From assembly GCA_964019165.1 (NCBI GenBank), contig OZ025281.1, positions 9,732,388 through 9,796,387 of the forward strand: 64,000 nt of DNA, read 5' to 3'. The translations under genes were made by a program, and so were the position numbers. The notes under the pieces were generated by a model. It worked only from the letters and a program-made list of their open reading frames with translations, was not told where the DNA came from and did no database searches. This document shows positions 1 to 64,000 of the stretch, piece after piece. The stretch comes from Mastigias papua. Lineage: Eukaryota; Cnidaria; Scyphozoa; Rhizostomeae; Mastigiidae. Within the stretch, counting starts at the first letter, position 1. Every line of letters starts with the position of its first letter.

Positions 1-716
<716 letters not shown>

Positions 717-1798
717 TGTGTTACCAACAGACTTTTCACATTATATAGTATGTATCTTATAGCACATAGGCCTAACATTGGATACATATAGAATAGTCGC
801 CCACTTTATTGATGAACCTACTGACATTGCAAGTGATCATGATGTCTAAATGCTACTAGCCATATTGAATATTTGTGGAATGTGACAGTCTACAGCAAAA
901 AGAGAGTTGTTTGTCCTCGAACGTCCACTTTGCACAATTAATGTTCAACCGTTTTAGAAGCAGCTTTATAGGGCCAGCGGCGAAGTAAGGTTTTCGGTCA
1001 CTGACTATAAGTTACGTGTGTCACATGCGACTGATTGCAGTTTATTTCAACAAACAAACAGAACGAGCATCTTATTATTTCTCTTCGTATGTGCCTAATA
1101 TTTCTAATTCTATTCCTAATTCTATCTAATCAAGGATAAATAGTTGAGTTGAATATGCCCTTCCGGGAGCCTTTGTTAATGGCTTTGATAGCTACCTCCT
1201 ATCTTTATTAATAGAATACATCTAAGCTGGGTGTTTCACCTCTTAGATAATTGGATAGACCGGGGGTATACTAAAGTAAATATTTAGCATATGCTTTGCA
1301 TATAGTTTTTAGAGCCTGTTCTTTAATGGATAATAATTAATACAAATCGTTTGAAAACAGTTCACAACCATTACTGCACGTCGGGTAGTTTACTGAATTA
1401 TTAGATATTTTGTTCAATTCAAACTTGCTTTAGTTTTCTGATGTATAAATCTTAATTTGATTAGCAATGGTTCATCAAAATTTGAGAATCAAACTTATTA
1501 AAGCCATTACATTTGTTTCTACGCTGTGAAGCCTCGTGTGGTTTAAAATACTAGAACCATGCTACCATCTGCTAAAACAGATAGCATTCCTACCTCTCAA
1601 AAAGTTGTGTAGTTTAAGAATTTTCGTGACGATGTCAAGCTCGTTACGTAGGGCGCACTACGTAAAGACTAGCATGCAGAATAAAATAACAGTTCCCACA
1701 AGCATCAGGATGAAAAACACTACAATGTGGGAACAGCCACCTCGTATGTTTAAAACTCAATTTTTCAAATGAAAAGTGATTCGGCCATAGGACAACAT
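717..1798. other. Intergenic, nothing recognised
   Basis: AT-rich sequence with only short unconvincing open frames and no recognisable domain, repeat end or RNA gene. Confidence 0.6.
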
Positions 1799-2175
1799 CT
1801 TATCAAGAATCTAGAATGCGCCAAAACATATTCAGACGGTAATTTTCGGATCATAGGGCAAGCAAGATCGTCCTTTCATTTAAGTGTTTTGGAATCGGTT
1901 TACATAAAGAGTCAAAACCCAGTCTTGTGTAAGCAAAACATTTTCATTTTCTCACTTGGACTCTTCAAGTAAACAATGGTGAATAGGTGCCAAGTGGCCA
2001 ATCATAGGACCATATAGACGCATTATTCATCATATCACGATTACCCGCATCTGGCTATATAGTTCGGTTCACGTTTCGGTCGTTATCCGATGTTTCATAC
2101 TCTGACGAGTTTCGGACGAAATAAGCTTTTCAGCATGCTGAAAGAATGTTGCCGATTTTCCGTGCTATAGTGAAT
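1799..2175. mobile_element. Foldback/MITE-like element, partial copy 2
   Basis: This is the reverse complement of roughly bases 1-380 of the first copy, with scattered substitutions. It includes the GTGCTATAGTGAA end at the right. The (TA)n half is absent, so it is a truncated copy. Confidence 0.7.
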
Positions 2176-2655
2176 CCGATACGTTTTCATACTGTATTGG
2201 CCTTCGATGTACACGGAAACGATGATGAATGCTGCGACTGTAAACTCCCCATAGTTCTAATTCGACGAACTGTAGAAACTATTCGATAAAAAACTCGTGA
2301 GAAAAACACTGCACATTCTTGCCAAGTCTTATACTTCTCTTAAATCTCAGCCTACGACTACCAACTGCTTCATCTGGTATAACACGCGTTACTAAATTGT
2401 TCTGAAAGGAACTACGAAAATATCTATCAATAATAGTAAAGAAAAACAGGATATATGATTTACGTAAACGGTAGTCTGTCTCAATAATATTTGGCAGTAG
2501 CAACCTACAAATAACAATGTTAACTACATGTTCAAAGCATGCCTTCTGATTAAACATCAGAAGACAAGTCATACTTATTAGATATAGCACAAGTTGCATT
2601 CTCAGGAATAATTAACTGAAAAGACGATCTAGAATTCAACGCAAGGGCAATCAAA
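2176..2655. other. Intergenic, nothing recognised
   Basis: No supportable gene. A 106-codon frame on the minus strand (2279-2599) has no recognisable family features. Confidence 0.5.
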
Positions 2656-2814
2656 ATGAACGAAATTATCGTTGAGCAGCTTATATACAGTGGACTTGAT
2701 TTTATTGACAGCAATCAGAGAAAATATGGTATAATCAGGGACGGTTTGCACATTAACGACGGAGGAGTAAGAATGTTAGCGGCCAATTTAAGTCATTATA
2801 TTAGATATTGCTAG
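2656..2814 (+). pseudogene. LINE ORF1 tail, SGNH-esterase-like fragment
   Basis: A 52-codon piece ending at a TAG seven bases before the endonuclease frame. It contains the DGLHIND block typical of the last catalytic motif (DxxH) of SGNH hydrolase/esterase domains found in ORF1 of some CR1/L2-type LINEs. Its position directly before ORF2 fits such a retrotransposon. Only the C-terminal end is left. The family call rests on this one motif plus context. Confidence 0.5.
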
Positions 2815-2820
2815 GAATTA

Positions 2821-4020
2821 ATGGGAAATGCTAGTAAAGTAGCCAGAAGTAAGTCAACTATGCCTAAGAGTTATAAAGGTATCAAAATGGCACAACTAAA
2901 TATTGTCTCACTCCGCAAAAGTAAACCAGAACTGGAGGTGCTTTTAAACGACAATAAGTTAGATATCACAGAGCTCAACGAAACTAGGCTTCACAAAAAT
3001 ACCAAGGATAGAGAGCTACAAATAGATGGATATGAAATATATAGAAACGACAGGGACACCGGTGATGGAGTAGCTATGTATGTTAGGAGTAGCTTGTCTC
3101 ACGATTATAGAGATGATGCTACTGACCCAAAATTAGAAATACTAGGGATTGAAATACTGCCTAATCATTCAAAGAGTTTTACAATATTGCATTGGTACCG
3201 TCCTCCAACTTCAGAGATAGGCACCCCATATTTGAGGCCCTTACCAGAATACTAGAACAAATGGACGCTGAGCGTAAAGAAATTATGCTAATTGGAGACA
3301 CGAACTGTTACTTTGCAAGCTTTAAAGATGGTAACACAAGAAAGCTAAAACTGATTTACTTCAAATGTCAGTTTGAGCAAACAATCAAGGAGGATACTAG
3401 GGTTGCCACGCATACGAATCATCAGGGTGAGCTCAAAGTCGCACAGCCTCTAATTGATCACTACTCTACAAGTCGTCCTAACTATGCTCCGCGTGTGGGG
3501 TAATAAAAGCTGGAATTACCGACCACTACGTCATTTATGGAATATGGAAAGTGAATACTAGGTTTAAAAATAGCAGGGAGCAAAACGTATCTCAAAGAAT
3601 GCAATATACTGCAGAATTTTGAAATCTAAAACTTTATGATCGTACGGCGCTTCTCCAAGATCTATAGAGCATTGACTGTCAGAGCGCTATCTCCGCACCC
3701 TCAGGCGTTCCAAATCTAATGGCAAACAACTTTTACGATCTCTTCTTATCAATCCTAGATATCCACGCCCTTCCAAAGAGAGGGCGCGCTAGGACGAGAC
3801 AAGCACCTATCCCATGGCTTTCTTCTAAAATCAGTAAGTTATTGCGCGAAAGCGACAAGTGGAAATATTAGCCGAGAAAAATCAAATAATGTGGCCTAGG
3901 TATAGGAAACCTCCTAGATTCTCAAAGCTCTGTCGTAAATTTTCTTTGTTTTCTTATTAACCAACCTATTATGAAACATCCAAACAAGTGGACAGCAGCT
4001 AAAATGCGAAACAACGAAGG
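2821..4020 (+). pseudogene. Broken non-LTR retrotransposon ORF2, endonuclease part
   Basis: The frame opens with an endonuclease/exonuclease/phosphatase-type N-terminus (AQLNIVSLRKSKPELEVLL, then LDITELNETRL and GDGVAMYVRSSL, matching the NxxS, ExxL and GGVxxY blocks). The frame shifts near 3200, continues to 3503, and decays with stops through about 4020 (PWLSSKISKLLRE linker block). The RT part probably resumes at about 5110 after an inverted insertion. CR1/L2/Jockey-like. It is not functional. Confidence 0.8.
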
Positions 4021-4419
4021 CGTTCATCATAATTCTCAGTTCCTCAACATCCACACAGTTTGAAATACATGCAAGTGCATGCAGCTTTTGTCGAGCTTTT
4101 TTTACAAAGTGAGTTTACGTGGTTCTTGAAATCTAGGTTCTTATCTAGCGTTACACCTAAAAATGTTTCTTCAACACATTCTGTTATTATAGTTGCACCG
4201 ATGTGCACTGATAGATCAGTGTTTTTCTCCCTAAAAATCAAAAGATGACATTGTCAAGATTCAGCTTCATATTGTTGTCATGAAACCACTTTGAGAGCTT
4301 CTGAGCATCTGTTTCAAGGCTAGATACAGTTTGTTCTAGTTCATGACCACACACGTAGATGGTTGTATCATCCACAAAATTGCAAACTTCAGTCCTTCCA
4401 CCAAGCAGAAAAGGTCGTT

Positions 4420-4750
4420 TGTTAGAGTACTAGTTCTGTACTTTATTTTGATTTCGTAATGTATGCTTCATGTGTTCATATTAGTTCCCTTTTATAATAT
4501 GTCCACATTTAGTGTTTACGTCATGCCTCGTCATTGTCCCATTGTCCCATCCCATGTGAGTAGCTATTGCGTTTAGTCTATTCTTGGTGTATTGTCTCAT
4601 TGCTTGCTGTCATCACTTTGTCTTGTGTAACACGTTGAATATAAATGTGGGTGTGCTGTGTGTCTGTAAGTTAAAGTCGTCGTGAGTTTGAGTACAGTTG
4701 TGTAAGTTGCCGTGAGTGAAAGTCGTTTCAGTTGAAGTCGCCGAAAGTTA

Positions 4751-4783
<33 letters not shown>

Positions 4784-4975
4784 CTGCCGTTGCCGTTGCC
4801 GTTGGCGTTGCTGATTGAAGGCATTAAATTTGGATGAACTTGGAACACTAATAATTATATGTACTTGCATTAATTTGTCATTTTGTTGTACCTCTTTACT
4901 TTATTAATTGTTATTTATATATCTTTATTACCCTGTTTATTACTTTATTACCTGTAAAACTTGAGTGGTTTTACA
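4420..4975. mobile_element. Solo LTR nested in LINE
   Basis: The 556-bp insert begins TGTTAGAG and ends TTTTACA (TG...CA), and is flanked by the 4-bp direct repeat CGTT (4416-4419 and 4976-4979). Removing it restores the interrupted reverse-transcriptase reading frame across the junction. It holds a TATA-like GAATATAAAT. These are hallmarks of a Gypsy-type solo LTR left by LTR-LTR recombination. No internal retroviral genes are present. Confidence 0.75.
4750..4809. repeat. Hexanucleotide (CCGTTG)n repeat
   Basis: About nine copies of CCGTTG with one or two substitutions, inside the solo LTR. A Gly-Asn repeat frame on the minus strand is produced by this repeat and is not a gene. Confidence 0.9.
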
Positions 4976-5034
4976 CGTTTATAAATACACCAAATAAGAG
5001 GGCCCCATAACAGAACCTTGTGATACCCAAGGCT

Positions 5035-6050
5035 TTGTATTGGGGCCCCTCTTATTCAATGTATTTATAAACGACCTTTTGCACTGATCTATCACTGATC
5101 TATCAGAGCATATCGAAGGGTAATACAATGTGGGATTCCACATGATTTATGTCTTGGGCTCCTTTTGTTTATCATCTACGTTAATGATTTTTCGCCCTTT
5201 CTTAGTAGATCTTCCCCATATATGTACGCAGACGATACTACTGTGACCTATTCAGCAGAGGATATTAAAACACTCTGTGATGGGTTAAGCGAGGGGTTAG
5301 CCGACACCTCAGAGTGGATGCAAGTAGCTAGCAAGCTTAGTCTTAACGCTAGAAAATCTGAAGTCCTAATCGTGGGTCACAAAAGAAAACTGAACAGTAT
5401 CCAACAACCGGTGCAACTAAAGATAGACGATGATTCGATGCGAAGGGTTCAGAAAGTAAAATATCTTGGACCAGAGGTTGATAAAAATTTAACTTGGAAT
5501 TGACAATACAATAGTGTCAACGACAAAATTAAGTGTGTGTTATCCTCAATTCGCAAACTAACAAATATTTTACCTCTAACAAAGGTAGAGAAGGTGTACA
5601 GAGCACTTGTGGAAAGTTATCTGAGATGCGGAAATGAACTATGTGATAGCTTATCTGATACAAAACTGGATCATTTACAGTCAATCCAAGACATGTCTCG
5701 GATAATAATTGAAAACGCATATTCAAAGGACGCGTGAGTGTGCAACTGGTTATCAGTCTTTAACCTTATAAAATATGATAAGGCTATAAGGACATATAAA
5801 ATATTGATCAACTTGTATTCTGAGAGTCTACAAGGAAAATTCACCTTGAGATCTCAGATAGCTGCATATGAGACAAGAAACTGCAACGATATTAGTATCC
5901 CAAAACAAAATTGTGGATTAAATTGCGGAATGAGATACCTCTCCAAATAAGGAACAGCCCCAAAATTCCCGCCTTCAAAGGAAAACTGAAAGAGCACTTG
6001 GTAAACTAGCAAGTATCCCAAAACCATGGTCTCTAGGAAGAGCAGCATTT
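5035..6050 (+). pseudogene. LINE reverse transcriptase C-terminal half, broken
   Basis: Short RT palm block at 5038-5085 (GPLLFNVFINDL), then a second palm block (GLLLFIIYVNDF) at about 5120, the catalytic YADDT box at about 5222, and thumb/connection blocks (VKYLGPEVDKNLTW, VYRALVESYLRCGNELC) to about 5950. Stops at 5502 and 5736 and frame changes break it. Probably the continuation of the ORF2 that begins at 2821. Confidence 0.8.
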
Positions 6051-6199
6051 ATTTACTTTATATAATATAGTTAGCTTATTCTAGCTATATTGTAACACGC
6101 TTATTTACTTTGATTTATAATCTTATGCATTCAAGCTGATAGAGATTTGTGGATAAATATTAGTAACGTAAGACACATGAAAAGACCCCAAGTACACAG

Positions 6200-7430
6200 A
6201 TGCATAGAATGCATGCGCGAAACGCGGCAGTGGCGACAACGAACTGCAACGATCAGTTCATATAGAATTTCTTATAAACAAGCCACTCCTACACGTATAT
6301 CGCAGTCCCGATTCGTGGAGGGATTTAAGGACCATCGTGTTCGATTCAAGAGCGACTAAATCTTCCATAGTTTTCCAACCAAGCTCATGGAAAAGAGGCT
6401 TGTTAGGTGCATCAAACCTACTATTCGTTGCAAAACGTGCGGCCCGGTTTTACAGTTTTTATAAGTGGCTAAGCTCCGTATTCCTACAGCAGCTGCAGAC
6501 GGAGCAAAAATAATGAGAGTGGGGTTCTACAACTCCAGTATAGAGTTTTTTAAGGTCTTTAGAGGAAGAAAGCTTCTTGCATGTTTCAAGATGCCAACCG
6601 CTCTATATACCTTAGAAGACACAATCTTGGCGTGTTCTCTCCGATGCTTTTGCTCTGTGGAAATGAGGATGGCATGAATTTTGATCACATTCAAAGAAAT
6701 TTTGTTTCCTTCCAACCACTCTACTAGCCCGCAGAGATTGCTGTCAACACGCTGTCGATTTCATAAGACTGATTAAAAATACTGGTGCGTAAGCATATAT
6801 GGAAATATTTGCGTGTTTTATAGCTATATGGAGGTCATTGATATAAATGAGAAATAAAAGAGGACCAAGATATTACCCCTGTGGTACCACTATAGTTACG
6901 TTTTGAACATTTAAATCCTCACCGCGTACTCTACAAAATTGTTTCTGGTAGGACAAGTAAGATATAAACCAAGAAAGCTCCAACTCTTGCACTCCACAAT
7001 GCATTAGCTTTCAGCAGAGAATGTTATGGTTGACGGTATCAAAGCCTTTTTCAGTTCAATGAATACCAAGTCCACTAGCTTTCCTAAATCCAATGCTTTG
7101 TACCAGTCATCGGTGGTTTTTTGGAGACATGTCACAGTTGAATTCAGATGTAGAGAGCCTGACTGATCCGAAGAACATTAGCTGCTTTCACTCATGTACT
7201 GATGCAGTTGATAGGCAGTCAACTTTTCAAAGAGCCTGGCAATGACTGGCAAGACAGATATGGGGCGATAGTTCGATTTATCGTATTTTCACCATCCCTG
7301 ATTATTGAAGTAACCCTGGGTAATTTCCATAAGTCTGGACAATTACTCGTTTCAAATGATGTATTAAACATGATTGCCAGAGAATCCTCAATGAAGGGTA
7401 AAGTAAGTTTTAACAAATAATAGGATATGA
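6200..7430 (-). pseudogene. LINE reverse transcriptase, minus strand, degenerate
   Basis: On the minus strand, 7416-7219 carries the RT finger region (NCPDLWKLPRVTSIIRDGE block). About 6900-6780 carries VPQG/LGPLLFLIYINDL, and 6715-6527 the connection region (SSKVYRAVGILKHARSFLP). Many stops and frameshifts. The order of blocks fits one LINE copy. Confidence 0.75.
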
Positions 7431-8653
7431 CGTCGCCCAGAGCTCTTTGAGGCCGTTATTGTCGTTGTTGTTTTGGCAAGTGCATCCTATGTCCTGTGCA
7501 TTAATATGCCTGAAATTAAATGAAGCACCCTATCTATTTACGTAATAATTGCCAGATAGAAGAAGATTGCGCGAGTGACCAATTTTGCTGGTCAGCTCTT
7601 ACAGTATTCATAAGCGTATTGAAATGATACCGTATTCATTATCGTCTTTGTGTAAATGAAAGGCCAAAACGGTTTGAAAACATTTCGTATTTATTTCAAT
7701 CCGATATCGTGTAAACGGTGTTTAAGAGTGGCCAAGATGGAAGGCCATCCAGCAGTTATGAGTTGCTTGCAGCTTAGGTCAAGCCATTGGCTTTTTCTCA
7801 AGAATTGCCCAAATTAAATTGATTTTTGCCTGACTGGGCAGCTACATTATATTAGATCCCATATCTGCCTCATACACCTACGATCTCAGGAAAATTTTCA
7901 TTTGTCTTGTCAGTTCATCCAACAATTTAGCTTCTACACTCTCCAATTCTAGCAATTGCCAGTAGATTACATGCTGACAGCAAACAATGAATTACCCTGG
8001 GAAACAATGTGAGCAAGTCAAATACATACATCAAGAGCGCCTGAGCGGAGGCATGAGGGAGCAATGAGCCCTTCCCATCATGAGAAGGGGTAGAGGTGTT
8101 AAATGTTCTTTTCCAATACAAAGATAAATGTTAAATAAAATTACTTTTACTCATTCATTATAGTACCATAATATCTTTACCGCAACACGTTTGCAAACAT
8201 CATGAAGAACAATACCAACCGAATGGATACTGAATCAGTTGCAAAGACAGTTTTCGAAAAAATGAGATGTGATTATGTGCGAAAATGTGAACAAACTAGC
8301 AAATTAATATATTAATCATCTCTAAATTCTTTCGAGACTTGGATGCACCTCCCAAACATTGGCTGTCAATTCTATTGAAATGCTTTTTCTACAACTGGTA
8401 GCCTGTCCTACTTTCCAAAGGAGTAATGCACCTGGCCAATGCAGATACTCTTTCTAGATATCCATCGCTATATGCCCTAATGTACCCTAATAAGAAATAG
8501 TACCGAGTTCATTATAGTGCCAAGTGCTTATACCATGTTTGCAAGCTTTTGAATACTAGCAGGTCAAAAGGATTTACCCTTCGGTAGCTCGATAAAAACT
8601 ACAATAAGTTTAAGTAATTAGCTGAAAGAGTGGTAAATCAAGGGTTAAATTTA
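7431..8653. other. Intergenic, nothing recognised
   Basis: No domain, repeat end or RNA gene could be supported here on either strand. Confidence 0.5.
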
Positions 8654-9120
8654 CAACTACTACTTGATATGGTGACTTCAAAGATCGTTGAGCCACAGAG
8701 TTACTCCATAAGTGCTTACAGGTATACATGCGCCAAGTATCTCCGATTTTACGATCTCTACCGAAAATCTTCCTGAAAAATGCACTCAGAGTTGCACAGG
8801 ATGATTAGGAGACGTCAAAAATAAGAAATTTTTCGCTCAGTTGTTGTACGGAATTTGAAAGTCCTAAGAAATTCAACCTTTGCGTGCGCAGGGACTGGGA
8901 TTAGCAATTGGGATCAAGTTGACAACTGCCACTTGGTATGGTGACTTCAAAGATCGTTGAGCCACAGAGTTACGCCATAAGTGCTTACAGATAGACATGT
9001 GTCAAAAATCTCAGGAAAATCCGCTCAGAGTCTCCCAGGATGAATAGGAGACGTCAGAAATAAGAAATGTTTCCCTCAGTTGCTATATGGAATTTGCAAG
9101 TCCTAAGAATTCAACCTTAA
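8654..9120. repeat. Diverged tandem duplication, two units
   Basis: The stretch from 8654 to about 8880 is repeated from about 8929 to 9120. Both units share GGTGACTTCAAAGATCGTTG, a CATAAGTGCTTACAG block and a TAGGAGACGTCA block, with about 10-15% differences and a deletion in unit 2. Non-coding. Its role is unknown. Confidence 0.8.
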
Positions 9121-10463
9121 AACTCAGGAAATTCAAGATTGGATAGCAAACTTAGTTCATATAGAACTACGCGTAATTCTTCATGATAATTTGATGGATT
9201 GTAGAAATGTTTCCCAGTATATAACCTTAAATATTTTCTCAGATTGCCATGGATCAACTTATTCTTAACAAGAACTGAGTTTAAGTTTTGTTTTCAGGGG
9301 GGGGGGGAGACATTAATAAAATGGGAATTTGGTTGGCTATAAAGAATTTCCACTGCCACCTGTTGACTTGCAACAGCCATCAATTCTGCTCTGGACAAGG
9401 CAGCACTTCGTAAAGGAAAATTTTCAATTAGTACAGGGACTAAAACATTATGTAAACTTGCATAGCTTGGTTTATAAAGAAGCATATTTGCAGGTTAAAA
9501 CATCTTTATAGTGTATTTATAAGGTTTAGATTATTGGTTCCCAACCGGGGCTCCAGGGCCTCGAACGGTTTCAAAGGAGCATGAAGGGCTGCTGTTGCTT
9601 GTTCGACCTGTGTTTCCTTAACTTGTATCATTCTTCACATTTGTCCTCTGGAAAAGTATGCTTATCGTAACATATATTCATTTCTCTAGGGGGGCCTGAT
9701 TCGAGAAAGTATGTTGTAGGGGAACGACATGTGAAATAAACTGAAAAGTTTTGGAACCAATGATTTAGACAGTAGAGGAGCCTAAGTGTATTTTCCTGAG
9801 TCAGCTGCTTGTACAAACTACCAGTATGCAACAGCGAACAAACTTTAGCTAATGTCTAAAAATGAATGTGAGTCCACTAATTATTCTGTTTTTTTCTTTT
9901 TTTGCCATTTTTGTTATCTGTTCATTTTGTGGAAATGAGTTTCGTTAGTTAGGCCGGCATTCATGGTGATATAAGAAGAAGTACAAGAACAGTAAAAATG
10001 ACAAACTCAATTTGAAGTAAAGGCTGAAGAAAGGGGAATATGTTTACTATGATCAAAGACTTGGACGTATCAGAGATCATCAACATAGCTATTCGCTGTA
10101 AATATTATATATTTTGTTGCCGAAACAAAGACTGGTCTAATCCAAACTTGATGGAATTCCACTCGTGACTTTTTCTCCTTTTTCCTGTTCTTTTGTTTTT
10201 TCTTGCTTTTGTTATTTTTCTTATATTTTAAGTATTATCATTTCTTTTTTATTGTTATCATATCATCTACAAAGGTTGATACAGTTAATTTTACACTGCC
10301 TGTTATTAGTGAGGTGTGCAATTATATTCTAATCATTATGAAAGAATGAAGATGTTTAAAACATTATTATTATTATTATCATTTTGTTACATATGCTAGT
10401 TTCCGAAATGCACTATGAATTCTTTACAAGCAAGCCAATTATAGACTGCCAAGTCTTTGAGAG
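9121..10463. other. Intergenic, low-complexity patches
   Basis: Holds a poly-G run near 9298-9307, a possible hAT-like end (GGTTCCCAACCGGGGC at about 9536), T-rich tracts near 10180-10260 and a short (ATT)n at about 10365-10380. No gene is supported. Confidence 0.5.
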
Positions 10464-10901
10464 GTGCATTACGCTGGGTCAAATACGCTGGGTGAATTTA
10501 AGGGCAAATTGCTCGCTAAGATAAGACCTAATATGAAATCCGTATTTGAAGTTCGTGATATACGTGGCGTGAGATGCCTAACTAAGCTCCGTGTTAAATT
10601 CAGTCCCCTGAATGAACATAAATTTAGGCACAACTTTGAATCCTTAAGTCCCATCTGTGCGTGCAACTCAGGTATTGAAGACAATGAGCATTTTCTCCTG
10701 CATTGCCCTATTTATGATCAGATGCGAAACGACCTCCTTGACCAGCTTTCGAGAATCCCTGGACTTGAGCTTGGAAATCTAAGCTCCGGTGCCCTTTGTG
10801 AACTTCTCCTTTTTGGAAATCCGCGTTTTAACGATATAGCTAATAAATTAATCCTGGAGGCAACAATATCATTTATCTTGTCGACTAGAAGGGTGGTGTG
10901 A
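10464..10901 (+). pseudogene. LINE ORF2 C-terminal zinc-knuckle fragment
   Basis: A 145-codon frame with the ExxxHFLLHCP block preceded by CACNSG (C-x-C...H...C), the C-terminal Cys/His motif of many invertebrate LINE reverse transcriptases, following an R-D-I-R-G block of the connection domain. There is no RT domain upstream in frame, so it is a 5'-truncated retrotransposon copy and not a host gene. Confidence 0.65.
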
Positions 10902-10976
10902 GCACATACAACAGCAGCGCATTATCTATTTTTAATTTTTCTATCGTCGTTGGGTTTGTTTAGAATAGTAAATAGC

Positions 10977-11112
10977 TCATCTCACATCAAATGTCTAGTA
11001 TTATTGGACATCTTCAAATGTTCAATATATATGCTTAAATTGTTTTTCCTGGACATCTAGCATGTCATTTTATCAAATAATTGTTAATCATGGGACATCT
11101 GATGTGAGATGA
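10977..11112. repeat. Short palindromic MITE-like repeat
   Basis: TCATCTCACATCAAATGTC at the left and its near-perfect reverse complement GACATCTGATGTGAGATGA at the right, 136 bp end to end, with internal GGACATCT echoes. No coding capacity. Confidence 0.6.
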
Positions 11113-12010
11113 CCTTTTCTTATTTTGATGTAAATATGCTAAATAGTAAGCACCATATGCAGTTGGGACCAGATGACTCAAGAGTCCTTTCCGGCTGTAT
11201 GTGGTGCAAGCAAAGTATTATATTGTATTTTTATTTTATTTTAATATTTAAAAAAACAAAAAAAAAGAGGTGCATTATAAGTGCGTGTAAGGTAGGTGTG
11301 AGGCTTTTTGATGGGCCTATCTACGGGGGGGGGGGGCTTAGCCATGGGAGGCTACTATGTGGTGCAAAGAAAAGTTCAGAAGAACTTTAAATCTTTGTGG
11401 AAACCAAGTAACAGGTTCAGCAGCCATGCTATTACTATGAAGGCACAAAATTATCAAACGAAGGATGACAAGCGAAAGCATAAGCTAATTCTATCAGAAT
11501 GAGCTACAAAATCAACCAGCAGTGTTGTACATAAGGCTAAAATGTACATAAATGTAAGTATATAAAAAAGTAAACTAAATACCTACCTATATATAATGAG
11601 AAACGAGATTGCGTCATTTCATTGAGCTCCTGACAAGACCATTTGTGCTACGTAATCTTTATATAACCTACAGTTACAATCTTCACCTTTCAGGTGATTG
11701 ATCCTTGGATCTCATTTGATAACCTTTGCCAAAGTCTACTTCCTAAGTAGGAAATACAAATTGACGCAAAAACACATATCTTATGAATGGCAACTATTTA
11801 GTCATTCAATCGAGTTGCTCTGTGTTGTATATACCGTATGGGAGGAAATGCAATGCTGATCTTCAATGCTTTTGATACGGATACAAATTGTATCTGTATA
11901 GCGTAAGCGGGGTCGTAATGACTGTCATAAAACTCGAGTAATGAATAAATAAATATAATCATCTTCATAAGACAAAGAAGTATTGAATAGAACCAGCAAT
12001 GAAATTAATG
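11113..12010. other. Intergenic, nothing recognised
   Basis: Contains A-rich (about 11250) and G-rich (about 11326) runs. No gene is supported. Confidence 0.5.
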
Positions 12011-12012
12011 TA

Positions 12013-12530
12013 CTCTCCAGTCCGGAATAGAAGGGGGGTGGGAATAAGCGGGGGGTTGGAAAAAAGTCTCAAAGTAAATAAGCGGGGGTTGCAATAAGCG
12101 GGGGGGGGGTGGAAAAAGCTCCAAGGTGAATGTCTATGGGGTGGGCTGTTCTGAATGGATGTGGAGAGAGCACCAACACATGCATTGGATAAAATGCTTT
12201 AACTTTTTGAAAAAAATTTATTAGGTTTATTATATATTTCTAGCATGCTAAAATATGTCTATCATCGTCGTTCATAATGTCATCATCATTGGCACAACTG
12301 TCGGCTGCGTTTTCAGTGCTTCTTGCAGCAATTACGCATATCACGCTAGCATTTTTTCAGCCCAACAAGCATTCACAACGAGTTACTGTCGCCGGACAAT
12401 TCTGGGTCTGGTTGGGAAGATTTCCTCATGGCTCAAAATTAATAAGCGGGGGGTTGCAATAAGAATGTCCTAGTGTGCATTTTTTGAAAAAATAAATAGT
12501 CGGGGGGGACGTCTATTCCGGACTGGAGAG
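12013..12530. mobile_element. Non-autonomous Tc1/mariner-like MITE
   Basis: The 518-bp element has perfect 19-bp inverted ends (CTCTCCAGTCCGGAATAG plus A) and is flanked by TA on both sides (12011-12012, 12531-12532), the target duplication of Tc1/mariner/pogo elements. The interior contains several AATAAGCGGGGG-type subrepeats on a G-rich strand and no transposase. Confidence 0.75.
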
Positions 12531-12532
12531 TA

Positions 12533-13920
12533 GGTATGCCGTCCTATTACGAAATTGAAATGACGTTACGGAAAGATAATCGATACTTTGAAGATCCATA
12601 AAAATTGAAGCAAAAATTATCTTTAACTGAGCTTCATCCCAATTATCCCCCTTGGTAAGGAGTAGTAAAAACAATAACGTGGATTATGGATGTAAAATAC
12701 GAAAGTTAGCAGGCGAGAAAAGATCAGTTACGGACGGAACTAGATCAGATACCACATACACGATTTAGAATTAAAGAATATACCCTATCAAAATCCAGTT
12801 TCAAACACAACTGACTTCTGGTCCATTAATTTTAGTTATATAGGTAAATTTTCATGCAGTTTTAACACCTAATAAGCAAGTTTTTCTTTCTCATTTTGAC
12901 TTCTAGGAATAAACGTGAGCATTACTGACTGATAGCAATTGACGTCGACAATAGTGTATTTTATACAAAAATTTATTGAAGCTGCTTTATCTCTATTAGG
13001 ATTAGCCTCGGTTATATGTTCTTCCAACTTTATTCCCCGAATGATGGAAGGAGAAATTGGGAATATGGCCAATATTATGATTGTGAATGGTCAGCCATTT
13101 GAAGATCTACTACGAAATTCCTTAAATGTACTTTGTCTCATTAGAATATTCATAGACTGGAGGTGTCTATTGATTTAAATATTATCGCATAAACTATGCC
13201 TGTAACAACAGACAGTACAGAATGTACATATGCATAGGGTTTTCAGATTTCCACCAGATTTCAAATGGCTGAACACCCCATAATTGCACTACAGACTCGC
13301 TCCATTTTGGTAGATGCAAAAGACCATGAAGCACTCTCATGAAATCCAAAAATCCCATCCATGGTAGTTTCATGACAGTTCTGTTGCAAAATTTTGCAAT
13401 CATGGAAATGTACTTTTTGTAGCTTGTTTCTTGCAATTTTGTTGCCAGGACCAGAAGAGAGCCCCTTCATTTCCAATCTTAGGTTACCGTAGAACCTTTC
13501 TGCTTCATAAGTAATACCTTCTATCTCCATAATTTCATCATTCCATTCCGTTTTCACACTTCTAAGTGATTACCGTTTTCTTTTGACTTCTGAATTCTGC
13601 TCTATTAGCTTTCTTTTCCTTATGCACGCACTCCTTTCAAATCCGTTGATGCTTGTGTTCCAGTTTCCAGGGCCATCCTTTCCAAGACCTTTGAAAATGA
13701 TCTACTAGCATCATTCGTACGACAAACAGCACAAGCAAACCCTATATTAACTATCTTATTTCCGGAAACGTTCTTTGAGCATCTCAGCCAAATAAAACCG
13801 TGCAGTGCTTCATTCGAATTTTCAGCTTTCCTATTGAGACATTTCTCCGACAGACTGTCTTTTTTAAATCCTTAGATATTGGAAGAACCATGCCACAAAT
13901 TGCTGGTGGCAAATTTAACT
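12533..13920. other. Intergenic, nothing firmly recognised
   Basis: A 98-codon minus-strand frame (13261-13557) is Cys/His-containing but matches no family I recognise. It may belong to the transposase wreck just downstream. No other gene is supported. Confidence 0.4.
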
Positions 13921-13924
13921 AAGG

Positions 13925-14170
13925 CTTAAATTTTTTCCTCCCTTTTTCTACTTTCTCTTTTTGCCAGGTGCACCAGCTTTCTTTCACGGTGGACAAAATT
14001 GATAACGTTTCCTTTCCTCCAGCATTGATTTGTGAAATAGCGATGATTGTATGCACTTCTTTCACAGCATAAACAGAACGAAGGCTTGTCCCTATTGCAA
14101 TACCAAAATAGCTCTGCAGTTTATTCAGAAATTAATCTGCTAATCTTCTCCTTCCAGATATGCTCTTTCC
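13925..14170 (-). pseudogene. Possible Mutator-like transposase fragment
   Basis: Minus-strand translation gives LQSYFGIAIGTSLRSVYAVK, then a CPxGxDSWCKWQ-like block in degraded form (STVKESWCTWQKEK). This arrangement (YxGxAIR..., then WC.WQ/Y) recalls Mutator-like transposases common in cnidarians and insects. Only this short segment is readable, with stops on both sides. The assignment is from memory of family style and is tentative. Confidence 0.35.
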
Positions 14171-14811
14171 ATTAGGTCGCTTTCCTCCTTGAATTGCAAT
14201 TGAAAGCTGTCTTTATGCAATGTCAGCAACATAGGAAAATAGGATTGGACAACTGCAGAGAACGGCGAGCTGTCACAGTCTCCAAGGTAAATAGTGCAGT
14301 GGTTAAGAATTTCAATAGATCTTTTGAAAATGTTGACTGCACCAGCAGATTACATCAGGGGCCGCGCAACAGGGGAGCCGGGGGGCCATGGCCCCCCACT
14401 TTTTCAGGTAACAATTTTTCAGTTGGAAATATGTATGATGCTGAGTAGCTTTGTATCAGTGACATTTCTACAACCGGTAGAAATGATTTTAGTTAAGAAT
14501 TAGGAGCATAGAGGAAAGACATTTACTCCAGAGTTGGTGCATTTGCTTTATCTAAGCCAAATTCCAGAAATTTGACTTGTTCTGAACTTGCTTGGCCAAG
14601 AAAATTTAGTTTGGTTTAGACGATTTATTTGGCTTTTTGGCTTTTATGGCTCTTCTCATTTCTATAAAAGATTAGCTCCGATATTAAAATTATCATCAGC
14701 AGTAGGTTGATTATAATAAGCCTGTGACCATTGATTTTCATTGGCTTACATTCCCTGACCTTCTGTGTGGCGACAAGAGAAAACATTTCGTGTTTTTGTT
14801 GACTTTCGATA

Positions 14812-15148
14812 GCATGCTTTCCTGTATATTTTAACCAGTCTTCAAGCCATTTCTACAACCGAAAGATCACTAATACCAAATATCATTTCCATTGTGAAAG
14901 TTGTAGTGGTCAGTGGTGCTACGACTGCAACACCTGAAAGTTCTTTTTCTATGGCTAGAAGAATTAAAACATGGCTACGGTCAACAATGAAACAAAGGAG
15001 ATTCAACTCACTTTCTATTTTGAATTCAAGCAAACCTCTTGTAGATAAGCTACCACTGGTCAAAGTTGCTAATGAACTTATTGAAAAGCGTCCAAATCGC
15101 AGAATCGAATTTGGTTTGTTTACAGAGAGCGATTCAAAGACCCAATAG
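14812..15148 (+). pseudogene. hAT transposase C-terminal dimerisation domain fragment
   Basis: The frame at 14894-15148 contains TTATPESSFSMARRIKTWLR and a following RFNSLSILN block. This is the hATC dimerisation signature in which a conserved ATxERSFS...LKxWLRSTM is followed by a leucine-rich helix. The catalytic core is missing and the upstream part carries stops. It sits inside the element with CAGGGGCC ends, which fits a degenerate hAT copy. Confidence 0.75.
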
Positions 15149-15204
15149 CTTCAACAACTGGACAGAGACCTTAAAATTTAGACTTCTATACTTTTTGTCT
15201 AAAG

Positions 15205-15552
15205 CAGTGTCTCCCAACCATCGTGCTGTGGCATACTAGTGTACCGTAAGAGATCATCAGGTGTGCTGTGAAAAACTGCCAAATCTCACTTCATTTGTCA
15301 AAAAATTACTGATTCCACGCAGATAATGAATCATGTTAAGTTTATCTTAATGAACTGGCTGCAGTTGGTAATCAGTGATGCTTTGAGAGACAGCGGCAGT
15401 GATAAACGATTGATAAATATATTAGGAAATAAGGAATCAACCAGGGGCTATACTTCACTAGCTGTGTATTTTCACATATTTATTTGGTGGTATCCCGTGT
15501 GATTTTTTATGTAGAACAGGTGCCGTATCATAAAAATGGTTGGGAAACACTG
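15205..15552. mobile_element. hAT MITE with perfect 8-bp TSD
   Basis: 348 bp. Left end CAGTGTCTCCCAACC, right end GGTTGGGAAACACTG. Flanked by identical 8-bp repeats GTCTAAAG (15197-15204 and 15553-15560). This is a textbook non-autonomous hAT insertion, nested inside the older hAT-like element at 14356-15717. It has no coding capacity. Confidence 0.9.
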
Positions 15553-15596
15553 GTCTAAAGCACAATGATAATCGGTAATATAACTATACATAACTC

Positions 15597-15642
<46 letters not shown>

Positions 15643-15717
15643 TTATACGAGAATTACAAACATATATATATTTATAAGTTTGGCCCCCCCACTTTTGAAA
15701 TCAATGCGCGGCCCCTG

Positions 15718-16383
15718 TACATAGTCAATGATGATCCTGTGTGGTTGGCTGGACATGACCTCTCACGAGCACTGATTTTATTCTGTGGAAAACAAAATGT
15801 GGCTGGTGGGTGAAATGGATGATCAGTAAAGAAATTTCGTCAGTGCTTGTGAAGTGCTTTGACAAGATGAAATTTGAACGTTTGATTCAGAATCCTTCAC
15901 TGACAAGCTTGCCACTTCGTATAAACTTACATGGCGCTTGCACAGAACAGCATTTGTTAACCTATTTTGCCCATCATTAGGCCTTGCATAAAACACAACA
16001 ACGAAATATTTGATTTTGAAACCTAGGTCTTGTTTGCATTTTTCAGTCTTTGACTATGGTAGATATAGTACATTCTGGATTCTTAGAGCGAGTACTATAA
16101 GCGAGTACATAACTTAATTGAGATACAAGACTTATCTACAATCAATATTGTAATATGACAATCATGAGCTGTCGCCAGAACTTAGAGGAAATATCACTGA
16201 TGCAAAACTACCCGACATGATATATCTGTCCAACTGAAAAAGTAATACTTGATAAAAGTGGGGGCCATGCCGCGGGTCCCCTAGTCGAGCGGCCCCTGAC
16301 CATGTCAATGTCCCTCGGTGGATTCTGATATATCGTAATCGTTTGAAGAAGCACCCGGGTACTTATTTAATTTCTCTGCTTTT
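15718..16383. other. Intergenic, nothing firmly recognised
   Basis: A second CGGCCCCTG-type hAT end occurs at about 16293, but its partner was not found. No gene is supported. Confidence 0.4.
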
Positions 16384-16930
16384 AAGGGGCGCTTATTCGA
16401 AAGGGGCGCTTATAAAATATTAAACATTCAAAGATCAACACTCTTTTTCACATTTTACATTTCTCAGGAGAACTAAAATCAAACAGGTAAGTACCCGATA
16501 AAAGATTTGTTACACTACAAAATATCAATATCCTCGTCACTTTCATGGTCTTCATCAACGATTAGCTCCTCAGGACCGGCATCTGCCATGTCGATTTCAT
16601 CAGGAACAAACGGGTTCAATTCAAGAGTGTTCATATGGTCTAATTGCTTTTCAACATAGAGTGCCCTTCGCCACAAGGCTGACCTTCTTTGCAGCAAGTG
16701 GTCTCATCATGCTGATTCCCACCGGTCGAGCACGATAGCGCCCACGAAACAAACAATTTCTGTACAATTTCCTTGAACGACTTTTCCCAGGCTTTAAGAA
16801 TCCACAAAACAACTTGCAAGTAAGATATTGAATTTTTTAATCGATTTTCTCCGTGAATTTAGGGAATTCGAATAAGCGCCCACCCTAGAAAAATTTGGGC
16901 GCTTATTCGAGAGGGGCGCTTATAAAATTG
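16384..16930 (-). mobile_element. pogo/Tigger-like transposon remnant
   Basis: Both edges hold GGGCGCTTATTCGA/GAGGGGCGCTTATAAA blocks in direct and inverted arrangement. On the minus strand, about 16830-16515 reads VVLWILKAWEKSFKEIV and later an acidic tail with EELIVDEDHESDEDIDIL. A WxLKAWxxxxxExI helix followed by an acidic C-terminus is typical of the end of pogo/Tigger DDE transposases. Stops and frame changes break it. Tentative. Confidence 0.5.
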
Positions 16931-16953
16931 TTTTCTTAAAATGACAGCCCCTT

Positions 16954-17715
16954 GGGGTCATTCATTTAGTTCGTACGCATGAAGGGGGGGAGGGGGGGTC
17001 AAGCAAATGCGTACGAATGCGTACAAGGGGGGAGGGGGGTTGACACATGAAGTACGTACGCAAAGCAAAAAATTATCAGCTTTTTGCATACATCCTGCAA
17101 TATTTCCATTTGCAAAGGACCCTTCACAAACAATTAATTAATGAAGTACGTATTCAGTTGAAATTACTTCTAGTACAGGGGTGTCAAACATACGGCCCGC
17201 AGGCCGAATCCGACAATGTGGCCCCTAGGAATTTTGAATAAACTGAAACCTAGCGATATTTTTCCCATTATAATAGCGGTATTTACTAGTGGCATTTACA
17301 AGGCTGAACACCCAGTTTTTCGCCGTTTTCTAGCGTGCCAGATAGGAAACATGCGATGAGTTATGTATATTTGAAAGCCCCCTATTACCTAGCCCTCTCG
17401 GGTTCCGTCTACCTACCAGGCCATTGTGGCGCCATATTATACCCTACGTGGCCATTTGTTTGAACAGTATTATAGATTTTTCATGAAATACATTTGAAGT
17501 GATCATTTTAATGTCTCGTGAAAGCTTGAAAAGTCTTTCTCCGTGGTTTCAGATGCCTAGAAACCTTTTTTAGAGATGGGGGGGGGGGGGGGGTCGACAA
17601 CCAAGAGTACGTACGCAAAAGGGGGGGTGAGTATCAAGCGTACGTGTGCGTACGAGGGGGGAGGGGGGGTCAAATTTTAGCCAATTTAGAGCGTACGTAC
17701 TAATTGAATGACCCC
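16954..17715. mobile_element. MITE with 3-bp TSD, copy A
   Basis: Inverted ends GGGGTCATTCA-TTAGT-CGTACGC, followed inside both ends by G-rich GTACG-containing subrepeats. Flanked by CTT on both sides (16951-16953, 17716-17718). A second near-full copy in opposite orientation is at 54484-55283 (TSD GTA) and a fragment at 58690-58899. 3-bp duplications suggest a PIF/Harbinger- or CACTA-type origin. No transposase. Confidence 0.75.
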
Positions 17716-17718
17716 CTT

Positions 17719-18248
17719 ATTCGAAAAGATGTAGCAGCAAACGGTTATTGAATTACAGAAACTATGAACTTGCGTACGTTATAAATGATAAAAATTCGAG
17801 GTCTTTTCACGAAGGCCTACTATTGAAATGAGCTTATCTAGCGACCTATCAAGCGCTAGGATTACGAATTTTGGGAGTTTTTCAGTTTCCTAGAACTTTA
17901 TGTCACTTACCCCCCGGCAGATAATATATCAGAAGTCAGCTTTGAATAGTTAAATTAGCATATGAAAGGGAGAGCCTTAACAAAGAGCTGAGATATTTCC
18001 ATTCTGAATAAAATACAGAGTAAATGATATGTTTTTTGCAATGTTAGTGTTATGGTTTAGCCTATTGGTAGGTGAAATACTATTCAGGCATCAGAAACAG
18101 TTTGGTCGTAGTAATGTCATTCTGTTGCCTAGAGCTTTCTTTGTGAGGATCATATATCTGCTAAAAGGAAGTGAACGTTTGCTTTGTTATGTTTCCTTAT
18201 AACAAAGCAATCAATCGAAGCATTCGCCCGAGCAAAAGGCCAGGCAAC
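17719..18248. other. Upstream region of the GAREM-like gene
   Basis: AT-rich flank before the start codon. I see no convincing TATA box or additional coding exon. A 5' UTR exon cannot be excluded. Confidence 0.4.
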
Positions 18249-21200
18249 ATGGAAGATGAAAACAAGAACGATGTAACTTCTTCGTCGAGCAGTGAAGGGG
18301 AAATACTTTGGGATTTTGAGGAATACAAACTAGGGTATGTACTCGATAACTTCAAGATGCCTCAGATCGTGCAAGTTGTAGAAGGATTTATGTTTACAGA
18401 GGAGGACAGTCTCGCCACAGGAACTGTCCTAACTATTCACGGGCAACAGAAAATAGAGCAGATTTGCGCCGTAGAAGAACAGGGATCATGTAATGATGTG
18501 TATATACCTTTAAGCTGCCCTTATAGAGTAAAGGTCACTGTGCCAAATAGGGAGAAAATCTACCGAACAGTGAAGGACTTATGCAATGCTACTCCATTGC
18601 CGAAGTGTGTTATTGTTCACGAAAAAATCACCTTCCGAGGAATAAAGATTCCTCCAGGGAGATGGCTGATAGTAAACTCCATCAGTAAGGACAAAAATGA
18701 CCATGCAGAAGGAATCTGTGTCGAGCTACTCGATGACAGGATACGAACTATAGTTCTACCATTAAAAGTGATCGGTAATTTTGCCCCATGTCCACTACCG
18801 GGTGACCAAGGTAGAAACTACTTTGTGCGAGAACTGTGCGATCGAAGTTTTCCCATTTGGATTAAATTTTTGCCTTCAGGGGAGAAGAATCCACCATATG
18901 GACCTCATATGGGAGTTTTGAAATTAATTAAACAACAGACCATGGATGTGGTGTTTTCAACAACTGAAACAGACGGGCATAAATTCGCTATTTCGTTCTC
19001 TCGCAGCTTACCAGTCATAGTATCAGTGGCTCGAGGCTCATTAGATAACACTGAGACGTATTCACGCAGATGCAAGACTGCTGAAGAAGAGGTAGATATT
19101 GATGTTCTTGGACACTTGAAAGATTCAAATCCGTATTCATGCATGTACCAAAGTGCAATATATGCTGACGTTTGTGCGATAAGAAAAGCTTTCCAAGAGA
19201 GGAGCGAAGTGTGCATGAACCTTAGCCAATGCTCATCGGACAGCTTTCATTCGGACACGACTTCCTTTAGTGAGGATAAGCATAGCGAAGGACGATTTAA
19301 AATGAATACAGCTGTCCAATCTAATGGCTCAATTCCGCATAGTTATTATGACAATCGTAGTAGTAAATCATCGTCTGAGAATGCGGATGTACAAAACCAA
19401 AGTAAAGGCAATACAACAGCGTCTGGCTACAGTGAACCTTCGTATATTTATCTTGATCCAGTTGCAAATGCTTCCCGAAATACTTTACTTGCAGAGAATG
19501 ATGTCCGCCATGATGCTGGCGAAGATGATGGTAATGACGACGATGAGGACGACGACGACGATGAAAATGACTATGAGGAAATCCAAGACACTATGGATAG
19601 TAATATTTCAAAGCCAGTCAGGCAAAGCAGGAAGTGCCACCCATATACCTATATTGACGTCAAACCCCCACCTCGTCTTTCAACATCCGAGAATGAAGGC
19701 AATTCAGGAAACAGAAGCCCATTGCCTGAGAGACTTGAAGACCAGCCAGTTGTACCTTTATTGAAGTCATGTTCACTGGTATCCCCAGAGCCGTCAGCCT
19801 CAGACCTAATAGCATTTACAAGCAAGCGAAATCTGTCAAGGTCAATGTCAGAGCGCACAGCAGAAATGTTGAGTACTGCTGATACCTTTGAACATACATA
19901 TTCAGAACCACTAGCAAATCTTAAAAAAATTTCGAATGAATGTGATACTGAGTCACATGTACTGGATAACTACTTATTCTCAAGTGAATTAATGAGTGAT
20001 ATAGATGGTTTCCAGGGGGAAAGCAAAAGTAAAAAAGTTGCACCCAAGAAGCCAAATAGACCAAAGGGACCCCCAAAACCATTACCACGGAAGTCGTCAC
20101 TTCAGAACTTCTATTCGGTGAGTTGATTTTTGTGGTATATTTATACTTGCATTTCTTTAAATATCTGCATTTTAGAGTGGGGCTAGCTTATGTGATTAGG
20201 AATTTAGGAATCCTCACTAGGCAACCCTTTCCTGAACATTACCAAGCTTACCAATTTCAATATCTGAGTAGCTTGTCTATACTTGATGGTGAATGAAAAT
20301 TAACCAGTACTGTTCTGTAAAGATCCTGGTGGCCCATGATGTTCAGGAGACAGGGTAATAAGCAAAGCTTTCTTAATAGCTTTTCGGTTGTAAGTTATTG
20401 TATAGTTATATTAGCATGTTGAAAGCCATTGGAACTGAGAAAGCAATCTTCTTATGAGAGAATGACTCGTATTTGTCTATATCGTTGTCATCGAAGTCAT
20501 GCTTGCCTGTTGTTCTGAACCCCTAAGTCAGTGTAAGCATGGCTTCTGATCAAGGATTAAATCAAGATAAGGGCATGGATAGCAAATCGGACAGAATCTT
20601 TGCAGTTGTATAATGGAGTCAGTAATAGGACAACAAAGATTTAAATTTGACTGGATTTCTAGCTATCCAATTTTTGAGTTCTTGTTCTGTGTAGATGCAT
20701 ATTTACCCATCAGCAGCAACAATGTATATACTGAAACAGACTTAATTCTATGATTCAAGGAAAACAGATTGGCAGTTTTGTTAAAGTGAGCATAATTTTG
20801 GTATATGTAAAGGCAAGTCAGTTGTAAATACAAGCTATTAAATTGTGCAAGAGCTCAAGATATAATATCTCTTGTCAAGATATGATAGTTATCAAGCATG
20901 CCGGAGCCAAGAGGGCTGTTGGACTGCAGCCCTTGACCCCACTTTTCTGCTAATATATAATGTCAAGATTGAGGGATTAGATCCAAATAGAACGTAGACA
21001 TCTTTTTTACGTGTTAAAGTTCCCTCATCTTCAAAAAGTACTAGTGGCGAAATCATCAGGGCCTATTGGAGGTAAGTAACCCAAGTTCTTTCAAAATGTG
21101 GTGCTATAGACTGGTCCAAAATTCTCATAAAGAAGTAAAGTCAGGGAAGGGTTCTGTGTTCTTGGTCACCTAGCGCTTGGCATGATTTCATTACTCTGAA

Positions 21201-23476
21201 AACGTATGTCGCTATCATTTTACCTGACCTGGCAGCAATCATCACACTCCTCTAGCAAAAGTACTGTGCAGGTTAACCAAATCCATTAACTTAAAATTTG
21301 CCTTATCCGATTTAGTCCATTGCTTGTTGATGAAATAGCAACATTCCAAAGCAGAAATCATTCAGCATTCAGACAGCTGAACAAAAACAGTCCCGTGTAC
21401 GAAAACTACGCTGAAAATATTGTATTATTGGCTCTTTTGTCCTACGTCAAATAAGGAGCATTTTCCCATCCTCTGTCAGCCACAGATAGCATCCGTCTGT
21501 AAAAGAAACCTCTTTCCTTGGTCTACCTTCCAGTGACCAGTACGCATACCTACTACTGTTGTTAACTGTTTAATTTCCCTTCACAACGAATGACGTGGTC
21601 CCTTCACTGTCTAGTAAGACTATTTGATTTTTAGTACATCTAATTTACATACATGTAAATTTGGACCAAATCGGAAGTTCATTAAATGATAGAATGAAAA
21701 TTTAGCAACGTTTAATTTTTTATAAAATCAGGCATGTTTGAATCAAAGAAGCTGTATTGTCAGGATTCATGCTGTACTTTAAGTTTCCTGAAAATACTTC
21801 GCCAGTAGCCATTTAAGTTGAATGAAATTTTCTGAAATCTTACCGATCGCTTGGTACATCATTGTTGGCTGCTGCATACTGTTAAGTCCTAAATAGATGG
21901 GGAGAAGGGGGGGGGGTTAGGTTGGAATATTAGGAGTGTTATTCCGAATGGATGGACAATTTCTCTAATTGCTTTGAATAGATTTTACAAGTCACTTAAA
22001 CTATAAGACATTGATAATCACGATTTTCTCACGTTACTCAATACTTGATGGAAAATTAGAAACTCAAAAAACAATGCACGAGGGGCCTGGAATAAGGATT
22101 GGGGGGCACGTGTATTCGGGGCGCAAGGCTATCAATTTGCCACTGCTTATTATACAAAAAATAGTTCACTAGATAGATTTTGGAAGGTTCATGACATGGA
22201 TTTAGAGCCCATTATATCTTTATGAATGCTATAAGCTGCAGAACACCAAATTAGTGTACAGATAATTTCAGATGCCGCCCGTCACTAAGCAAGGCTATTT
22301 TCACTATATTTAATGATTCATCTATGGTTTCATTATCTCTGGCAAAGTATCATAGCTAAAATAATGTTTAAATCCCTGCACATTTTCTGTTGTGAAGAGA
22401 CACTGTTGTTTACTAATGATATCAATAGCGTGATAAATACACGAAGTATTGATGAAGATTCAATAGACAGACATAGTAATGGACTCTGCATGTTTTATGT
22501 CTCAAGTGTTACATTTGCTAAGTTTTTTGTCGTCATAACAGCTACGTTATGCATGCAAATTTTTTCTTGTAACTAAAATCCATACAAGTAGTTTTAGGAG
22601 ACTGGAACTGAATTCGGGATTGTATGTCAGCAACTTTGTAAATTTAATGCGTAACGGTATCATTTCTCTTTTCTTACCTTTCTACTTTGCTAACTTTCGC
22701 AGGTGCACAGAGACAATTTCTTTACCACAGGAAATACTGCAGTGGATGGTAAACAGGACATTGAGAAGGATACAGAGTTTTGCGCAGAGGAAACAAGGGA
22801 AAGAAGTGTAGACGCGGCTGGCTTGATGGCTACCAATACAGATGTAGATTTGATAGACTTTGCTGAAGGAGAAGAGCAGGAGATAGATAAGAGCTCTGAA
22901 CAGGACTTACTTCGGGAATTTTCCGAAAGGATGGACGAAGTTGTGATGAAAGAAGCCATTAATGCAAAAAACGACACAGTTGAATCTAGAACTGTAAATT
23001 ATTCTTACGTAAATGATTTAGATGAAAGCGAGGTCGGCGAAATATTAGATAAGATACAGTTATCCGAATTTAAAGAGGTGTTTAAAAGAGAACAGATTAA
23101 CGGTGCGCTATTGAGCTGTCTCGACATAGATACACTGATTTCACTGGGAATGAATAGGTTCCAAGCTATAAAAGTTGTGGATTACGTGCAAAGGTGGTGC
23201 CAGTGTGAGGACGAACCAAGTGATGATCCCAATGATTGCAATCATTGGACGTCGAGAGATGTGTTTGATCGAATGAACGAGATAAACTTGAAGAGTGTAG
23301 CTGAATTTTGCATGCAACACCAAGTAGATGGTAAGCTGTTGGAAAGTATCATTGACAATGATGGTTTTGACTGTTTAAAGACGGAGTACTTGGTGACCCT
23401 GAATACTTTACATCAGAGGAAGGTTGAAAAATATGTAAAGCATGGATGGAGACCTGATGCATCTCTCAAGCGATAG
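18249..23476 (+). CDS. GAREM-like adaptor: CABIT domain plus SAM domains
   Basis: Two coding exons: 18249-20117 and 22703-23476, joined in phase 0 (donor TCG|GTGAGT, acceptor TTTCGCAG|GTG), giving 880 residues, close to vertebrate GAREM proteins (about 875). The ATG at 18249 has a good Kozak context (AACATGG). An in-frame ATG at 18189 is possible but weaker. Residues about 15-300 form a CABIT domain (FKMPQIVQVVEGF start). Then follow an acidic low-complexity stretch (about 415-440), Tyr motifs including YDN at Y367 (GRB2 SH2-type pYxN), and a proline-rich SH3-binding PPKPLPRK near the exon end. Exon 2 has one SAM-like helix bundle (LSEFKEVFKREQINGALL) and a C-terminal one ending HGWRP, as in GAREM. 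Known family members link receptor tyrosine kinases to GRB2/ERK. That role here is inferred. Confidence 0.85.
20118..22702 (+). other. Intron of the GAREM-like gene
   Basis: 2,585-bp intron with GTGAGT donor and a pyrimidine-rich TTTGCTAACTTTCGCAG acceptor that includes a CTAAC branch-like site. G-rich patches near 21900 and 22085 resemble degenerate repeats. No gene is seen inside. Confidence 0.8.
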
Positions 23477-23747
23477 TGGAACCCCCCGTTTACACCATAA
23501 GTATATATGAGCGATCGCCTCGCATTGCTTTGCATGATGGCGAGATCAAATGAATTGTAGAATTATTGGAATCGAGATTCTGAATGGAAGGTAACCAAAA
23601 CGAATAGGAGGCAAGTAGCATATAAAACTGGTGTTATTAGCACAGATGTGTTGATCGTAATTAATTTGTTGATTGGTAAGCTTCTGCTAGGTGGGCGAAG
23701 GATTTTAAATCAATTGGATTGAAGGATGAGGATGGAAAAATGCATAC

Positions 23748-23753
23748 AATAAA
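23748..23753 (+). promoter_or_regulatory. Likely polyadenylation signal
   Basis: AATAAA 272 bp after the stop codon of the GAREM-like gene, the first canonical hexamer downstream. Confidence 0.5.
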
Positions 23754-25580
23754 CCTCAGTAATATGAGAAATTAGGACCAAATTGTTTTGTTCTATTCCA
23801 TTAACAATTTATGAGACGATACAAACACTGTTAGCACTACCCTGCTACAGAAACAATGCCCTAGGATCTATATATAAAAATATTTCAAATCTCCCACCAA
23901 TACCGTACCGTTTTGTATGAAGATATACCTATGTGTGTTTTTCTCCATCGATACATTTGAATTAATGAACCTTGTCAAGAGATGATGAAGCATTAGAGTA
24001 GGAATTAACAAGAGGAGAGAGGAATCTACTTCCACCACGTGATGAGCCGGGAAAGGAACTGGCCACCCTGTCTTGCTAAGCCTAAGTGAAGTTAATTTAT
24101 AGTCAAAGGTCTCCTGAAATTGCGCTCTGACATGACTTCAGTTTTAGCATTGGTCTTTGAAGGGGCCTCTCTTGAATAGGTGACCGTTATATTGGTAACT
24201 GGTTTGAAAGTAAACAACAATGTTATAACATTTTCCTTATATGTTGATTGCATTTGGACACATTCATATGTAAATTTTTCATATACCGAATTCAAGAGAT
24301 GTTTTATCCAGGTAGTTACTTGTAATAGTAAAGCGCGTTTGCAATTCTATTTTTGTGTATTGTCAGGAGATGTCTTGATACCTTGCAGTAAGCTTGCTTT
24401 GGTAGACGAGAAGTCAATTCACAGTTCTATTGTCTCCCAGTAATTTGTACAAAAACCTGTAGTAATTTTCTAAATGCTCAAGGATAGCATTCTTACCATC
24501 ACACAAGCTATGGGTTTTAGATAAGCCTCCTCTTTAATGAGCCTCTCTTCCATTATGCCTGCATTCTGGTAAGACTTCATCTAAGCATCGAGTTTTTATC
24601 AAACCTCTACTAAATAAGTACGACAGGTTTGCCTCCAAATGTAAATGAACTTCAACTGGACAGTAGTAAGTTGTTCGGCAATTTGATTGTTCTATTAGGC
24701 AATCTTCATATTTGTTTGTACAGTGGTGGCACTCTTGAAAACCAGCTTGATGGCTACCCATGTCCACCGTGAAAATCGGCTTTACAGAATTAATGAAAAA
24801 GTCTGACCTAAATACTACAAGATTTCACTTGGAGGACAAACATTAATCAGAATATGTTATCCTTTTCGCAAGATACTAATGAAATTCCAAAGTTTCCAGT
24901 GAAAATCCCCAACTTACACGATTCGCCAGTGAATTATGAGCACTAGTTACATCTTGTTGTTGATTCTAAGGTTACAATGGAACTCTTGAGAACTGTTAAA
25001 GAACTCTGACAACTAGCAATTTTACAATGTTATGAAGCGTTCAGTATTGAAGTGACTAAAAATACATAGTCTGTAATAAATAAATACGTCCTGACACTAG
25101 TCAACTTCTAGACTGAAATCCCTTTTCGATATTAAAATGCCCAGAATACTGCGAAAGGAAAAAATGACTCAATTTCATGTTTACCTCATATTTGTTGCTA
25201 CCTGCATATAGGTATAAAAGAGTCTCCTGGCTGCAGTTCATTTTCTGTGCCTACATAAATTCTTATCATATCATTAGAATTGAGCATTTAATCATAGTAG
25301 CCAATGATATACCTAGCGTGCACTGGCTTCATCACAGATGAATCTTCAATGGGACCTCCCAAATACTCCCCTCTTTTTATTCGAGAGATATTTCTTTTGC
25401 ATGCTACTCTTGGAATATTTTCTTTAAAAGCCCTTTTGCAGCAGCAGTGGACTTAAAGTCTAAGGACTAAAAATAGTCTGTTAGGTTTGCCGGCAAGCAA
25501 GCCCAAGCAGGTTCAGTATTTTCGCCTTGTTTCGTGATGATTCAATATACTTGATTTTAATTACCAAGCACTACACATGC
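23754..25580. other. Intergenic, nothing recognised
   Basis: No domain, RNA gene or clear repeat on either strand. Short frames only. Confidence 0.5.
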
Positions 25581-25583
25581 ATA

Positions 25584-25700
25584 GTATGTGCAAAACCTTT
25601 CGATGTCACAGATTTTCGGACAACTCTAAACGTCGTACAGGTAGATTTTGGGACAATCGTTGTCCGAAAGTCTTTCGAGCCCGAAAGGTTTTGTACTTAA
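25584..25700. repeat. Short foldback repeat
   Basis: GCAAAACCTTTCG on the left faces CGAAAGGTTTTGT on the right, with a second inner pair (TTCGGACAAC / GTTGTCCGAA). It would fold into a roughly 110-nt hairpin. Probably a MITE remnant. Confidence 0.6.
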
Positions 25701-25984
25701 TGAACAAGAAATCATGGAAAACTATGAATATGTTTGAGAAATTCATTATGCATTTCTTTCTAACATACCTTTTCCTCTTGAAGACCGTGCAAATGATCGA
25801 ATCTGTGTTATTTCTTGCATTTATTCATGAAATTCATTGAAGGCTTTATTTCTAAAAGTATCTTTGACGTGAAACCTTCTTTGCATTTCCTCTTAAGCTT
25901 TTAGCTTCTCTCTTCTCTCCTATGTCTTCTATCCATGTAAATATTGTTCATTAGTGCAAGCTTTCTATTGATTGAAGCTTACCA

Positions 25985-26110
25985 ATCTGTATATAGCTAC
26001 GACCTACTTGGCTTGATCGAGACACACCTTGATAGTTCTGTGGATGAAAATAGACTAATTCTTCCTAGCCACACTGTCAAGAGCAACCATCTATCGAATA
26101 CCAAGCGGTG
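25985..26110 (+). pseudogene. LINE endonuclease scrap
   Basis: Reads YDLLGLIETHLDSSVDENR, matching the ETWLDSS block of LINE apurinic endonucleases. Stops follow. Surrounded by non-coding DNA. Confidence 0.5.
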
Positions 26111-27149
26111 AGATATTCAGTAGGCCTTTATATTGAGGAAGTCCAAGCCAAATCTCAAGATGAATTTGATACATTTTTGGAAAACTTTTTTTTATATATG
26201 CACTTAGTTAATACAAACATTAATACAAAACAATAGCGATATCACTGGGTGCAATATCAATGTCATACCTAGTGGCCTTTACATAAACGACACAATCCAC
26301 ACTAAGAGCGAGTTGGCGAAATCACCAGATAATAGGATAACGTAAGGTATCACTCCAAAGCGGCCACTTTATGAAATTTCATCATTTAGCTGCCTGGCTG
26401 CACTATTCGCTCTTAGTGTGATTGCAAACTTGACGAAAAGACAAAAAACAATATTTAATATACTAAATACACTGAAGAACAAAAGATGGAAATTTGCAAC
26501 AATGATAGCATGATAAGTGGAAACAACGTTTTTAGGGAATTCGTTCTTCGCGTTGTTAACATGTCAATTAAAGCGACCTGTTTCTCATATGAAAGAGATG
26601 GTTGCCTGTAATATCTCCTTGTTGTTAGAATCAGCAGGTAAACCCTTACATCCATACAACAAAATATGCGGAACTAGCCTCCATCATCCAACCTTACGTA
26701 AAAAATGCCATCATCATATAGTATTTGCCAAAATAATTGCACACAAGCCAGCTCTAACTCCATACAGTCGAACAATCTGGCAAATGTTCCAGCCTTTAGA
26801 AAGAGCATTGAACTGCACAAGTGACGAGAAACATTTCAGGAACTCCAGTGTCCAAATTGGGAAGCTATAATGCTGACTGACGTGTTATCAAACAGTTTCT
26901 CAACCTTAATCCCACATGAGACCAAACAGTTCGACCCCGGCAGGCACAAAACAGCCTATCAGAAACTTTATCCGTAAGAAAAACCGTGCAACAAAAGCTT
27001 TATTTAGAATAGTATACCTGACTACAAGCTAATGGATATACACAACATGAAAGCGGCAGGAAAGCACAAACTTCGAAAGTCATTGAGGATGCTTAAAACA
27101 AGTATTTTGCAAAATTGGAATAGCTCTATCAAATCCCGAAACACGTCAG
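26111..27149. other. Intergenic, nothing recognised
   Basis: No supported gene. Short inverted echoes of ACTAAGAGCGA occur at about 26300 and 26415 (a possible foldback). Confidence 0.45.
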
Positions 27150-27905
27150 AAACACAGTGGCGGATTCAGACTAAAACCTGACAGGGGCTCAACATCACGA
27201 GTGTGGGCGTGGTGGGCGTGGTCAGTTTGGAAGTAGGCTTTATGCAATGAAATTATAGAGCGAAATATTTGATGATCAATCACATTTATGTGCTACGACG
27301 TTTATCAGCCCTGTCCTAACAATTCACCATAAGATCTGGACGATGTTCAGTACCTGAAGTGATGGTTCTGCTTATCTGTTCTCTGCTCAACATTCAGAAT
27401 AGCAAATCATTTTTACAACATTCTGTATCTAAATAGGCTTGAAATGTACATTGCCAATTCAATCAACCGAACGCACAGAACAACTAGATCTAAAAGCTCC
27501 AATTTATTTGCTGTAACGAAACATATCGTGTGACAGTGACGCAAAACACATCATGGCATCATTATCCTTAGAAGAACGGTCTATTTTGCTCGTATTTATC
27601 GCGCCTACACAGTAAACAGTGTTCAATGCTATCGACTTCCTGAGACACATGGTGATTCTGTTAACACACTACGCATGGTTCACTGAAGTGAAAAGGAAGC
27701 AAAGAACAACAAAGTGGCAGTCCTTACCCAAGATGGAGATTTAATTTATGTACCGTGCAGTTATGTCGAACCAAATCAATTCGCAGACTTTAGGCTTTTC
27801 AGATAAAGTACAAGTAACTGATTCGACTCAAGTAATGACGTCTAAACTAGTCCTGAGAGTCCCTCACTGTCAACAACAAAATGCAAACAGGGTCCTACAG
27901 ATGCA

Positions 27906-27911
27906 AGCGGT
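27906..27911. other. Polinton target-site duplication, left
   Basis: AGCGGT immediately before the left inverted repeat. An identical hexamer follows the right repeat. Six bases is the Polinton/Maverick norm. Confidence 0.9.
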
Positions 27912-29242
27912 ATATATAAGGTATTATCAAAGAGCTGGTGCAAAATTGGGTATAAGTGGGGTTTTGAGGGGTGTAAATGAAAAAATGGTGAAATATGATT
28001 ATTTTATAAAATGGAAATTAACAGAATGATAAAATTAGTATATATAAGAAATGGTAAAAAGGGTTGGTATTAAGGAATGTGGTAATTGGATGATTGGAGA
28101 ATAATGAATGTTTATGAGAGAATGGTAAAATAGAATGGGAATTATAAGATGAATAAATTAGAATGGAATTATTGGATGAATAATTAGAATGGAATTATTG
28201 GATGAATAATTAGAATGGAATTATAAAATGAAATTATAAAATGAAATTATAAAATGAAATTATAAAATGAAATTATAAAATGAAATTATAAAATGAAATT
28301 ATAAAATGAAATTATAAAATGAAATTATAAAATGAAATTATAAAATGAAATTATAAAATGAAATTATAAAATGGATTTATAAAATGGATTTATAAAATGA
28401 ATTTATAAAATGAAATTATAAAATGAATTTATAAAATGGATTTATAAAATGAATTTATAAAATGGATTTATAAAATGGATTTATAAAATGGATTTATAAA
28501 ATGGATTTATAAAATGGATTTATAAAATGGATTTTATAAAATGGATTTATAAAATGGATTTATAAAAATGGATTTATAAAATGGATTTATAAAATGGATT
28601 TATAAAATGGATTTATAAAATGGATTTATAAAATGGATTTATAAAATGGATTTATAAAATGGATTTATAAAATGGATGTAAAAGGACTAGTACCAATAAA
28701 CTGGAATAAAATGTTATTTAAGATGTATTGGAATTAATTTAGAATAAATGGATTTAATACAATGGAAATGATTGTTGGAAATTTTTAAAAAATTCTTCCT
28801 ATGGTATACAAACCACTCCGTTATTAATGGTGCATAATAAAATAGCCATTTTATATTGGACGTTAATAAATAAGTCTTACTTTTGTTATCATTAAATGGG
28901 TATATGGATTATTTGTTATTTATTGGTTTAGACAATTTAGTCTTAACGGTGTGAAAATATGGAATCACCCGGCCAGATTGGTTTAGCGTTAGCTAAAACA
29001 ATATGGCCAGGCAATCAGTCAATGGTTTTATAAACTAGCCATTTTCCATTGGGGTTACTTAATGGCCTTACTTAATGGCTTTACTAAAACACCTATTTAT
29101 TTGGGTGCGATTTTAATTACAAGCATAAATAACATATTTTATTGGCTTTTGGGGATTGTTACAAGTGATATTTATATGAATTTGTACCACTATCGTGTGG
29201 TTTTATTTCGCTTGTGATTTATGTATGGTCACATCGCGTGGT
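27912..29242. repeat. Polinton left terminal inverted repeat
   Basis: 1,331 bp, mirrored at 48045-49375 with exactly equal length. All segments I compared agree, including single-base irregularities in the internal minisatellite. The repeat starts ATATATAAGG and ends at ...CATCGCGTGGT. Non-coding. It is expected to carry the replication origin where terminal protein primes synthesis, and integrase recognition ends. Confidence 0.95.
28165..28680. repeat. 13-bp minisatellite inside left TIR
   Basis: About 38 tandem units of the TAAAATGGATTTA type. The outer part uses the variant TAAAATGAAATTA and the inner part the GGATTTA form, with two units carrying one extra base. A TTGGATGAATAATTAGAATGG-like longer repeat precedes it. 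Confidence 0.95.
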
Positions 29243-29289
29243 TGTGTTTTATGTGCGTGTATAAAAATATAATTATATATATATAAGAG

Positions 29290-29790
29290 ATGAAAAAAAT
29301 TTGTGATGATATACAATCATGTGTTTCTAATAGCGATTATGAAAGTATTAAAACGATCTATCACTTATCACAAGAAATAACAAAGATTTGTCAAATTGCT
29401 GCAAGAGAAGGTAATTTAGAATGTTTAAAATACGCTCATGAAATTGGATGTCCATGGGATAAAGAAACTTGCACACAAGCAGCAATAAATGGTCATTTAG
29501 AATGTTTAAGATATGCTCATGAAAATGGTTGCCCATGGGATAAAGAAACATGCTCAAGAGCTGCTTGTAATGATAATATTGATTGTTTAAAATATGCTCA
29601 TGAAAATGGTTGTCCATGGGATTCTATAACATCTGTTGGTGCTGCTAAATATGGTAAAATAGAATGTTTTAAATATGCTCTTGAAAATGGATGTCCTTTA
29701 GAAGATTACATCTGCGAGTTGGCTGCAGAAAACGGTCATTTAGATTGTTTAAAATACGCTCATGAACATGGGTGTCCGTGGGATTATTAA
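29290..29790 (+). CDS. Ankyrin-type repeat protein, short
   Basis: 166 residues. After a 40-residue leader there are four 27-residue units and a partial fifth, each of the form (E/D)CLKYAHENGCPWDKETC--AA-NGHL. This is the ankyrin-like repeat style abundant in Mimivirus-type giant viruses and some protists, where such proteins often act as host-interaction adaptors. The frame stops directly after a CPWDY motif, so it looks like a shortened relative of the two about 390-residue proteins at the other end of the element. First gene after the left inverted repeat. Its ATG follows an all-AT leader (ATATATATATAAGAG). Function not known. Confidence 0.8.
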   Translation: MKKICDDIQSCVSNSDYESIKTIYHLSQEITKICQIAAREGNLECLKYAHEIGCPWDKETCTQAAINGHLECLRYAHENGCPWDKETCSRAACNDNIDCLKYAHENGCPWDSITSVGAAKYGKIECFKYALENGCPLEDYICELAAENGHLDCLKYAHEHGCPWDY

Positions 29791-29868
29791 TTTTAATGAT
29801 TTATTTATTTATCCTCTAAGTGGGTATTCATATTATTATTATATTTTATTGTAATATAAAATATAACA

Positions 29869-30513
29869 ATGAAGATACCTAATTTAGACTTAAATAAAAA
29901 AGAATGCGATAATAATTATATATTAAAATGGCCATTTCGTTTACTCATTATTGGCGATAGCTCTCGTGGTAAAACAAACTTAGTGATTTATATGGTTCTT
30001 TCATGTATGTTCTTTGATCGGCCTGATATAATTTATTATTATGGTCGTAATATTCAACAGGATAAAATACAATACTTAAAATCAATTTCCGATAAAATGA
30101 GAGATAAAATAGGTTATGATTTTTTTGTGTTAATAGATGATGTTACAAAAATACCATGTTGTGATGCTTATAAAAATAATTCTAAAAAATTAATTATATT
30201 CGATGATCTTATGACAGCAAAAAATGCAAGCAAAAACATTATAGATCATTTTATCTACGGACGACAGAAAAATATTTCAAGTATATTCTTATCACAATGT
30301 TATACGGATGTCGAACAGGCTATAAGACTTAATTCTAATTATATGGTTTTATATCATCCTAAGACTAAACGCTGTATGAAGATGATATTACGCGAAAATT
30401 TCATCGATGAAAATGCTTTTGATAACTTAAAAGGACAGGAGCACAAACATGATTTTATTTTTGTGGATAAAGATAATGAAAAATATTATAAAAATTTTGA
30501 TGAAGAAATATAA
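29869..30513 (+). CDS. FtsK/HerA (A32-like) genome-packaging ATPase
   Basis: 214 residues. Walker A GDSSRGKT at 29-36 follows a hydrophobic strand (WPFRLLIIG). Walker B LIIFDD is at 108-113. A conserved FIYGRQKNISSIFLSQ block (sensor/arginine-finger region) follows at about 123. This is the DNA-packaging ATPase common to Polintons, adintoviruses and nucleocytoplasmic large DNA viruses. It would pump the genome into the capsid at a vertex. Length is normal for the family. Preceded by the leader AATATAAAATATAACA and followed 10 bp later by a zinc-ribbon gene. Confidence 0.92.
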   Translation: MKIPNLDLNKKECDNNYILKWPFRLLIIGDSSRGKTNLVIYMVLSCMFFDRPDIIYYYGRNIQQDKIQYLKSISDKMRDKIGYDFFVLIDDVTKIPCCDAYKNNSKKLIIFDDLMTAKNASKNIIDHFIYGRQKNISSIFLSQCYTDVEQAIRLNSNYMVLYHPKTKRCMKMILRENFIDENAFDNLKGQEHKHDFIFVDKDNEKYYKNFDEEI

Positions 30514-30523
30514 TAATATATAT

Positions 30524-30673
30524 ATGAGTGATATATATTGTGTGAAATGTAAAACAAAAACACCGACCATTGATGAAAAAGTTGTTGTCACAAAGAATAA
30601 CAGAAACGCTATCACAGGAAAATGTCAAAATTGCGGAAGAACAAAATACATGTTTATTAAGAAACAATTATAA
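30524..30673 (+). CDS. Small zinc-ribbon protein, DUF5679-like
   Basis: 49 residues. Two CxxC pairs (C6/C9 and C34/C37) frame a short basic segment with the TKNNRNAI...G pattern, then KYMFIKK. This is the DUF5679-type zinc ribbon found in phages and Polintons, with function unknown. A longer frame opens upstream inside the ATPase gene, but the ATG at 30524 sits behind the element's usual TAATAATATATAT leader and starts the conserved part. The next gene begins with a near-duplicate of the same ribbon. Confidence 0.75.
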   Translation: MSDIYCVKCKTKTPTIDEKVVVTKNNRNAITGKCQNCGRTKYMFIKKQL

Positions 30674-30684
30674 GATATAATATA

Positions 30685-31197
30685 ATGGAAATATATTGTG
30701 TTAAATGTAAGCAGAAAACAGATACGGAAAATATTGGAAAAACAACAACAAAGAATAATAGATTGGCAATACGAGGTAATTGTGAAAAATGTAATACAGA
30801 AAAATATATGTTTATTAAACAATCAGGATCAGCTATAGATATCCATAAATTAATTGGTAACTTACCACGGCCAAAGACAGGCTGGACACCAGGTAATTAT
30901 AAGTATCTTGGGCCTTATAATCCATTAGAATCACAAGTATCATTTGATGAAAATACAGGTGAGATACAAAAGATATATACACCGCCTAAAAATAAATTAG
31001 ATGAAATCGCGATGAAACACGATATTTGTTATTCAGTAAATCCACAAAACAAAGGCGATTGTGATCGTACGATGGTAAAGTCAATTGATGAGATGCCATA
31101 CAAAGACATGAATAAAATGGCTATGCTTGCAAGAACAATTATTAACAAAAAACAACAACTTGGATTAGGAGTAAAAAAAAAAACGACACAAAAATAG
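30685..31197 (+). CDS. Zinc ribbon fused to phospholipase A2-like domain
   Basis: 170 residues. Residues 1-46 repeat the DUF5679-like zinc ribbon of the preceding gene (C5/C8, C33/C36). Residues about 66-150 resemble the PLA2 domain of parvovirus VP1 and adintovirus proteins: a calcium-loop-like YLGPYNP at 74-80 and the catalytic His-Asp pair in MKHDICY (H112-D113), followed by a DCDRTM helix. In virions such a domain helps membrane escape. That role here is inferred. The C-terminus runs into an A11 tract at 31173-31183, past which the -1 frame leads straight into the integrase. In related elements I recall this domain directly fused to the integrase, so the stop at 31195-31197 may be a frameshift site. 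Confidence 0.75.
   Translation: MEIYCVKCKQKTDTENIGKTTTKNNRLAIRGNCEKCNTEKYMFIKQSGSAIDIHKLIGNLPRPKTGWTPGNYKYLGPYNPLESQVSFDENTGEIQKIYTPPKNKLDEIAMKHDICYSVNPQNKGDCDRTMVKSIDEMPYKDMNKMAMLARTIINKKQQLGLGVKKKTTQK
31173..31183 (+). other. A11 tract at PLA2/integrase junction
   Basis: Eleven A residues (GGAGT-A11-CG). The integrase frame (-1) is open from about 31144, so slippage here would join the two proteins. It may also be a homopolymer indel or assembly error. Confidence 0.6.
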
Positions 31198-31226
31198 ATA
31201 ATGATCGTAAAGAATACGCGAAAGAA

Positions 31227-32045
31227 ATGCATAAACGTGCTATCCATAAGTTTCAAAGACGATTTGTTTATAGCCCTGGCATTGATGAAATATGGACAGC
31301 AGATTTGATTATTTTAAACAGAAAACAATATGTAAAACAAAATGATGGGTATAAATATATTTTAACTGTAATGGATTTGTTTTCACGTTATGCATGGGTA
31401 CGAGTCACAAAGAATAAAGATAAAAAAACAATTGCTGATGCATTTGAGGATATTATAAATAAAAGCGAGCGAAAGTGTGCGAGGCTATGGACGGACGACG
31501 GAGGTGAATTTTACAATAAATACTTTCAAAATACATTAAAACGGCTTAAAATTATTAGATATACAACAAAAAGTCATTTAAAAGCTATTATGATTGAGAG
31601 ATATAATCAAACGCTTATGAATAAGATAAGTTATTTGTTTACAGAACGTGGTAATTATCGTTATATCGACGATATACATAATATCGTGGATAAATATAAT
31701 AACACATATCATAGTTCTATAAAAATGACACCACAAGAAGCAAGTAAAAAAGAAAATGAAGGCTTGGCATATTATAATCAATATAATAAAAAGATACGTG
31801 ATAGATATTTACAAAATAAAAAAGCAAAATATAAAATAAATGATCATGTTAGAATAAAAAGAACTAAAAAACACTTTGATAAGGGTTATGACAAACGATG
31901 GTCTGATGAAATTTATTTAATTTATAAAAAAATTAATTCATCATTACCACCTACATTTAAAATTAAAGAAATTTTAGAAAATGGAAAATATAAATATATT
32001 TCACGAAATTTTTATGAACAAGAATTACAAAAAACAAAATTTTAA
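31227..32045 (+). CDS. Retroviral-type (rve) DDE integrase
   Basis: 272 residues from the first in-frame ATG. The RNase H-fold core shows D26 (WTADLI), D90 (WTDDGGEF) and E124 (MIERYNQT), the DDE triad. The C-terminus carries a basic SH3-like part and the ELQK ending typical of Polinton integrases. It inserts the element into host DNA and generates the 6-bp duplication seen here. Unlike its neighbours it has no AT leader before the ATG. The frame is open about 80 bases upstream and family-like residues (YAKE) precede the ATG, suggesting expression by frameshift from the PLA2 gene or loss of a former fusion. Confidence 0.93.
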   Translation: MHKRAIHKFQRRFVYSPGIDEIWTADLIILNRKQYVKQNDGYKYILTVMDLFSRYAWVRVTKNKDKKTIADAFEDIINKSERKCARLWTDDGGEFYNKYFQNTLKRLKIIRYTTKSHLKAIMIERYNQTLMNKISYLFTERGNYRYIDDIHNIVDKYNNTYHSSIKMTPQEASKKENEGLAYYNQYNKKIRDRYLQNKKAKYKINDHVRIKRTKKHFDKGYDKRWSDEIYLIYKKINSSLPPTFKIKEILENGKYKYISRNFYEQELQKTKF

Positions 32046-32083
32046 AAAAAATACTTAAAGAAAATTTTATATATATAAATTAT

Positions 32084-35000
32084 ATGAATAATCAATTTGA
32101 AAATTTTATCACAACTTTTAAAAATATTCTTAAAAGTAAAAATCGTGATATTAAAAAGGCATACTATTTTGCTTTAAATGCTTTGAGAAGTGTTAATGCT
32201 TTTCAATTCAAACCAAGGCAACAAGTCATAATAAATAAATTAATAAAATATTATAGTGAACCCAATGAAACTAAAAAAAACGAATTAAATGATTATATAA
32301 CACAATATTATATCGACGACGACGATGATGATGATGATGTAATAGATGAAGATGATGAAGAGGATGAAGATGATGATGATAATAATAAAGTTATAAGAGA
32401 TATTTTAGTAAAAAAATTGGAATTTAATTTAGAAGATGTAATCAAATTAGAGAATTATTCGATTAATAAATTATTATCTTTATATAATATTACATTAAAA
32501 TCAGCTTTAACCCCGTATATTTTGGGGACATGGGTTTGTGAAAAACAATTGCTTTTTTCTGAGCCATATAAAAAAACTTTTATAAAACGATATATAAAAA
32601 AACATCCTGTCGTTAAATGTAATTCAATTGTAAAAATTATTATGGCTTCTGTAAATGACAAAAAGAGAATATATCCAATATTTCAAACTAAATATATTAT
32701 AATAAGAAATGAGGAGGACATAGATTATTTTTTAAGGGAAAGCGCGATAGACATCGTAAGTAGGATTGGTAAATTCACAAAAAAAATGAATGCGCAACAA
32801 AGCACAGAAACACAACCAGATAATAGGAGTGGGTACACTGATGTTGGTATTGAATATGAGAAGATGAATATTGTAAAAATTCAAAATGTCTTCGCAAACG
32901 GGTATATTTCATTAGATCCACGAATAATAAACACTAAGTCATGTATTAATATCAAGAATAACGATGATAAATGCTTTTTGTATTGTCATTTACTTCACGA
33001 AAGATATAAATTAAATAATTTTAAAAAAATACAAAACCCTGAGAGGCTCCATGGTCAAAAAGCATTCAATTATAATAATCAAATGATTCACTTGAATTAT
33101 GAAAATATTAATTTTCCAATACCATATAACACATTTTATACTGTTAAAAAGATTAAAGAACAGAATAAAACAAGAATAAATATTTTTGAGTATAAAGAAA
33201 ATAAAAAGAATGATATAGTACCAATATATCATAGTAAAAAAACGGAATATAAAGATTGTATGAATTTGTCAGTTATTTCTGATAAAGCAAAAAAGAATTA
33301 TCATTATGTTTATATTAAAAATTTAAATAAATTGTTAAAAAATACAACGAAATATGATGGCACGAAAATTTGTGAAAACTGTTTGAAATCTTTTAGCACA
33401 CAAAAAGCGTTTAATTCAATTAATCATAAATGTAATTACAAATATAATTCATCAGAATTACCAAGTCATATGGCCATCGCTGATAATAAATTATTAAAAT
33501 GTCCCATAGACATGTATGTGAAACCATTTAATCTTAAACATTCAATACATTTGCCATTTGTGATGTATTGCGATTTCGAGAGTATATTAAAAATATCAGA
33601 AGATGAAAAATATCCTGACAAACGAGAGCATAAATTATCAAGTTATTGCTATAATTTAGTGTGTCGTGAACGACCGGTGTTTAATCGTTATAAATTATAT
33701 CGTGGAAATGGAAATGAATCAGTTATAGATCATTTTTTAGCAGAAGTTAAAAATGTATTAGAATATATTAAACAATGTAAAAAGAAATTCTATTCATTAC
33801 CAGCTTTAACAGATCAACAATTAAAAAGACATAAGAAATTGAAACATTGTGAAATATGTGATGTCCGCTTTGATAAAGATATAAAACGGGTTCAACATCA
33901 TAATCATATATCAGGCGATTATATCGCAACAACATGTCAGTCGTGTAACAGCAAAATAAGAACTGATACAACCTTATATATCGTCTTCCATTACTTAAAA
34001 GGTTATGATATTCATTATATCATCAATAAAATAAATGATTATTTCAAGGACTCTAATATAAATCTACTTGGTACAAATAGTCAAAGTATTTTTCATATTG
34101 ATATAGGGTTTACTATTAAAATCATTGATTCTCATGAATATATTAAAGGATCATTAAAAAGCCTATCAGAAAACTTAAAAGATGAAGATATAATTTACAC
34201 ACGTAATTTAGTTAATAAATACGGAAATGATTTTATTAAAAAAGATATATTTCCATATCGATATATTGATGATTTTACAAAATATGATGAAACAACATTC
34301 CCTGATAAAAAATATTTTGATAATGTAGATAAAGAAACATATGAAAATTATCGTAAGTTTTATTATTCAAACTTTAATACGCTTGGTGAATACTCTGATT
34401 ATTATCTCGAAAAGGATGTAAGATTATTATCTGATATTATGGAATCATATAGAACGATATTTATGGATAAATATGAGACTGAAATATTTAGTCATTATTC
34501 TATAAATTCATTAACTTGGGAAATCATGAAAAAATGGTGTCCAGTACAAATAAAAATATTAGATAATTATAAAATTTATAGTGCTTTTGAAAGCATGACG
34601 AGAGGAGGACTTTGTGATATAGCCTCTATAAGATATTCATACGCGAATAACAAATACATGGAAAATTATGATTCTAATATTGAATCATCATATATAATGC
34701 ATTTTGATATCAATAGTATGTACGGTCATATTATGAGAACCTATCCTATGCCTTATGATGACTTTAGTTTTTTAACAAATGAAGAAATAAACGATTTTAA
34801 TATATGGGATTATGATATTAACAGTGATTATGGTTTTATTTTAAATATTGATATCAGTGAAATTGATATTAAATATCATGATTATTATAATGACCTACCG
34901 TTATTTCCTGTAAAAGAAACGATATTAAAAAAGAATATTAGTGATTATCAAAAACAAATACTTAAAGATAATAAAAAGAATTTTATTTCATCGCAAAAAT

Positions 35001-35995
35001 TGATTTGTAATTTTAATGAAAAGATGAATTACACATTACATTATCTCACATTGCAATTTTATTTAAAAATGCCCGGTTTTAAGATAAAGCAAATAAATAA
35101 TATTATAAGATTTAAACAAGCAAAATATCTTAAGGATTACATAGAATATAATCATAAAAATCGTATAGAAAGTACAAATGAAAATGACAAAAATCTTTAC
35201 AAGCTTATGATTAATTCTTTATTTGGGCGTACGCTTTTAAACAAAAAGAAATATTGTTCAAATCTTAAAATATTCAATAATCAAGATTATGAAAAAGTTC
35301 TTAAAATAGTAAGTAGTGATAGATTTAAAGACTATGAAACAATCGATGAAAACAATGCTATCGTAAATATAGAAAAACAATGTATCAAATTGGACAGTCC
35401 ATCATACATAGGATCATGTATTTTAGATTTATCGAAAATCATATTTTATGATAATTGGTATAAACTCAAAAATAAATATAAAGATAATATAGCATTAATG
35501 TATTATGACACTGATTCGTATTTATGCCATATTAAAACTGAGGATATTTATAAAGATATGAGTGAGATGGATATTTTTGACATGTCATCTTATAATCATG
35601 ATTTTAAATATTATACTGAAGGTGTTTATGAGACGGGCTTATTAAAAGATGAAAATTCATCACCTAAAATTGAAAATTCAGTATATAAAACTCAAATTGT
35701 TGAAGCTTGTGCCTTGAAAAGTAAATTATATGGATATATAAAAGAGAATGATAAAATAAAATATAAAGGTATTAAAAATGAATTAGATTTTCAATCATTA
35801 AAAGATGCTATTTTTGATAATAAAACAATCAAAAGCGATTTTTATACAATAAAAGCTAAAGATCATAAAATATACTCATACACTGATAATAAAACACTAA
35901 TGAGTTACATAGACAAACGTTATTTGTATAATCCTGTTATGTCATATGCTTATGGGCATTATATGATTGACAAAAATTATGAAAATATGTTATAA
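32084..35995 (+). CDS. Protein-primed family B DNA polymerase (pPolB)
   Basis: 1,303 residues, normal for Polintons. An acidic tract (78-99) and an extended N-terminal region, possibly the terminal-protein part, come first. A C2H2-like finger (CENCLKSF) follows at about 430. The exonuclease core has D497/E499 (CDFES), D642 (KGYDIHY) and D778 (YYLEKD). An endonuclease VII-like Cys/His insert (CEICDVRF...HHNH...CQSC) lies near 589-625, as in other Polintons. Polymerase motifs: A at D875 (FDINSMYG), B at 1040-1048 (KLMINSLFG), C at 1140-1145 (YYDTDS). All catalytic residues are present, so it should be active. It copies the linear element from its terminal repeats. Leader TTTTATATATATAAATTAT. 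Confidence 0.97.
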   Translation: MNNQFENFITTFKNILKSKNRDIKKAYYFALNALRSVNAFQFKPRQQVIINKLIKYYSEPNETKKNELNDYITQYYIDDDDDDDDVIDEDDEEDEDDDDNNKVIRDILVKKLEFNLEDVIKLENYSINKLLSLYNITLKSALTPYILGTWVCEKQLLFSEPYKKTFIKRYIKKHPVVKCNSIVKIIMASVNDKKRIYPIFQTKYIIIRNEEDIDYFLRESAIDIVSRIGKFTKKMNAQQSTETQPDNRSGYTDVGIEYEKMNIVKIQNVFANGYISLDPRIINTKSCINIKNNDDKCFLYCHLLHERYKLNNFKKIQNPERLHGQKAFNYNNQMIHLNYENINFPIPYNTFYTVKKIKEQNKTRINIFEYKENKKNDIVPIYHSKKTEYKDCMNLSVISDKAKKNYHYVYIKNLNKLLKNTTKYDGTKICENCLKSFSTQKAFNSINHKCNYKYNSSELPSHMAIADNKLLKCPIDMYVKPFNLKHSIHLPFVMYCDFESILKISEDEKYPDKREHKLSSYCYNLVCRERPVFNRYKLYRGNGNESVIDHFLAEVKNVLEYIKQCKKKFYSLPALTDQQLKRHKKLKHCEICDVRFDKDIKRVQHHNHISGDYIATTCQSCNSKIRTDTTLYIVFHYLKGYDIHYIINKINDYFKDSNINLLGTNSQSIFHIDIGFTIKIIDSHEYIKGSLKSLSENLKDEDIIYTRNLVNKYGNDFIKKDIFPYRYIDDFTKYDETTFPDKKYFDNVDKETYENYRKFYYSNFNTLGEYSDYYLEKDVRLLSDIMESYRTIFMDKYETEIFSHYSINSLTWEIMKKWCPVQIKILDNYKIYSAFESMTRGGLCDIASIRYSYANNKYMENYDSNIESSYIMHFDINSMYGHIMRTYPMPYDDFSFLTNEEINDFNIWDYDINSDYGFILNIDISEIDIKYHDYYNDLPLFPVKETILKKNISDYQKQILKDNKKNFISSQKLICNFNEKMNYTLHYLTLQFYLKMPGFKIKQINNIIRFKQAKYLKDYIEYNHKNRIESTNENDKNLYKLMINSLFGRTLLNKKKYCSNLKIFNNQDYEKVLKIVSSDRFKDYETIDENNAIVNIEKQCIKLDSPSYIGSCILDLSKIIFYDNWYKLKNKYKDNIALMYYDTDSYLCHIKTEDIYKDMSEMDIFDMSSYNHDFKYYTEGVYETGLLKDENSSPKIENSVYKTQIVEACALKSKLYGYIKENDKIKYKGIKNELDFQSLKDAIFDNKTIKSDFYTIKAKDHKIYSYTDNKTLMSYIDKRYLYNPVMSYAYGHYMIDKNYENML

Positions 35996-36060
35996 AATTT
36001 ATGCATTTATTTTATTAGATAAGTGTAAGTTATGTATTTAATTCGTTACTTAATTACAAC

Positions 36061-36092
36061 ATATACATTTATCTCGTTAGATAGATGTATAT
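36061..36092. terminator. Hairpin after the polymerase gene
   Basis: A 14-bp stem with one G-T pair (ATATACATTTATCT / AGATAGATGTATAT) around a CGTT loop. It lies in the only sizeable gap between plus-strand genes, dividing the replication/integration genes from the structural genes. A role in ending or processing polymerase transcripts is inferred. Confidence 0.45.
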
Positions 36093-36119
36093 AAATTAAT
36101 TATTATAATATATATTATA

Positions 36120-37490
36120 ATGAAATTAGAAGATTATAAAAAACTTGTTGAGATACAATTATTGACAGAAAATGGATTACAAAATATTCTTGAAGCAAAT
36201 AAAGCATATCAGAATAATGAAATAGAAAAGGATTTTAATAATGCTAAAATGTTTAAAACAATAACAGAAAGTAATAAAGAATTAATTGATCGAATTGAGA
36301 AAAAAACAGATCAAAGTGATGAAATAATAAAACAGTTTAAAAATGCCTTACCAATATATAATCAACAAATACCAGAGCCATTAAAATATGAGGATGGTAA
36401 TGAAAATAAAGAATTATCAGAAAAATTAAATACAATGAATATTTTTGATAATAACGATGAAATTAATTTTATTACTAATTTGATTAAGGGTAATCGTGTT
36501 TTCTTGTATAAGGGTAAACAAGATAATGTTGAACATTATTCAAATATAAAATTGATAGATTTAGGAGAATTGAATAAATATACTATTGATGAATTAAAAG
36601 AATATTTAAAATCAGATGAACTAACTAAATTCACTAAACAACTTAGTGGTGCAAAAAAATACCATGAAGGCTTTGAAATGAAAATAGGAGCTTTAAATAA
36701 ATATAAAGAAGCAATAAAAGGTTATATACATAGTCGTGATTTTGTAAAAAAAATAGATAAACCTGATGATAAAGAAGATGATAAACAAGATGATAAAGTA
36801 GTAGACGATAAACCAGCAGATGATAAACAAACAGACGATAAACAATCAGACGATAAACCAGCAGATGATAAAATTACAGAGATTGAGGGTAAAGGAATTA
36901 AACGAAGAAACCGTTATAAAATAGAAAATGGAAAATATAATGAAAAAATAAAAATAAATATGGATAAATTGTATAATAATTATTATGTTGAAGCATGGTA
37001 TAATAATGATATTATTTACGAAAATCAAGGTGACAGAGACACACTTGAACTTTTAACAAAAAGCAGAATTAACAAAAAGAAGAAATATAGTAAATTAAGC
37101 CAACAAATTTTTAATGATATGATAACATTATCAGGAATGGTTAAAAAAAGAAATGCGAAAAATAAATTATTAGGTTCGAGTAATATTATTTTAAACGAAC
37201 ATGATAGACAAAAAAGAATTGAATTATTACGCGGGAGTATCGTTGCAGGCAATGATAATGAGAAGTTACATAACGAATTATCAAAATTAAGTAATCAAGA
37301 AAATGTGACACAAAATAAAAGCGTGAATGATTTATATAGAACATTAAAAACATTAACTCCTTTGATGAAAACTTCTAAGGCTGATGTAAATACTCATAAT
37401 CAAGTATATAATATAATTGATTATTTAAGATCAAACAAATATATATCACGAGATCAATATCATAAATATATAAAAAAACATTTAATGTAA
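36120..37490 (+). CDS. Unknown Polinton protein with Lys/Asp repeats
   Basis: 456 residues, first gene of the structural block. Residues 1-215 are predicted helical and highly charged. About 218-255 is a DDKxADDK-type low-complexity repeat. The C-terminal 200 residues hold a globular part (EGKGIKRR..., LLTKSRINKKKKYS, ending YISRDQYHKYIKKHL) that resembles a conserved Polinton/adintovirus protein family whose function I cannot name. Soluble, with no signal peptide or membrane segment. Possibly a virion or scaffold component, judged only from its place before the capsid genes. Leader TATAATATATATTATA. Confidence 0.7.
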   Translation: MKLEDYKKLVEIQLLTENGLQNILEANKAYQNNEIEKDFNNAKMFKTITESNKELIDRIEKKTDQSDEIIKQFKNALPIYNQQIPEPLKYEDGNENKELSEKLNTMNIFDNNDEINFITNLIKGNRVFLYKGKQDNVEHYSNIKLIDLGELNKYTIDELKEYLKSDELTKFTKQLSGAKKYHEGFEMKIGALNKYKEAIKGYIHSRDFVKKIDKPDDKEDDKQDDKVVDDKPADDKQTDDKQSDDKPADDKITEIEGKGIKRRNRYKIENGKYNEKIKINMDKLYNNYYVEAWYNNDIIYENQGDRDTLELLTKSRINKKKKYSKLSQQIFNDMITLSGMVKKRNAKNKLLGSSNIILNEHDRQKRIELLRGSIVAGNDNEKLHNELSKLSNQENVTQNKSVNDLYRTLKTLTPLMKTSKADVNTHNQVYNIIDYLRSNKYISRDQYHKYIKKHLM

Positions 37491-37503
37491 TATATAATAT
37501 AAT

Positions 37504-38262
37504 ATGGACAGGGTTATATATATCGATACCACTCTCAAATCACCCACAAGTATTCATGGCACGAATTCTGATTTTATTGTTGAATTAGATTCTGATATGA
37601 TTTTCCCTAATACAGGTGAAAATTATTTAGCTCTTAAATATATTAATTTAAATTATACATGGAATAATATCGATCAAGCTAAATATAATAATAATACTAT
37701 GCGTTATAGTAGTGATAATGGATCTACGTTCAAAACAATAACATTTCCTGACGGTAATTATAGTTATTCAGACATAAGTAATTTCATAAACAATTACTTA
37801 GAGACACAAGGTGATAGTAAAACAGGAATACAATTGTATTACGTGTCATCATTAAAAAGGATATTTATAGAACTTGAACCAAATTACAACGTTGATTTTC
37901 GATTGAATAATTCATTTTCTAAACTAATAGGTTTTGCCTCATCGAACGCAATAATAACATCAAGTCGATATTCTAATGATACTCCTGATATCACAAATAG
38001 TGTTGACACAATTGTGATTCACTGTACGCTTTTAAGTGATGTCTGTTACAATGGTAATACGCGGTCTGATGTGCTATATAAATTTCCTACATCTACACAT
38101 AGAATCGGGTACGATATTCCCATTCAGGAAATTAACATGGAATATCATAAGATGAATGATTATAAAATCAGGCGATTTGGGATCAAAATCAGAGATGCTT
38201 TAGATAGAGACTTAAATCTCGAGGACCCTGTATCGATGGCTTTATGTATAAGATCATATTAA
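37504..38262 (+). CDS. Minor capsid (penton-type) protein
   Basis: 252 residues. The start (MDRVIYIDTTLKSPT) and the pattern of a beta-rich domain with PDGNYSYSDISNFINNYL and a FSKLIGF block match the Polinton minor capsid protein, a single jelly roll that would form the pentameric vertices. The C-terminal IRRFGIKIRDALDRDL strand block is also typical. It lies 13 bp after the preceding gene and four genes ahead of the protease, in the usual Polinton late-gene order. All frames intact. Confidence 0.82.
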   Translation: MDRVIYIDTTLKSPTSIHGTNSDFIVELDSDMIFPNTGENYLALKYINLNYTWNNIDQAKYNNNTMRYSSDNGSTFKTITFPDGNYSYSDISNFINNYLETQGDSKTGIQLYYVSSLKRIFIELEPNYNVDFRLNNSFSKLIGFASSNAIITSSRYSNDTPDITNSVDTIVIHCTLLSDVCYNGNTRSDVLYKFPTSTHRIGYDIPIQEINMEYHKMNDYKIRRFGIKIRDALDRDLNLEDPVSMALCIRSY

Positions 38263-38286
38263 TTAAATTATATTATATAATATAAG

Positions 38287-38655
38287 ATGAATAGAAGTTT
38301 TCGTGATGAAAAAATGAGAGATACTTATGGTTATGGTTATGGTTTAAGTGACGTGTTTAAAAGTATGTTTAATTCAGCCACAAAAAAGATAGCAAGTCAA
38401 GGTGCTAAAAAGATAGCTCAAAGTGCTATTGAAAGTGCTGCAAAATCAAGTGCTGATGTTTTAGGTAAAAAAAGCGCGGAAGTTTTGGCTGATAAAATAT
38501 TTAATAACACAAAAAAAGATAAAAAAATAGAACCAATAATTGAAGAGTCAATAAATGAAGTAACCCCTAATAAAGGAGATATTATTGAAAAAGAATTAAA
38601 GAAAATATATAAGAGAGATGATGATATTTCAAAGAAATTTAATGAATTATTATAA
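38287..38655 (+). CDS. Small basic virion-core-like protein
   Basis: 122 residues. The N-terminus has a GYGYGLSDVFKSMF motif, then an Ala/Lys-rich amphipathic helix region (about 30-75), then a charged helical tail. Small proteins of this kind lie between penton and major capsid genes in Polintons and adintoviruses and have been compared with adenovirus core/pX or membrane-active proteins. A virion core or membrane-perturbing role is inferred. Leader TATTATATAATATAAG. Confidence 0.6.
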   Translation: MNRSFRDEKMRDTYGYGYGLSDVFKSMFNSATKKIASQGAKKIAQSAIESAAKSSADVLGKKSAEVLADKIFNNTKKDKKIEPIIEESINEVTPNKGDIIEKELKKIYKRDDDISKKFNELL

Positions 38656-38669
38656 TATATAATATAAGA

Positions 38670-39935
38670 ATGGATTTTAACTTTCGTGAGAATTTAGAAA
38701 AATGTGATATGATTATTCAAGTACCTGATTCTATACAAACAAAGAAGTATATTTTTCGTATTGGAAGTCATCAAGATTATTTACCTATCGACTGGTATAA
38801 TGCTTATTTATATTTTGATTTATCAATTGTAAAAACAGCTGGTACAAAATTCACTACAGGCTCAAGAATTGCATTAGCTAGTGATGCCGGATCATTAATA
38901 AATTCGATAAAATTTGAAAGTGACTCTCGACAAATATTTTATGTCAATGATATAAATTATGCTATTGTTGTAAAAAATCTTATGGAGATGAGTAAGGAGT
39001 ACATTAATAGTGTGGGAAATAAACAATTTTTATATCCTGACACAATAGAAGGTACTGAGATTAACAAATATAATGTAGATGGTACAACAAGTGCTGTGGA
39101 ATCAGATAATACTGCTTTTAACAGTCAATTTTACACAAGGTCAAAATTAACAAGAAATGGAGTACAAGTGATAATGCCGTTAAAATGCATTGAATTTTTT
39201 CAATCCTTGAAGAACGTTTTATTACCGCCCACAAAAATCGAGCTAAGTATTGATATAGAATCTGACGTTAATTTATTATATAAATACGATACTGTATCAG
39301 ATGGTAAAGTTACAATTAAAAATATTTACTTATGTTATGAAAAATTAAATCTATCGCCCGCCAAGAAATTACTGTATACAAATTATCTATCAAAACAACA
39401 AGTTATTAGTTTCTATCGTGAAAATATCTTTAAACTAACGAATTTGAAGAATGTTGAGAACGATGTCATATTGTACGAAACAGCCCAAAAACCTAGACAT
39501 TTATTTATTTGGTTTTCAGATACACTTAATAGATCAGAACAAAAATATGATTCGTTTGAGATAAACACAAATGATGATGAAATTATTAACGCATATATTG
39601 TTATAAATGATAATCGTCATGTGCCAATTACGCCTTACAATACTGTATCACATCCTATAATTGCTTATAATGAACTTTTAAAATATATGACTAAAAATAA
39701 CCAAAGAGAAAGCAATTTTATCGATTTTGAATTATTTAAAACAAAATATATGATATTATATTTTAATATTAATGATAATATCACAGAATCATTGCGTGAT
39801 AGTTTTTGTAAAATTCAATTTAAATATATTTTAAAATCAGAACCTGCGAACGAGTACACAATCTATTCATTGCTCTTATATGAGGATCAATATAAAATCT
39901 CCTTAATAAATGGCAAATCAGAGATTATAAAATAA
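38670..39935 (+). CDS. Major capsid protein, double jelly roll
   Basis: 421 residues. Recognised by the conserved N-terminal half (DWYNAYLYFDL, ALASDAGSLINSIKF, then INYAIVVKNLMEMS and NKQFLYPDT) and the C-terminal half (PRHLFIWFSDTL, INAYIVINDNRHVPI, IIAYNELLKYM, NFIDFELFK) of Polinton major capsid proteins. It would assemble as trimers forming the icosahedral shell. The length is at the short end of the family, but both barrels appear complete. Follows the core-like gene by 14 bp, leader AATATATAATATAAGA. Confidence 0.88.
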   Translation: MDFNFRENLEKCDMIIQVPDSIQTKKYIFRIGSHQDYLPIDWYNAYLYFDLSIVKTAGTKFTTGSRIALASDAGSLINSIKFESDSRQIFYVNDINYAIVVKNLMEMSKEYINSVGNKQFLYPDTIEGTEINKYNVDGTTSAVESDNTAFNSQFYTRSKLTRNGVQVIMPLKCIEFFQSLKNVLLPPTKIELSIDIESDVNLLYKYDTVSDGKVTIKNIYLCYEKLNLSPAKKLLYTNYLSKQQVISFYRENIFKLTNLKNVENDVILYETAQKPRHLFIWFSDTLNRSEQKYDSFEINTNDDEIINAYIVINDNRHVPITPYNTVSHPIIAYNELLKYMTKNNQRESNFIDFELFKTKYMILYFNINDNITESLRDSFCKIQFKYILKSEPANEYTIYSLLLYEDQYKISLINGKSEIIK

Positions 39936-39964
39936 AACAATTAATCTACAATATAATATAATAG

Positions 39965-40792
39965 ATGAAATTAATTAATGTTAAATTTACTGAATTTCAA
40001 AAAGATAAATTAAGACGAGCATATAATAAACGAGAAAAGATTTCATTAAAACTTGTATATGATCCACATGGTGACAGAATATACGTAAATGATCGGCAAT
40101 ATAATAAATTAATGAAAGGTCATCCTGTGATTATAAATTTCAATGACACGCATTTTCGTGCTATGAAAAAAGATGGTGGGTCTTTATTAACGAGTTTAAT
40201 AGGCCCTATAACAAAAATTGCAAGTAAAGCAGCGCCTGTTTTAACAAAGCAAATCCTACCTGGTCTAGCTACAGGCGTCGCATCCGCCTTAGGGTCTCTT
40301 GGAATAGACTCCCTATTTAGCGGTAAAGGGATTGATGGAAAAACAGGCGATCTCATAAAGGGCCTTGCTGTAATTGAAAATGAATTAAGAAAATTATCTA
40401 AACCACAAAAAGCTAAATTTGATGAAATCATGATGACTGGTTCTGGTCAATCAGGAGGGTTCATTGGTGCTTTGCTTGCTAGCCTAGGGATACCGATGAT
40501 AATAAAGGCCCTTACAGGAAGTGGAATTCATAACCGGCCTTATGACGTACAGTCATATAAAACCCATCCTAAAAAGATACCAATACCAAATCAGCCTATT
40601 GTAAAACAACCTGAAGGATCTTCATTGAATGAATGGGAATTATGGAATCCGCCTCCATTCAATGAAAATCATGAAATGATCGAGTATAAAGGTCGTGGTG
40701 TAAAAAAAAAAAGATCAAAAACAGGAGAAGGAATTTTGTTCGGATCAAAGAGCCCATTCAAGAACGTGCCTCTCCTGAACATCCTCTTTTGA
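39965..40792 (+). CDS. pVI-like virion protein
   Basis: 275 residues. The N-terminal about 60 residues are basic. A long Gly/Ala-rich hydrophobic region follows (LLTSLIGPITKIASKAAPVL, then GGFIGALLASLGIPMIIKAL), and the end is SPFKNVPLLNIL, a highly characteristic C-terminus of Polinton proteins compared with adenovirus pVI, the membrane-lytic protein that activates the protease. The next gene is that protease, read in the -1 frame and overlapping the stop by 4 bp. An A11 run lies at 40702-40712, 78 bp before the stop. Confidence 0.75.
   Translation: MKLINVKFTEFQKDKLRRAYNKREKISLKLVYDPHGDRIYVNDRQYNKLMKGHPVIINFNDTHFRAMKKDGGSLLTSLIGPITKIASKAAPVLTKQILPGLATGVASALGSLGIDSLFSGKGIDGKTGDLIKGLAVIENELRKLSKPQKAKFDEIMMTGSGQSGGFIGALLASLGIPMIIKALTGSGIHNRPYDVQSYKTHPKKIPIPNQPIVKQPEGSSLNEWELWNPPPFNENHEMIEYKGRGVKKKRSKTGEGILFGSKSPFKNVPLLNILF
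40702..40712 (+). other. A11 tract at pVI/protease junction
   Basis: Eleven A residues (GGTGT-A11-G). The protease frame (-1) is open from just upstream (after a TAA at about 40687) and has no ATG before its conserved region, so slippage here would give a pVI-protease fusion. Confidence 0.6.
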
Positions 40793-41247
40793 GATTTGAA
40801 GACGAACCTATAAGTGATATAGATTTAAAGAGATGGATTTATCACTTGAAAATAAAGAATTTTGGAGGTGTTTATGCTAAAGATCAATTAACACGTGATA
40901 TGATTAAAAAAGATCATTTCTATATTATAAATTTAGATAATTTTAATTCTGTAAAAAACGGAACTCATTGGACTGCTTTTTATTATGATAAAAAATATAA
41001 TCATATAGAATATTTCGATTCTTATGGATTGATGCCACCAAAGATAATTAGTGAAAATTATAATTATATATATAACACAAGTCAGTTTCAAAGTTACAAT
41101 TCAATGGCTTGTGGATATTATTGTCTTTATTATATTTATCATCGATTTCATGGTCTTAGTTTTTATGAAATTATAAAACGATTTAGTTTGGTAGATAAAG
41201 AATACAATCAAAAATTGATTATAGATTTTTTTAATAAATATAAGTAA
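40789..41247 (+). CDS. Adenovirus-type (C5/Ulp1-fold) maturation protease
   Basis: 152 residues counted from 40789. Catalytic residues: H60 (GTHWTAF), D77 (YFDSYG), oxyanion Q101, and nucleophile C108 (SMACGYYC), with Q-C spacing of seven as in adenovirus protease. It cleaves capsid precursors during virion maturation. Start problem: codon 40789 is TTG, and the first in-frame ATG (RDM, residue 38) would remove the conserved N-terminal block (FEDEPISDIDL...FGGVYAKD). Translation may use TTG, reinitiate at the TTGA overlap, or come from -1 slippage on the upstream A11. An ancestral ATGA overlap changed to TTGA is also possible. Confidence 0.88.
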   Translation: MRFEDEPISDIDLKRWIYHLKIKNFGGVYAKDQLTRDMIKKDHFYIINLDNFNSVKNGTHWTAFYYDKKYNHIEYFDSYGLMPPKIISENYNYIYNTSQFQSYNSMACGYYCLYYIYHRFHGLSFYEIIKRFSLVDKEYNQKLIIDFFNKYK

Positions 41248-41259
41248 TATTATATATAC

Positions 41260-42252
41260 ATGGGTGTTCATGACGGATCACATAAATTTCATGAAAATGC
41301 AGATCAATATCACAAGAAAGATGAAGATATAGATATGAATAATAGAAGAATCGATAATTTAAAAACTATTTGTATGACAGATCAAACAAGTAACTTAAAA
41401 TATGCTATTAACATGGAGTGTTTACTGAACTATACGATTTCGACGTTATCAGAGACAATATACTGGGAGTATTATCAAGGCGCAACAGCGTATTATAAAA
41501 TAGACACAGCGAATTCACATGAAGTAACTTTTGATTCTGTAAGAAGCGTTTCAAAAATGTTCGATCAAAGTTTATCACAATCAGACGCGGAACAAAACAC
41601 GTATAGCGCACAACCTACGATTTGTACTAAAGCGGATCGTCGAAATAATCGATATTATCTAATATTCGACGGGAGTAAAAATCAAAGAATGATATCTGAT
41701 ATAAACTTAAATGTAAGTACAGGAGAAGAAGATATAATAAATATTTTTATAGTTTATAATATTTCGAATTTTTCAGGGACCTATTGGTGTCGTGCGTCTC
41801 TGTTCGGCCATGACGATGGTGGCTTTGATGCCTTTGTCACCTTTAGCCCACAAGGCGATTTAATTGTTTCAAAAACAACAAATGATCATATAGTTATTGG
41901 GAAAAATACAACGAATGGACGAACGCCTATAGCAGATTATCAAAGTAAAGCTAATGCTGGTGAATTAAATAAATGGATATGTTTATCCGTTCATTGGAAT
42001 ATTCCAACTGAAACTTCATACGTTTATTGTAATGGTAAAAAACTGACAGATTTTACAAGCAAAAGCGGCGGAGTAGGATCGCAACAGATGACCTTCGGCG
42101 ATCTGAACCCTAACAGCATCGCCCCGTTTAACGGAAAAATCGCTTCTTTTTTATTATATAAAAATAAACGCATGACAAAACGTGATATTCTTCTTCATCA
42201 TAAAGTTATGTGTAAATGGTATGGCGTCGATCATGATCCTATAACATTCTAA
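41260..42252 (+). CDS. Spike-like protein with LamG/ConA-type head
   Basis: 330 residues. The N-terminus has a virion-anchoring style segment (EDIDMNNRRIDNLKT) like fibre proteins of many DNA viruses. From about 150 to the end it forms a beta-sandwich with the pattern of laminin-G/concanavalin-like domains (NIFIVYNISN, WICLSVHWN, YVYCNGKKL, FNGKIASFLLYKNKRM, then DILLHHKVMCKWYG). The same closing block occurs at the end of the next large protein. A host-attachment role is inferred. Leader ATATTATATATAC. Confidence 0.7.
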   Translation: MGVHDGSHKFHENADQYHKKDEDIDMNNRRIDNLKTICMTDQTSNLKYAINMECLLNYTISTLSETIYWEYYQGATAYYKIDTANSHEVTFDSVRSVSKMFDQSLSQSDAEQNTYSAQPTICTKADRRNNRYYLIFDGSKNQRMISDINLNVSTGEEDIINIFIVYNISNFSGTYWCRASLFGHDDGGFDAFVTFSPQGDLIVSKTTNDHIVIGKNTTNGRTPIADYQSKANAGELNKWICLSVHWNIPTETSYVYCNGKKLTDFTSKSGGVGSQQMTFGDLNPNSIAPFNGKIASFLLYKNKRMTKRDILLHHKVMCKWYGVDHDPITF

Positions 42253-42262
42253 TATAAAATAT

Positions 42263-42361
42263 ATGAATCGTAATACATTAATGTATTTTATTCGACGTAT
42301 TATTTTTGATGTATCTTTATTAACATTTGTTGGTATATCAATATTTTATCAAATATTATAA
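42263..42361 (+). CDS. Tiny hydrophobic single-pass membrane protein
   Basis: 32 residues. A short basic N-terminal part (residues 1-12, with R11-R12) is followed by one hydrophobic segment (about 13-31). It fills the gap between the two spike genes exactly, and its ATG has the same leader type (AATATAAAATAT) as annotated neighbours. No homologue recognised. It could be chance in AT-rich DNA, but leader and placement favour a gene. Confidence 0.45.
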   Translation: MNRNTLMYFIRRIIFDVSLLTFVGISIFYQIL

Positions 42362-42371
42362 TATATAATAT

Positions 42372-44594
42372 ATGGGAAAATATGATGGAGTAATATCAGA
42401 TTATAAAGACAATGAAAATCAAATTAAATTTAATATGAATGATTTCCATTGGAGCAATGATAATATGATTAATATTAATAAGAATATCAAGTTTATTCTT
42501 CATTCGAGCCAATATAGTGATAAATTCACGATTAAAAATGATGTGTTAGACATTGATAAAGATAAAATCGAAATCAATGCTAAATCGATCATACCTATCG
42601 ATTCATTAGGTACCCCAACATCAATTATAAGTGTTGATAATAATGATAAATTGAAATTAAATTTATCATCTGATTTTATGACCTTGAATAATGCTCTTTA
42701 TTGTAATTTAGGCGCTGGTTTAACAAGAGACGACCAAAATAGAATTACAATAAATATAGCGAAATGTAATCTCAAATTTGTAAATAATCAGCTCTGTATC
42801 GATATGAATGCTATGATTGATGATTTTAATTGTATAAAGCTAGATAATAAAAACCGATTAAGATTAGATTTCAATGCAGATGATTTCATCAAAGACAGCA
42901 CAGGAAAATTATGGTTAAAACTGTATGACAAGCATCTCGTACGTACTCAAAATGGTATTGAGTTAAATATTGACAACGACACGATACGATTTGATACAAA
43001 TGAATCGAAACTAGTATCAAGTATTGATAAATATGTCGTGCCGCAATATTCACAGAATGGTGATATTTATTTAGACGCCGCAACAAAAAAGATGAAATTA
43101 AACATAAACAATTACGTGGATGATAATATCGGGTCGAAAGTAATTATGAATACAAATAACAAGATAGACTTAAACATCGTAAATCAACAGTCAGGTGAAA
43201 TTTATTTCGAAAAAACGAATCAATTGGCCATCAGACCATCTCCATATTTTACAAGAGATTCATCAGGTCATTTGATACCGATTGTAAATAACGATCATGC
43301 TCTTAATCTTAATAATCATAAATTAAATTTAGACGTGTCCGCACCATTGACTTTTGTAAATAAAAAGTTAACATTAGATTATGATGCTTATTTTAAGTTA
43401 ACAAATAATAAATTAGATATTGATATTACGAAATTAAAAACAGATATTGTTATACCCAAGCAAAACGAGGGTATAAAACTAAATCACGACGGTACTTTAT
43501 CAATTGACACGTCTGTGCTTACGAGCTTGATAAACGTGAGTTCTTTATCAGGTCTTAAAATTGTTAATAATACAATTATTGTAGATGAAGGGCTTATGTC
43601 GAGTAATTTAATTAGATTGAACAGTAATTCAACTATTAAAAGACGTGCTAATAACTTTTACGAGATTGAGTGCGATCGTGTTTCAATAGATAGTGATTTT
43701 ACTAGTGGAGCATTAAAAGTAAAAGACACTTATGTCCCATCTGTTGTTACATCTGATTATATTAAAAATAAAGTTCAAAATGAATCATACTTTAAAGATA
43801 TGTTAAAGTTTCAAGGGCCATGTATTTTAAAAAGATGTGCCCTGTGTTGGATGGATCTTAATTGTGAGGGAGATGTAGATAAATCAATAGGGACAAATTC
43901 TGTGATTATAAATAAATTACATAATCAAAAACACAGATTTAAGGATTTCTATTATTATACATGTGAAAATAGTCCAACATATCATTATAAACATTACACC
44001 TATCTTGTTTTTACTGATATCAATAATGATAATCATATATATTTTAATAATACCAATCAAAAAATGACTTTTGTAGATGCATTTCTTAAAAAGAATGATT
44101 TATTTTCCGTGTGTTTTAACTTCGTTATAGAGCCTGAAAAGAAAAGTGTAGATATTAATTCCACATTAATGTCGTATGATACTGATAACTATATAAAAGT
44201 ACTTTATAACAATCAAGGCATCGTTTATCGATTCGGCGATATGTATAAAAACAGTAATTATTTATTAGAAGCTATTATACCAACACCAAATTCATTATTA
44301 AATCGGAAAAATATTATAACAGTATATTTTAGTGGAATAAACGACACTTTGGGAAATAATAATAAAAATATTGTTTATGTAAATAGTAATAAAATTCAAG
44401 ACGATATAATAACTATTAATCCATCGTTTATCGACCAATTACAACAACAATATAATACATTTAATTTATTTAATAACATCAATAATTCACAGTCGTTTTA
44501 TGGAAAATTTTATGATTTCTCAATGCTACAAAACTTAAGTGTACAAGAAATGATAAATTTACATGAGTATTACAAGTACATCCATAATATATAA
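42372..44594 (+). CDS. Long fibre-like protein with beta-spiral shaft
   Basis: 740 residues. About residues 60-430 consist of repeated short units of the adenovirus fibre-shaft type, a turn followed by alternating hydrophobic strand residues: DDQNRITINI, VNNQLCIDM, DNKNRLRLDF, QNGIELNI, NTNNKIDLNI, PLTFVNKKLTLDYD, TNNKLDIDI, NHDGTLSID. After a middle region, the C-terminal 230 residues look like a LamG/ConA-type head (MSYDTDNYIKVLYN, IITVYFSG, YGKFYDFSML...MINLHEYY) resembling that of the gene at 41260. Predicted trimeric attachment fibre projecting from the penton. Intact frame, leader TATAATATATAATAT. Confidence 0.7.
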   Translation: MGKYDGVISDYKDNENQIKFNMNDFHWSNDNMININKNIKFILHSSQYSDKFTIKNDVLDIDKDKIEINAKSIIPIDSLGTPTSIISVDNNDKLKLNLSSDFMTLNNALYCNLGAGLTRDDQNRITINIAKCNLKFVNNQLCIDMNAMIDDFNCIKLDNKNRLRLDFNADDFIKDSTGKLWLKLYDKHLVRTQNGIELNIDNDTIRFDTNESKLVSSIDKYVVPQYSQNGDIYLDAATKKMKLNINNYVDDNIGSKVIMNTNNKIDLNIVNQQSGEIYFEKTNQLAIRPSPYFTRDSSGHLIPIVNNDHALNLNNHKLNLDVSAPLTFVNKKLTLDYDAYFKLTNNKLDIDITKLKTDIVIPKQNEGIKLNHDGTLSIDTSVLTSLINVSSLSGLKIVNNTIIVDEGLMSSNLIRLNSNSTIKRRANNFYEIECDRVSIDSDFTSGALKVKDTYVPSVVTSDYIKNKVQNESYFKDMLKFQGPCILKRCALCWMDLNCEGDVDKSIGTNSVIINKLHNQKHRFKDFYYYTCENSPTYHYKHYTYLVFTDINNDNHIYFNNTNQKMTFVDAFLKKNDLFSVCFNFVIEPEKKSVDINSTLMSYDTDNYIKVLYNNQGIVYRFGDMYKNSNYLLEAIIPTPNSLLNRKNIITVYFSGINDTLGNNNKNIVYVNSNKIQDDIITINPSFIDQLQQQYNTFNLFNNINNSQSFYGKFYDFSMLQNLSVQEMINLHEYYKYIHNI

Positions 44595-44616
44595 TAAGAT
44601 TATAATATATATTATA

Positions 44617-45057
44617 ATGGATTCGCCGAGAAATGTTATTAGATTTATGAATGAGAATTTCTATCTCTTTGAAAAACAATATGAGGATGTTGATAAAAAT
44701 GTCTTAAAAGCTGCCATCGCTTATAAATATTTATTAGCTACTTATTTACACATTAAAAATGTTACAATAGAACAGATTTTAATCGAGAATGATTACGACA
44801 TAGGTCTAATCGGCCCTGGTCATTCATGTTTAACAAGTATATGTGAAAAAATATGTCCCAATCGCGTCTGTCATTTGCATTCTATTCTTCATGATGTATA
44901 TGGTCGTATATTTTTGAAATATAATCAAGGGCGTGGTTATTTTTATATGTTTAAAGCACCTAATTGGATGAAAAAGTGTCCGTTGTTCGGTCATATTACA
45001 GGATTAATGTATTCAATTTATTATAATATCAGATATTATCATGAATATCAAACTTAA
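44617..45057 (+). CDS. Unknown Cys/His-containing protein
   Basis: 146 residues from the ATG that follows the leader ATAATATATATTATA. An upstream in-frame ATG at 44563 lies inside the fibre gene and is less likely. Helical N-terminal half, then a central GPGHSCLTSICEKICPNRVC and LHSILHDVYGR motif, ending in hydrophobic/aromatic residues. The H...HD pattern recalls phospholipase-like sites but I cannot assign a family. Last plus-strand gene. Its 3' end overlaps the convergent minus-strand gene by 29 bp. Confidence 0.6.
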   Translation: MDSPRNVIRFMNENFYLFEKQYEDVDKNVLKAAIAYKYLLATYLHIKNVTIEQILIENDYDIGLIGPGHSCLTSICEKICPNRVCHLHSILHDVYGRIFLKYNQGRGYFYMFKAPNWMKKCPLFGHITGLMYSIYYNIRYYHEYQT

Positions 45058-45589
45058 GAATTTCTTTAATCTTATTCCATAATATTAAATATTCATTTGT
45101 TTTACGAACGTTATTTCTTATTTTAATTTCATGACATTTTCCATGTTTTAAGAATTCAATGTATATTTGTTTTATAATATATTTTAAATTAATTTTTTTA
45201 TCAATTTTATTATCTCTTTCCCATTGTATGATTTTATTACAATATTCTAATATAATATATTTTTGATACTCGCTCATAAATATATTAAATTGTTTATTGA
45301 TTTCATTTAAGGTGTTTAAAATATAATATTTTCTGTGATACACGGATCGTGATTTTTTATAATTATAATCATACGGCTGTAAATCAGCGTTGAAATAATT
45401 TATAAGACACGAGCAATTTTTACAATATTTTCCATTTTCATGAACATAATAATCGTAACAGTTACAATTTTCACATTCGTCTTTTGATTTTATATTTTTA
45501 TTTTTTAACTCTTTTAAATATTTATCACAGTATAGACAATATGATTCATCCATTTTAAGAAATTGAATATGAATGTCACGATTACACAT
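45029..45589 (-). CDS. VLTF3-like late transcription factor candidate
   Basis: 186 residues (174 if the second Met is used). N-terminal zinc-binding part with CxxC pairs at 18/21, 39/42 and 56/59. Next comes a YHRKYYILNTLNEI segment, then helices ending NLKYIIKQIYIEFL and YLILWNKI. Order and motifs (zinc ribbon, Y-x-R-x-x-H/Y-Y helix, I-x-x-I-x-KQ-IF helix, LW block) resemble the poxvirus late transcription factor 3 family found in large DNA viruses and some polinton-like viruses. If right, it would direct transcription of the structural genes. Divergent, so this remains a candidate. Confidence 0.5.
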   Translation of the reverse strand: MCNRDIHIQFLKMDESYCLYCDKYLKELKNKNIKSKDECENCNCYDYYVHENGKYCKNCSCLINYFNADLQPYDYNYKKSRSVYHRKYYILNTLNEINKQFNIFMSEYQKYIILEYCNKIIQWERDNKIDKKINLKYIIKQIYIEFLKHGKCHEIKIRNNVRKTNEYLILWNKIKEILKFDIHDNI

Positions 45590-45603
45590 ATGTATAATAT
45601 GTA

Positions 45604-46785
45604 TTATATTTCTTTCTTCAATAATATTTTTTTTTTAATAAACGATCGACATTTTCCATAAGATTTTTCATATGTATTTTCATCGTAAAAACTATCAAAT
45701 AATGCTCGATGCATAAACACATAACTTAAACATTTTACTGAATCATTTTTTAATATATTTTCAAAATCATCTTTAGTTATGATAAGTGAATACTTCTTTA
45801 TAAAATACTTTAAAAATGATAATTTATCATATTTAATTATTTCTTTCATAATATCCATAGAAACCCATGGGCAGCCGTTATCAATAAGATATTTTATAAC
45901 ACTGATTTTTTTATTCTGAACAGCACGAGAAACACTGTTTTCGTCAAATAATAAAATATCAGTTTTACGTAAATATTTAATACAATCTAAATCACAATAT
46001 TTTACAGCGTTTACGGCAGTATATAATTCGTAATCGCACATACTTTCAACCAAAAATTTAATACATTCTAATAGATCATTTTCAACAGCCAACGAAAATG
46101 TATTATGGGTTATTTTACTGCCTTTTTCATGAGCATATTTAAGACATTCACTATTGCCGTCTTTTAAGCAACATAAAGTAGCACTTAAATCATCGAATTT
46201 TAAATCCATAATTTCATGAAGATATTTCAATATTCTTATATCACCCATTTTACATGCTTCGTTAAGCATATCTTCATCTGTTGGACAACCATTTTCACAA
46301 GCATATTCGAGACATCCGTAATTCTTATTTTGTATCGCTTTATAAATACACATCTCATCCCATGGACATCCATTTTCATGAGCATATTTCAAACAATGAA
46401 AATGACAATTCTCTGCCGCAATATCACAAACTTTTCTACTCCATGGACATTTATTATCATGCAAATATCTCATAATCCCTAATGAATCAGATTTACATGC
46501 ATTTTCCATTGTTTTTTCATCAATTTTATCACCATTAACATGAGCATATTTTAAACATTGTAAATGACCATAAGCCGCTGCTATATCACATACGCCTTGT
46601 AATGATACACCTTCTTCTTTATGAACTTTTTCAAGACATTTTAAATGACCCATTTGAGCAGCGCATTTCTGACGAGAATATGAATAATCTTCATCTGTCA
46701 TCTGATATTGTATCATATTATCAAAACATTTTTCAAAGTCGCCAAATTGTTCAACAGATATTTTACAAAAATAACAACTACTCAT
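45604..46785 (-). CDS. Ankyrin-type repeat protein, long (1)
   Basis: 393 residues. The N-terminus has SSCYFCKISVEQFGDFEKCF, and about eleven ankyrin-like units of 26-28 residues follow, with cores such as CLKYAHENGCPWD and DIAAENCHFHCLKY. Same style as Mimivirus ankyrin proteins. Units are more diverged than in the neighbouring protein and the C-terminal third is degenerate. It starts from ATG at 46785 behind an ATATATAATTATA leader. Likely a host-interaction accessory protein. The partner is unknown. Confidence 0.8.
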   Translation of the reverse strand: MSSCYFCKISVEQFGDFEKCFDNMIQYQMTDEDYSYSRQKCAAQMGHLKCLEKVHKEEGVSLQGVCDIAAAYGHLQCLKYAHVNGDKIDEKTMENACKSDSLGIMRYLHDNKCPWSRKVCDIAAENCHFHCLKYAHENGCPWDEMCIYKAIQNKNYGCLEYACENGCPTDEDMLNEACKMGDIRILKYLHEIMDLKFDDLSATLCCLKDGNSECLKYAHEKGSKITHNTFSLAVENDLLECIKFLVESMCDYELYTAVNAVKYCDLDCIKYLRKTDILLFDENSVSRAVQNKKISVIKYLIDNGCPWVSMDIMKEIIKYDKLSFLKYFIKKYSLIITKDDFENILKNDSVKCLSYVFMHRALFDSFYDENTYEKSYGKCRSFIKKKILLKKEI

Positions 46786-46821
46786 TATAATTATATATGG
46801 TGATATTTCTTTAAGTATTTT

Positions 46822-47994
46822 TTACGCACATTTATTTTTTATATATTGTAAACAATCTTTAATTTCTATATTCTTTGGTTTGATATATCGTAATATTTTA
46901 TTTTTATCATAATAATAATCATTTTCAATTGCATATTTCATCATATCATATTCACCATTCTCAACAGTAATATAAACAATCTTTTTACTCATTGGACAAC
47001 CGTTTTCATGAGCATATTTAAAACAATCAAAATGTCTGTTTTTTGCAGCTGCTTCTGATACTCTCATATTCCATTTACATCCGATTTGATGAAGAAATTT
47101 TAAACATTCTAATTCACCATATTCACAAGCCAATGAACAACATGTAGTTTGTGCTTTATGTATTTTACATCCATTTTCATAAGCATATTTTAAGCAATTT
47201 AAATGACCTTTTTTAATAGCACGATATAAAACTGAACTTCGCCACGGACATCCGTTTTCATGAGCATATTTTAAACAATCTAAATGACCATTACTTGCTG
47301 CCAATTCACAAGTCAAATCATCCCAATAAAATCCGTTTTTATGAGCATATTTTAAACAGTCTAAATGCCCAAAAGCAGATGCATTTACGCAAGTGAAAAC
47401 ATCTCTTGCACATCCATTTTCATGAGCATATTTTAAACAATCTAAATGACCATTTTTAGCAGCATTTTCGCAAACATGATCACCCCACGGACATTTGTTT
47501 TCATGAGCATATTTTAAACATTCTAATTGACCATTAATAGTAGCTACCGCACAAGACCATTGACCCCAAAGACATCCATTTTCATGAGCGTATTTTAAAC
47601 ATTCTAAATGACCATTTTTTATAGCAATATCAATTGTACCACTATCCCATGGACATTTATTTTCATGAGCAAATTTTAAACATTCTAATTGACCATATTC
47701 AGCAGCTGTTGTGCAAACATATTCACAGTCAAATTTCCGTTCTATAAAATATTGTAAACAATTTATACGCCCATATTTCGCAGCGGTTTCAGTATAAAAT
47801 CTTTCATTAATCAAAAATATATCATTGTTTTGATTACTATTAAATGTAAGAGCATATTTTAAACATTCTAAATGACCATTTTTTACAGCTTCGTCTTCAT
47901 CGATATTTCTACAACATCGTTTACATTCATATTTTTTAGGGACCATTAAACTTTCATCAATTTTTCTCATAGATAAATTCTGTAAAGAAAACAT
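46822..47994 (-). CDS. Ankyrin-type repeat protein, long (2)
   Basis: 390 residues. A Cys-rich start (YECKRCCRNIDEDE) precedes about twelve 27-residue ankyrin-like units with the consensus NGHLECLKYAHENGCPWD--TCE-AA. Central units are nearly identical at DNA level, suggesting recent unit duplication or exchange. Closest relative in sequence style is the short protein at 29290, lying symmetrically inside the other terminal repeat. It is read toward the middle of the element. Leader AAATTATAAAAG. Confidence 0.82.
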   Translation of the reverse strand: MFSLQNLSMRKIDESLMVPKKYECKRCCRNIDEDEAVKNGHLECLKYALTFNSNQNNDIFLINERFYTETAAKYGRINCLQYFIERKFDCEYVCTTAAEYGQLECLKFAHENKCPWDSGTIDIAIKNGHLECLKYAHENGCLWGQWSCAVATINGQLECLKYAHENKCPWGDHVCENAAKNGHLDCLKYAHENGCARDVFTCVNASAFGHLDCLKYAHKNGFYWDDLTCELAASNGHLDCLKYAHENGCPWRSSVLYRAIKKGHLNCLKYAYENGCKIHKAQTTCCSLACEYGELECLKFLHQIGCKWNMRVSEAAAKNRHFDCFKYAHENGCPMSKKIVYITVENGEYDMMKYAIENDYYYDKNKILRYIKPKNIEIKDCLQYIKNKCA

Positions 47995-48044
47995 CTTTTA
48001 TAATTTATATATATATAATATTTTTTTAAGTTATTTTTTTTGTT

Positions 48045-49375
48045 ACCACGCGATGTGACCATACATAAATCACAAGCGAAATAAAACCACACGATAGTGG
48101 TACAAATTCATATAAATATCACTTGTAACAATCCCCAAAAGCCAATAAAATATGTTATTTATGCTTGTAATTAAAATCGCACCCAAATAAATAGGTGTTT
48201 TAGTAAAGCCATTAAGTAAGGCCATTAAGTAACCCCAATGGAAAATGGCTAGTTTATAAAACCATTGACTGATTGCCTGGCCATATTGTTTTAGCTAACG
48301 CTAAACCAATCTGGCCGGGTGATTCCATATTTTCACACCGTTAAGACTAAATTGTCTAAACCAATAAATAACAAATAATCCATATACCCATTTAATGATA
48401 ACAAAAGTAAGACTTATTTATTAACGTCCAATATAAAATGGCTATTTTATTATGCACCATTAATAACGGAGTGGTTTGTATACCATAGGAAGAATTTTTT
48501 AAAAATTTCCAACAATCATTTCCATTGTATTAAATCCATTTATTCTAAATTAATTCCAATACATCTTAAATAACATTTTATTCCAGTTTATTGGTACTAG
48601 TCCTTTTACATCCATTTTATAAATCCATTTTATAAATCCATTTTATAAATCCATTTTATAAATCCATTTTATAAATCCATTTTATAAATCCATTTTATAA
48701 ATCCATTTTATAAATCCATTTTTATAAATCCATTTTATAAATCCATTTTATAAAATCCATTTTATAAATCCATTTTATAAATCCATTTTATAAATCCATT
48801 TTATAAATCCATTTTATAAATCCATTTTATAAATTCATTTTATAAATCCATTTTATAAATTCATTTTATAATTTCATTTTATAAATTCATTTTATAAATC
48901 CATTTTATAAATCCATTTTATAATTTCATTTTATAATTTCATTTTATAATTTCATTTTATAATTTCATTTTATAATTTCATTTTATAATTTCATTTTATA
49001 ATTTCATTTTATAATTTCATTTTATAATTTCATTTTATAATTTCATTTTATAATTTCATTTTATAATTCCATTCTAATTATTCATCCAATAATTCCATTC
49101 TAATTATTCATCCAATAATTCCATTCTAATTTATTCATCTTATAATTCCCATTCTATTTTACCATTCTCTCATAAACATTCATTATTCTCCAATCATCCA
49201 ATTACCACATTCCTTAATACCAACCCTTTTTACCATTTCTTATATATACTAATTTTATCATTCTGTTAATTTCCATTTTATAAAATAATCATATTTCACC
49301 ATTTTTTCATTTACACCCCTCAAAACCCCACTTATACCCAATTTTGCACCAGCTCTTTGATAATACCTTATATAT
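48045..49375. repeat. Polinton right terminal inverted repeat
   Basis: Mirror of 27912-29242 with equal length. Ends CCTTATATAT and is followed by AGCGGT at 49376-49381. Confidence 0.95.
48607..49122. repeat. 13-bp minisatellite inside right TIR
   Basis: Reverse complement of the left array (TAAATCCATTTTA units). The units with an extra base sit at mirrored positions. Confidence 0.93.
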
Positions 49376-49381
49376 AGCGGT
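49376..49381. other. Polinton target-site duplication, right
   Basis: AGCGGT, identical to 27906-27911. Confidence 0.9.
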
Positions 49382-49823
49382 TACCAAGTAATTCTGCCTA
49401 AACGCAGACACAATAGCTCTAACCAGAAGCCCCACGTATCAAAATTAACATTTTAACAAAGTGCAATATTTATATACGTATTCCACCTCATACAATCGTT
49501 TAAAGCTAGGTATGGCGCTACAAATGGCTCACTACTGTTGTAGTCTGAGCACGTAATTCCTGTTACCTATATTCGCTTACCTTTTAAGCTTTCTTCACCA
49601 ATAATGCGTTCGGCTGCCTTCACATGTTACTCCAAAAGTATCTAACGATCCTTTCGAAATAGGAACATGGCACTGATTTCAGTAAACAACACGTACCTGA
49701 TGAACTCGCATGAAATCTCCTGTATGTGGTTCTGGTTCTAGATGCCTGTTAGCACTTTTCTATCATCGAGTGCATTTTACTGGCCGGAATGCACCCAAAG
49801 ACGCATCGGATATCCAATAAAAC

Positions 49824-50236
49824 CATGATTCAAAGACAAAAGATATTCCGAGCCCCCTTGGTCTATAGAATACTCAATTTGAACGGGGCTCAAAGCGTCT
49901 ATGAGAAATTTACTGGCTGCACGTGACTACAGAAATCACTTAGTATCCAATCGTCTGTTAGTATCTTGATCACAAAACAATCAATATTCCGAGCCCCCCT
50001 CGCCCGTAGAATACACTGTTAAATCACATTGCATTTTACCGACCAGGGGGGCTCGGAATATTCATTGTCTTGTGATCAAGATACTTGCAAACGATTGGAC
50101 ACTGGATGGCTTGCTGCGTCACGTGCAGTCAGTAAATTTTTCGACGACGCTTTGAGCCCCCGTGAAATCGAGTATTCCATAGACCAAGGGGGCTCGGAAT
50201 ATCCATTGTCTCTTGATGGAGATCCTGACAAAAGAT
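49824..50236. repeat. Large imperfect palindrome with tandem subunits
   Basis: The left arm (to about 50010) and right arm (from about 50038) are inverted copies. Each arm holds two tandem units of about 130 bp carrying ATATTCCGAGCCCCC (or its inverse GGGGGCTCGGAATAT). It would fold into a long cruciform. It lies inside the right part of the hAT-like element. Any frame across it is not a gene. Confidence 0.8.
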
Positions 50237-50475
50237 TGGACACCTAATACATATTTCGGTCAATGGTAGTCAGCACAATACATACAGACGCTCTGTTGAC
50301 ATTTGTTTTTCTACATGTTGCCACTTCTGCCGACCCGAAATAGCTGCAATACTTGCAAAGTGTCCTCTATATACAGGAAGATTTGTTAAAGCGAAAGAAT
50401 ATTATATTCTTAAACCTAGAAATCTGACTGGGGCTCAAGCCCCCCTAGCCCCCCTCTGGATCCGCCACTGAAACA

Positions 50476-50965
50476 TACTGATCTCTGATTGATAAAACTG
50501 TAAAGAAAGCAAAAATACCAGTAATACTCCCTCTCCTGGAAAATGGCTTTGATGTGCTGGATATTATTCTCAAAGCACACATTTTCAGCGACCACTTTGT
50601 ACCTCAATGTACTGTAATAGACAGTGGAAGTGAAGTACCTAGTCGGCTTTTGTCAAAAGTAACTTTATTAACTACTGAATGTCAGATCTCGAGGAAAAAA
50701 TTTGATTTAACTCGTCCTTTAATGTTTGTGACACTGATTCGTAGCTTCTTAGCTTTTCGTATGCAACGTACGGTATTGAATTGCAAAACATCTCAATGAA
50801 GCCAATTTTCTGTCGGAATTCTATAGTAATAAATTCTAGATCTACTCTTTTTCCTTATTTATCTAAATGGTCTAGCAACAGGTCTCCAATGCAATGTTGA
50901 GCTATTTGCTTATGATTCATTAATTTTCTCATTCGCTTGCAACCCAAATAAATGTCCTTCGTATC
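50476..50965. other. Intergenic, nothing recognised
   Basis: No domain seen. May contain decayed LINE sequence upstream of the RT fragment. Confidence 0.4.
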
Positions 50966-51340
50966 TGAATCATTGCCTAAATCTTTTCAGATGTTGGGAG
51001 CATGACTGGAGGATATCCTCCTACCCTTACCCCTTACTCCAGAAAGCAAGCAGTCGAAGTGACATTTTCTAGGAAAAAGACACCCACATACAATCCACCT
51101 CTCTTTTTCAATGATGTACCAGTTATGGAAGTCGACGAATATAGACATTTAGGTGTTGTGCTGGATAGTGGACTAACGTTTTCTGGTCACATTCAATCTG
51201 CTATCAATAAAACAGGACGTGGGATTATCATGCTTCGGCTTCTATTTAACTACTTGCCTAGAAAAACCCTAAACTAACTTTACAAACTCTATGTTCATCC
51301 ACATCTCGCTTATGGTTTACAAGCCCTACTTTTGCATGAT
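50966..51340 (+). pseudogene. LINE reverse transcriptase thumb fragment
   Basis: Reads KQAVEVTFSRKKTP, then NDVPVMEVDEYRHLGVVLDS and GHIQSAINKTGRGIIMLRLL, the thumb/connection region of a Jockey/CR1-type RT, ending with a stop inside the YKLYVHPHLAYG block. The palm is missing. Confidence 0.75.
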
Positions 51341-52759
51341 GGAAACAGAGGGCAGTACCTACTATGTTTACACACGCTTGTTATAAGAATATAGTCTACA
51401 AGAATATCGAGGCTCAAATTCTCTGAAACTTAAGAGTAGTATACGAATAATCTAAGGCTCAAGCTTCATCATAGTTTTGACTATTTGCTGATTTTTTGAG
51501 GGCTTTTTAGAATATAGAATGAGAATGAGCTTCACTCATCCTTTCTGGAACTGGTCACGCTATGATGCGTCTCAGCAACCCTTTCGGGAATGTCAGTTAC
51601 AAAATTTCTTTTATAAGATTATAGTCCTCAGGAGAGTCAATGCTTAAAATCGATAAAATTTAAGAATAATATAAGAATATTCTTATGCCAAAATAAAAAA
51701 ATTAAGAACATTCAGGCTCTGTGAAAAATCAGGTATTCTTATAAAGAGCAAGTGCATATAAACAGGGGGGGGGGGGCACAGCTGTTGGAGATCCTAACCA
51801 CAGATACGTTGGGTTGAAACAAAAGGGGAAATGGAATAAATGGGGGTCTAGCGGCTTGTCCCCAGGGAAATTTTTTTAAGACTACGCATTCTAGAACCAC
51901 TAGACATTTCTTTTGCAACACAGGATAAACATTGCTGTAGTCATTGGCCATTGTGCTGAGAAAGAAAGCTGATTACAGAACCTGGATTGTTTGGAAACTG
52001 AGAACGAAAGATGAACAAGTAACAGCAACATTTCCACTTGCTATGGAAAATATATACGGCATGAATCATCGATGTCATTGTTGCCCTTCAAAAAGTTTCG
52101 ATTGCCCTCCGAATTATTCTTTGTTCTCTGCTTGGGAGGTGTCACACCCCACACTCCACTCCCCACACCCTCTGTATTAACGCTCCTGGTCCCAATTGAG
52201 TATTAACTGGTTTCTGATTTCTTTAAACTTGACTGGATTGAATGCTTGAAACTCTGCCCACAGAAAAATTTAACGATGCTTCACTGCCATGCTCGTTTGA
52301 AAGGGAACAGAAGGGGTAGTCATTAATTCTTCCAGGGAAGGGCTGGAAGACATCTAGGATGGACACCAAAATTCTAAAAACTCAAGAGGGAAGGGGAGTA
52401 AAATGTAGAAAACATGTTAAAAGAAGGAGCATAGAGTTTCTTCTGAATTCCTGGAGTGAGGGCCAAAAGTTATGCATACACCTGAAAGGAGGGACAAAAT
52501 TTCCAAAAAAACATATGAGGATGTCCGTCACTCCCTCCCCACAAGTAATTAATGACCCATTTTAATTCACTTTTATTTAACTTTCAAATAATTAAGTAGG
52601 CTAACCCATCAGTAGTACTGGTTTTCAAGGGGCCCTCCGTAACAATTATAAATAGTTAAGTTTATAACGTATAAAAATCTAAAATAGTTTGCTATTTAAG
52701 GTAATATATTAAAAATATGCTTAAAAATCACAAGTTGGTAAAAAGTTTTAAGCCTAGTT
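51341..52759. other. Intergenic, nothing recognised
   Basis: Includes a poly-G run near 51765. No gene is supported. Confidence 0.45.
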
Positions 52760-53430
52760 TCTTTACAAGTGACAGTTTAGGGGCATCATATTTGCTGCAA
52801 GTAACAATTCAGGTAGCACGGTTCTGTATTTTTTGCAGCAAGTTAATTTTACTTGCCACGTAGCAGTCCCAAACAGAAGAACAGCAGCGAAAATGAGGCT
52901 CCAAAATACCTGTGTACAAGACTCTCTGTGTATATTCTGGAAGAATAGCTTTTGCATGCTTCAGGAAGGCAATTGCCCTGGATACTTTGGAGGAGATTGT
53001 CTTAATGTGTTCCCTCCAGTCTAATGTATTATCAACTTGCACATAAAGATACTTAGTAGTTTGCACAACTTCAAGCTCAACACCCTGAATTTTTGACTTC
53101 AGGTTGTCATTTTGGACTTTAAGAATTTTGTACTTTTGCGTAGAGGAGACAAGCATAAAGTTCATTTTCGTCACATTAAGTGAAAGCATGTTGCCTCTAA
53201 GCCATTACTTGATCAATATAAGATTATCATTATTCATGGCTTCATTCAGCTGCTTAATATTCGAGGCCTGGCAACAGAGAGTTGTGCCATCGGCATATAT
53301 AGATGCAGTTGATGTATGGACAGATTGTGGGAAGTCAGCTTTGTAAGGAGAGGCCCAAGGCATGAGCATTGTAGTACATCAACACTGAAATCATCATTGG
53401 ACGTGTCAACACCATTCACCCTAGAAAATT
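52760..53430 (-). pseudogene. LINE reverse transcriptase fragment, minus strand
   Basis: From about 53310 down it reads YADGTTLCCQAS (catalytic YADD box degraded), then WLRGNMLSLNVTKMNFMLV, and TTKYLYVQVDNTLDWREHI, SSKVSRAIAFLKHAK and ILEPHFRCCSSVWD: palm end, thumb and connection. A stop interrupts the region near 53200. Truncated copy. Confidence 0.75.
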
Positions 53431-53756
53431 GCTTTGTGTTAGAAAGATAAGATCTGAGCCAGGCAAGTTCCTTAGCTTGAATAGCATACCCGTCCCTGAG
53501 TTATTTAATTTAAAAAATGTTAAAGAATGTCATATAGAAGAATGGAATGTGCTTATAGCCAGGAAGAAAACAAGGAAAAAGGGAAGGAATGGATGTTGGC
53601 TAGTGGTAAATTTTCTACCTGTTGATTACAAAAACTTTTTGCGAATTTTGCATTTTGAGGTTTCCAAGATAGAGTTTTTCCCCAAAATGCCCAAAAAGCG
53701 ATAAAGTCGCGAAACTTTCTGCCCGTAGGGTACTCTTAATTGGTTATTCCCAATGT

Positions 53757-55752
53757 CAGGGGCGGATCCAGGGTAATGCACAAGCGTTACGTAAGGCAGT
53801 CGAATTTCGAGAAAACTCTTCGTAAGTCCCCCAGCAGCATCGTTCGGATCTTTGTGTACCCCCATACTTGGTCTCGTCATCACTTTTGTGCTGAGTGCTG
53901 AGAACGAATTGAGCATTCCATATTTGGCTCATCGCCTATTATGTCCTGAATTGTAGCCTGTCAGAATACTGTTGTGCTGCGATAGGAGACAATTGTAAGG
54001 CGCTCTAAAACGATTGTGATACAGTAGAATCTATTGTGCAGCATTACGAGTTTGATGTTCTGCACAAACCATTGTCGAGAATTTGAGATGCTGCACAATC
54101 ATCTGACATTTTAGATAAAAGAAAACAATCCTGAAATCAAATCGCCAGTAATCCGCACTATTGTTAAGTTTTGCTGCACGATTGTCAGATTCTGCTGCAC
54201 GATTGTTGGTAGCTGCTGCTTCAGACTCAGAGACGCTATTTAACATTTTGATGAGTCAGTTGACAAGTCTTAGGCCCTGCATGTCTCTAGGTACAAATGT
54301 TGTTCATGAATTCCCTCGTCGAACCGCCACTCTTTGTGGATCTCAGAACTGAGGGGCTGATCAATAATTACGTCTCGTTTTGGGGTAGGTAGTTCTAAAC
54401 GTGGCTGGTGATTCTTCGTAACTGTCTTCATTTTTTAAGCATCAAATGGGAAGAAAATCATTCGTCACACTGCGGAACAAGTAGGGGCCATTCAATTAGT
54501 ACGTACGCTCCAAAATGGCTAAAATTTGACCACCCCTCCCCCCTCGTACGCACGCGTACGCTTGATACGCACCCCCCACTTTGCGTACGTACTCTTGGCT
54601 GTTTGACCCCCCCCCCCATCTCTAAAAGAAGCTTTCTAGACATGAAAAATCACGGATAAGGACTTTTAATGCATTAACGAGACATGAAAATGATCACTAC
54701 AAATATATTTCATGAAAAATCTATAACATTGGTCAAACAAAACAGTATTATAATAGAACAGGGATGTCAGATTCATTTGGCCCAAGGGCCACATAGGGCA
54801 TTATTTGACGCCACAGTGGCTTGGTAGGTTGATGGAGCCCAAGAGGGCTAGGTAGTAGGGACTTTCAAATATATATAACTCATCGCATGTTTCCTATCTG
54901 GCACGCTAGACAACGGTGAACAACTGGGTGTTCAGCCTTGTAAATGCCACTAGTAAATGCCGCTATCACAATGGGAAAAATATCGCTAGGTTTCAGCTTA
55001 TTCAAAATTCCTAGGGGCCCACATTGACGGATTCGGCCTGCGGACCGTATGTTTGACACCACTGTACTAGAAGTGATTTCAACTGAATACGTACTATACT
55101 AATTAAATGGCTGTGAAGGGTCCTTTGCAAATGAAAATATTGCAGGATGTCTGCAAAAAGCTAATAATTTATTGCTTTGCGTACGTACTTAATGTGTCAA
55201 CCCCCCTCCCCCTTTGTACGCATTCGTACGCATTTGCTTGACCCCCTCCCCCCTTCGTGCGTACGTACTAAATGAATGACCCCGTAACAGAACCAAGAGA
55301 TTCCTTGCTGATGGGATAAACAGCACAGCCGAACAAGGACATTGCAACCTCAAAGATTGACAGCCCGCTTTGAATGTCATGCTATCGATGACGTCGACTT
55401 TTGTGCTGAGGAAGGGGATATTTTAGAAATCGCTTATAAAAGTTGAATGCTTGTATTTATTAATATCGATAAGGAACCAGTTTGGACAAACGAATGACAA
55501 TGATATATTTTTCATCCATATTAGACCTCTTTTTACCATTTCTTTGTTAGCACTTACTGTTGTTTCGGATGATGTCTATTGTGTATTTCAAGAGAGAACC
55601 ACTGAAAGAGAAGCAAATAATGTGAACAGCCGAAATATATGTATGATGCTGACAAAACTAGGCGTGGCAACCAGTCAGCTTTGAGCCACACCCTTGCCTT
55701 AAATGTTTTCTATGTTGTGCAGCAGTCAGTTTTATTCCTGGATCCGCCCCTG
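53757..55752. mobile_element. hAT-like element with CAGGGGCGGATCCAGG ends
   Basis: A perfect 16-bp inverted pair bounds 1,996 bp. Flanks CAATGT and TAATGT agree in five of six bases, a possible decayed duplication. No transposase is seen. It contains the MITE copy at 54484-55283, which is a nested younger insertion. Confidence 0.6.
54484..55283. mobile_element. MITE with 3-bp TSD, copy B
   Basis: Reverse-oriented relative of 16954-17715 with the same GGGGYCATTCAATTAGTACG ends, G/C-rich GTACG subrepeats and shared interior. Flanked by GTA on both sides (54481-54483, 55284-55286). Confidence 0.75.
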
Positions 55753-55859
55753 TAATGTGATTTTGCTATGTTAGGTTAGGGATGGGCCTCCAGTCTTCCA
55801 TGGGAGCCATATCTATGATGCCTGGTGTCTTGATGAGACTGGCTGGGCCGTAACCGGGC

Positions 55860-57603
55860 TCTACCAACAGAGGCAAATTTTGTAATTAGCCAATCAAAAA
55901 GCATTCTCAACAACCAATCAGAATCCTGGATGGTGACGTCACTTTGTTTACATTTTGCTTCCCACCCCCTCTTTACAATGGGGAAAACATAGTCATACAG
56001 TAATAAGGTCATCATCAATACATGCCTGCTTGAAACTCTCCCAGTTTTTAGCAGCATTTTTGTAAGAAAATAAGTTATGAATTCCTCGCGGCCCTAAGCG
56101 ATATCTGCATCTAATTTTTCTACAGCGACGTTCAAATTTCATCCTTCCTACATTGTATGTCAAATAGGTATAGGTACCCAGGAAAAGTGGCTCCCAACCC
56201 CAGAAGACCTGTTCATAATTCACTGTCAATACCGCAAAATTCCTCAAGAGAACCCTTTCTCAATAGCCTCTTTTTTCCTTTTATATCTTATAAGAATTTT
56301 AAAACTACAACTTACTTTGGTTTTGCTGTGACCAAACACAACAAGAAAGGACACTAAGTTTTCTGGCTCCAACAGAATATGTTGCTTACAATTCAACATA
56401 TGTGCAACAAGATAAGTATGGTGTCAAAACTATGTTGAGTTTTTGTACAGGAAATAGACAAGGTAAACATTGGTCAGTTTTTGTGTGTACCAATTACTTC
56501 TAAATCTATAGAATGAATACATGCACATGCACATGACCAAAATTCTTATCAGATAATATGAGATGAAGTTTCTAAAACTATTAGTCAAATAAAGAAACGA
56601 AAAGAAAGAATAAAATAGGTGGTACGCTGCTAGTAGTCTAACAAGCTCGCTCCATCAGCTGAGTGAAAAAGTTACATTGTTACCTCAAATATTGATCTAT
56701 TAGCTATATAGCCTCTTCAATTTGAAGTTGATTTCCTTTTCTTAATTTCAACTATGTCTCTCCCACCTCCGAAAAATAGATAATGATTTGCACATTTCTT
56801 TGAAACAGTCCTGCAAAGATGAATGCCTGCTGATGCAAATTTGATAAAATAAATATACTCTTGTAACGAAAAACATGTTTCGTCGACGATAATGAGACTA
56901 CGTCAAGAAGCCATTGCAAATTTTATATTCGCTGTAAACACACGGAGTTTAATTCACCGAATGGAATAATTCTAATTCACCGAACGGAAACTTTACAACT
57001 CCGTTTCACTCAGCAATAAGTTTATTGTAAAAGATGCTGCCTTGATGAAGCAAGTCTAAGTTAAAGAAGGGTATTAGTTTTCTTTGTCCTACTTCTCTTG
57101 CTGGTTTTTGTCACAGGAAATGTACAAATCATTACCTAGTTTTCTGGGGTGGGAAGAGACAAAGTTACAGTTACAATAAGAAATTAATTTCAATTCAATG
57201 ATGGTATTGAGAAAGGGTTCTCTTGAGGAAATTTGCGGTATTGACAGTGAATTATGAACAGGTCTTCTGGGGTTGGGAGCCACTTTTCCTGGGTGCCTAA
57301 ACCTATTTGACATACAATGTAGGAAGGATGAAATTTGAATGTCGCTGTAGAAAATTTTCATGGAGCTATCGCTTAGGGCCGCGAGGAATTCATAGCTTAT
57401 TGCCTTAGAAAACTGCTGCCAAAAACTGGGAGAGTTTCAAGCAAGTATGTATTGATGATGGTCTTTTTTATGCAGCTATGTTTTACCATTGCTAGAGGGG
57501 GTGGCAGGCAAAATGTAAACAAATAACGTCACCATCCAGGATTCTGATTGGTTGTTGAGAGTCGCTTTTAATTGGCTGTTACAAAATTTGCCTCTGTTGG
57601 CTC
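55860..57603. repeat. Large inverted repeat, arms about 410 bp
   Basis: The arm at about 55860-56275 is inverted at about 57195-57603 (shared CTCTACCAACAGAGGC-type edge, GGTGACGTCA, CCTGTTCATAATTCACTGTC and others) with roughly 10% divergence, around a 920-bp spacer with no recognisable gene. It could be a foldback transposon or an inverted duplication. Confidence 0.75.
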
Positions 57604-58362
57604 TACCAATATTTCGCCAAATATCATTTTCAGCCTAATTCCTTAGATCACAGAATATGCTTTTCTGAAGGGATTTAGGCGCGAAATATTGAGAACGAGG
57701 CATGGATCTGGATGATTATAAGAACAAACTGGTAAATGTATTTCTTATTGCGAGAAGTGCAGGCAACATGAAATATCATGGATTGGCAAAGTATTGTTGC
57801 AAAGAATGATCAAGCTGTGCACCAGACCTTTCAACATAAGAGGGGAGCTTACTTTTTTATATGGTAAGATCGTTATAATCTGATCGTTGCAATCTGATCT
57901 TTGTTTATGGGCATGGCCAAACCAAAGTTAACATCTATGCGATAATTTCAACTTGCCTGAGAGATGTCTGTTTCTAATTTTAATCTAGAAGTAATTACAT
58001 CTCAAACAAGCTCAAAAAGCGACACTGTGAGTCCATTGCCGTTTGGCCATGCCCACATAGTAAGGTACAGACCCCATAGACAAAGACCAAAGGGGCCTGG
58101 GTAAAGGGGGGCAAGGGCCTGTCTGCAGCATGCATGTCAGCGGAGCAAGTTTTACTTCATTATTATCATTATGATAGTTGGAAAATATTCAAATTAATCA
58201 AATAAACCACGCCCAGTCGCCTTTCAACACTCTACCACACCCATTTCTGGGCGTGCATTATCTTTTGTACTCGCTCCTTACTCCATAATCTCCTTGATGG
58301 ATGTAAGCATATGTATGCTTCCATTTCTCAGCTCCATTAGTTCTTCCTTCTTGTGTTGAAAT
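57604..58362. other. Intergenic with a small inverted repeat
   Basis: TGGGCATGGCCAAAC near 57909 is inverted near 58044. No gene is supported. Confidence 0.5.
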
Positions 58363-58632
58363 CAGTTCAGTAGCTGTTTTAGGGGGGCAGGGGGCCATGG
58401 CCCCAGGCCCCACGCTTTTGGTAATCCAGAAGGGGCCCCGTGTCTAAGAAAAATTTGAAAAGAAACCTCAGAAAACATGTAAATACACTCAGTTTTTTTT
58501 ATTTATGTGTGGCTTTCCTTAAAAGTCAAAGCATTTCAACCACATTCTTAAGAGAACTGAAACTTTCAAACAAGGCCAAGGGCCCTGTAGATGATTTCGG
58601 CCCCTGACCCCGTGATCCCTAAAACTGCCACT
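58363..58632. mobile_element. hAT MITE with perfect 8-bp TSD
   Basis: 270 bp. The left end is CAGTTCAGTAGCTGTTTTAG and the right end CTAAAACTGCCACTG. Flanked by GTTGAAAT on both sides (58355-58362, 58633-58640). No coding capacity. Confidence 0.75.
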
Positions 58633-58689
58633 GGTTGAAATCCAGATTTACATTCTTTTTCCTGTTTTCTGTTCCCTCTCTAGGCTGTC

Positions 58690-58899
58690 AATGAAAGTTT
58701 TCTTCTATAACTTTGGTAGAGGGTAAGATGGAATCTTTTTGCAAATGAAAATATTGCAGGATACATGCAGAAAAGGTGATTGTCTTTGTTGTTTTGCGTA
58801 CATATTTTAATGCGTCAACCCCCTCCCCCTTGCACACAATCATACACTTTTGCTTGACCCCCTCCCCCCTTTGTGTGTATGTACTAAATGAATGACCCC
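58690..58899. mobile_element. MITE with 3-bp TSD, fragment C
   Basis: One end only: the interior TTGCAAATGAAAATATTGCA block and the terminal TACTAAATGAATGACCCC match copies A and B. The other end is absent. Confidence 0.7.
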
Positions 58900-60052
58900 C
58901 TTGCAAACGGTGTACAAATCAACAACAAAGTGTACAGTTGATTGCTGCAAGCCTTTCCCACAGCCTCAGCCACTTAAGCACTTCCAAGAAACTTCCTGTT
59001 TTGTGCCATGACCTGCATATTACATGACCTGGTGACCTGCATTTTAAAGTTGCCCAACTTAAGTGGGTCTCATCCTTAAGTGCAGCAGTGTACAATAAAG
59101 CAAATTGATAATTAATAGGTGACAAATAGAAGATGTGTTGTAGGCATCTTCTATGGGCTGTACCCATGATCACACCAGATATTTCATTTAAACTTCTCAC
59201 ATTTAAATACAAAAAAGTTATAAAACAGCTATGTATAAATTTCATGAAATATACATCTAAGTAGCTTCAGCAAATGAATGGTTCATACTATTGTGTGAGG
59301 AACTCACCACTGTGCAGTCACTGGAAAGGGGGCTCACAACTAGAGTCATAAAGAAGGGGGATCTGGGAGCTCAGCCTCCCTTCTATCTCTCCAAGAGGGA
59401 CTGAAGCCTCTTTTTCTGTAATATTAATACATAAATCAAACTAACAGGATGGAGTCCTAGTACAATCAAATTGTAACTGTTCTTCCATTTATCAGTAGCA
59501 CAGATGATTGAGCTCCAAGGTTTCATTGAAAGATTGCTATTTGCAGAAATTATCTTAAGTTATGAATAGTTTGACCTCACCAAAGTTCACTTGGATGACC
59601 TATGCCCTTCATACTATGAAGGACTCCATTATGCAAAAGTTAACTCTATCATATTGCTTGTATAAGGGATCATGTAACTTATAATGTAGTTGGAATTCCC
59701 CACTAGACCCTTAGCACCCCCACCAGTTGGCTCTTGATTGCCCTCTGCCAAGAGCTCTGTGGGTTGAAATTGTTTTTAAAAATTAGTTCTCAATTGTGTC
59801 ACCATATACTGATCATGTGTCAAGTTATTTGTGAATTTGTTTTGTGCTATCAAAGTAGATCAATGGCTGTTGATTTTCTTGCATTATCCCAAAGCATAGC
59901 AGTGAAGTTTATGGGGAAATTTTATGATGATGTCCTTCAGGGTCATTTCCCCATCAGTTTAATTTTGTTAAGATCCCTTGTGCTTACACCCTGGACAGGA
60001 ATTAGTGTAGATAAGCATTAGTGCACTGCCTCTTAGTTATTTGTACAGTAAG
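58900..60052. other. Intergenic, nothing recognised
   Basis: Lies downstream of the protease gene's stop. No convincing gene or repeat. Confidence 0.5.
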
Positions 60053-63000
60053 TCAAATTTCAATCAGATGATTCCCTTTGATTGTCTTCTTCCATGGTAA
60101 GTTCTTTGTCCCTCTATTTATGATGACCCATGGCTTCTTTAATAGTCCACATTTTCCATTCTCTATATTGATGTATCCTTCTGCACCCCACTTTGTTCCC
60201 CATGAATTCCTTACAATCCAATAGAGCCTCCCTTTGTGCCTTCCATAGCCAACAACAAGAACAGAATGATCCGTTGCACCATCTAAATATAAATGTAGCA
60301 CAAAATATCAACAGTGTCTGATGGTATTACCTTTCTGTTTATTGCTTATGTGAGCTTTTGTTTCATTTGCCATATGGTATTTGGTATTGTTGATAGCTGC
60401 TAAATCACTAAGAACCTTTCCATAAATCTCTAATAGTAGAATTTCTATCCAATGGTTTACTGACGAACTTTTTAGTAGGGAGGGGAGGGGAGGTGTAGCA
60501 AAAGAAATTACCAGCAGATTTCGTCAAAAATGCATGATCATTATGGCAACTTGTACCTATGAACAAAGGGACTAGCTATGACTCTGCTCAACTGGGGGTG
60601 TCACACCTTGGACAACCATATTTTGGTTAATCCCTGTGGCATTCTCCCTTTTCATTGTAATTTGATTTCATTCATATCCATTGCTGTTATTCATGTGCTA
60701 CTATTTGTAGCTATCATGGCAGCATCACTGTATGTATTGGAAACTGAAGGCTTAGCCTGTGTGGAAGTTCAGTGATAGTAAAATTGTGAGATTTCACAAT
60801 GTCTTCTGGGTTTTCATGCTTTTTATGAAAGTAAGTGAGATATTTTGTCACCCTCTCAAGAGGGCAGTGCTTTGATTGTGCCGTTGTTTTGTGATTGAGA
60901 TTTTGTCAAAAGTAGGCTTTGTCTTTTTTGAAGCTATTACATAAGCTGAGATATGTCTTTATGAAAAGCTACTAGATTCCAAAAGAAGTGGAAGCCATTG
61001 AATTTTCTTGAAGTCAACATAAAAAGTCAGTTTGATTGCTGTAACAGTTTTCAAAAATCTTTGAACAAATTGGCTCTAGTTTGTGAAGCAGGTTTTTATA
61101 ATAAATCTGGAACAAGTTATCAGTGCCCTTTTTGATGGAAGATCAAGAGTGAAAGTTAATATACCTTTTACCCTAAGCAGCCTTACCTTCTCATTCAAAA
61201 TCTCATTTTGGGAAAGCACTTGGAAAATATTTAGAAAATAATTACACTACTTTTCAAAATTATTTGCATTCTATTTTGAGTACCTTCTCTAAAAATAGCT
61301 TGTAGTTTAAAATTTTACTCACTTTTATAAAGTAGCTTACTCAGCTCTGAAAGAAAAACCATTGCAGGAAGCTTCTTTGTAAAATAATCAAGGAGGTTAG
61401 TCATATATCACCTGCCTTAGGTGATTGCAGGGGGTAGTACTGAGGTGCATGTGGGTGATTGCCTATGTTCAACGGTTAGGCCTGAATAAGTCTTCTGTTC
61501 TGAAGATTCCTTCTACATTGATTGTATTATGTTGATTTGAACTGTATTGTAGTGATTGGATGAGTTTTTTAATATCATACATGGTTAAGGTGATTGTAGG
61601 ATTGATGAGATGAAAGAGAAGTAAGGTGTGCGTTTCTCTGTAGAAATCTAACTAGAGCACTTTTGGAAACAAGGCAGAAGAATACTCACTACACATTTTA
61701 TCATTGTAGATTCCATGCTTGTAGAATTTTAAAGTTTTTGCTTCTGTGTTGATTGATGCTGTTGCTGGACCATACATTGCAATTGCCTTCATAAGTGCTT
61801 TTGCATTATTTGGAGCAACTTTCATGAAGCTATCAATTGTAGCACCAACTGAGTAATTACTTTCCTTGCAAGGGCTTTCCTGCAATAAAAATAGTAAAGC
61901 AATGTCTTTGTGGTAACCACAAGGCTGTACCTTGGTTTGAATTGATATGGAATTTTCAGTGAATGACATGGTAGTGCATGTAACTGGGATTTTAACACAT
62001 TGTCATACACCCCTGGTGAATATTCCTCTCGCCATTTACTTACTAAATGTTTGTTGGTTATAATGAATATGATAATGTTGGTAATGGGGATTTTGTCAAT
62101 GGTAGTGATAATTGAGATGATATTAATTTCATAAACAGTCATCATGGTGGTTGGTAGTGATGCTGATGATAATACTGATGATGACTGTAATAATGATGAT
62201 GATGCTGGTAGTGATGGTGATAAAAGTGATGAAAACTGTGATAATTATAATAAAGATGCTGGTATTAATGACGATAAGGGGTGGTGGCGGTAGTGGTGAG
62301 GGCGATGACTGTGGTGGTGGTGGTGGTGGTAGTGGTGATAATGATGACGACGACGAAGATGATGATGATGGGAATTATGATTATGGTGAATATGACCGTG
62401 ATGATGATGGCTGTCATGACCACGCATAGAATATCTGTATTGAGGGGAGGGTTCTTGATGAATTCACACTCTACAAAAATGCCAATATTAGGGCTTCCCG
62501 GAGTGATTTCACACATCTGCATCAGTCTTAGTTTGCACTATAGTGAAATAAATAGAGAGGTCTCCCGGACGGCAATTCTTTAGCCGGCTACACGAATTTT
62601 TTTTTATAAGAAACCAGTTCATAAGCAACCTAGTACTTGACACGCAAAAATTTAAGAAACTTTTAGAACTACAACGAAGGGGTTAAGAAACTTTATAAAT
62701 TTCTGTGCTATTTCAAAGTTTGGAGTTTGCGAAATATATTTCCTCCACGGATGTAACAAGTGTTAACTAAAGTAAAGTCTTTGAGAAGATATGAAAAAGA
62801 CCCTTAGGTTGAGAGAACGATATGCGCATTCTGTGACAAATGGCACATTGGAACAATTACCTAGCTCAAAGCAAACTGAACCAATACTGTATCCTTTTCG
62901 AGGACCACACTGAAGATTATATAAAGTTTACCGAACGATATGGACATGAGGTTTAATTTAGATTTAGAGTTGCACTAACGTCTTTTGTTTGCTATCATGC

Positions 63001-63715
63001 TAATAGTCTCATATAGCCACGTGTTTTATATCGTTTTCAATTCAATCTTTTTCATTAAATTAAGTAACTTTTAAGAAACTTTTAGAACTAAAATGTGGCC
63101 AAAAATTAAGAAACTTTTAGTACTAGGCCTTGAACTAGGTTTCTTATAAAATAAAAAGCGTGTATCGCTGATGCATTAGCAATATCTAGTCTAGGGCCGT
63201 ATTTTAGCTGCATGTCGTTGTGACTGATACTAAGTAACCTATCTCCCAAAATGGCCCTGTTAACCCACTGTTCAATATGTTGATGTTATCAATAATCATA
63301 AAGGTGCATAGGTTGATTTACCATTCCAAGATATTGTTTGTATGATTCGGACGTTGCCAATCCCAATTTTTCGATAAATGCAAATGATTTCCATGTCCAA
63401 CCTCCCATGCATCCATGATTCCCTTCTTTAGAATGTGGCACGTACCAGGTGCAGTCTAACAGCTGTTGTTCTGACAGCTTCACAAGTTCTCCAGTCTAGA
63501 GAGGGACATTAATTTGAATGGATGTAAAAGCACACAACACATGATAATTCGCCATCTTAAAAGCTAAATTTATATGCTATGGGGTCAATGTTCTATTTAA
63601 AAGTGAGACATATTACCACTTACTTTGATGAAATGTGCACTCTCAACAGCCGCCACTGTCGAAAATGCCCAGCAGGACCCACAGATCCCCTGCGACTGTA
63701 TTGGGGACAAGGCAC
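60053..63715 (-). CDS. Papain-family (C1A) cysteine protease, 3' exons, partial
   Basis: Four exons on the minus strand with matching phases: 63624-63715, 63322-63495, 61690-61879 and 60053-60282. Introns use GTAAGT, GTAAAT and GTGAGT donors and CTAG, GCAG and TTAG acceptors. Together they encode about 227 residues, essentially the mature enzyme. The first exon has the oxyanion Gln and the catalytic Cys in [11 protein letters not shown]. The second has LSEQQLLDC and GCMGG. The third is the linker domain ([12 protein letters not shown]). The last has catalytic His ([11 protein letters not shown]) and Asn (RNSWG). The signal peptide, propeptide and residues before the active site lie beyond 64000 or in unrecognised exons. 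Cathepsin L-like lysosomal or digestive protease. Exact subfamily not assigned. Confidence 0.88.
62150..62430. repeat. (GAT/GGT)n trinucleotide-rich tract in an intron
   Basis: Imperfect GATGAT and GGTGGT runs. It lies in the 1.44-kb second intron of the protease gene. Frames across it (Asp/Gly/Val repeats, or His/Ser in reverse) are not genes. Confidence 0.85.
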
Positions 63716-64000
63716 CTAGAAGGATGAATAGTGAACAACTTTTCTGTTATTACATACTGATGATTTTTGAAAGGACATGACATTATGGTCCCTATGATGT
63801 CTCCTTGGAATCTCTGAAGTACTAAGATATCATTCAAGAATATACAATTCATAATGCCTATAGACACCTTTTGACAAAATTTAGTGAAAATAGAGATCTG
63901 TTCTAAAAATACAATTCGACATAAATAAGATTAGAGTAAAATTTTTGCGTTAGAAACTTCTTGTCTATTGTTTATGACTTTCCAGCTAGTCTCTTTCTAC
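63716..64000. other. Intron upstream of the protease active-site exon
   Basis: Preceded on the minus strand by a pyrimidine-rich CATCCTTCTAG acceptor. No further exon was recognised before the window edge. Confidence 0.5.

What the first reader, a model, noticed from the sequence alone, without database searches (positions are those of the whole stretch)
27912..49375. Complete, apparently intact Polinton with a full virion gene set
Six-base AGCGGT duplications, 1,331-bp inverted repeats and all four hallmark genes are present, together with major and minor capsid, pVI-like, protease and two fibre-like genes. Catalytic residues of polymerase, integrase, ATPase and protease are intact. Such completeness suggests an endogenous virus that could still move or make particles.
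Basis: partly seen in the sequence, partly recalled or inferred. Interest (0 to 1): 0.9.

Follow-up and report, generated by a model that had tools for sequence, protein, structure and literature searches.

The report
Polinton with two frameshift-linked genes
This stretch is a complete copy of a virus-like mobile element in an animal genome, and its integrase and protease genes look as if they are made by a retrovirus-style slip in reading frame that joins each enzyme to a structural protein.

Summary
The element is real: 27912-49375 is a Polinton with identical 1,331-bp inverted repeats and AGCGGT duplications. It is one of many insertions in its 347-Mb genome (144 integrase and 101 capsid-type matches, lower bounds, fragments included). 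Of 19 end pairs read, 17 show a clear 6-bp duplication. Lineages have traded gene blocks.

'Intact' hides something. The protease frame has no ATG before its domain; it opens in the -1 frame just before an A11 run near the end of the pVI-like gene. The integrase stands in the same relation to a PLA2-domain gene, at a second A11 run. The -1 relation holds in 43 of 60 protease and 37 of 51 integrase junctions. Two other lineages use T_TTA_AAC or A_AAA_AAC with a covarying stem 7 nt downstream. Of 120 listed database relatives of a natural PLA2-integrase ORF, 100 carry both domains in one protein.

I infer Gag-Pol-like fusions that carry integrase and protease into particles. Ribosomal versus transcriptional slippage is undecided for this copy. 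Nothing was measured.

The parts
27906..27911 (.). left target-site duplication AGCGGT
27912..29242 (+). left terminal inverted repeat, 1331 bp
   Evidence: 1331/1331 identical to right copy
28130..28677 (+). 13-bp minisatellite inside left repeat, about 35 copies
   Evidence: TRF
29290..29790 (+). ankyrin-repeat ORF, 166 aa
   Evidence: Ank_4 E 2.7e-15
29869..30513 (+). packaging ATPase, 214 aa
   Evidence: Pox_A32 E 1.7e-10
30685..31197 (+). DUF5679 + parvovirus-type PLA2 protein, 170 aa (upstream partner of integrase)
   Evidence: PF18930 E 3.8e-13, PF08398 E 1.2e-7
31173..31183 (+). A11 run, PLA2-to-integrase slip site; PLA2-frame codons GTA AAA AAA AAA ACG
31146..32045 (+). integrase open frame, -1 to PLA2; its first ATG, 31227, lies downstream of a stretch under coding selection
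   Evidence: rve E 8.9e-11; open frame 299 aa; pN/pS upstream of the ATG
32084..35995 (+). DNA polymerase, probably protein-primed family B, 1303 aa
   Evidence: phrog_1907 E 4.7e-5
36120..37490 (+). 456-aa ORF, unknown
   Evidence: no match above cut-off
37504..38262 (+). penton/minor-capsid-like ORF, 252 aa (by position)
   Evidence: 151 matches in own genome
38287..38655 (+). 122-aa ORF, unknown
38670..39935 (+). probable major capsid protein, 421 aa (by position and conservation)
   Evidence: 24 database entries, query included; 101 matches in own genome
39965..40792 (+). pVI/PX-like ORF, 275 aa (upstream partner of protease; by position)
40702..40712 (+). A11 run, pVI-to-protease slip site; pVI-frame codons GTA AAA AAA AAA AGA
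40690..41247 (+). protease open frame, -1 to pVI, no in-frame ATG before the domain
   Evidence: no family match
42372..44594 (+). fibre with adenovirus-type shaft, 740 aa; variable segment aa 626-700
44563..45057 (+). 164-aa ORF, unknown
45029..45589 (-). 186-aa cysteine-rich ORF
   Evidence: Zn_ribbon_RRN7 E 0.06, below cut-off
45604..46785 (-). ankyrin-repeat ORF, 393 aa
46822..47994 (-). ankyrin-repeat ORF, 390 aa
48045..49375 (-). right terminal inverted repeat, 1331 bp
49376..49381 (.). right target-site duplication AGCGGT

Best explanation
The element is a Polinton (endogenous virus of the Polinton/Maverick group) that expresses its integrase and its protease as -1 frame fusions. Most translation of the PLA2-domain gene and of the pVI-like gene ends at their own stops. 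A minority slips back one base on an A-run and continues into the integrase or the protease, giving PLA2-integrase and pVI-protease fusions. Inferred purpose: as with retroviral Gag-Pro-Pol, each enzyme rides into the particle on a structural protein in a small fixed ratio, the protease for maturation and the integrase for delivery with the genome. Shown: the frame relation, its conservation, selection on the linkers, other heptamers with a covarying stem in sister lineages, natural in-frame fusions. Inferred: that slippage occurs at all, its efficiency, that PLA2 and pVI-like proteins are in the virion, and the packaging role. The confidence given is for fusions by either kind of slippage; for ribosomal slippage in this very copy I would say about 0.5.
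For: (1) Protease: -1 to pVI in 43 of 60 scoreable junctions (61 examined, window included); no ATG between frame opening and domain in 52 of 60; an A-run of 9 or more in 56 of 60. pVI-frame AAA AAA AAA in 42 of those 43, while flanking codon positions are mostly 0.3-0.9 identical. Overlap open in the protease frame in 42 of 43, against 5% of overlapping 27-codon -1 stretches elsewhere in the same pVI genes. (2) Integrase: -1 to PLA2 in 37 of 51 scored junctions (56 examined, 5 without PLA2), with an in-phase slippery site in 32 of 37. (3) Between PLA2 stop and integrase ATG, integrase-frame pN/pS 0.32 against 0.90 and 0.95 in the other frames (11 unique sequences); pVI stop to protease: pS 0.50-0.67, pN 0.03-0.06 in the protease frame (three spacing groups). 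(4) Of 53 in-phase heptamers in the window's plus-strand ORFs only those in the two A-runs open long -1 frames (288/287 and 179/178 codons; next best 36). (5) Clade 3: T_TTA_AAC in 7 of 7. Clade 4: A_AAA_AAC in 4 of 6 (two of these with PLA2 already stopped upstream). Spacer 7 nt, 9-pair stem, 98.8% of cells paired, 2 pairs changed on both sides. No clade-3 or clade-4 copy has ATG at the integrase start position. (6) In-frame fusions occur: 9 of 51 here, one read as a 475-aa ORF, and 100 of 120 listed of 613 database hits carry both domains. (7) A11 after GT in the window and A10 after GTC in siblings both leave integrase in -1, so a homopolymer miscall is unlikely.
Against: No expression, ribosome-profiling or protein data. 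Downstream of this copy's A-runs no stem stands out (z -1.0 and -0.6; -1.6 and -0.8 for the same 90-nt lengths with my own shuffles), and a clade-2 A-run copy has none, so the full classic signal is seen only in sister clades. The integrase here has an ATG at 31227 and could start there. 12 of 60 protease and 4 of 51 integrase junctions are +1, probably slip-indels or decay; they show that the runs are unstable. In the pVI/protease overlap the protease frame is open but its residues are not conserved (pN above pS). In-phase heptamers alone are common in this AT-rich DNA. For the stem, two of five measures (pairs changed on both sides, further pair types) were reached by 43 of 500 shuffles. Copies share ancestry, so counts are not independent.
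Confidence: 0.78

Rival explanations
1. Same fusions, but made by RNA-polymerase slippage on the A11 run: a share of mRNAs gains an A or loses two, putting the enzyme in frame. (This shares the 0.78 above rather than competing with it.)
For: A10-A11 runs are long enough for polymerase slippage (recalled); no strong downstream stem in the window's clade.
Against: Clades 3 and 4 keep the same -1 relation without long A-runs, with heptamer, spacer and stem.
Confidence: 0.28
2. Integrase and protease start independently: integrase at ATG 31227, protease at a non-AUG codon or on a spliced mRNA.
For: The integrase ATG is present in the window and in 17 of the 19 clade-1 copies (window included) that have the -1 relation and A-run.
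Against: Coding selection 5' of that ATG; ATG absent there in all 13 clade-3/4 copies and in 4 of 24 clade-1 copies; no protease ATG in 52 of 60; 100 of 120 listed database relatives have PLA2 and integrase in one ORF.
Confidence: 0.15
3. The frame breaks are decay or sequencing error in a dead element.
For: Homopolymers are error-prone; several copies have +1 junctions or stops.
Against: The same -1 relation at two loci and, at the integrase locus, in four clades with different slip sequences and run lengths, with other genes open and linkers under selection.
Confidence: 0.05

Closest known systems
Polinton/Maverick elements (founding papers recalled; vertebrate set PMC8097293, passages read)
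   Same: 6-bp target duplications, terminal inverted repeats, integrase, DNA polymerase, ATPase, protease, size
   Different: the vertebrate gene map in the passages lists integrase, minor capsid, PW, major capsid and protease as separate genes; here integrase and protease are each -1 to an upstream gene. Termini begin ATATATAA, whereas an AGT motif is reported there as commonest
Adintoviruses (PMC11071296: section 16 and passages read)
   Same: adenovirus-like virion genes plus integrase; that preprint floats hypothetical -1 frameshifts near the 3' end of Penton ORFs and a similar relation for Hexon-Adenain fusions
   Different: no integrase chromodomain matched here; the partners here are pVI-like/protease and PLA2/integrase, with comparative evidence
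Sf Maverick 1 and 2 (PMC5803895, passages read)
   Same: a parvovirus-like PLA2 protein (CAP) and an rve integrase
   Different: CAP and INT are listed as separate ORFs, INT has a chromodomain, and no frameshift between them appears in the passages seen
Retroviral Gag-Pro-Pol frameshifting (recalled)
   Same: -1 shift at A_AAA_AAC or similar, enzymes fused to a structural precursor
   Different: DNA virus, two structural partners, two separate shifts
Adenovirus fibre and pVI/adenain (recalled)
   Same: fibre shaft similarity; protease works with pVI
   Different: adenovirus protease is not made as a pVI fusion

Membership tests
[quoted passage not shown]
Polinton | retrovirus-like (rve) integrase | tested here: met
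   E 8.9e-11, above cut-off
[quoted passage not shown]
   phrog_1907 DNA polymerase E 4.7e-5, no Pfam match above cut-off; recalled motifs such as YxDTDS visible
Polinton | A32-type packaging ATPase | tested here: met
Polinton | Ulp1/adenain-type cysteine protease | tested here: inconclusive
   C48 and C5 just below cut-offs
Polinton | double jelly-roll major capsid protein | not testable with these tools
   no sequence match; structure prediction switched off
Adintovirus | integrase with C-terminal chromodomain | tested here: not met
   no Chromo match at E<=0.1
Adintovirus | Hexon recognisable by BLASTp against reference adintoviruses | not tested
   reference sequences were not compared
-1 programmed ribosomal frameshift signal | in-phase slippery site with downstream -1 ORF | tested here: met
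-1 programmed ribosomal frameshift signal | downstream RNA structure 5-9 nt away | tested here: inconclusive
   present in clades 3 and 4 with covariation; not seen for the window copy
-1 programmed ribosomal frameshift signal | measured shifted product | not testable with these tools
   needs reporter or mass spectrometry

The most novel reading that the evidence does not exclude
A group of animal DNA viruses makes both its integrase and its maturation protease by -1 frameshifting from two different virion-protein genes, a Gag-Pol strategy in Polintons. At the integrase junction the slip signal has taken three forms (A-run, A_AAA_AAC, T_TTA_AAC, the last two with a covarying stem), and other lineages have one permanent PLA2-integrase protein. 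The particle would thus deliver integrase attached to a membrane-breaching PLA2 protein.
Probability: 0.6. Interest if true: 0.85.

Novelty: new variant of a known kind. Interest (0 to 1): 0.74.

Why it matters
How a Polinton particle would package and deliver its integrase is, to my knowledge, open. A frameshift-made PLA2-integrase fusion gives a concrete, testable answer and a convergence with retroviruses. It also warns annotators: here a protease without a start codon and a split integrase need not be decay. The genome offers many recently inserted, recombining lineages in which to test it.

Tried and rejected
Rejected: protease start loss as decay of this one copy (shared by most junctions); a strong stem after the window's A-runs; sequence homology of the 330-aa and 740-aa fibre-like proteins (no significant BLASTP match). 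The first phase table for integrase junctions chose wrong PLA2 segments and is superseded. Three scans of viral contigs, with the capsid protein, the integrase and an integrase alignment, found no relative. No Rfam or tRNA match in the window. The 1.00 conservation of AAA AAA AAA is by selection of rows (42 of the 43 -1 rows kept). Fibre identities come from the 60 of 240 candidates that were scored, so lower ones would not show. L051 and L159 were fetched and not analysed; L161 was used only in alignment A3.

Literature: searches (Polinton or adenain with frameshift terms) listed 17, 1, 0 and 2 papers. I opened passages of PMC8097293, PMC10120064, PMC11071296 and PMC12567637; the other papers of those lists, PMC8537868 among them, I saw only in the listing. 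Only PMC11071296 had frameshift text bearing on this. Searches (PLA2 with integrase, adintovirus, Polinton or Maverick) showed that PLA2 in Polintons is known (PMC3671162 passages; PMC5803895 passages). PMC8502044, the adintovirus paper, is not held. So 'new' means not seen in these searches of an open-access library.
Full report
WHAT IS THERE. The repeats at 27912-29242 and 48045-49375 are identical over 1331 bases and are flanked by AGCGGT. Between them lie seventeen ORFs of 100 aa or more that I take as genes (an eighteenth, antisense at 40120-40431, was set aside). Searches point to ATPase, PLA2-domain protein, integrase, polymerase, protease and three ankyrin proteins; to an adenovirus-like fibre shaft. 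The capsid, penton-like and pVI-like names rest on size and order, since no profile matched above a cut-off and structure prediction was off. The flank carries a CABIT ORF and a SAM-domain ORF, which I read as an animal GAREM-like gene (recalled); the species is unknown.

COPIES AND AGE. The assembly has 346.8 Mb in 172 contigs. Own-genome searches, all lower bounds and with fragments counted, gave 144 integrase matches (142 of 960 candidates scored), 101 capsid-type (99 of 204), 152 protease (150 of 190), 149 ATPase (150 of 164), 151 penton-like (150 of 179) and 60 fibre matches (60 of 240). Of 19 end pairs read (window plus 18 taken from the terminal-repeat search), 17 have a clear 6-bp duplication, with 16 different hexamers (16; that of C25). 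C5 (low-complexity TATATA) and C23b are ambiguous. The two repeats of an element, compared over the first 0.7-1.5 kb, differ by no substitution in 10 of 19, by 1 in three, by 2 in two, and by 3, 5, 9 and 13 in one each, some with gaps (C25). The window insertion is among those without difference but is not dated: gene conversion and the host mutation rate are unknown.

MOSAIC HISTORY. Against the sibling with the nearest integrase (C17:12888845-12910269) the ATPase is 99%, integrase 97%, pVI-like 91%, protease 93% and fibre 91% identical, but the penton-like and capsid proteins between them only 68% and 61%. The window's capsid block goes instead with C5 (92%, 87%) and with copies on C1, C20, C4 and C10 (87-88%, 83-86%). 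Clade-2 elements, with capsid about 37% and integrase about 60%, carry fibres 66-76% identical, within the clade-1 range, though only the best 60 candidates were scored. Blocks have been exchanged. The fibre has a variable stretch at residues 626-700 (pairwise identity 0.39-0.47 in 25-residue bins, elsewhere 0.60-0.82; 38 full-length rows of 39 aligned, out of 92 entries), as expected of a receptor-binding part (inference).

PROTEASE JUNCTION. The protease frame (40690-41247) has no ATG before its domain and overlaps the end of the pVI-like ORF in the -1 frame, opening 12 bases before an A11 run. I examined 61 junctions (window plus 60 fetched); 60 could be scored (L063 lacks a protease match). 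The relation is -1 in 43, +1 in 12 and in frame in 5. Of the 5, L061 and L080 are one open frame across the run (L080, as L162, is a 401-aa ORF that ends early in the protease); in L111 the shared frame is open for about 650 bases upstream but pVI is broken further up; L059 and L093 are decayed. The in-phase AAA AAA AAA is in 42 of the 43. Selection in the protease frame is strong between the pVI stop and the domain (pS 0.50-0.67, pN 0.03-0.06). It is not seen within the overlap, where only openness is kept (42 of 43 open, against 5% of comparable stretches).

INTEGRASE JUNCTION. The second A11 run (31173-31183) sits near the end of the PLA2 ORF, and the integrase frame runs from 31146 through it in the -1 frame. 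I examined 56 junctions (window, 40, then 15 more chosen from other clades), sorted into clades by integrase identity. Five lack a PLA2 gene (the script filed them under clade 4; I call them a fifth clade). Of 51, 37 are -1, 9 fused in frame, 4 are +1 and 1 is in frame with a stop. The stretch before ATG 31227 is under coding selection in the integrase frame (13 unique sequences; pN/pS 0.31 against 1.28 and 1.50), and differs between clades 1 and 2 by 6 bases, two codons. By eye it resembles the linker of single-ORF PLA2-integrase proteins in the database. Those are common: of 613 hits to a natural fusion, 120 were listed and 100 of these carry both Pfam domains. The 20 without PLA2 include the ~270-aa integrases that are 53-89% identical to the query, most likely from this same species.

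SISTER CLADES GIVE THE TEXTBOOK SIGNAL. Seven of seven clade-3 junctions have T_TTA_AAC in phase, directly before the PLA2 stop. In clade 4, 4 of 6 junctions have A_AAA_AAC, two of them (L147, L169) with PLA2 already stopped upstream; L168 has a changed heptamer and L170 is fused in frame. A stem of 9 or more pairs starts 7 nt downstream (z -2.5, -3.5 and -3.1 in three copies). I aligned 10 of the 13 clade-3/4 copies (L149 and L163 repeat L148 here; L170 was left out). Nine are distinct: 98.8% of cells pair, two pairs change on both sides and two more on one side. The covariation score of 0.278 and the share of paired cells are each reached by 1 of 500 shuffles, but the number of pairs changed on both sides and of pair types by 43 of 500; no slid version comes near. 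One double change lies within clade 3 (L166), the other separates the clades. Few sequences and shared ancestry limit this test.

READING. I take both junctions as sites where a minority of translation shifts -1, giving PLA2-integrase and pVI-protease fusions, as in retroviral Gag-Pro-Pol. For the window's own A11 runs, slippage of the RNA polymerase would give the same products. The virion location of the PLA2 and pVI-like proteins is inferred from parvovirus VP1 and adenovirus pVI (recalled). PMC11071296 (section 16 and passages read) mentions hypothetical frameshifts for adintovirus Penton and for Hexon-Adenain; I saw no report of the two junctions described here in searches of the held library, most of whose listed papers I did not open.

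Noticed in passing
28130-28677 and 48610-49157: A 13-bp minisatellite of about 35 copies lies in each inverted repeat and is identical in both, a probably fast-mutating marker of recent copying or conversion.
   Followed up: partly
29290-29790, 45604-46785, 46822-47994: Three ankyrin-repeat genes near the two ends, with LECLKYAHENGCPWD-type repeats resembling those of giant viruses (recalled).
   Followed up: no
P0001 residues 626-700 (fibre 42372-44594): Fibre has a strongly variable stretch among relatives; 92 fibre entries against 24 capsid entries in the 90%-clustered database, each count including the query.
   Followed up: partly
C3:21437070-21437755 (L051): Terminal-repeat matches facing each other within about 0.7 kb, perhaps a non-autonomous or deleted derivative.
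   Followed up: no
L150, L151 (C13:2058076, C10:4654875): A further clade has no PLA2 match upstream and an integrase frame with its own longer N-terminal part, a natural contrast.
   Followed up: partly
16954-17715 and 54484-55283: A pair of inverted repeats about 87-91% alike (about 500 plus 260 bases) lies on both sides of the Polinton, probably host repeats.
   Followed up: no
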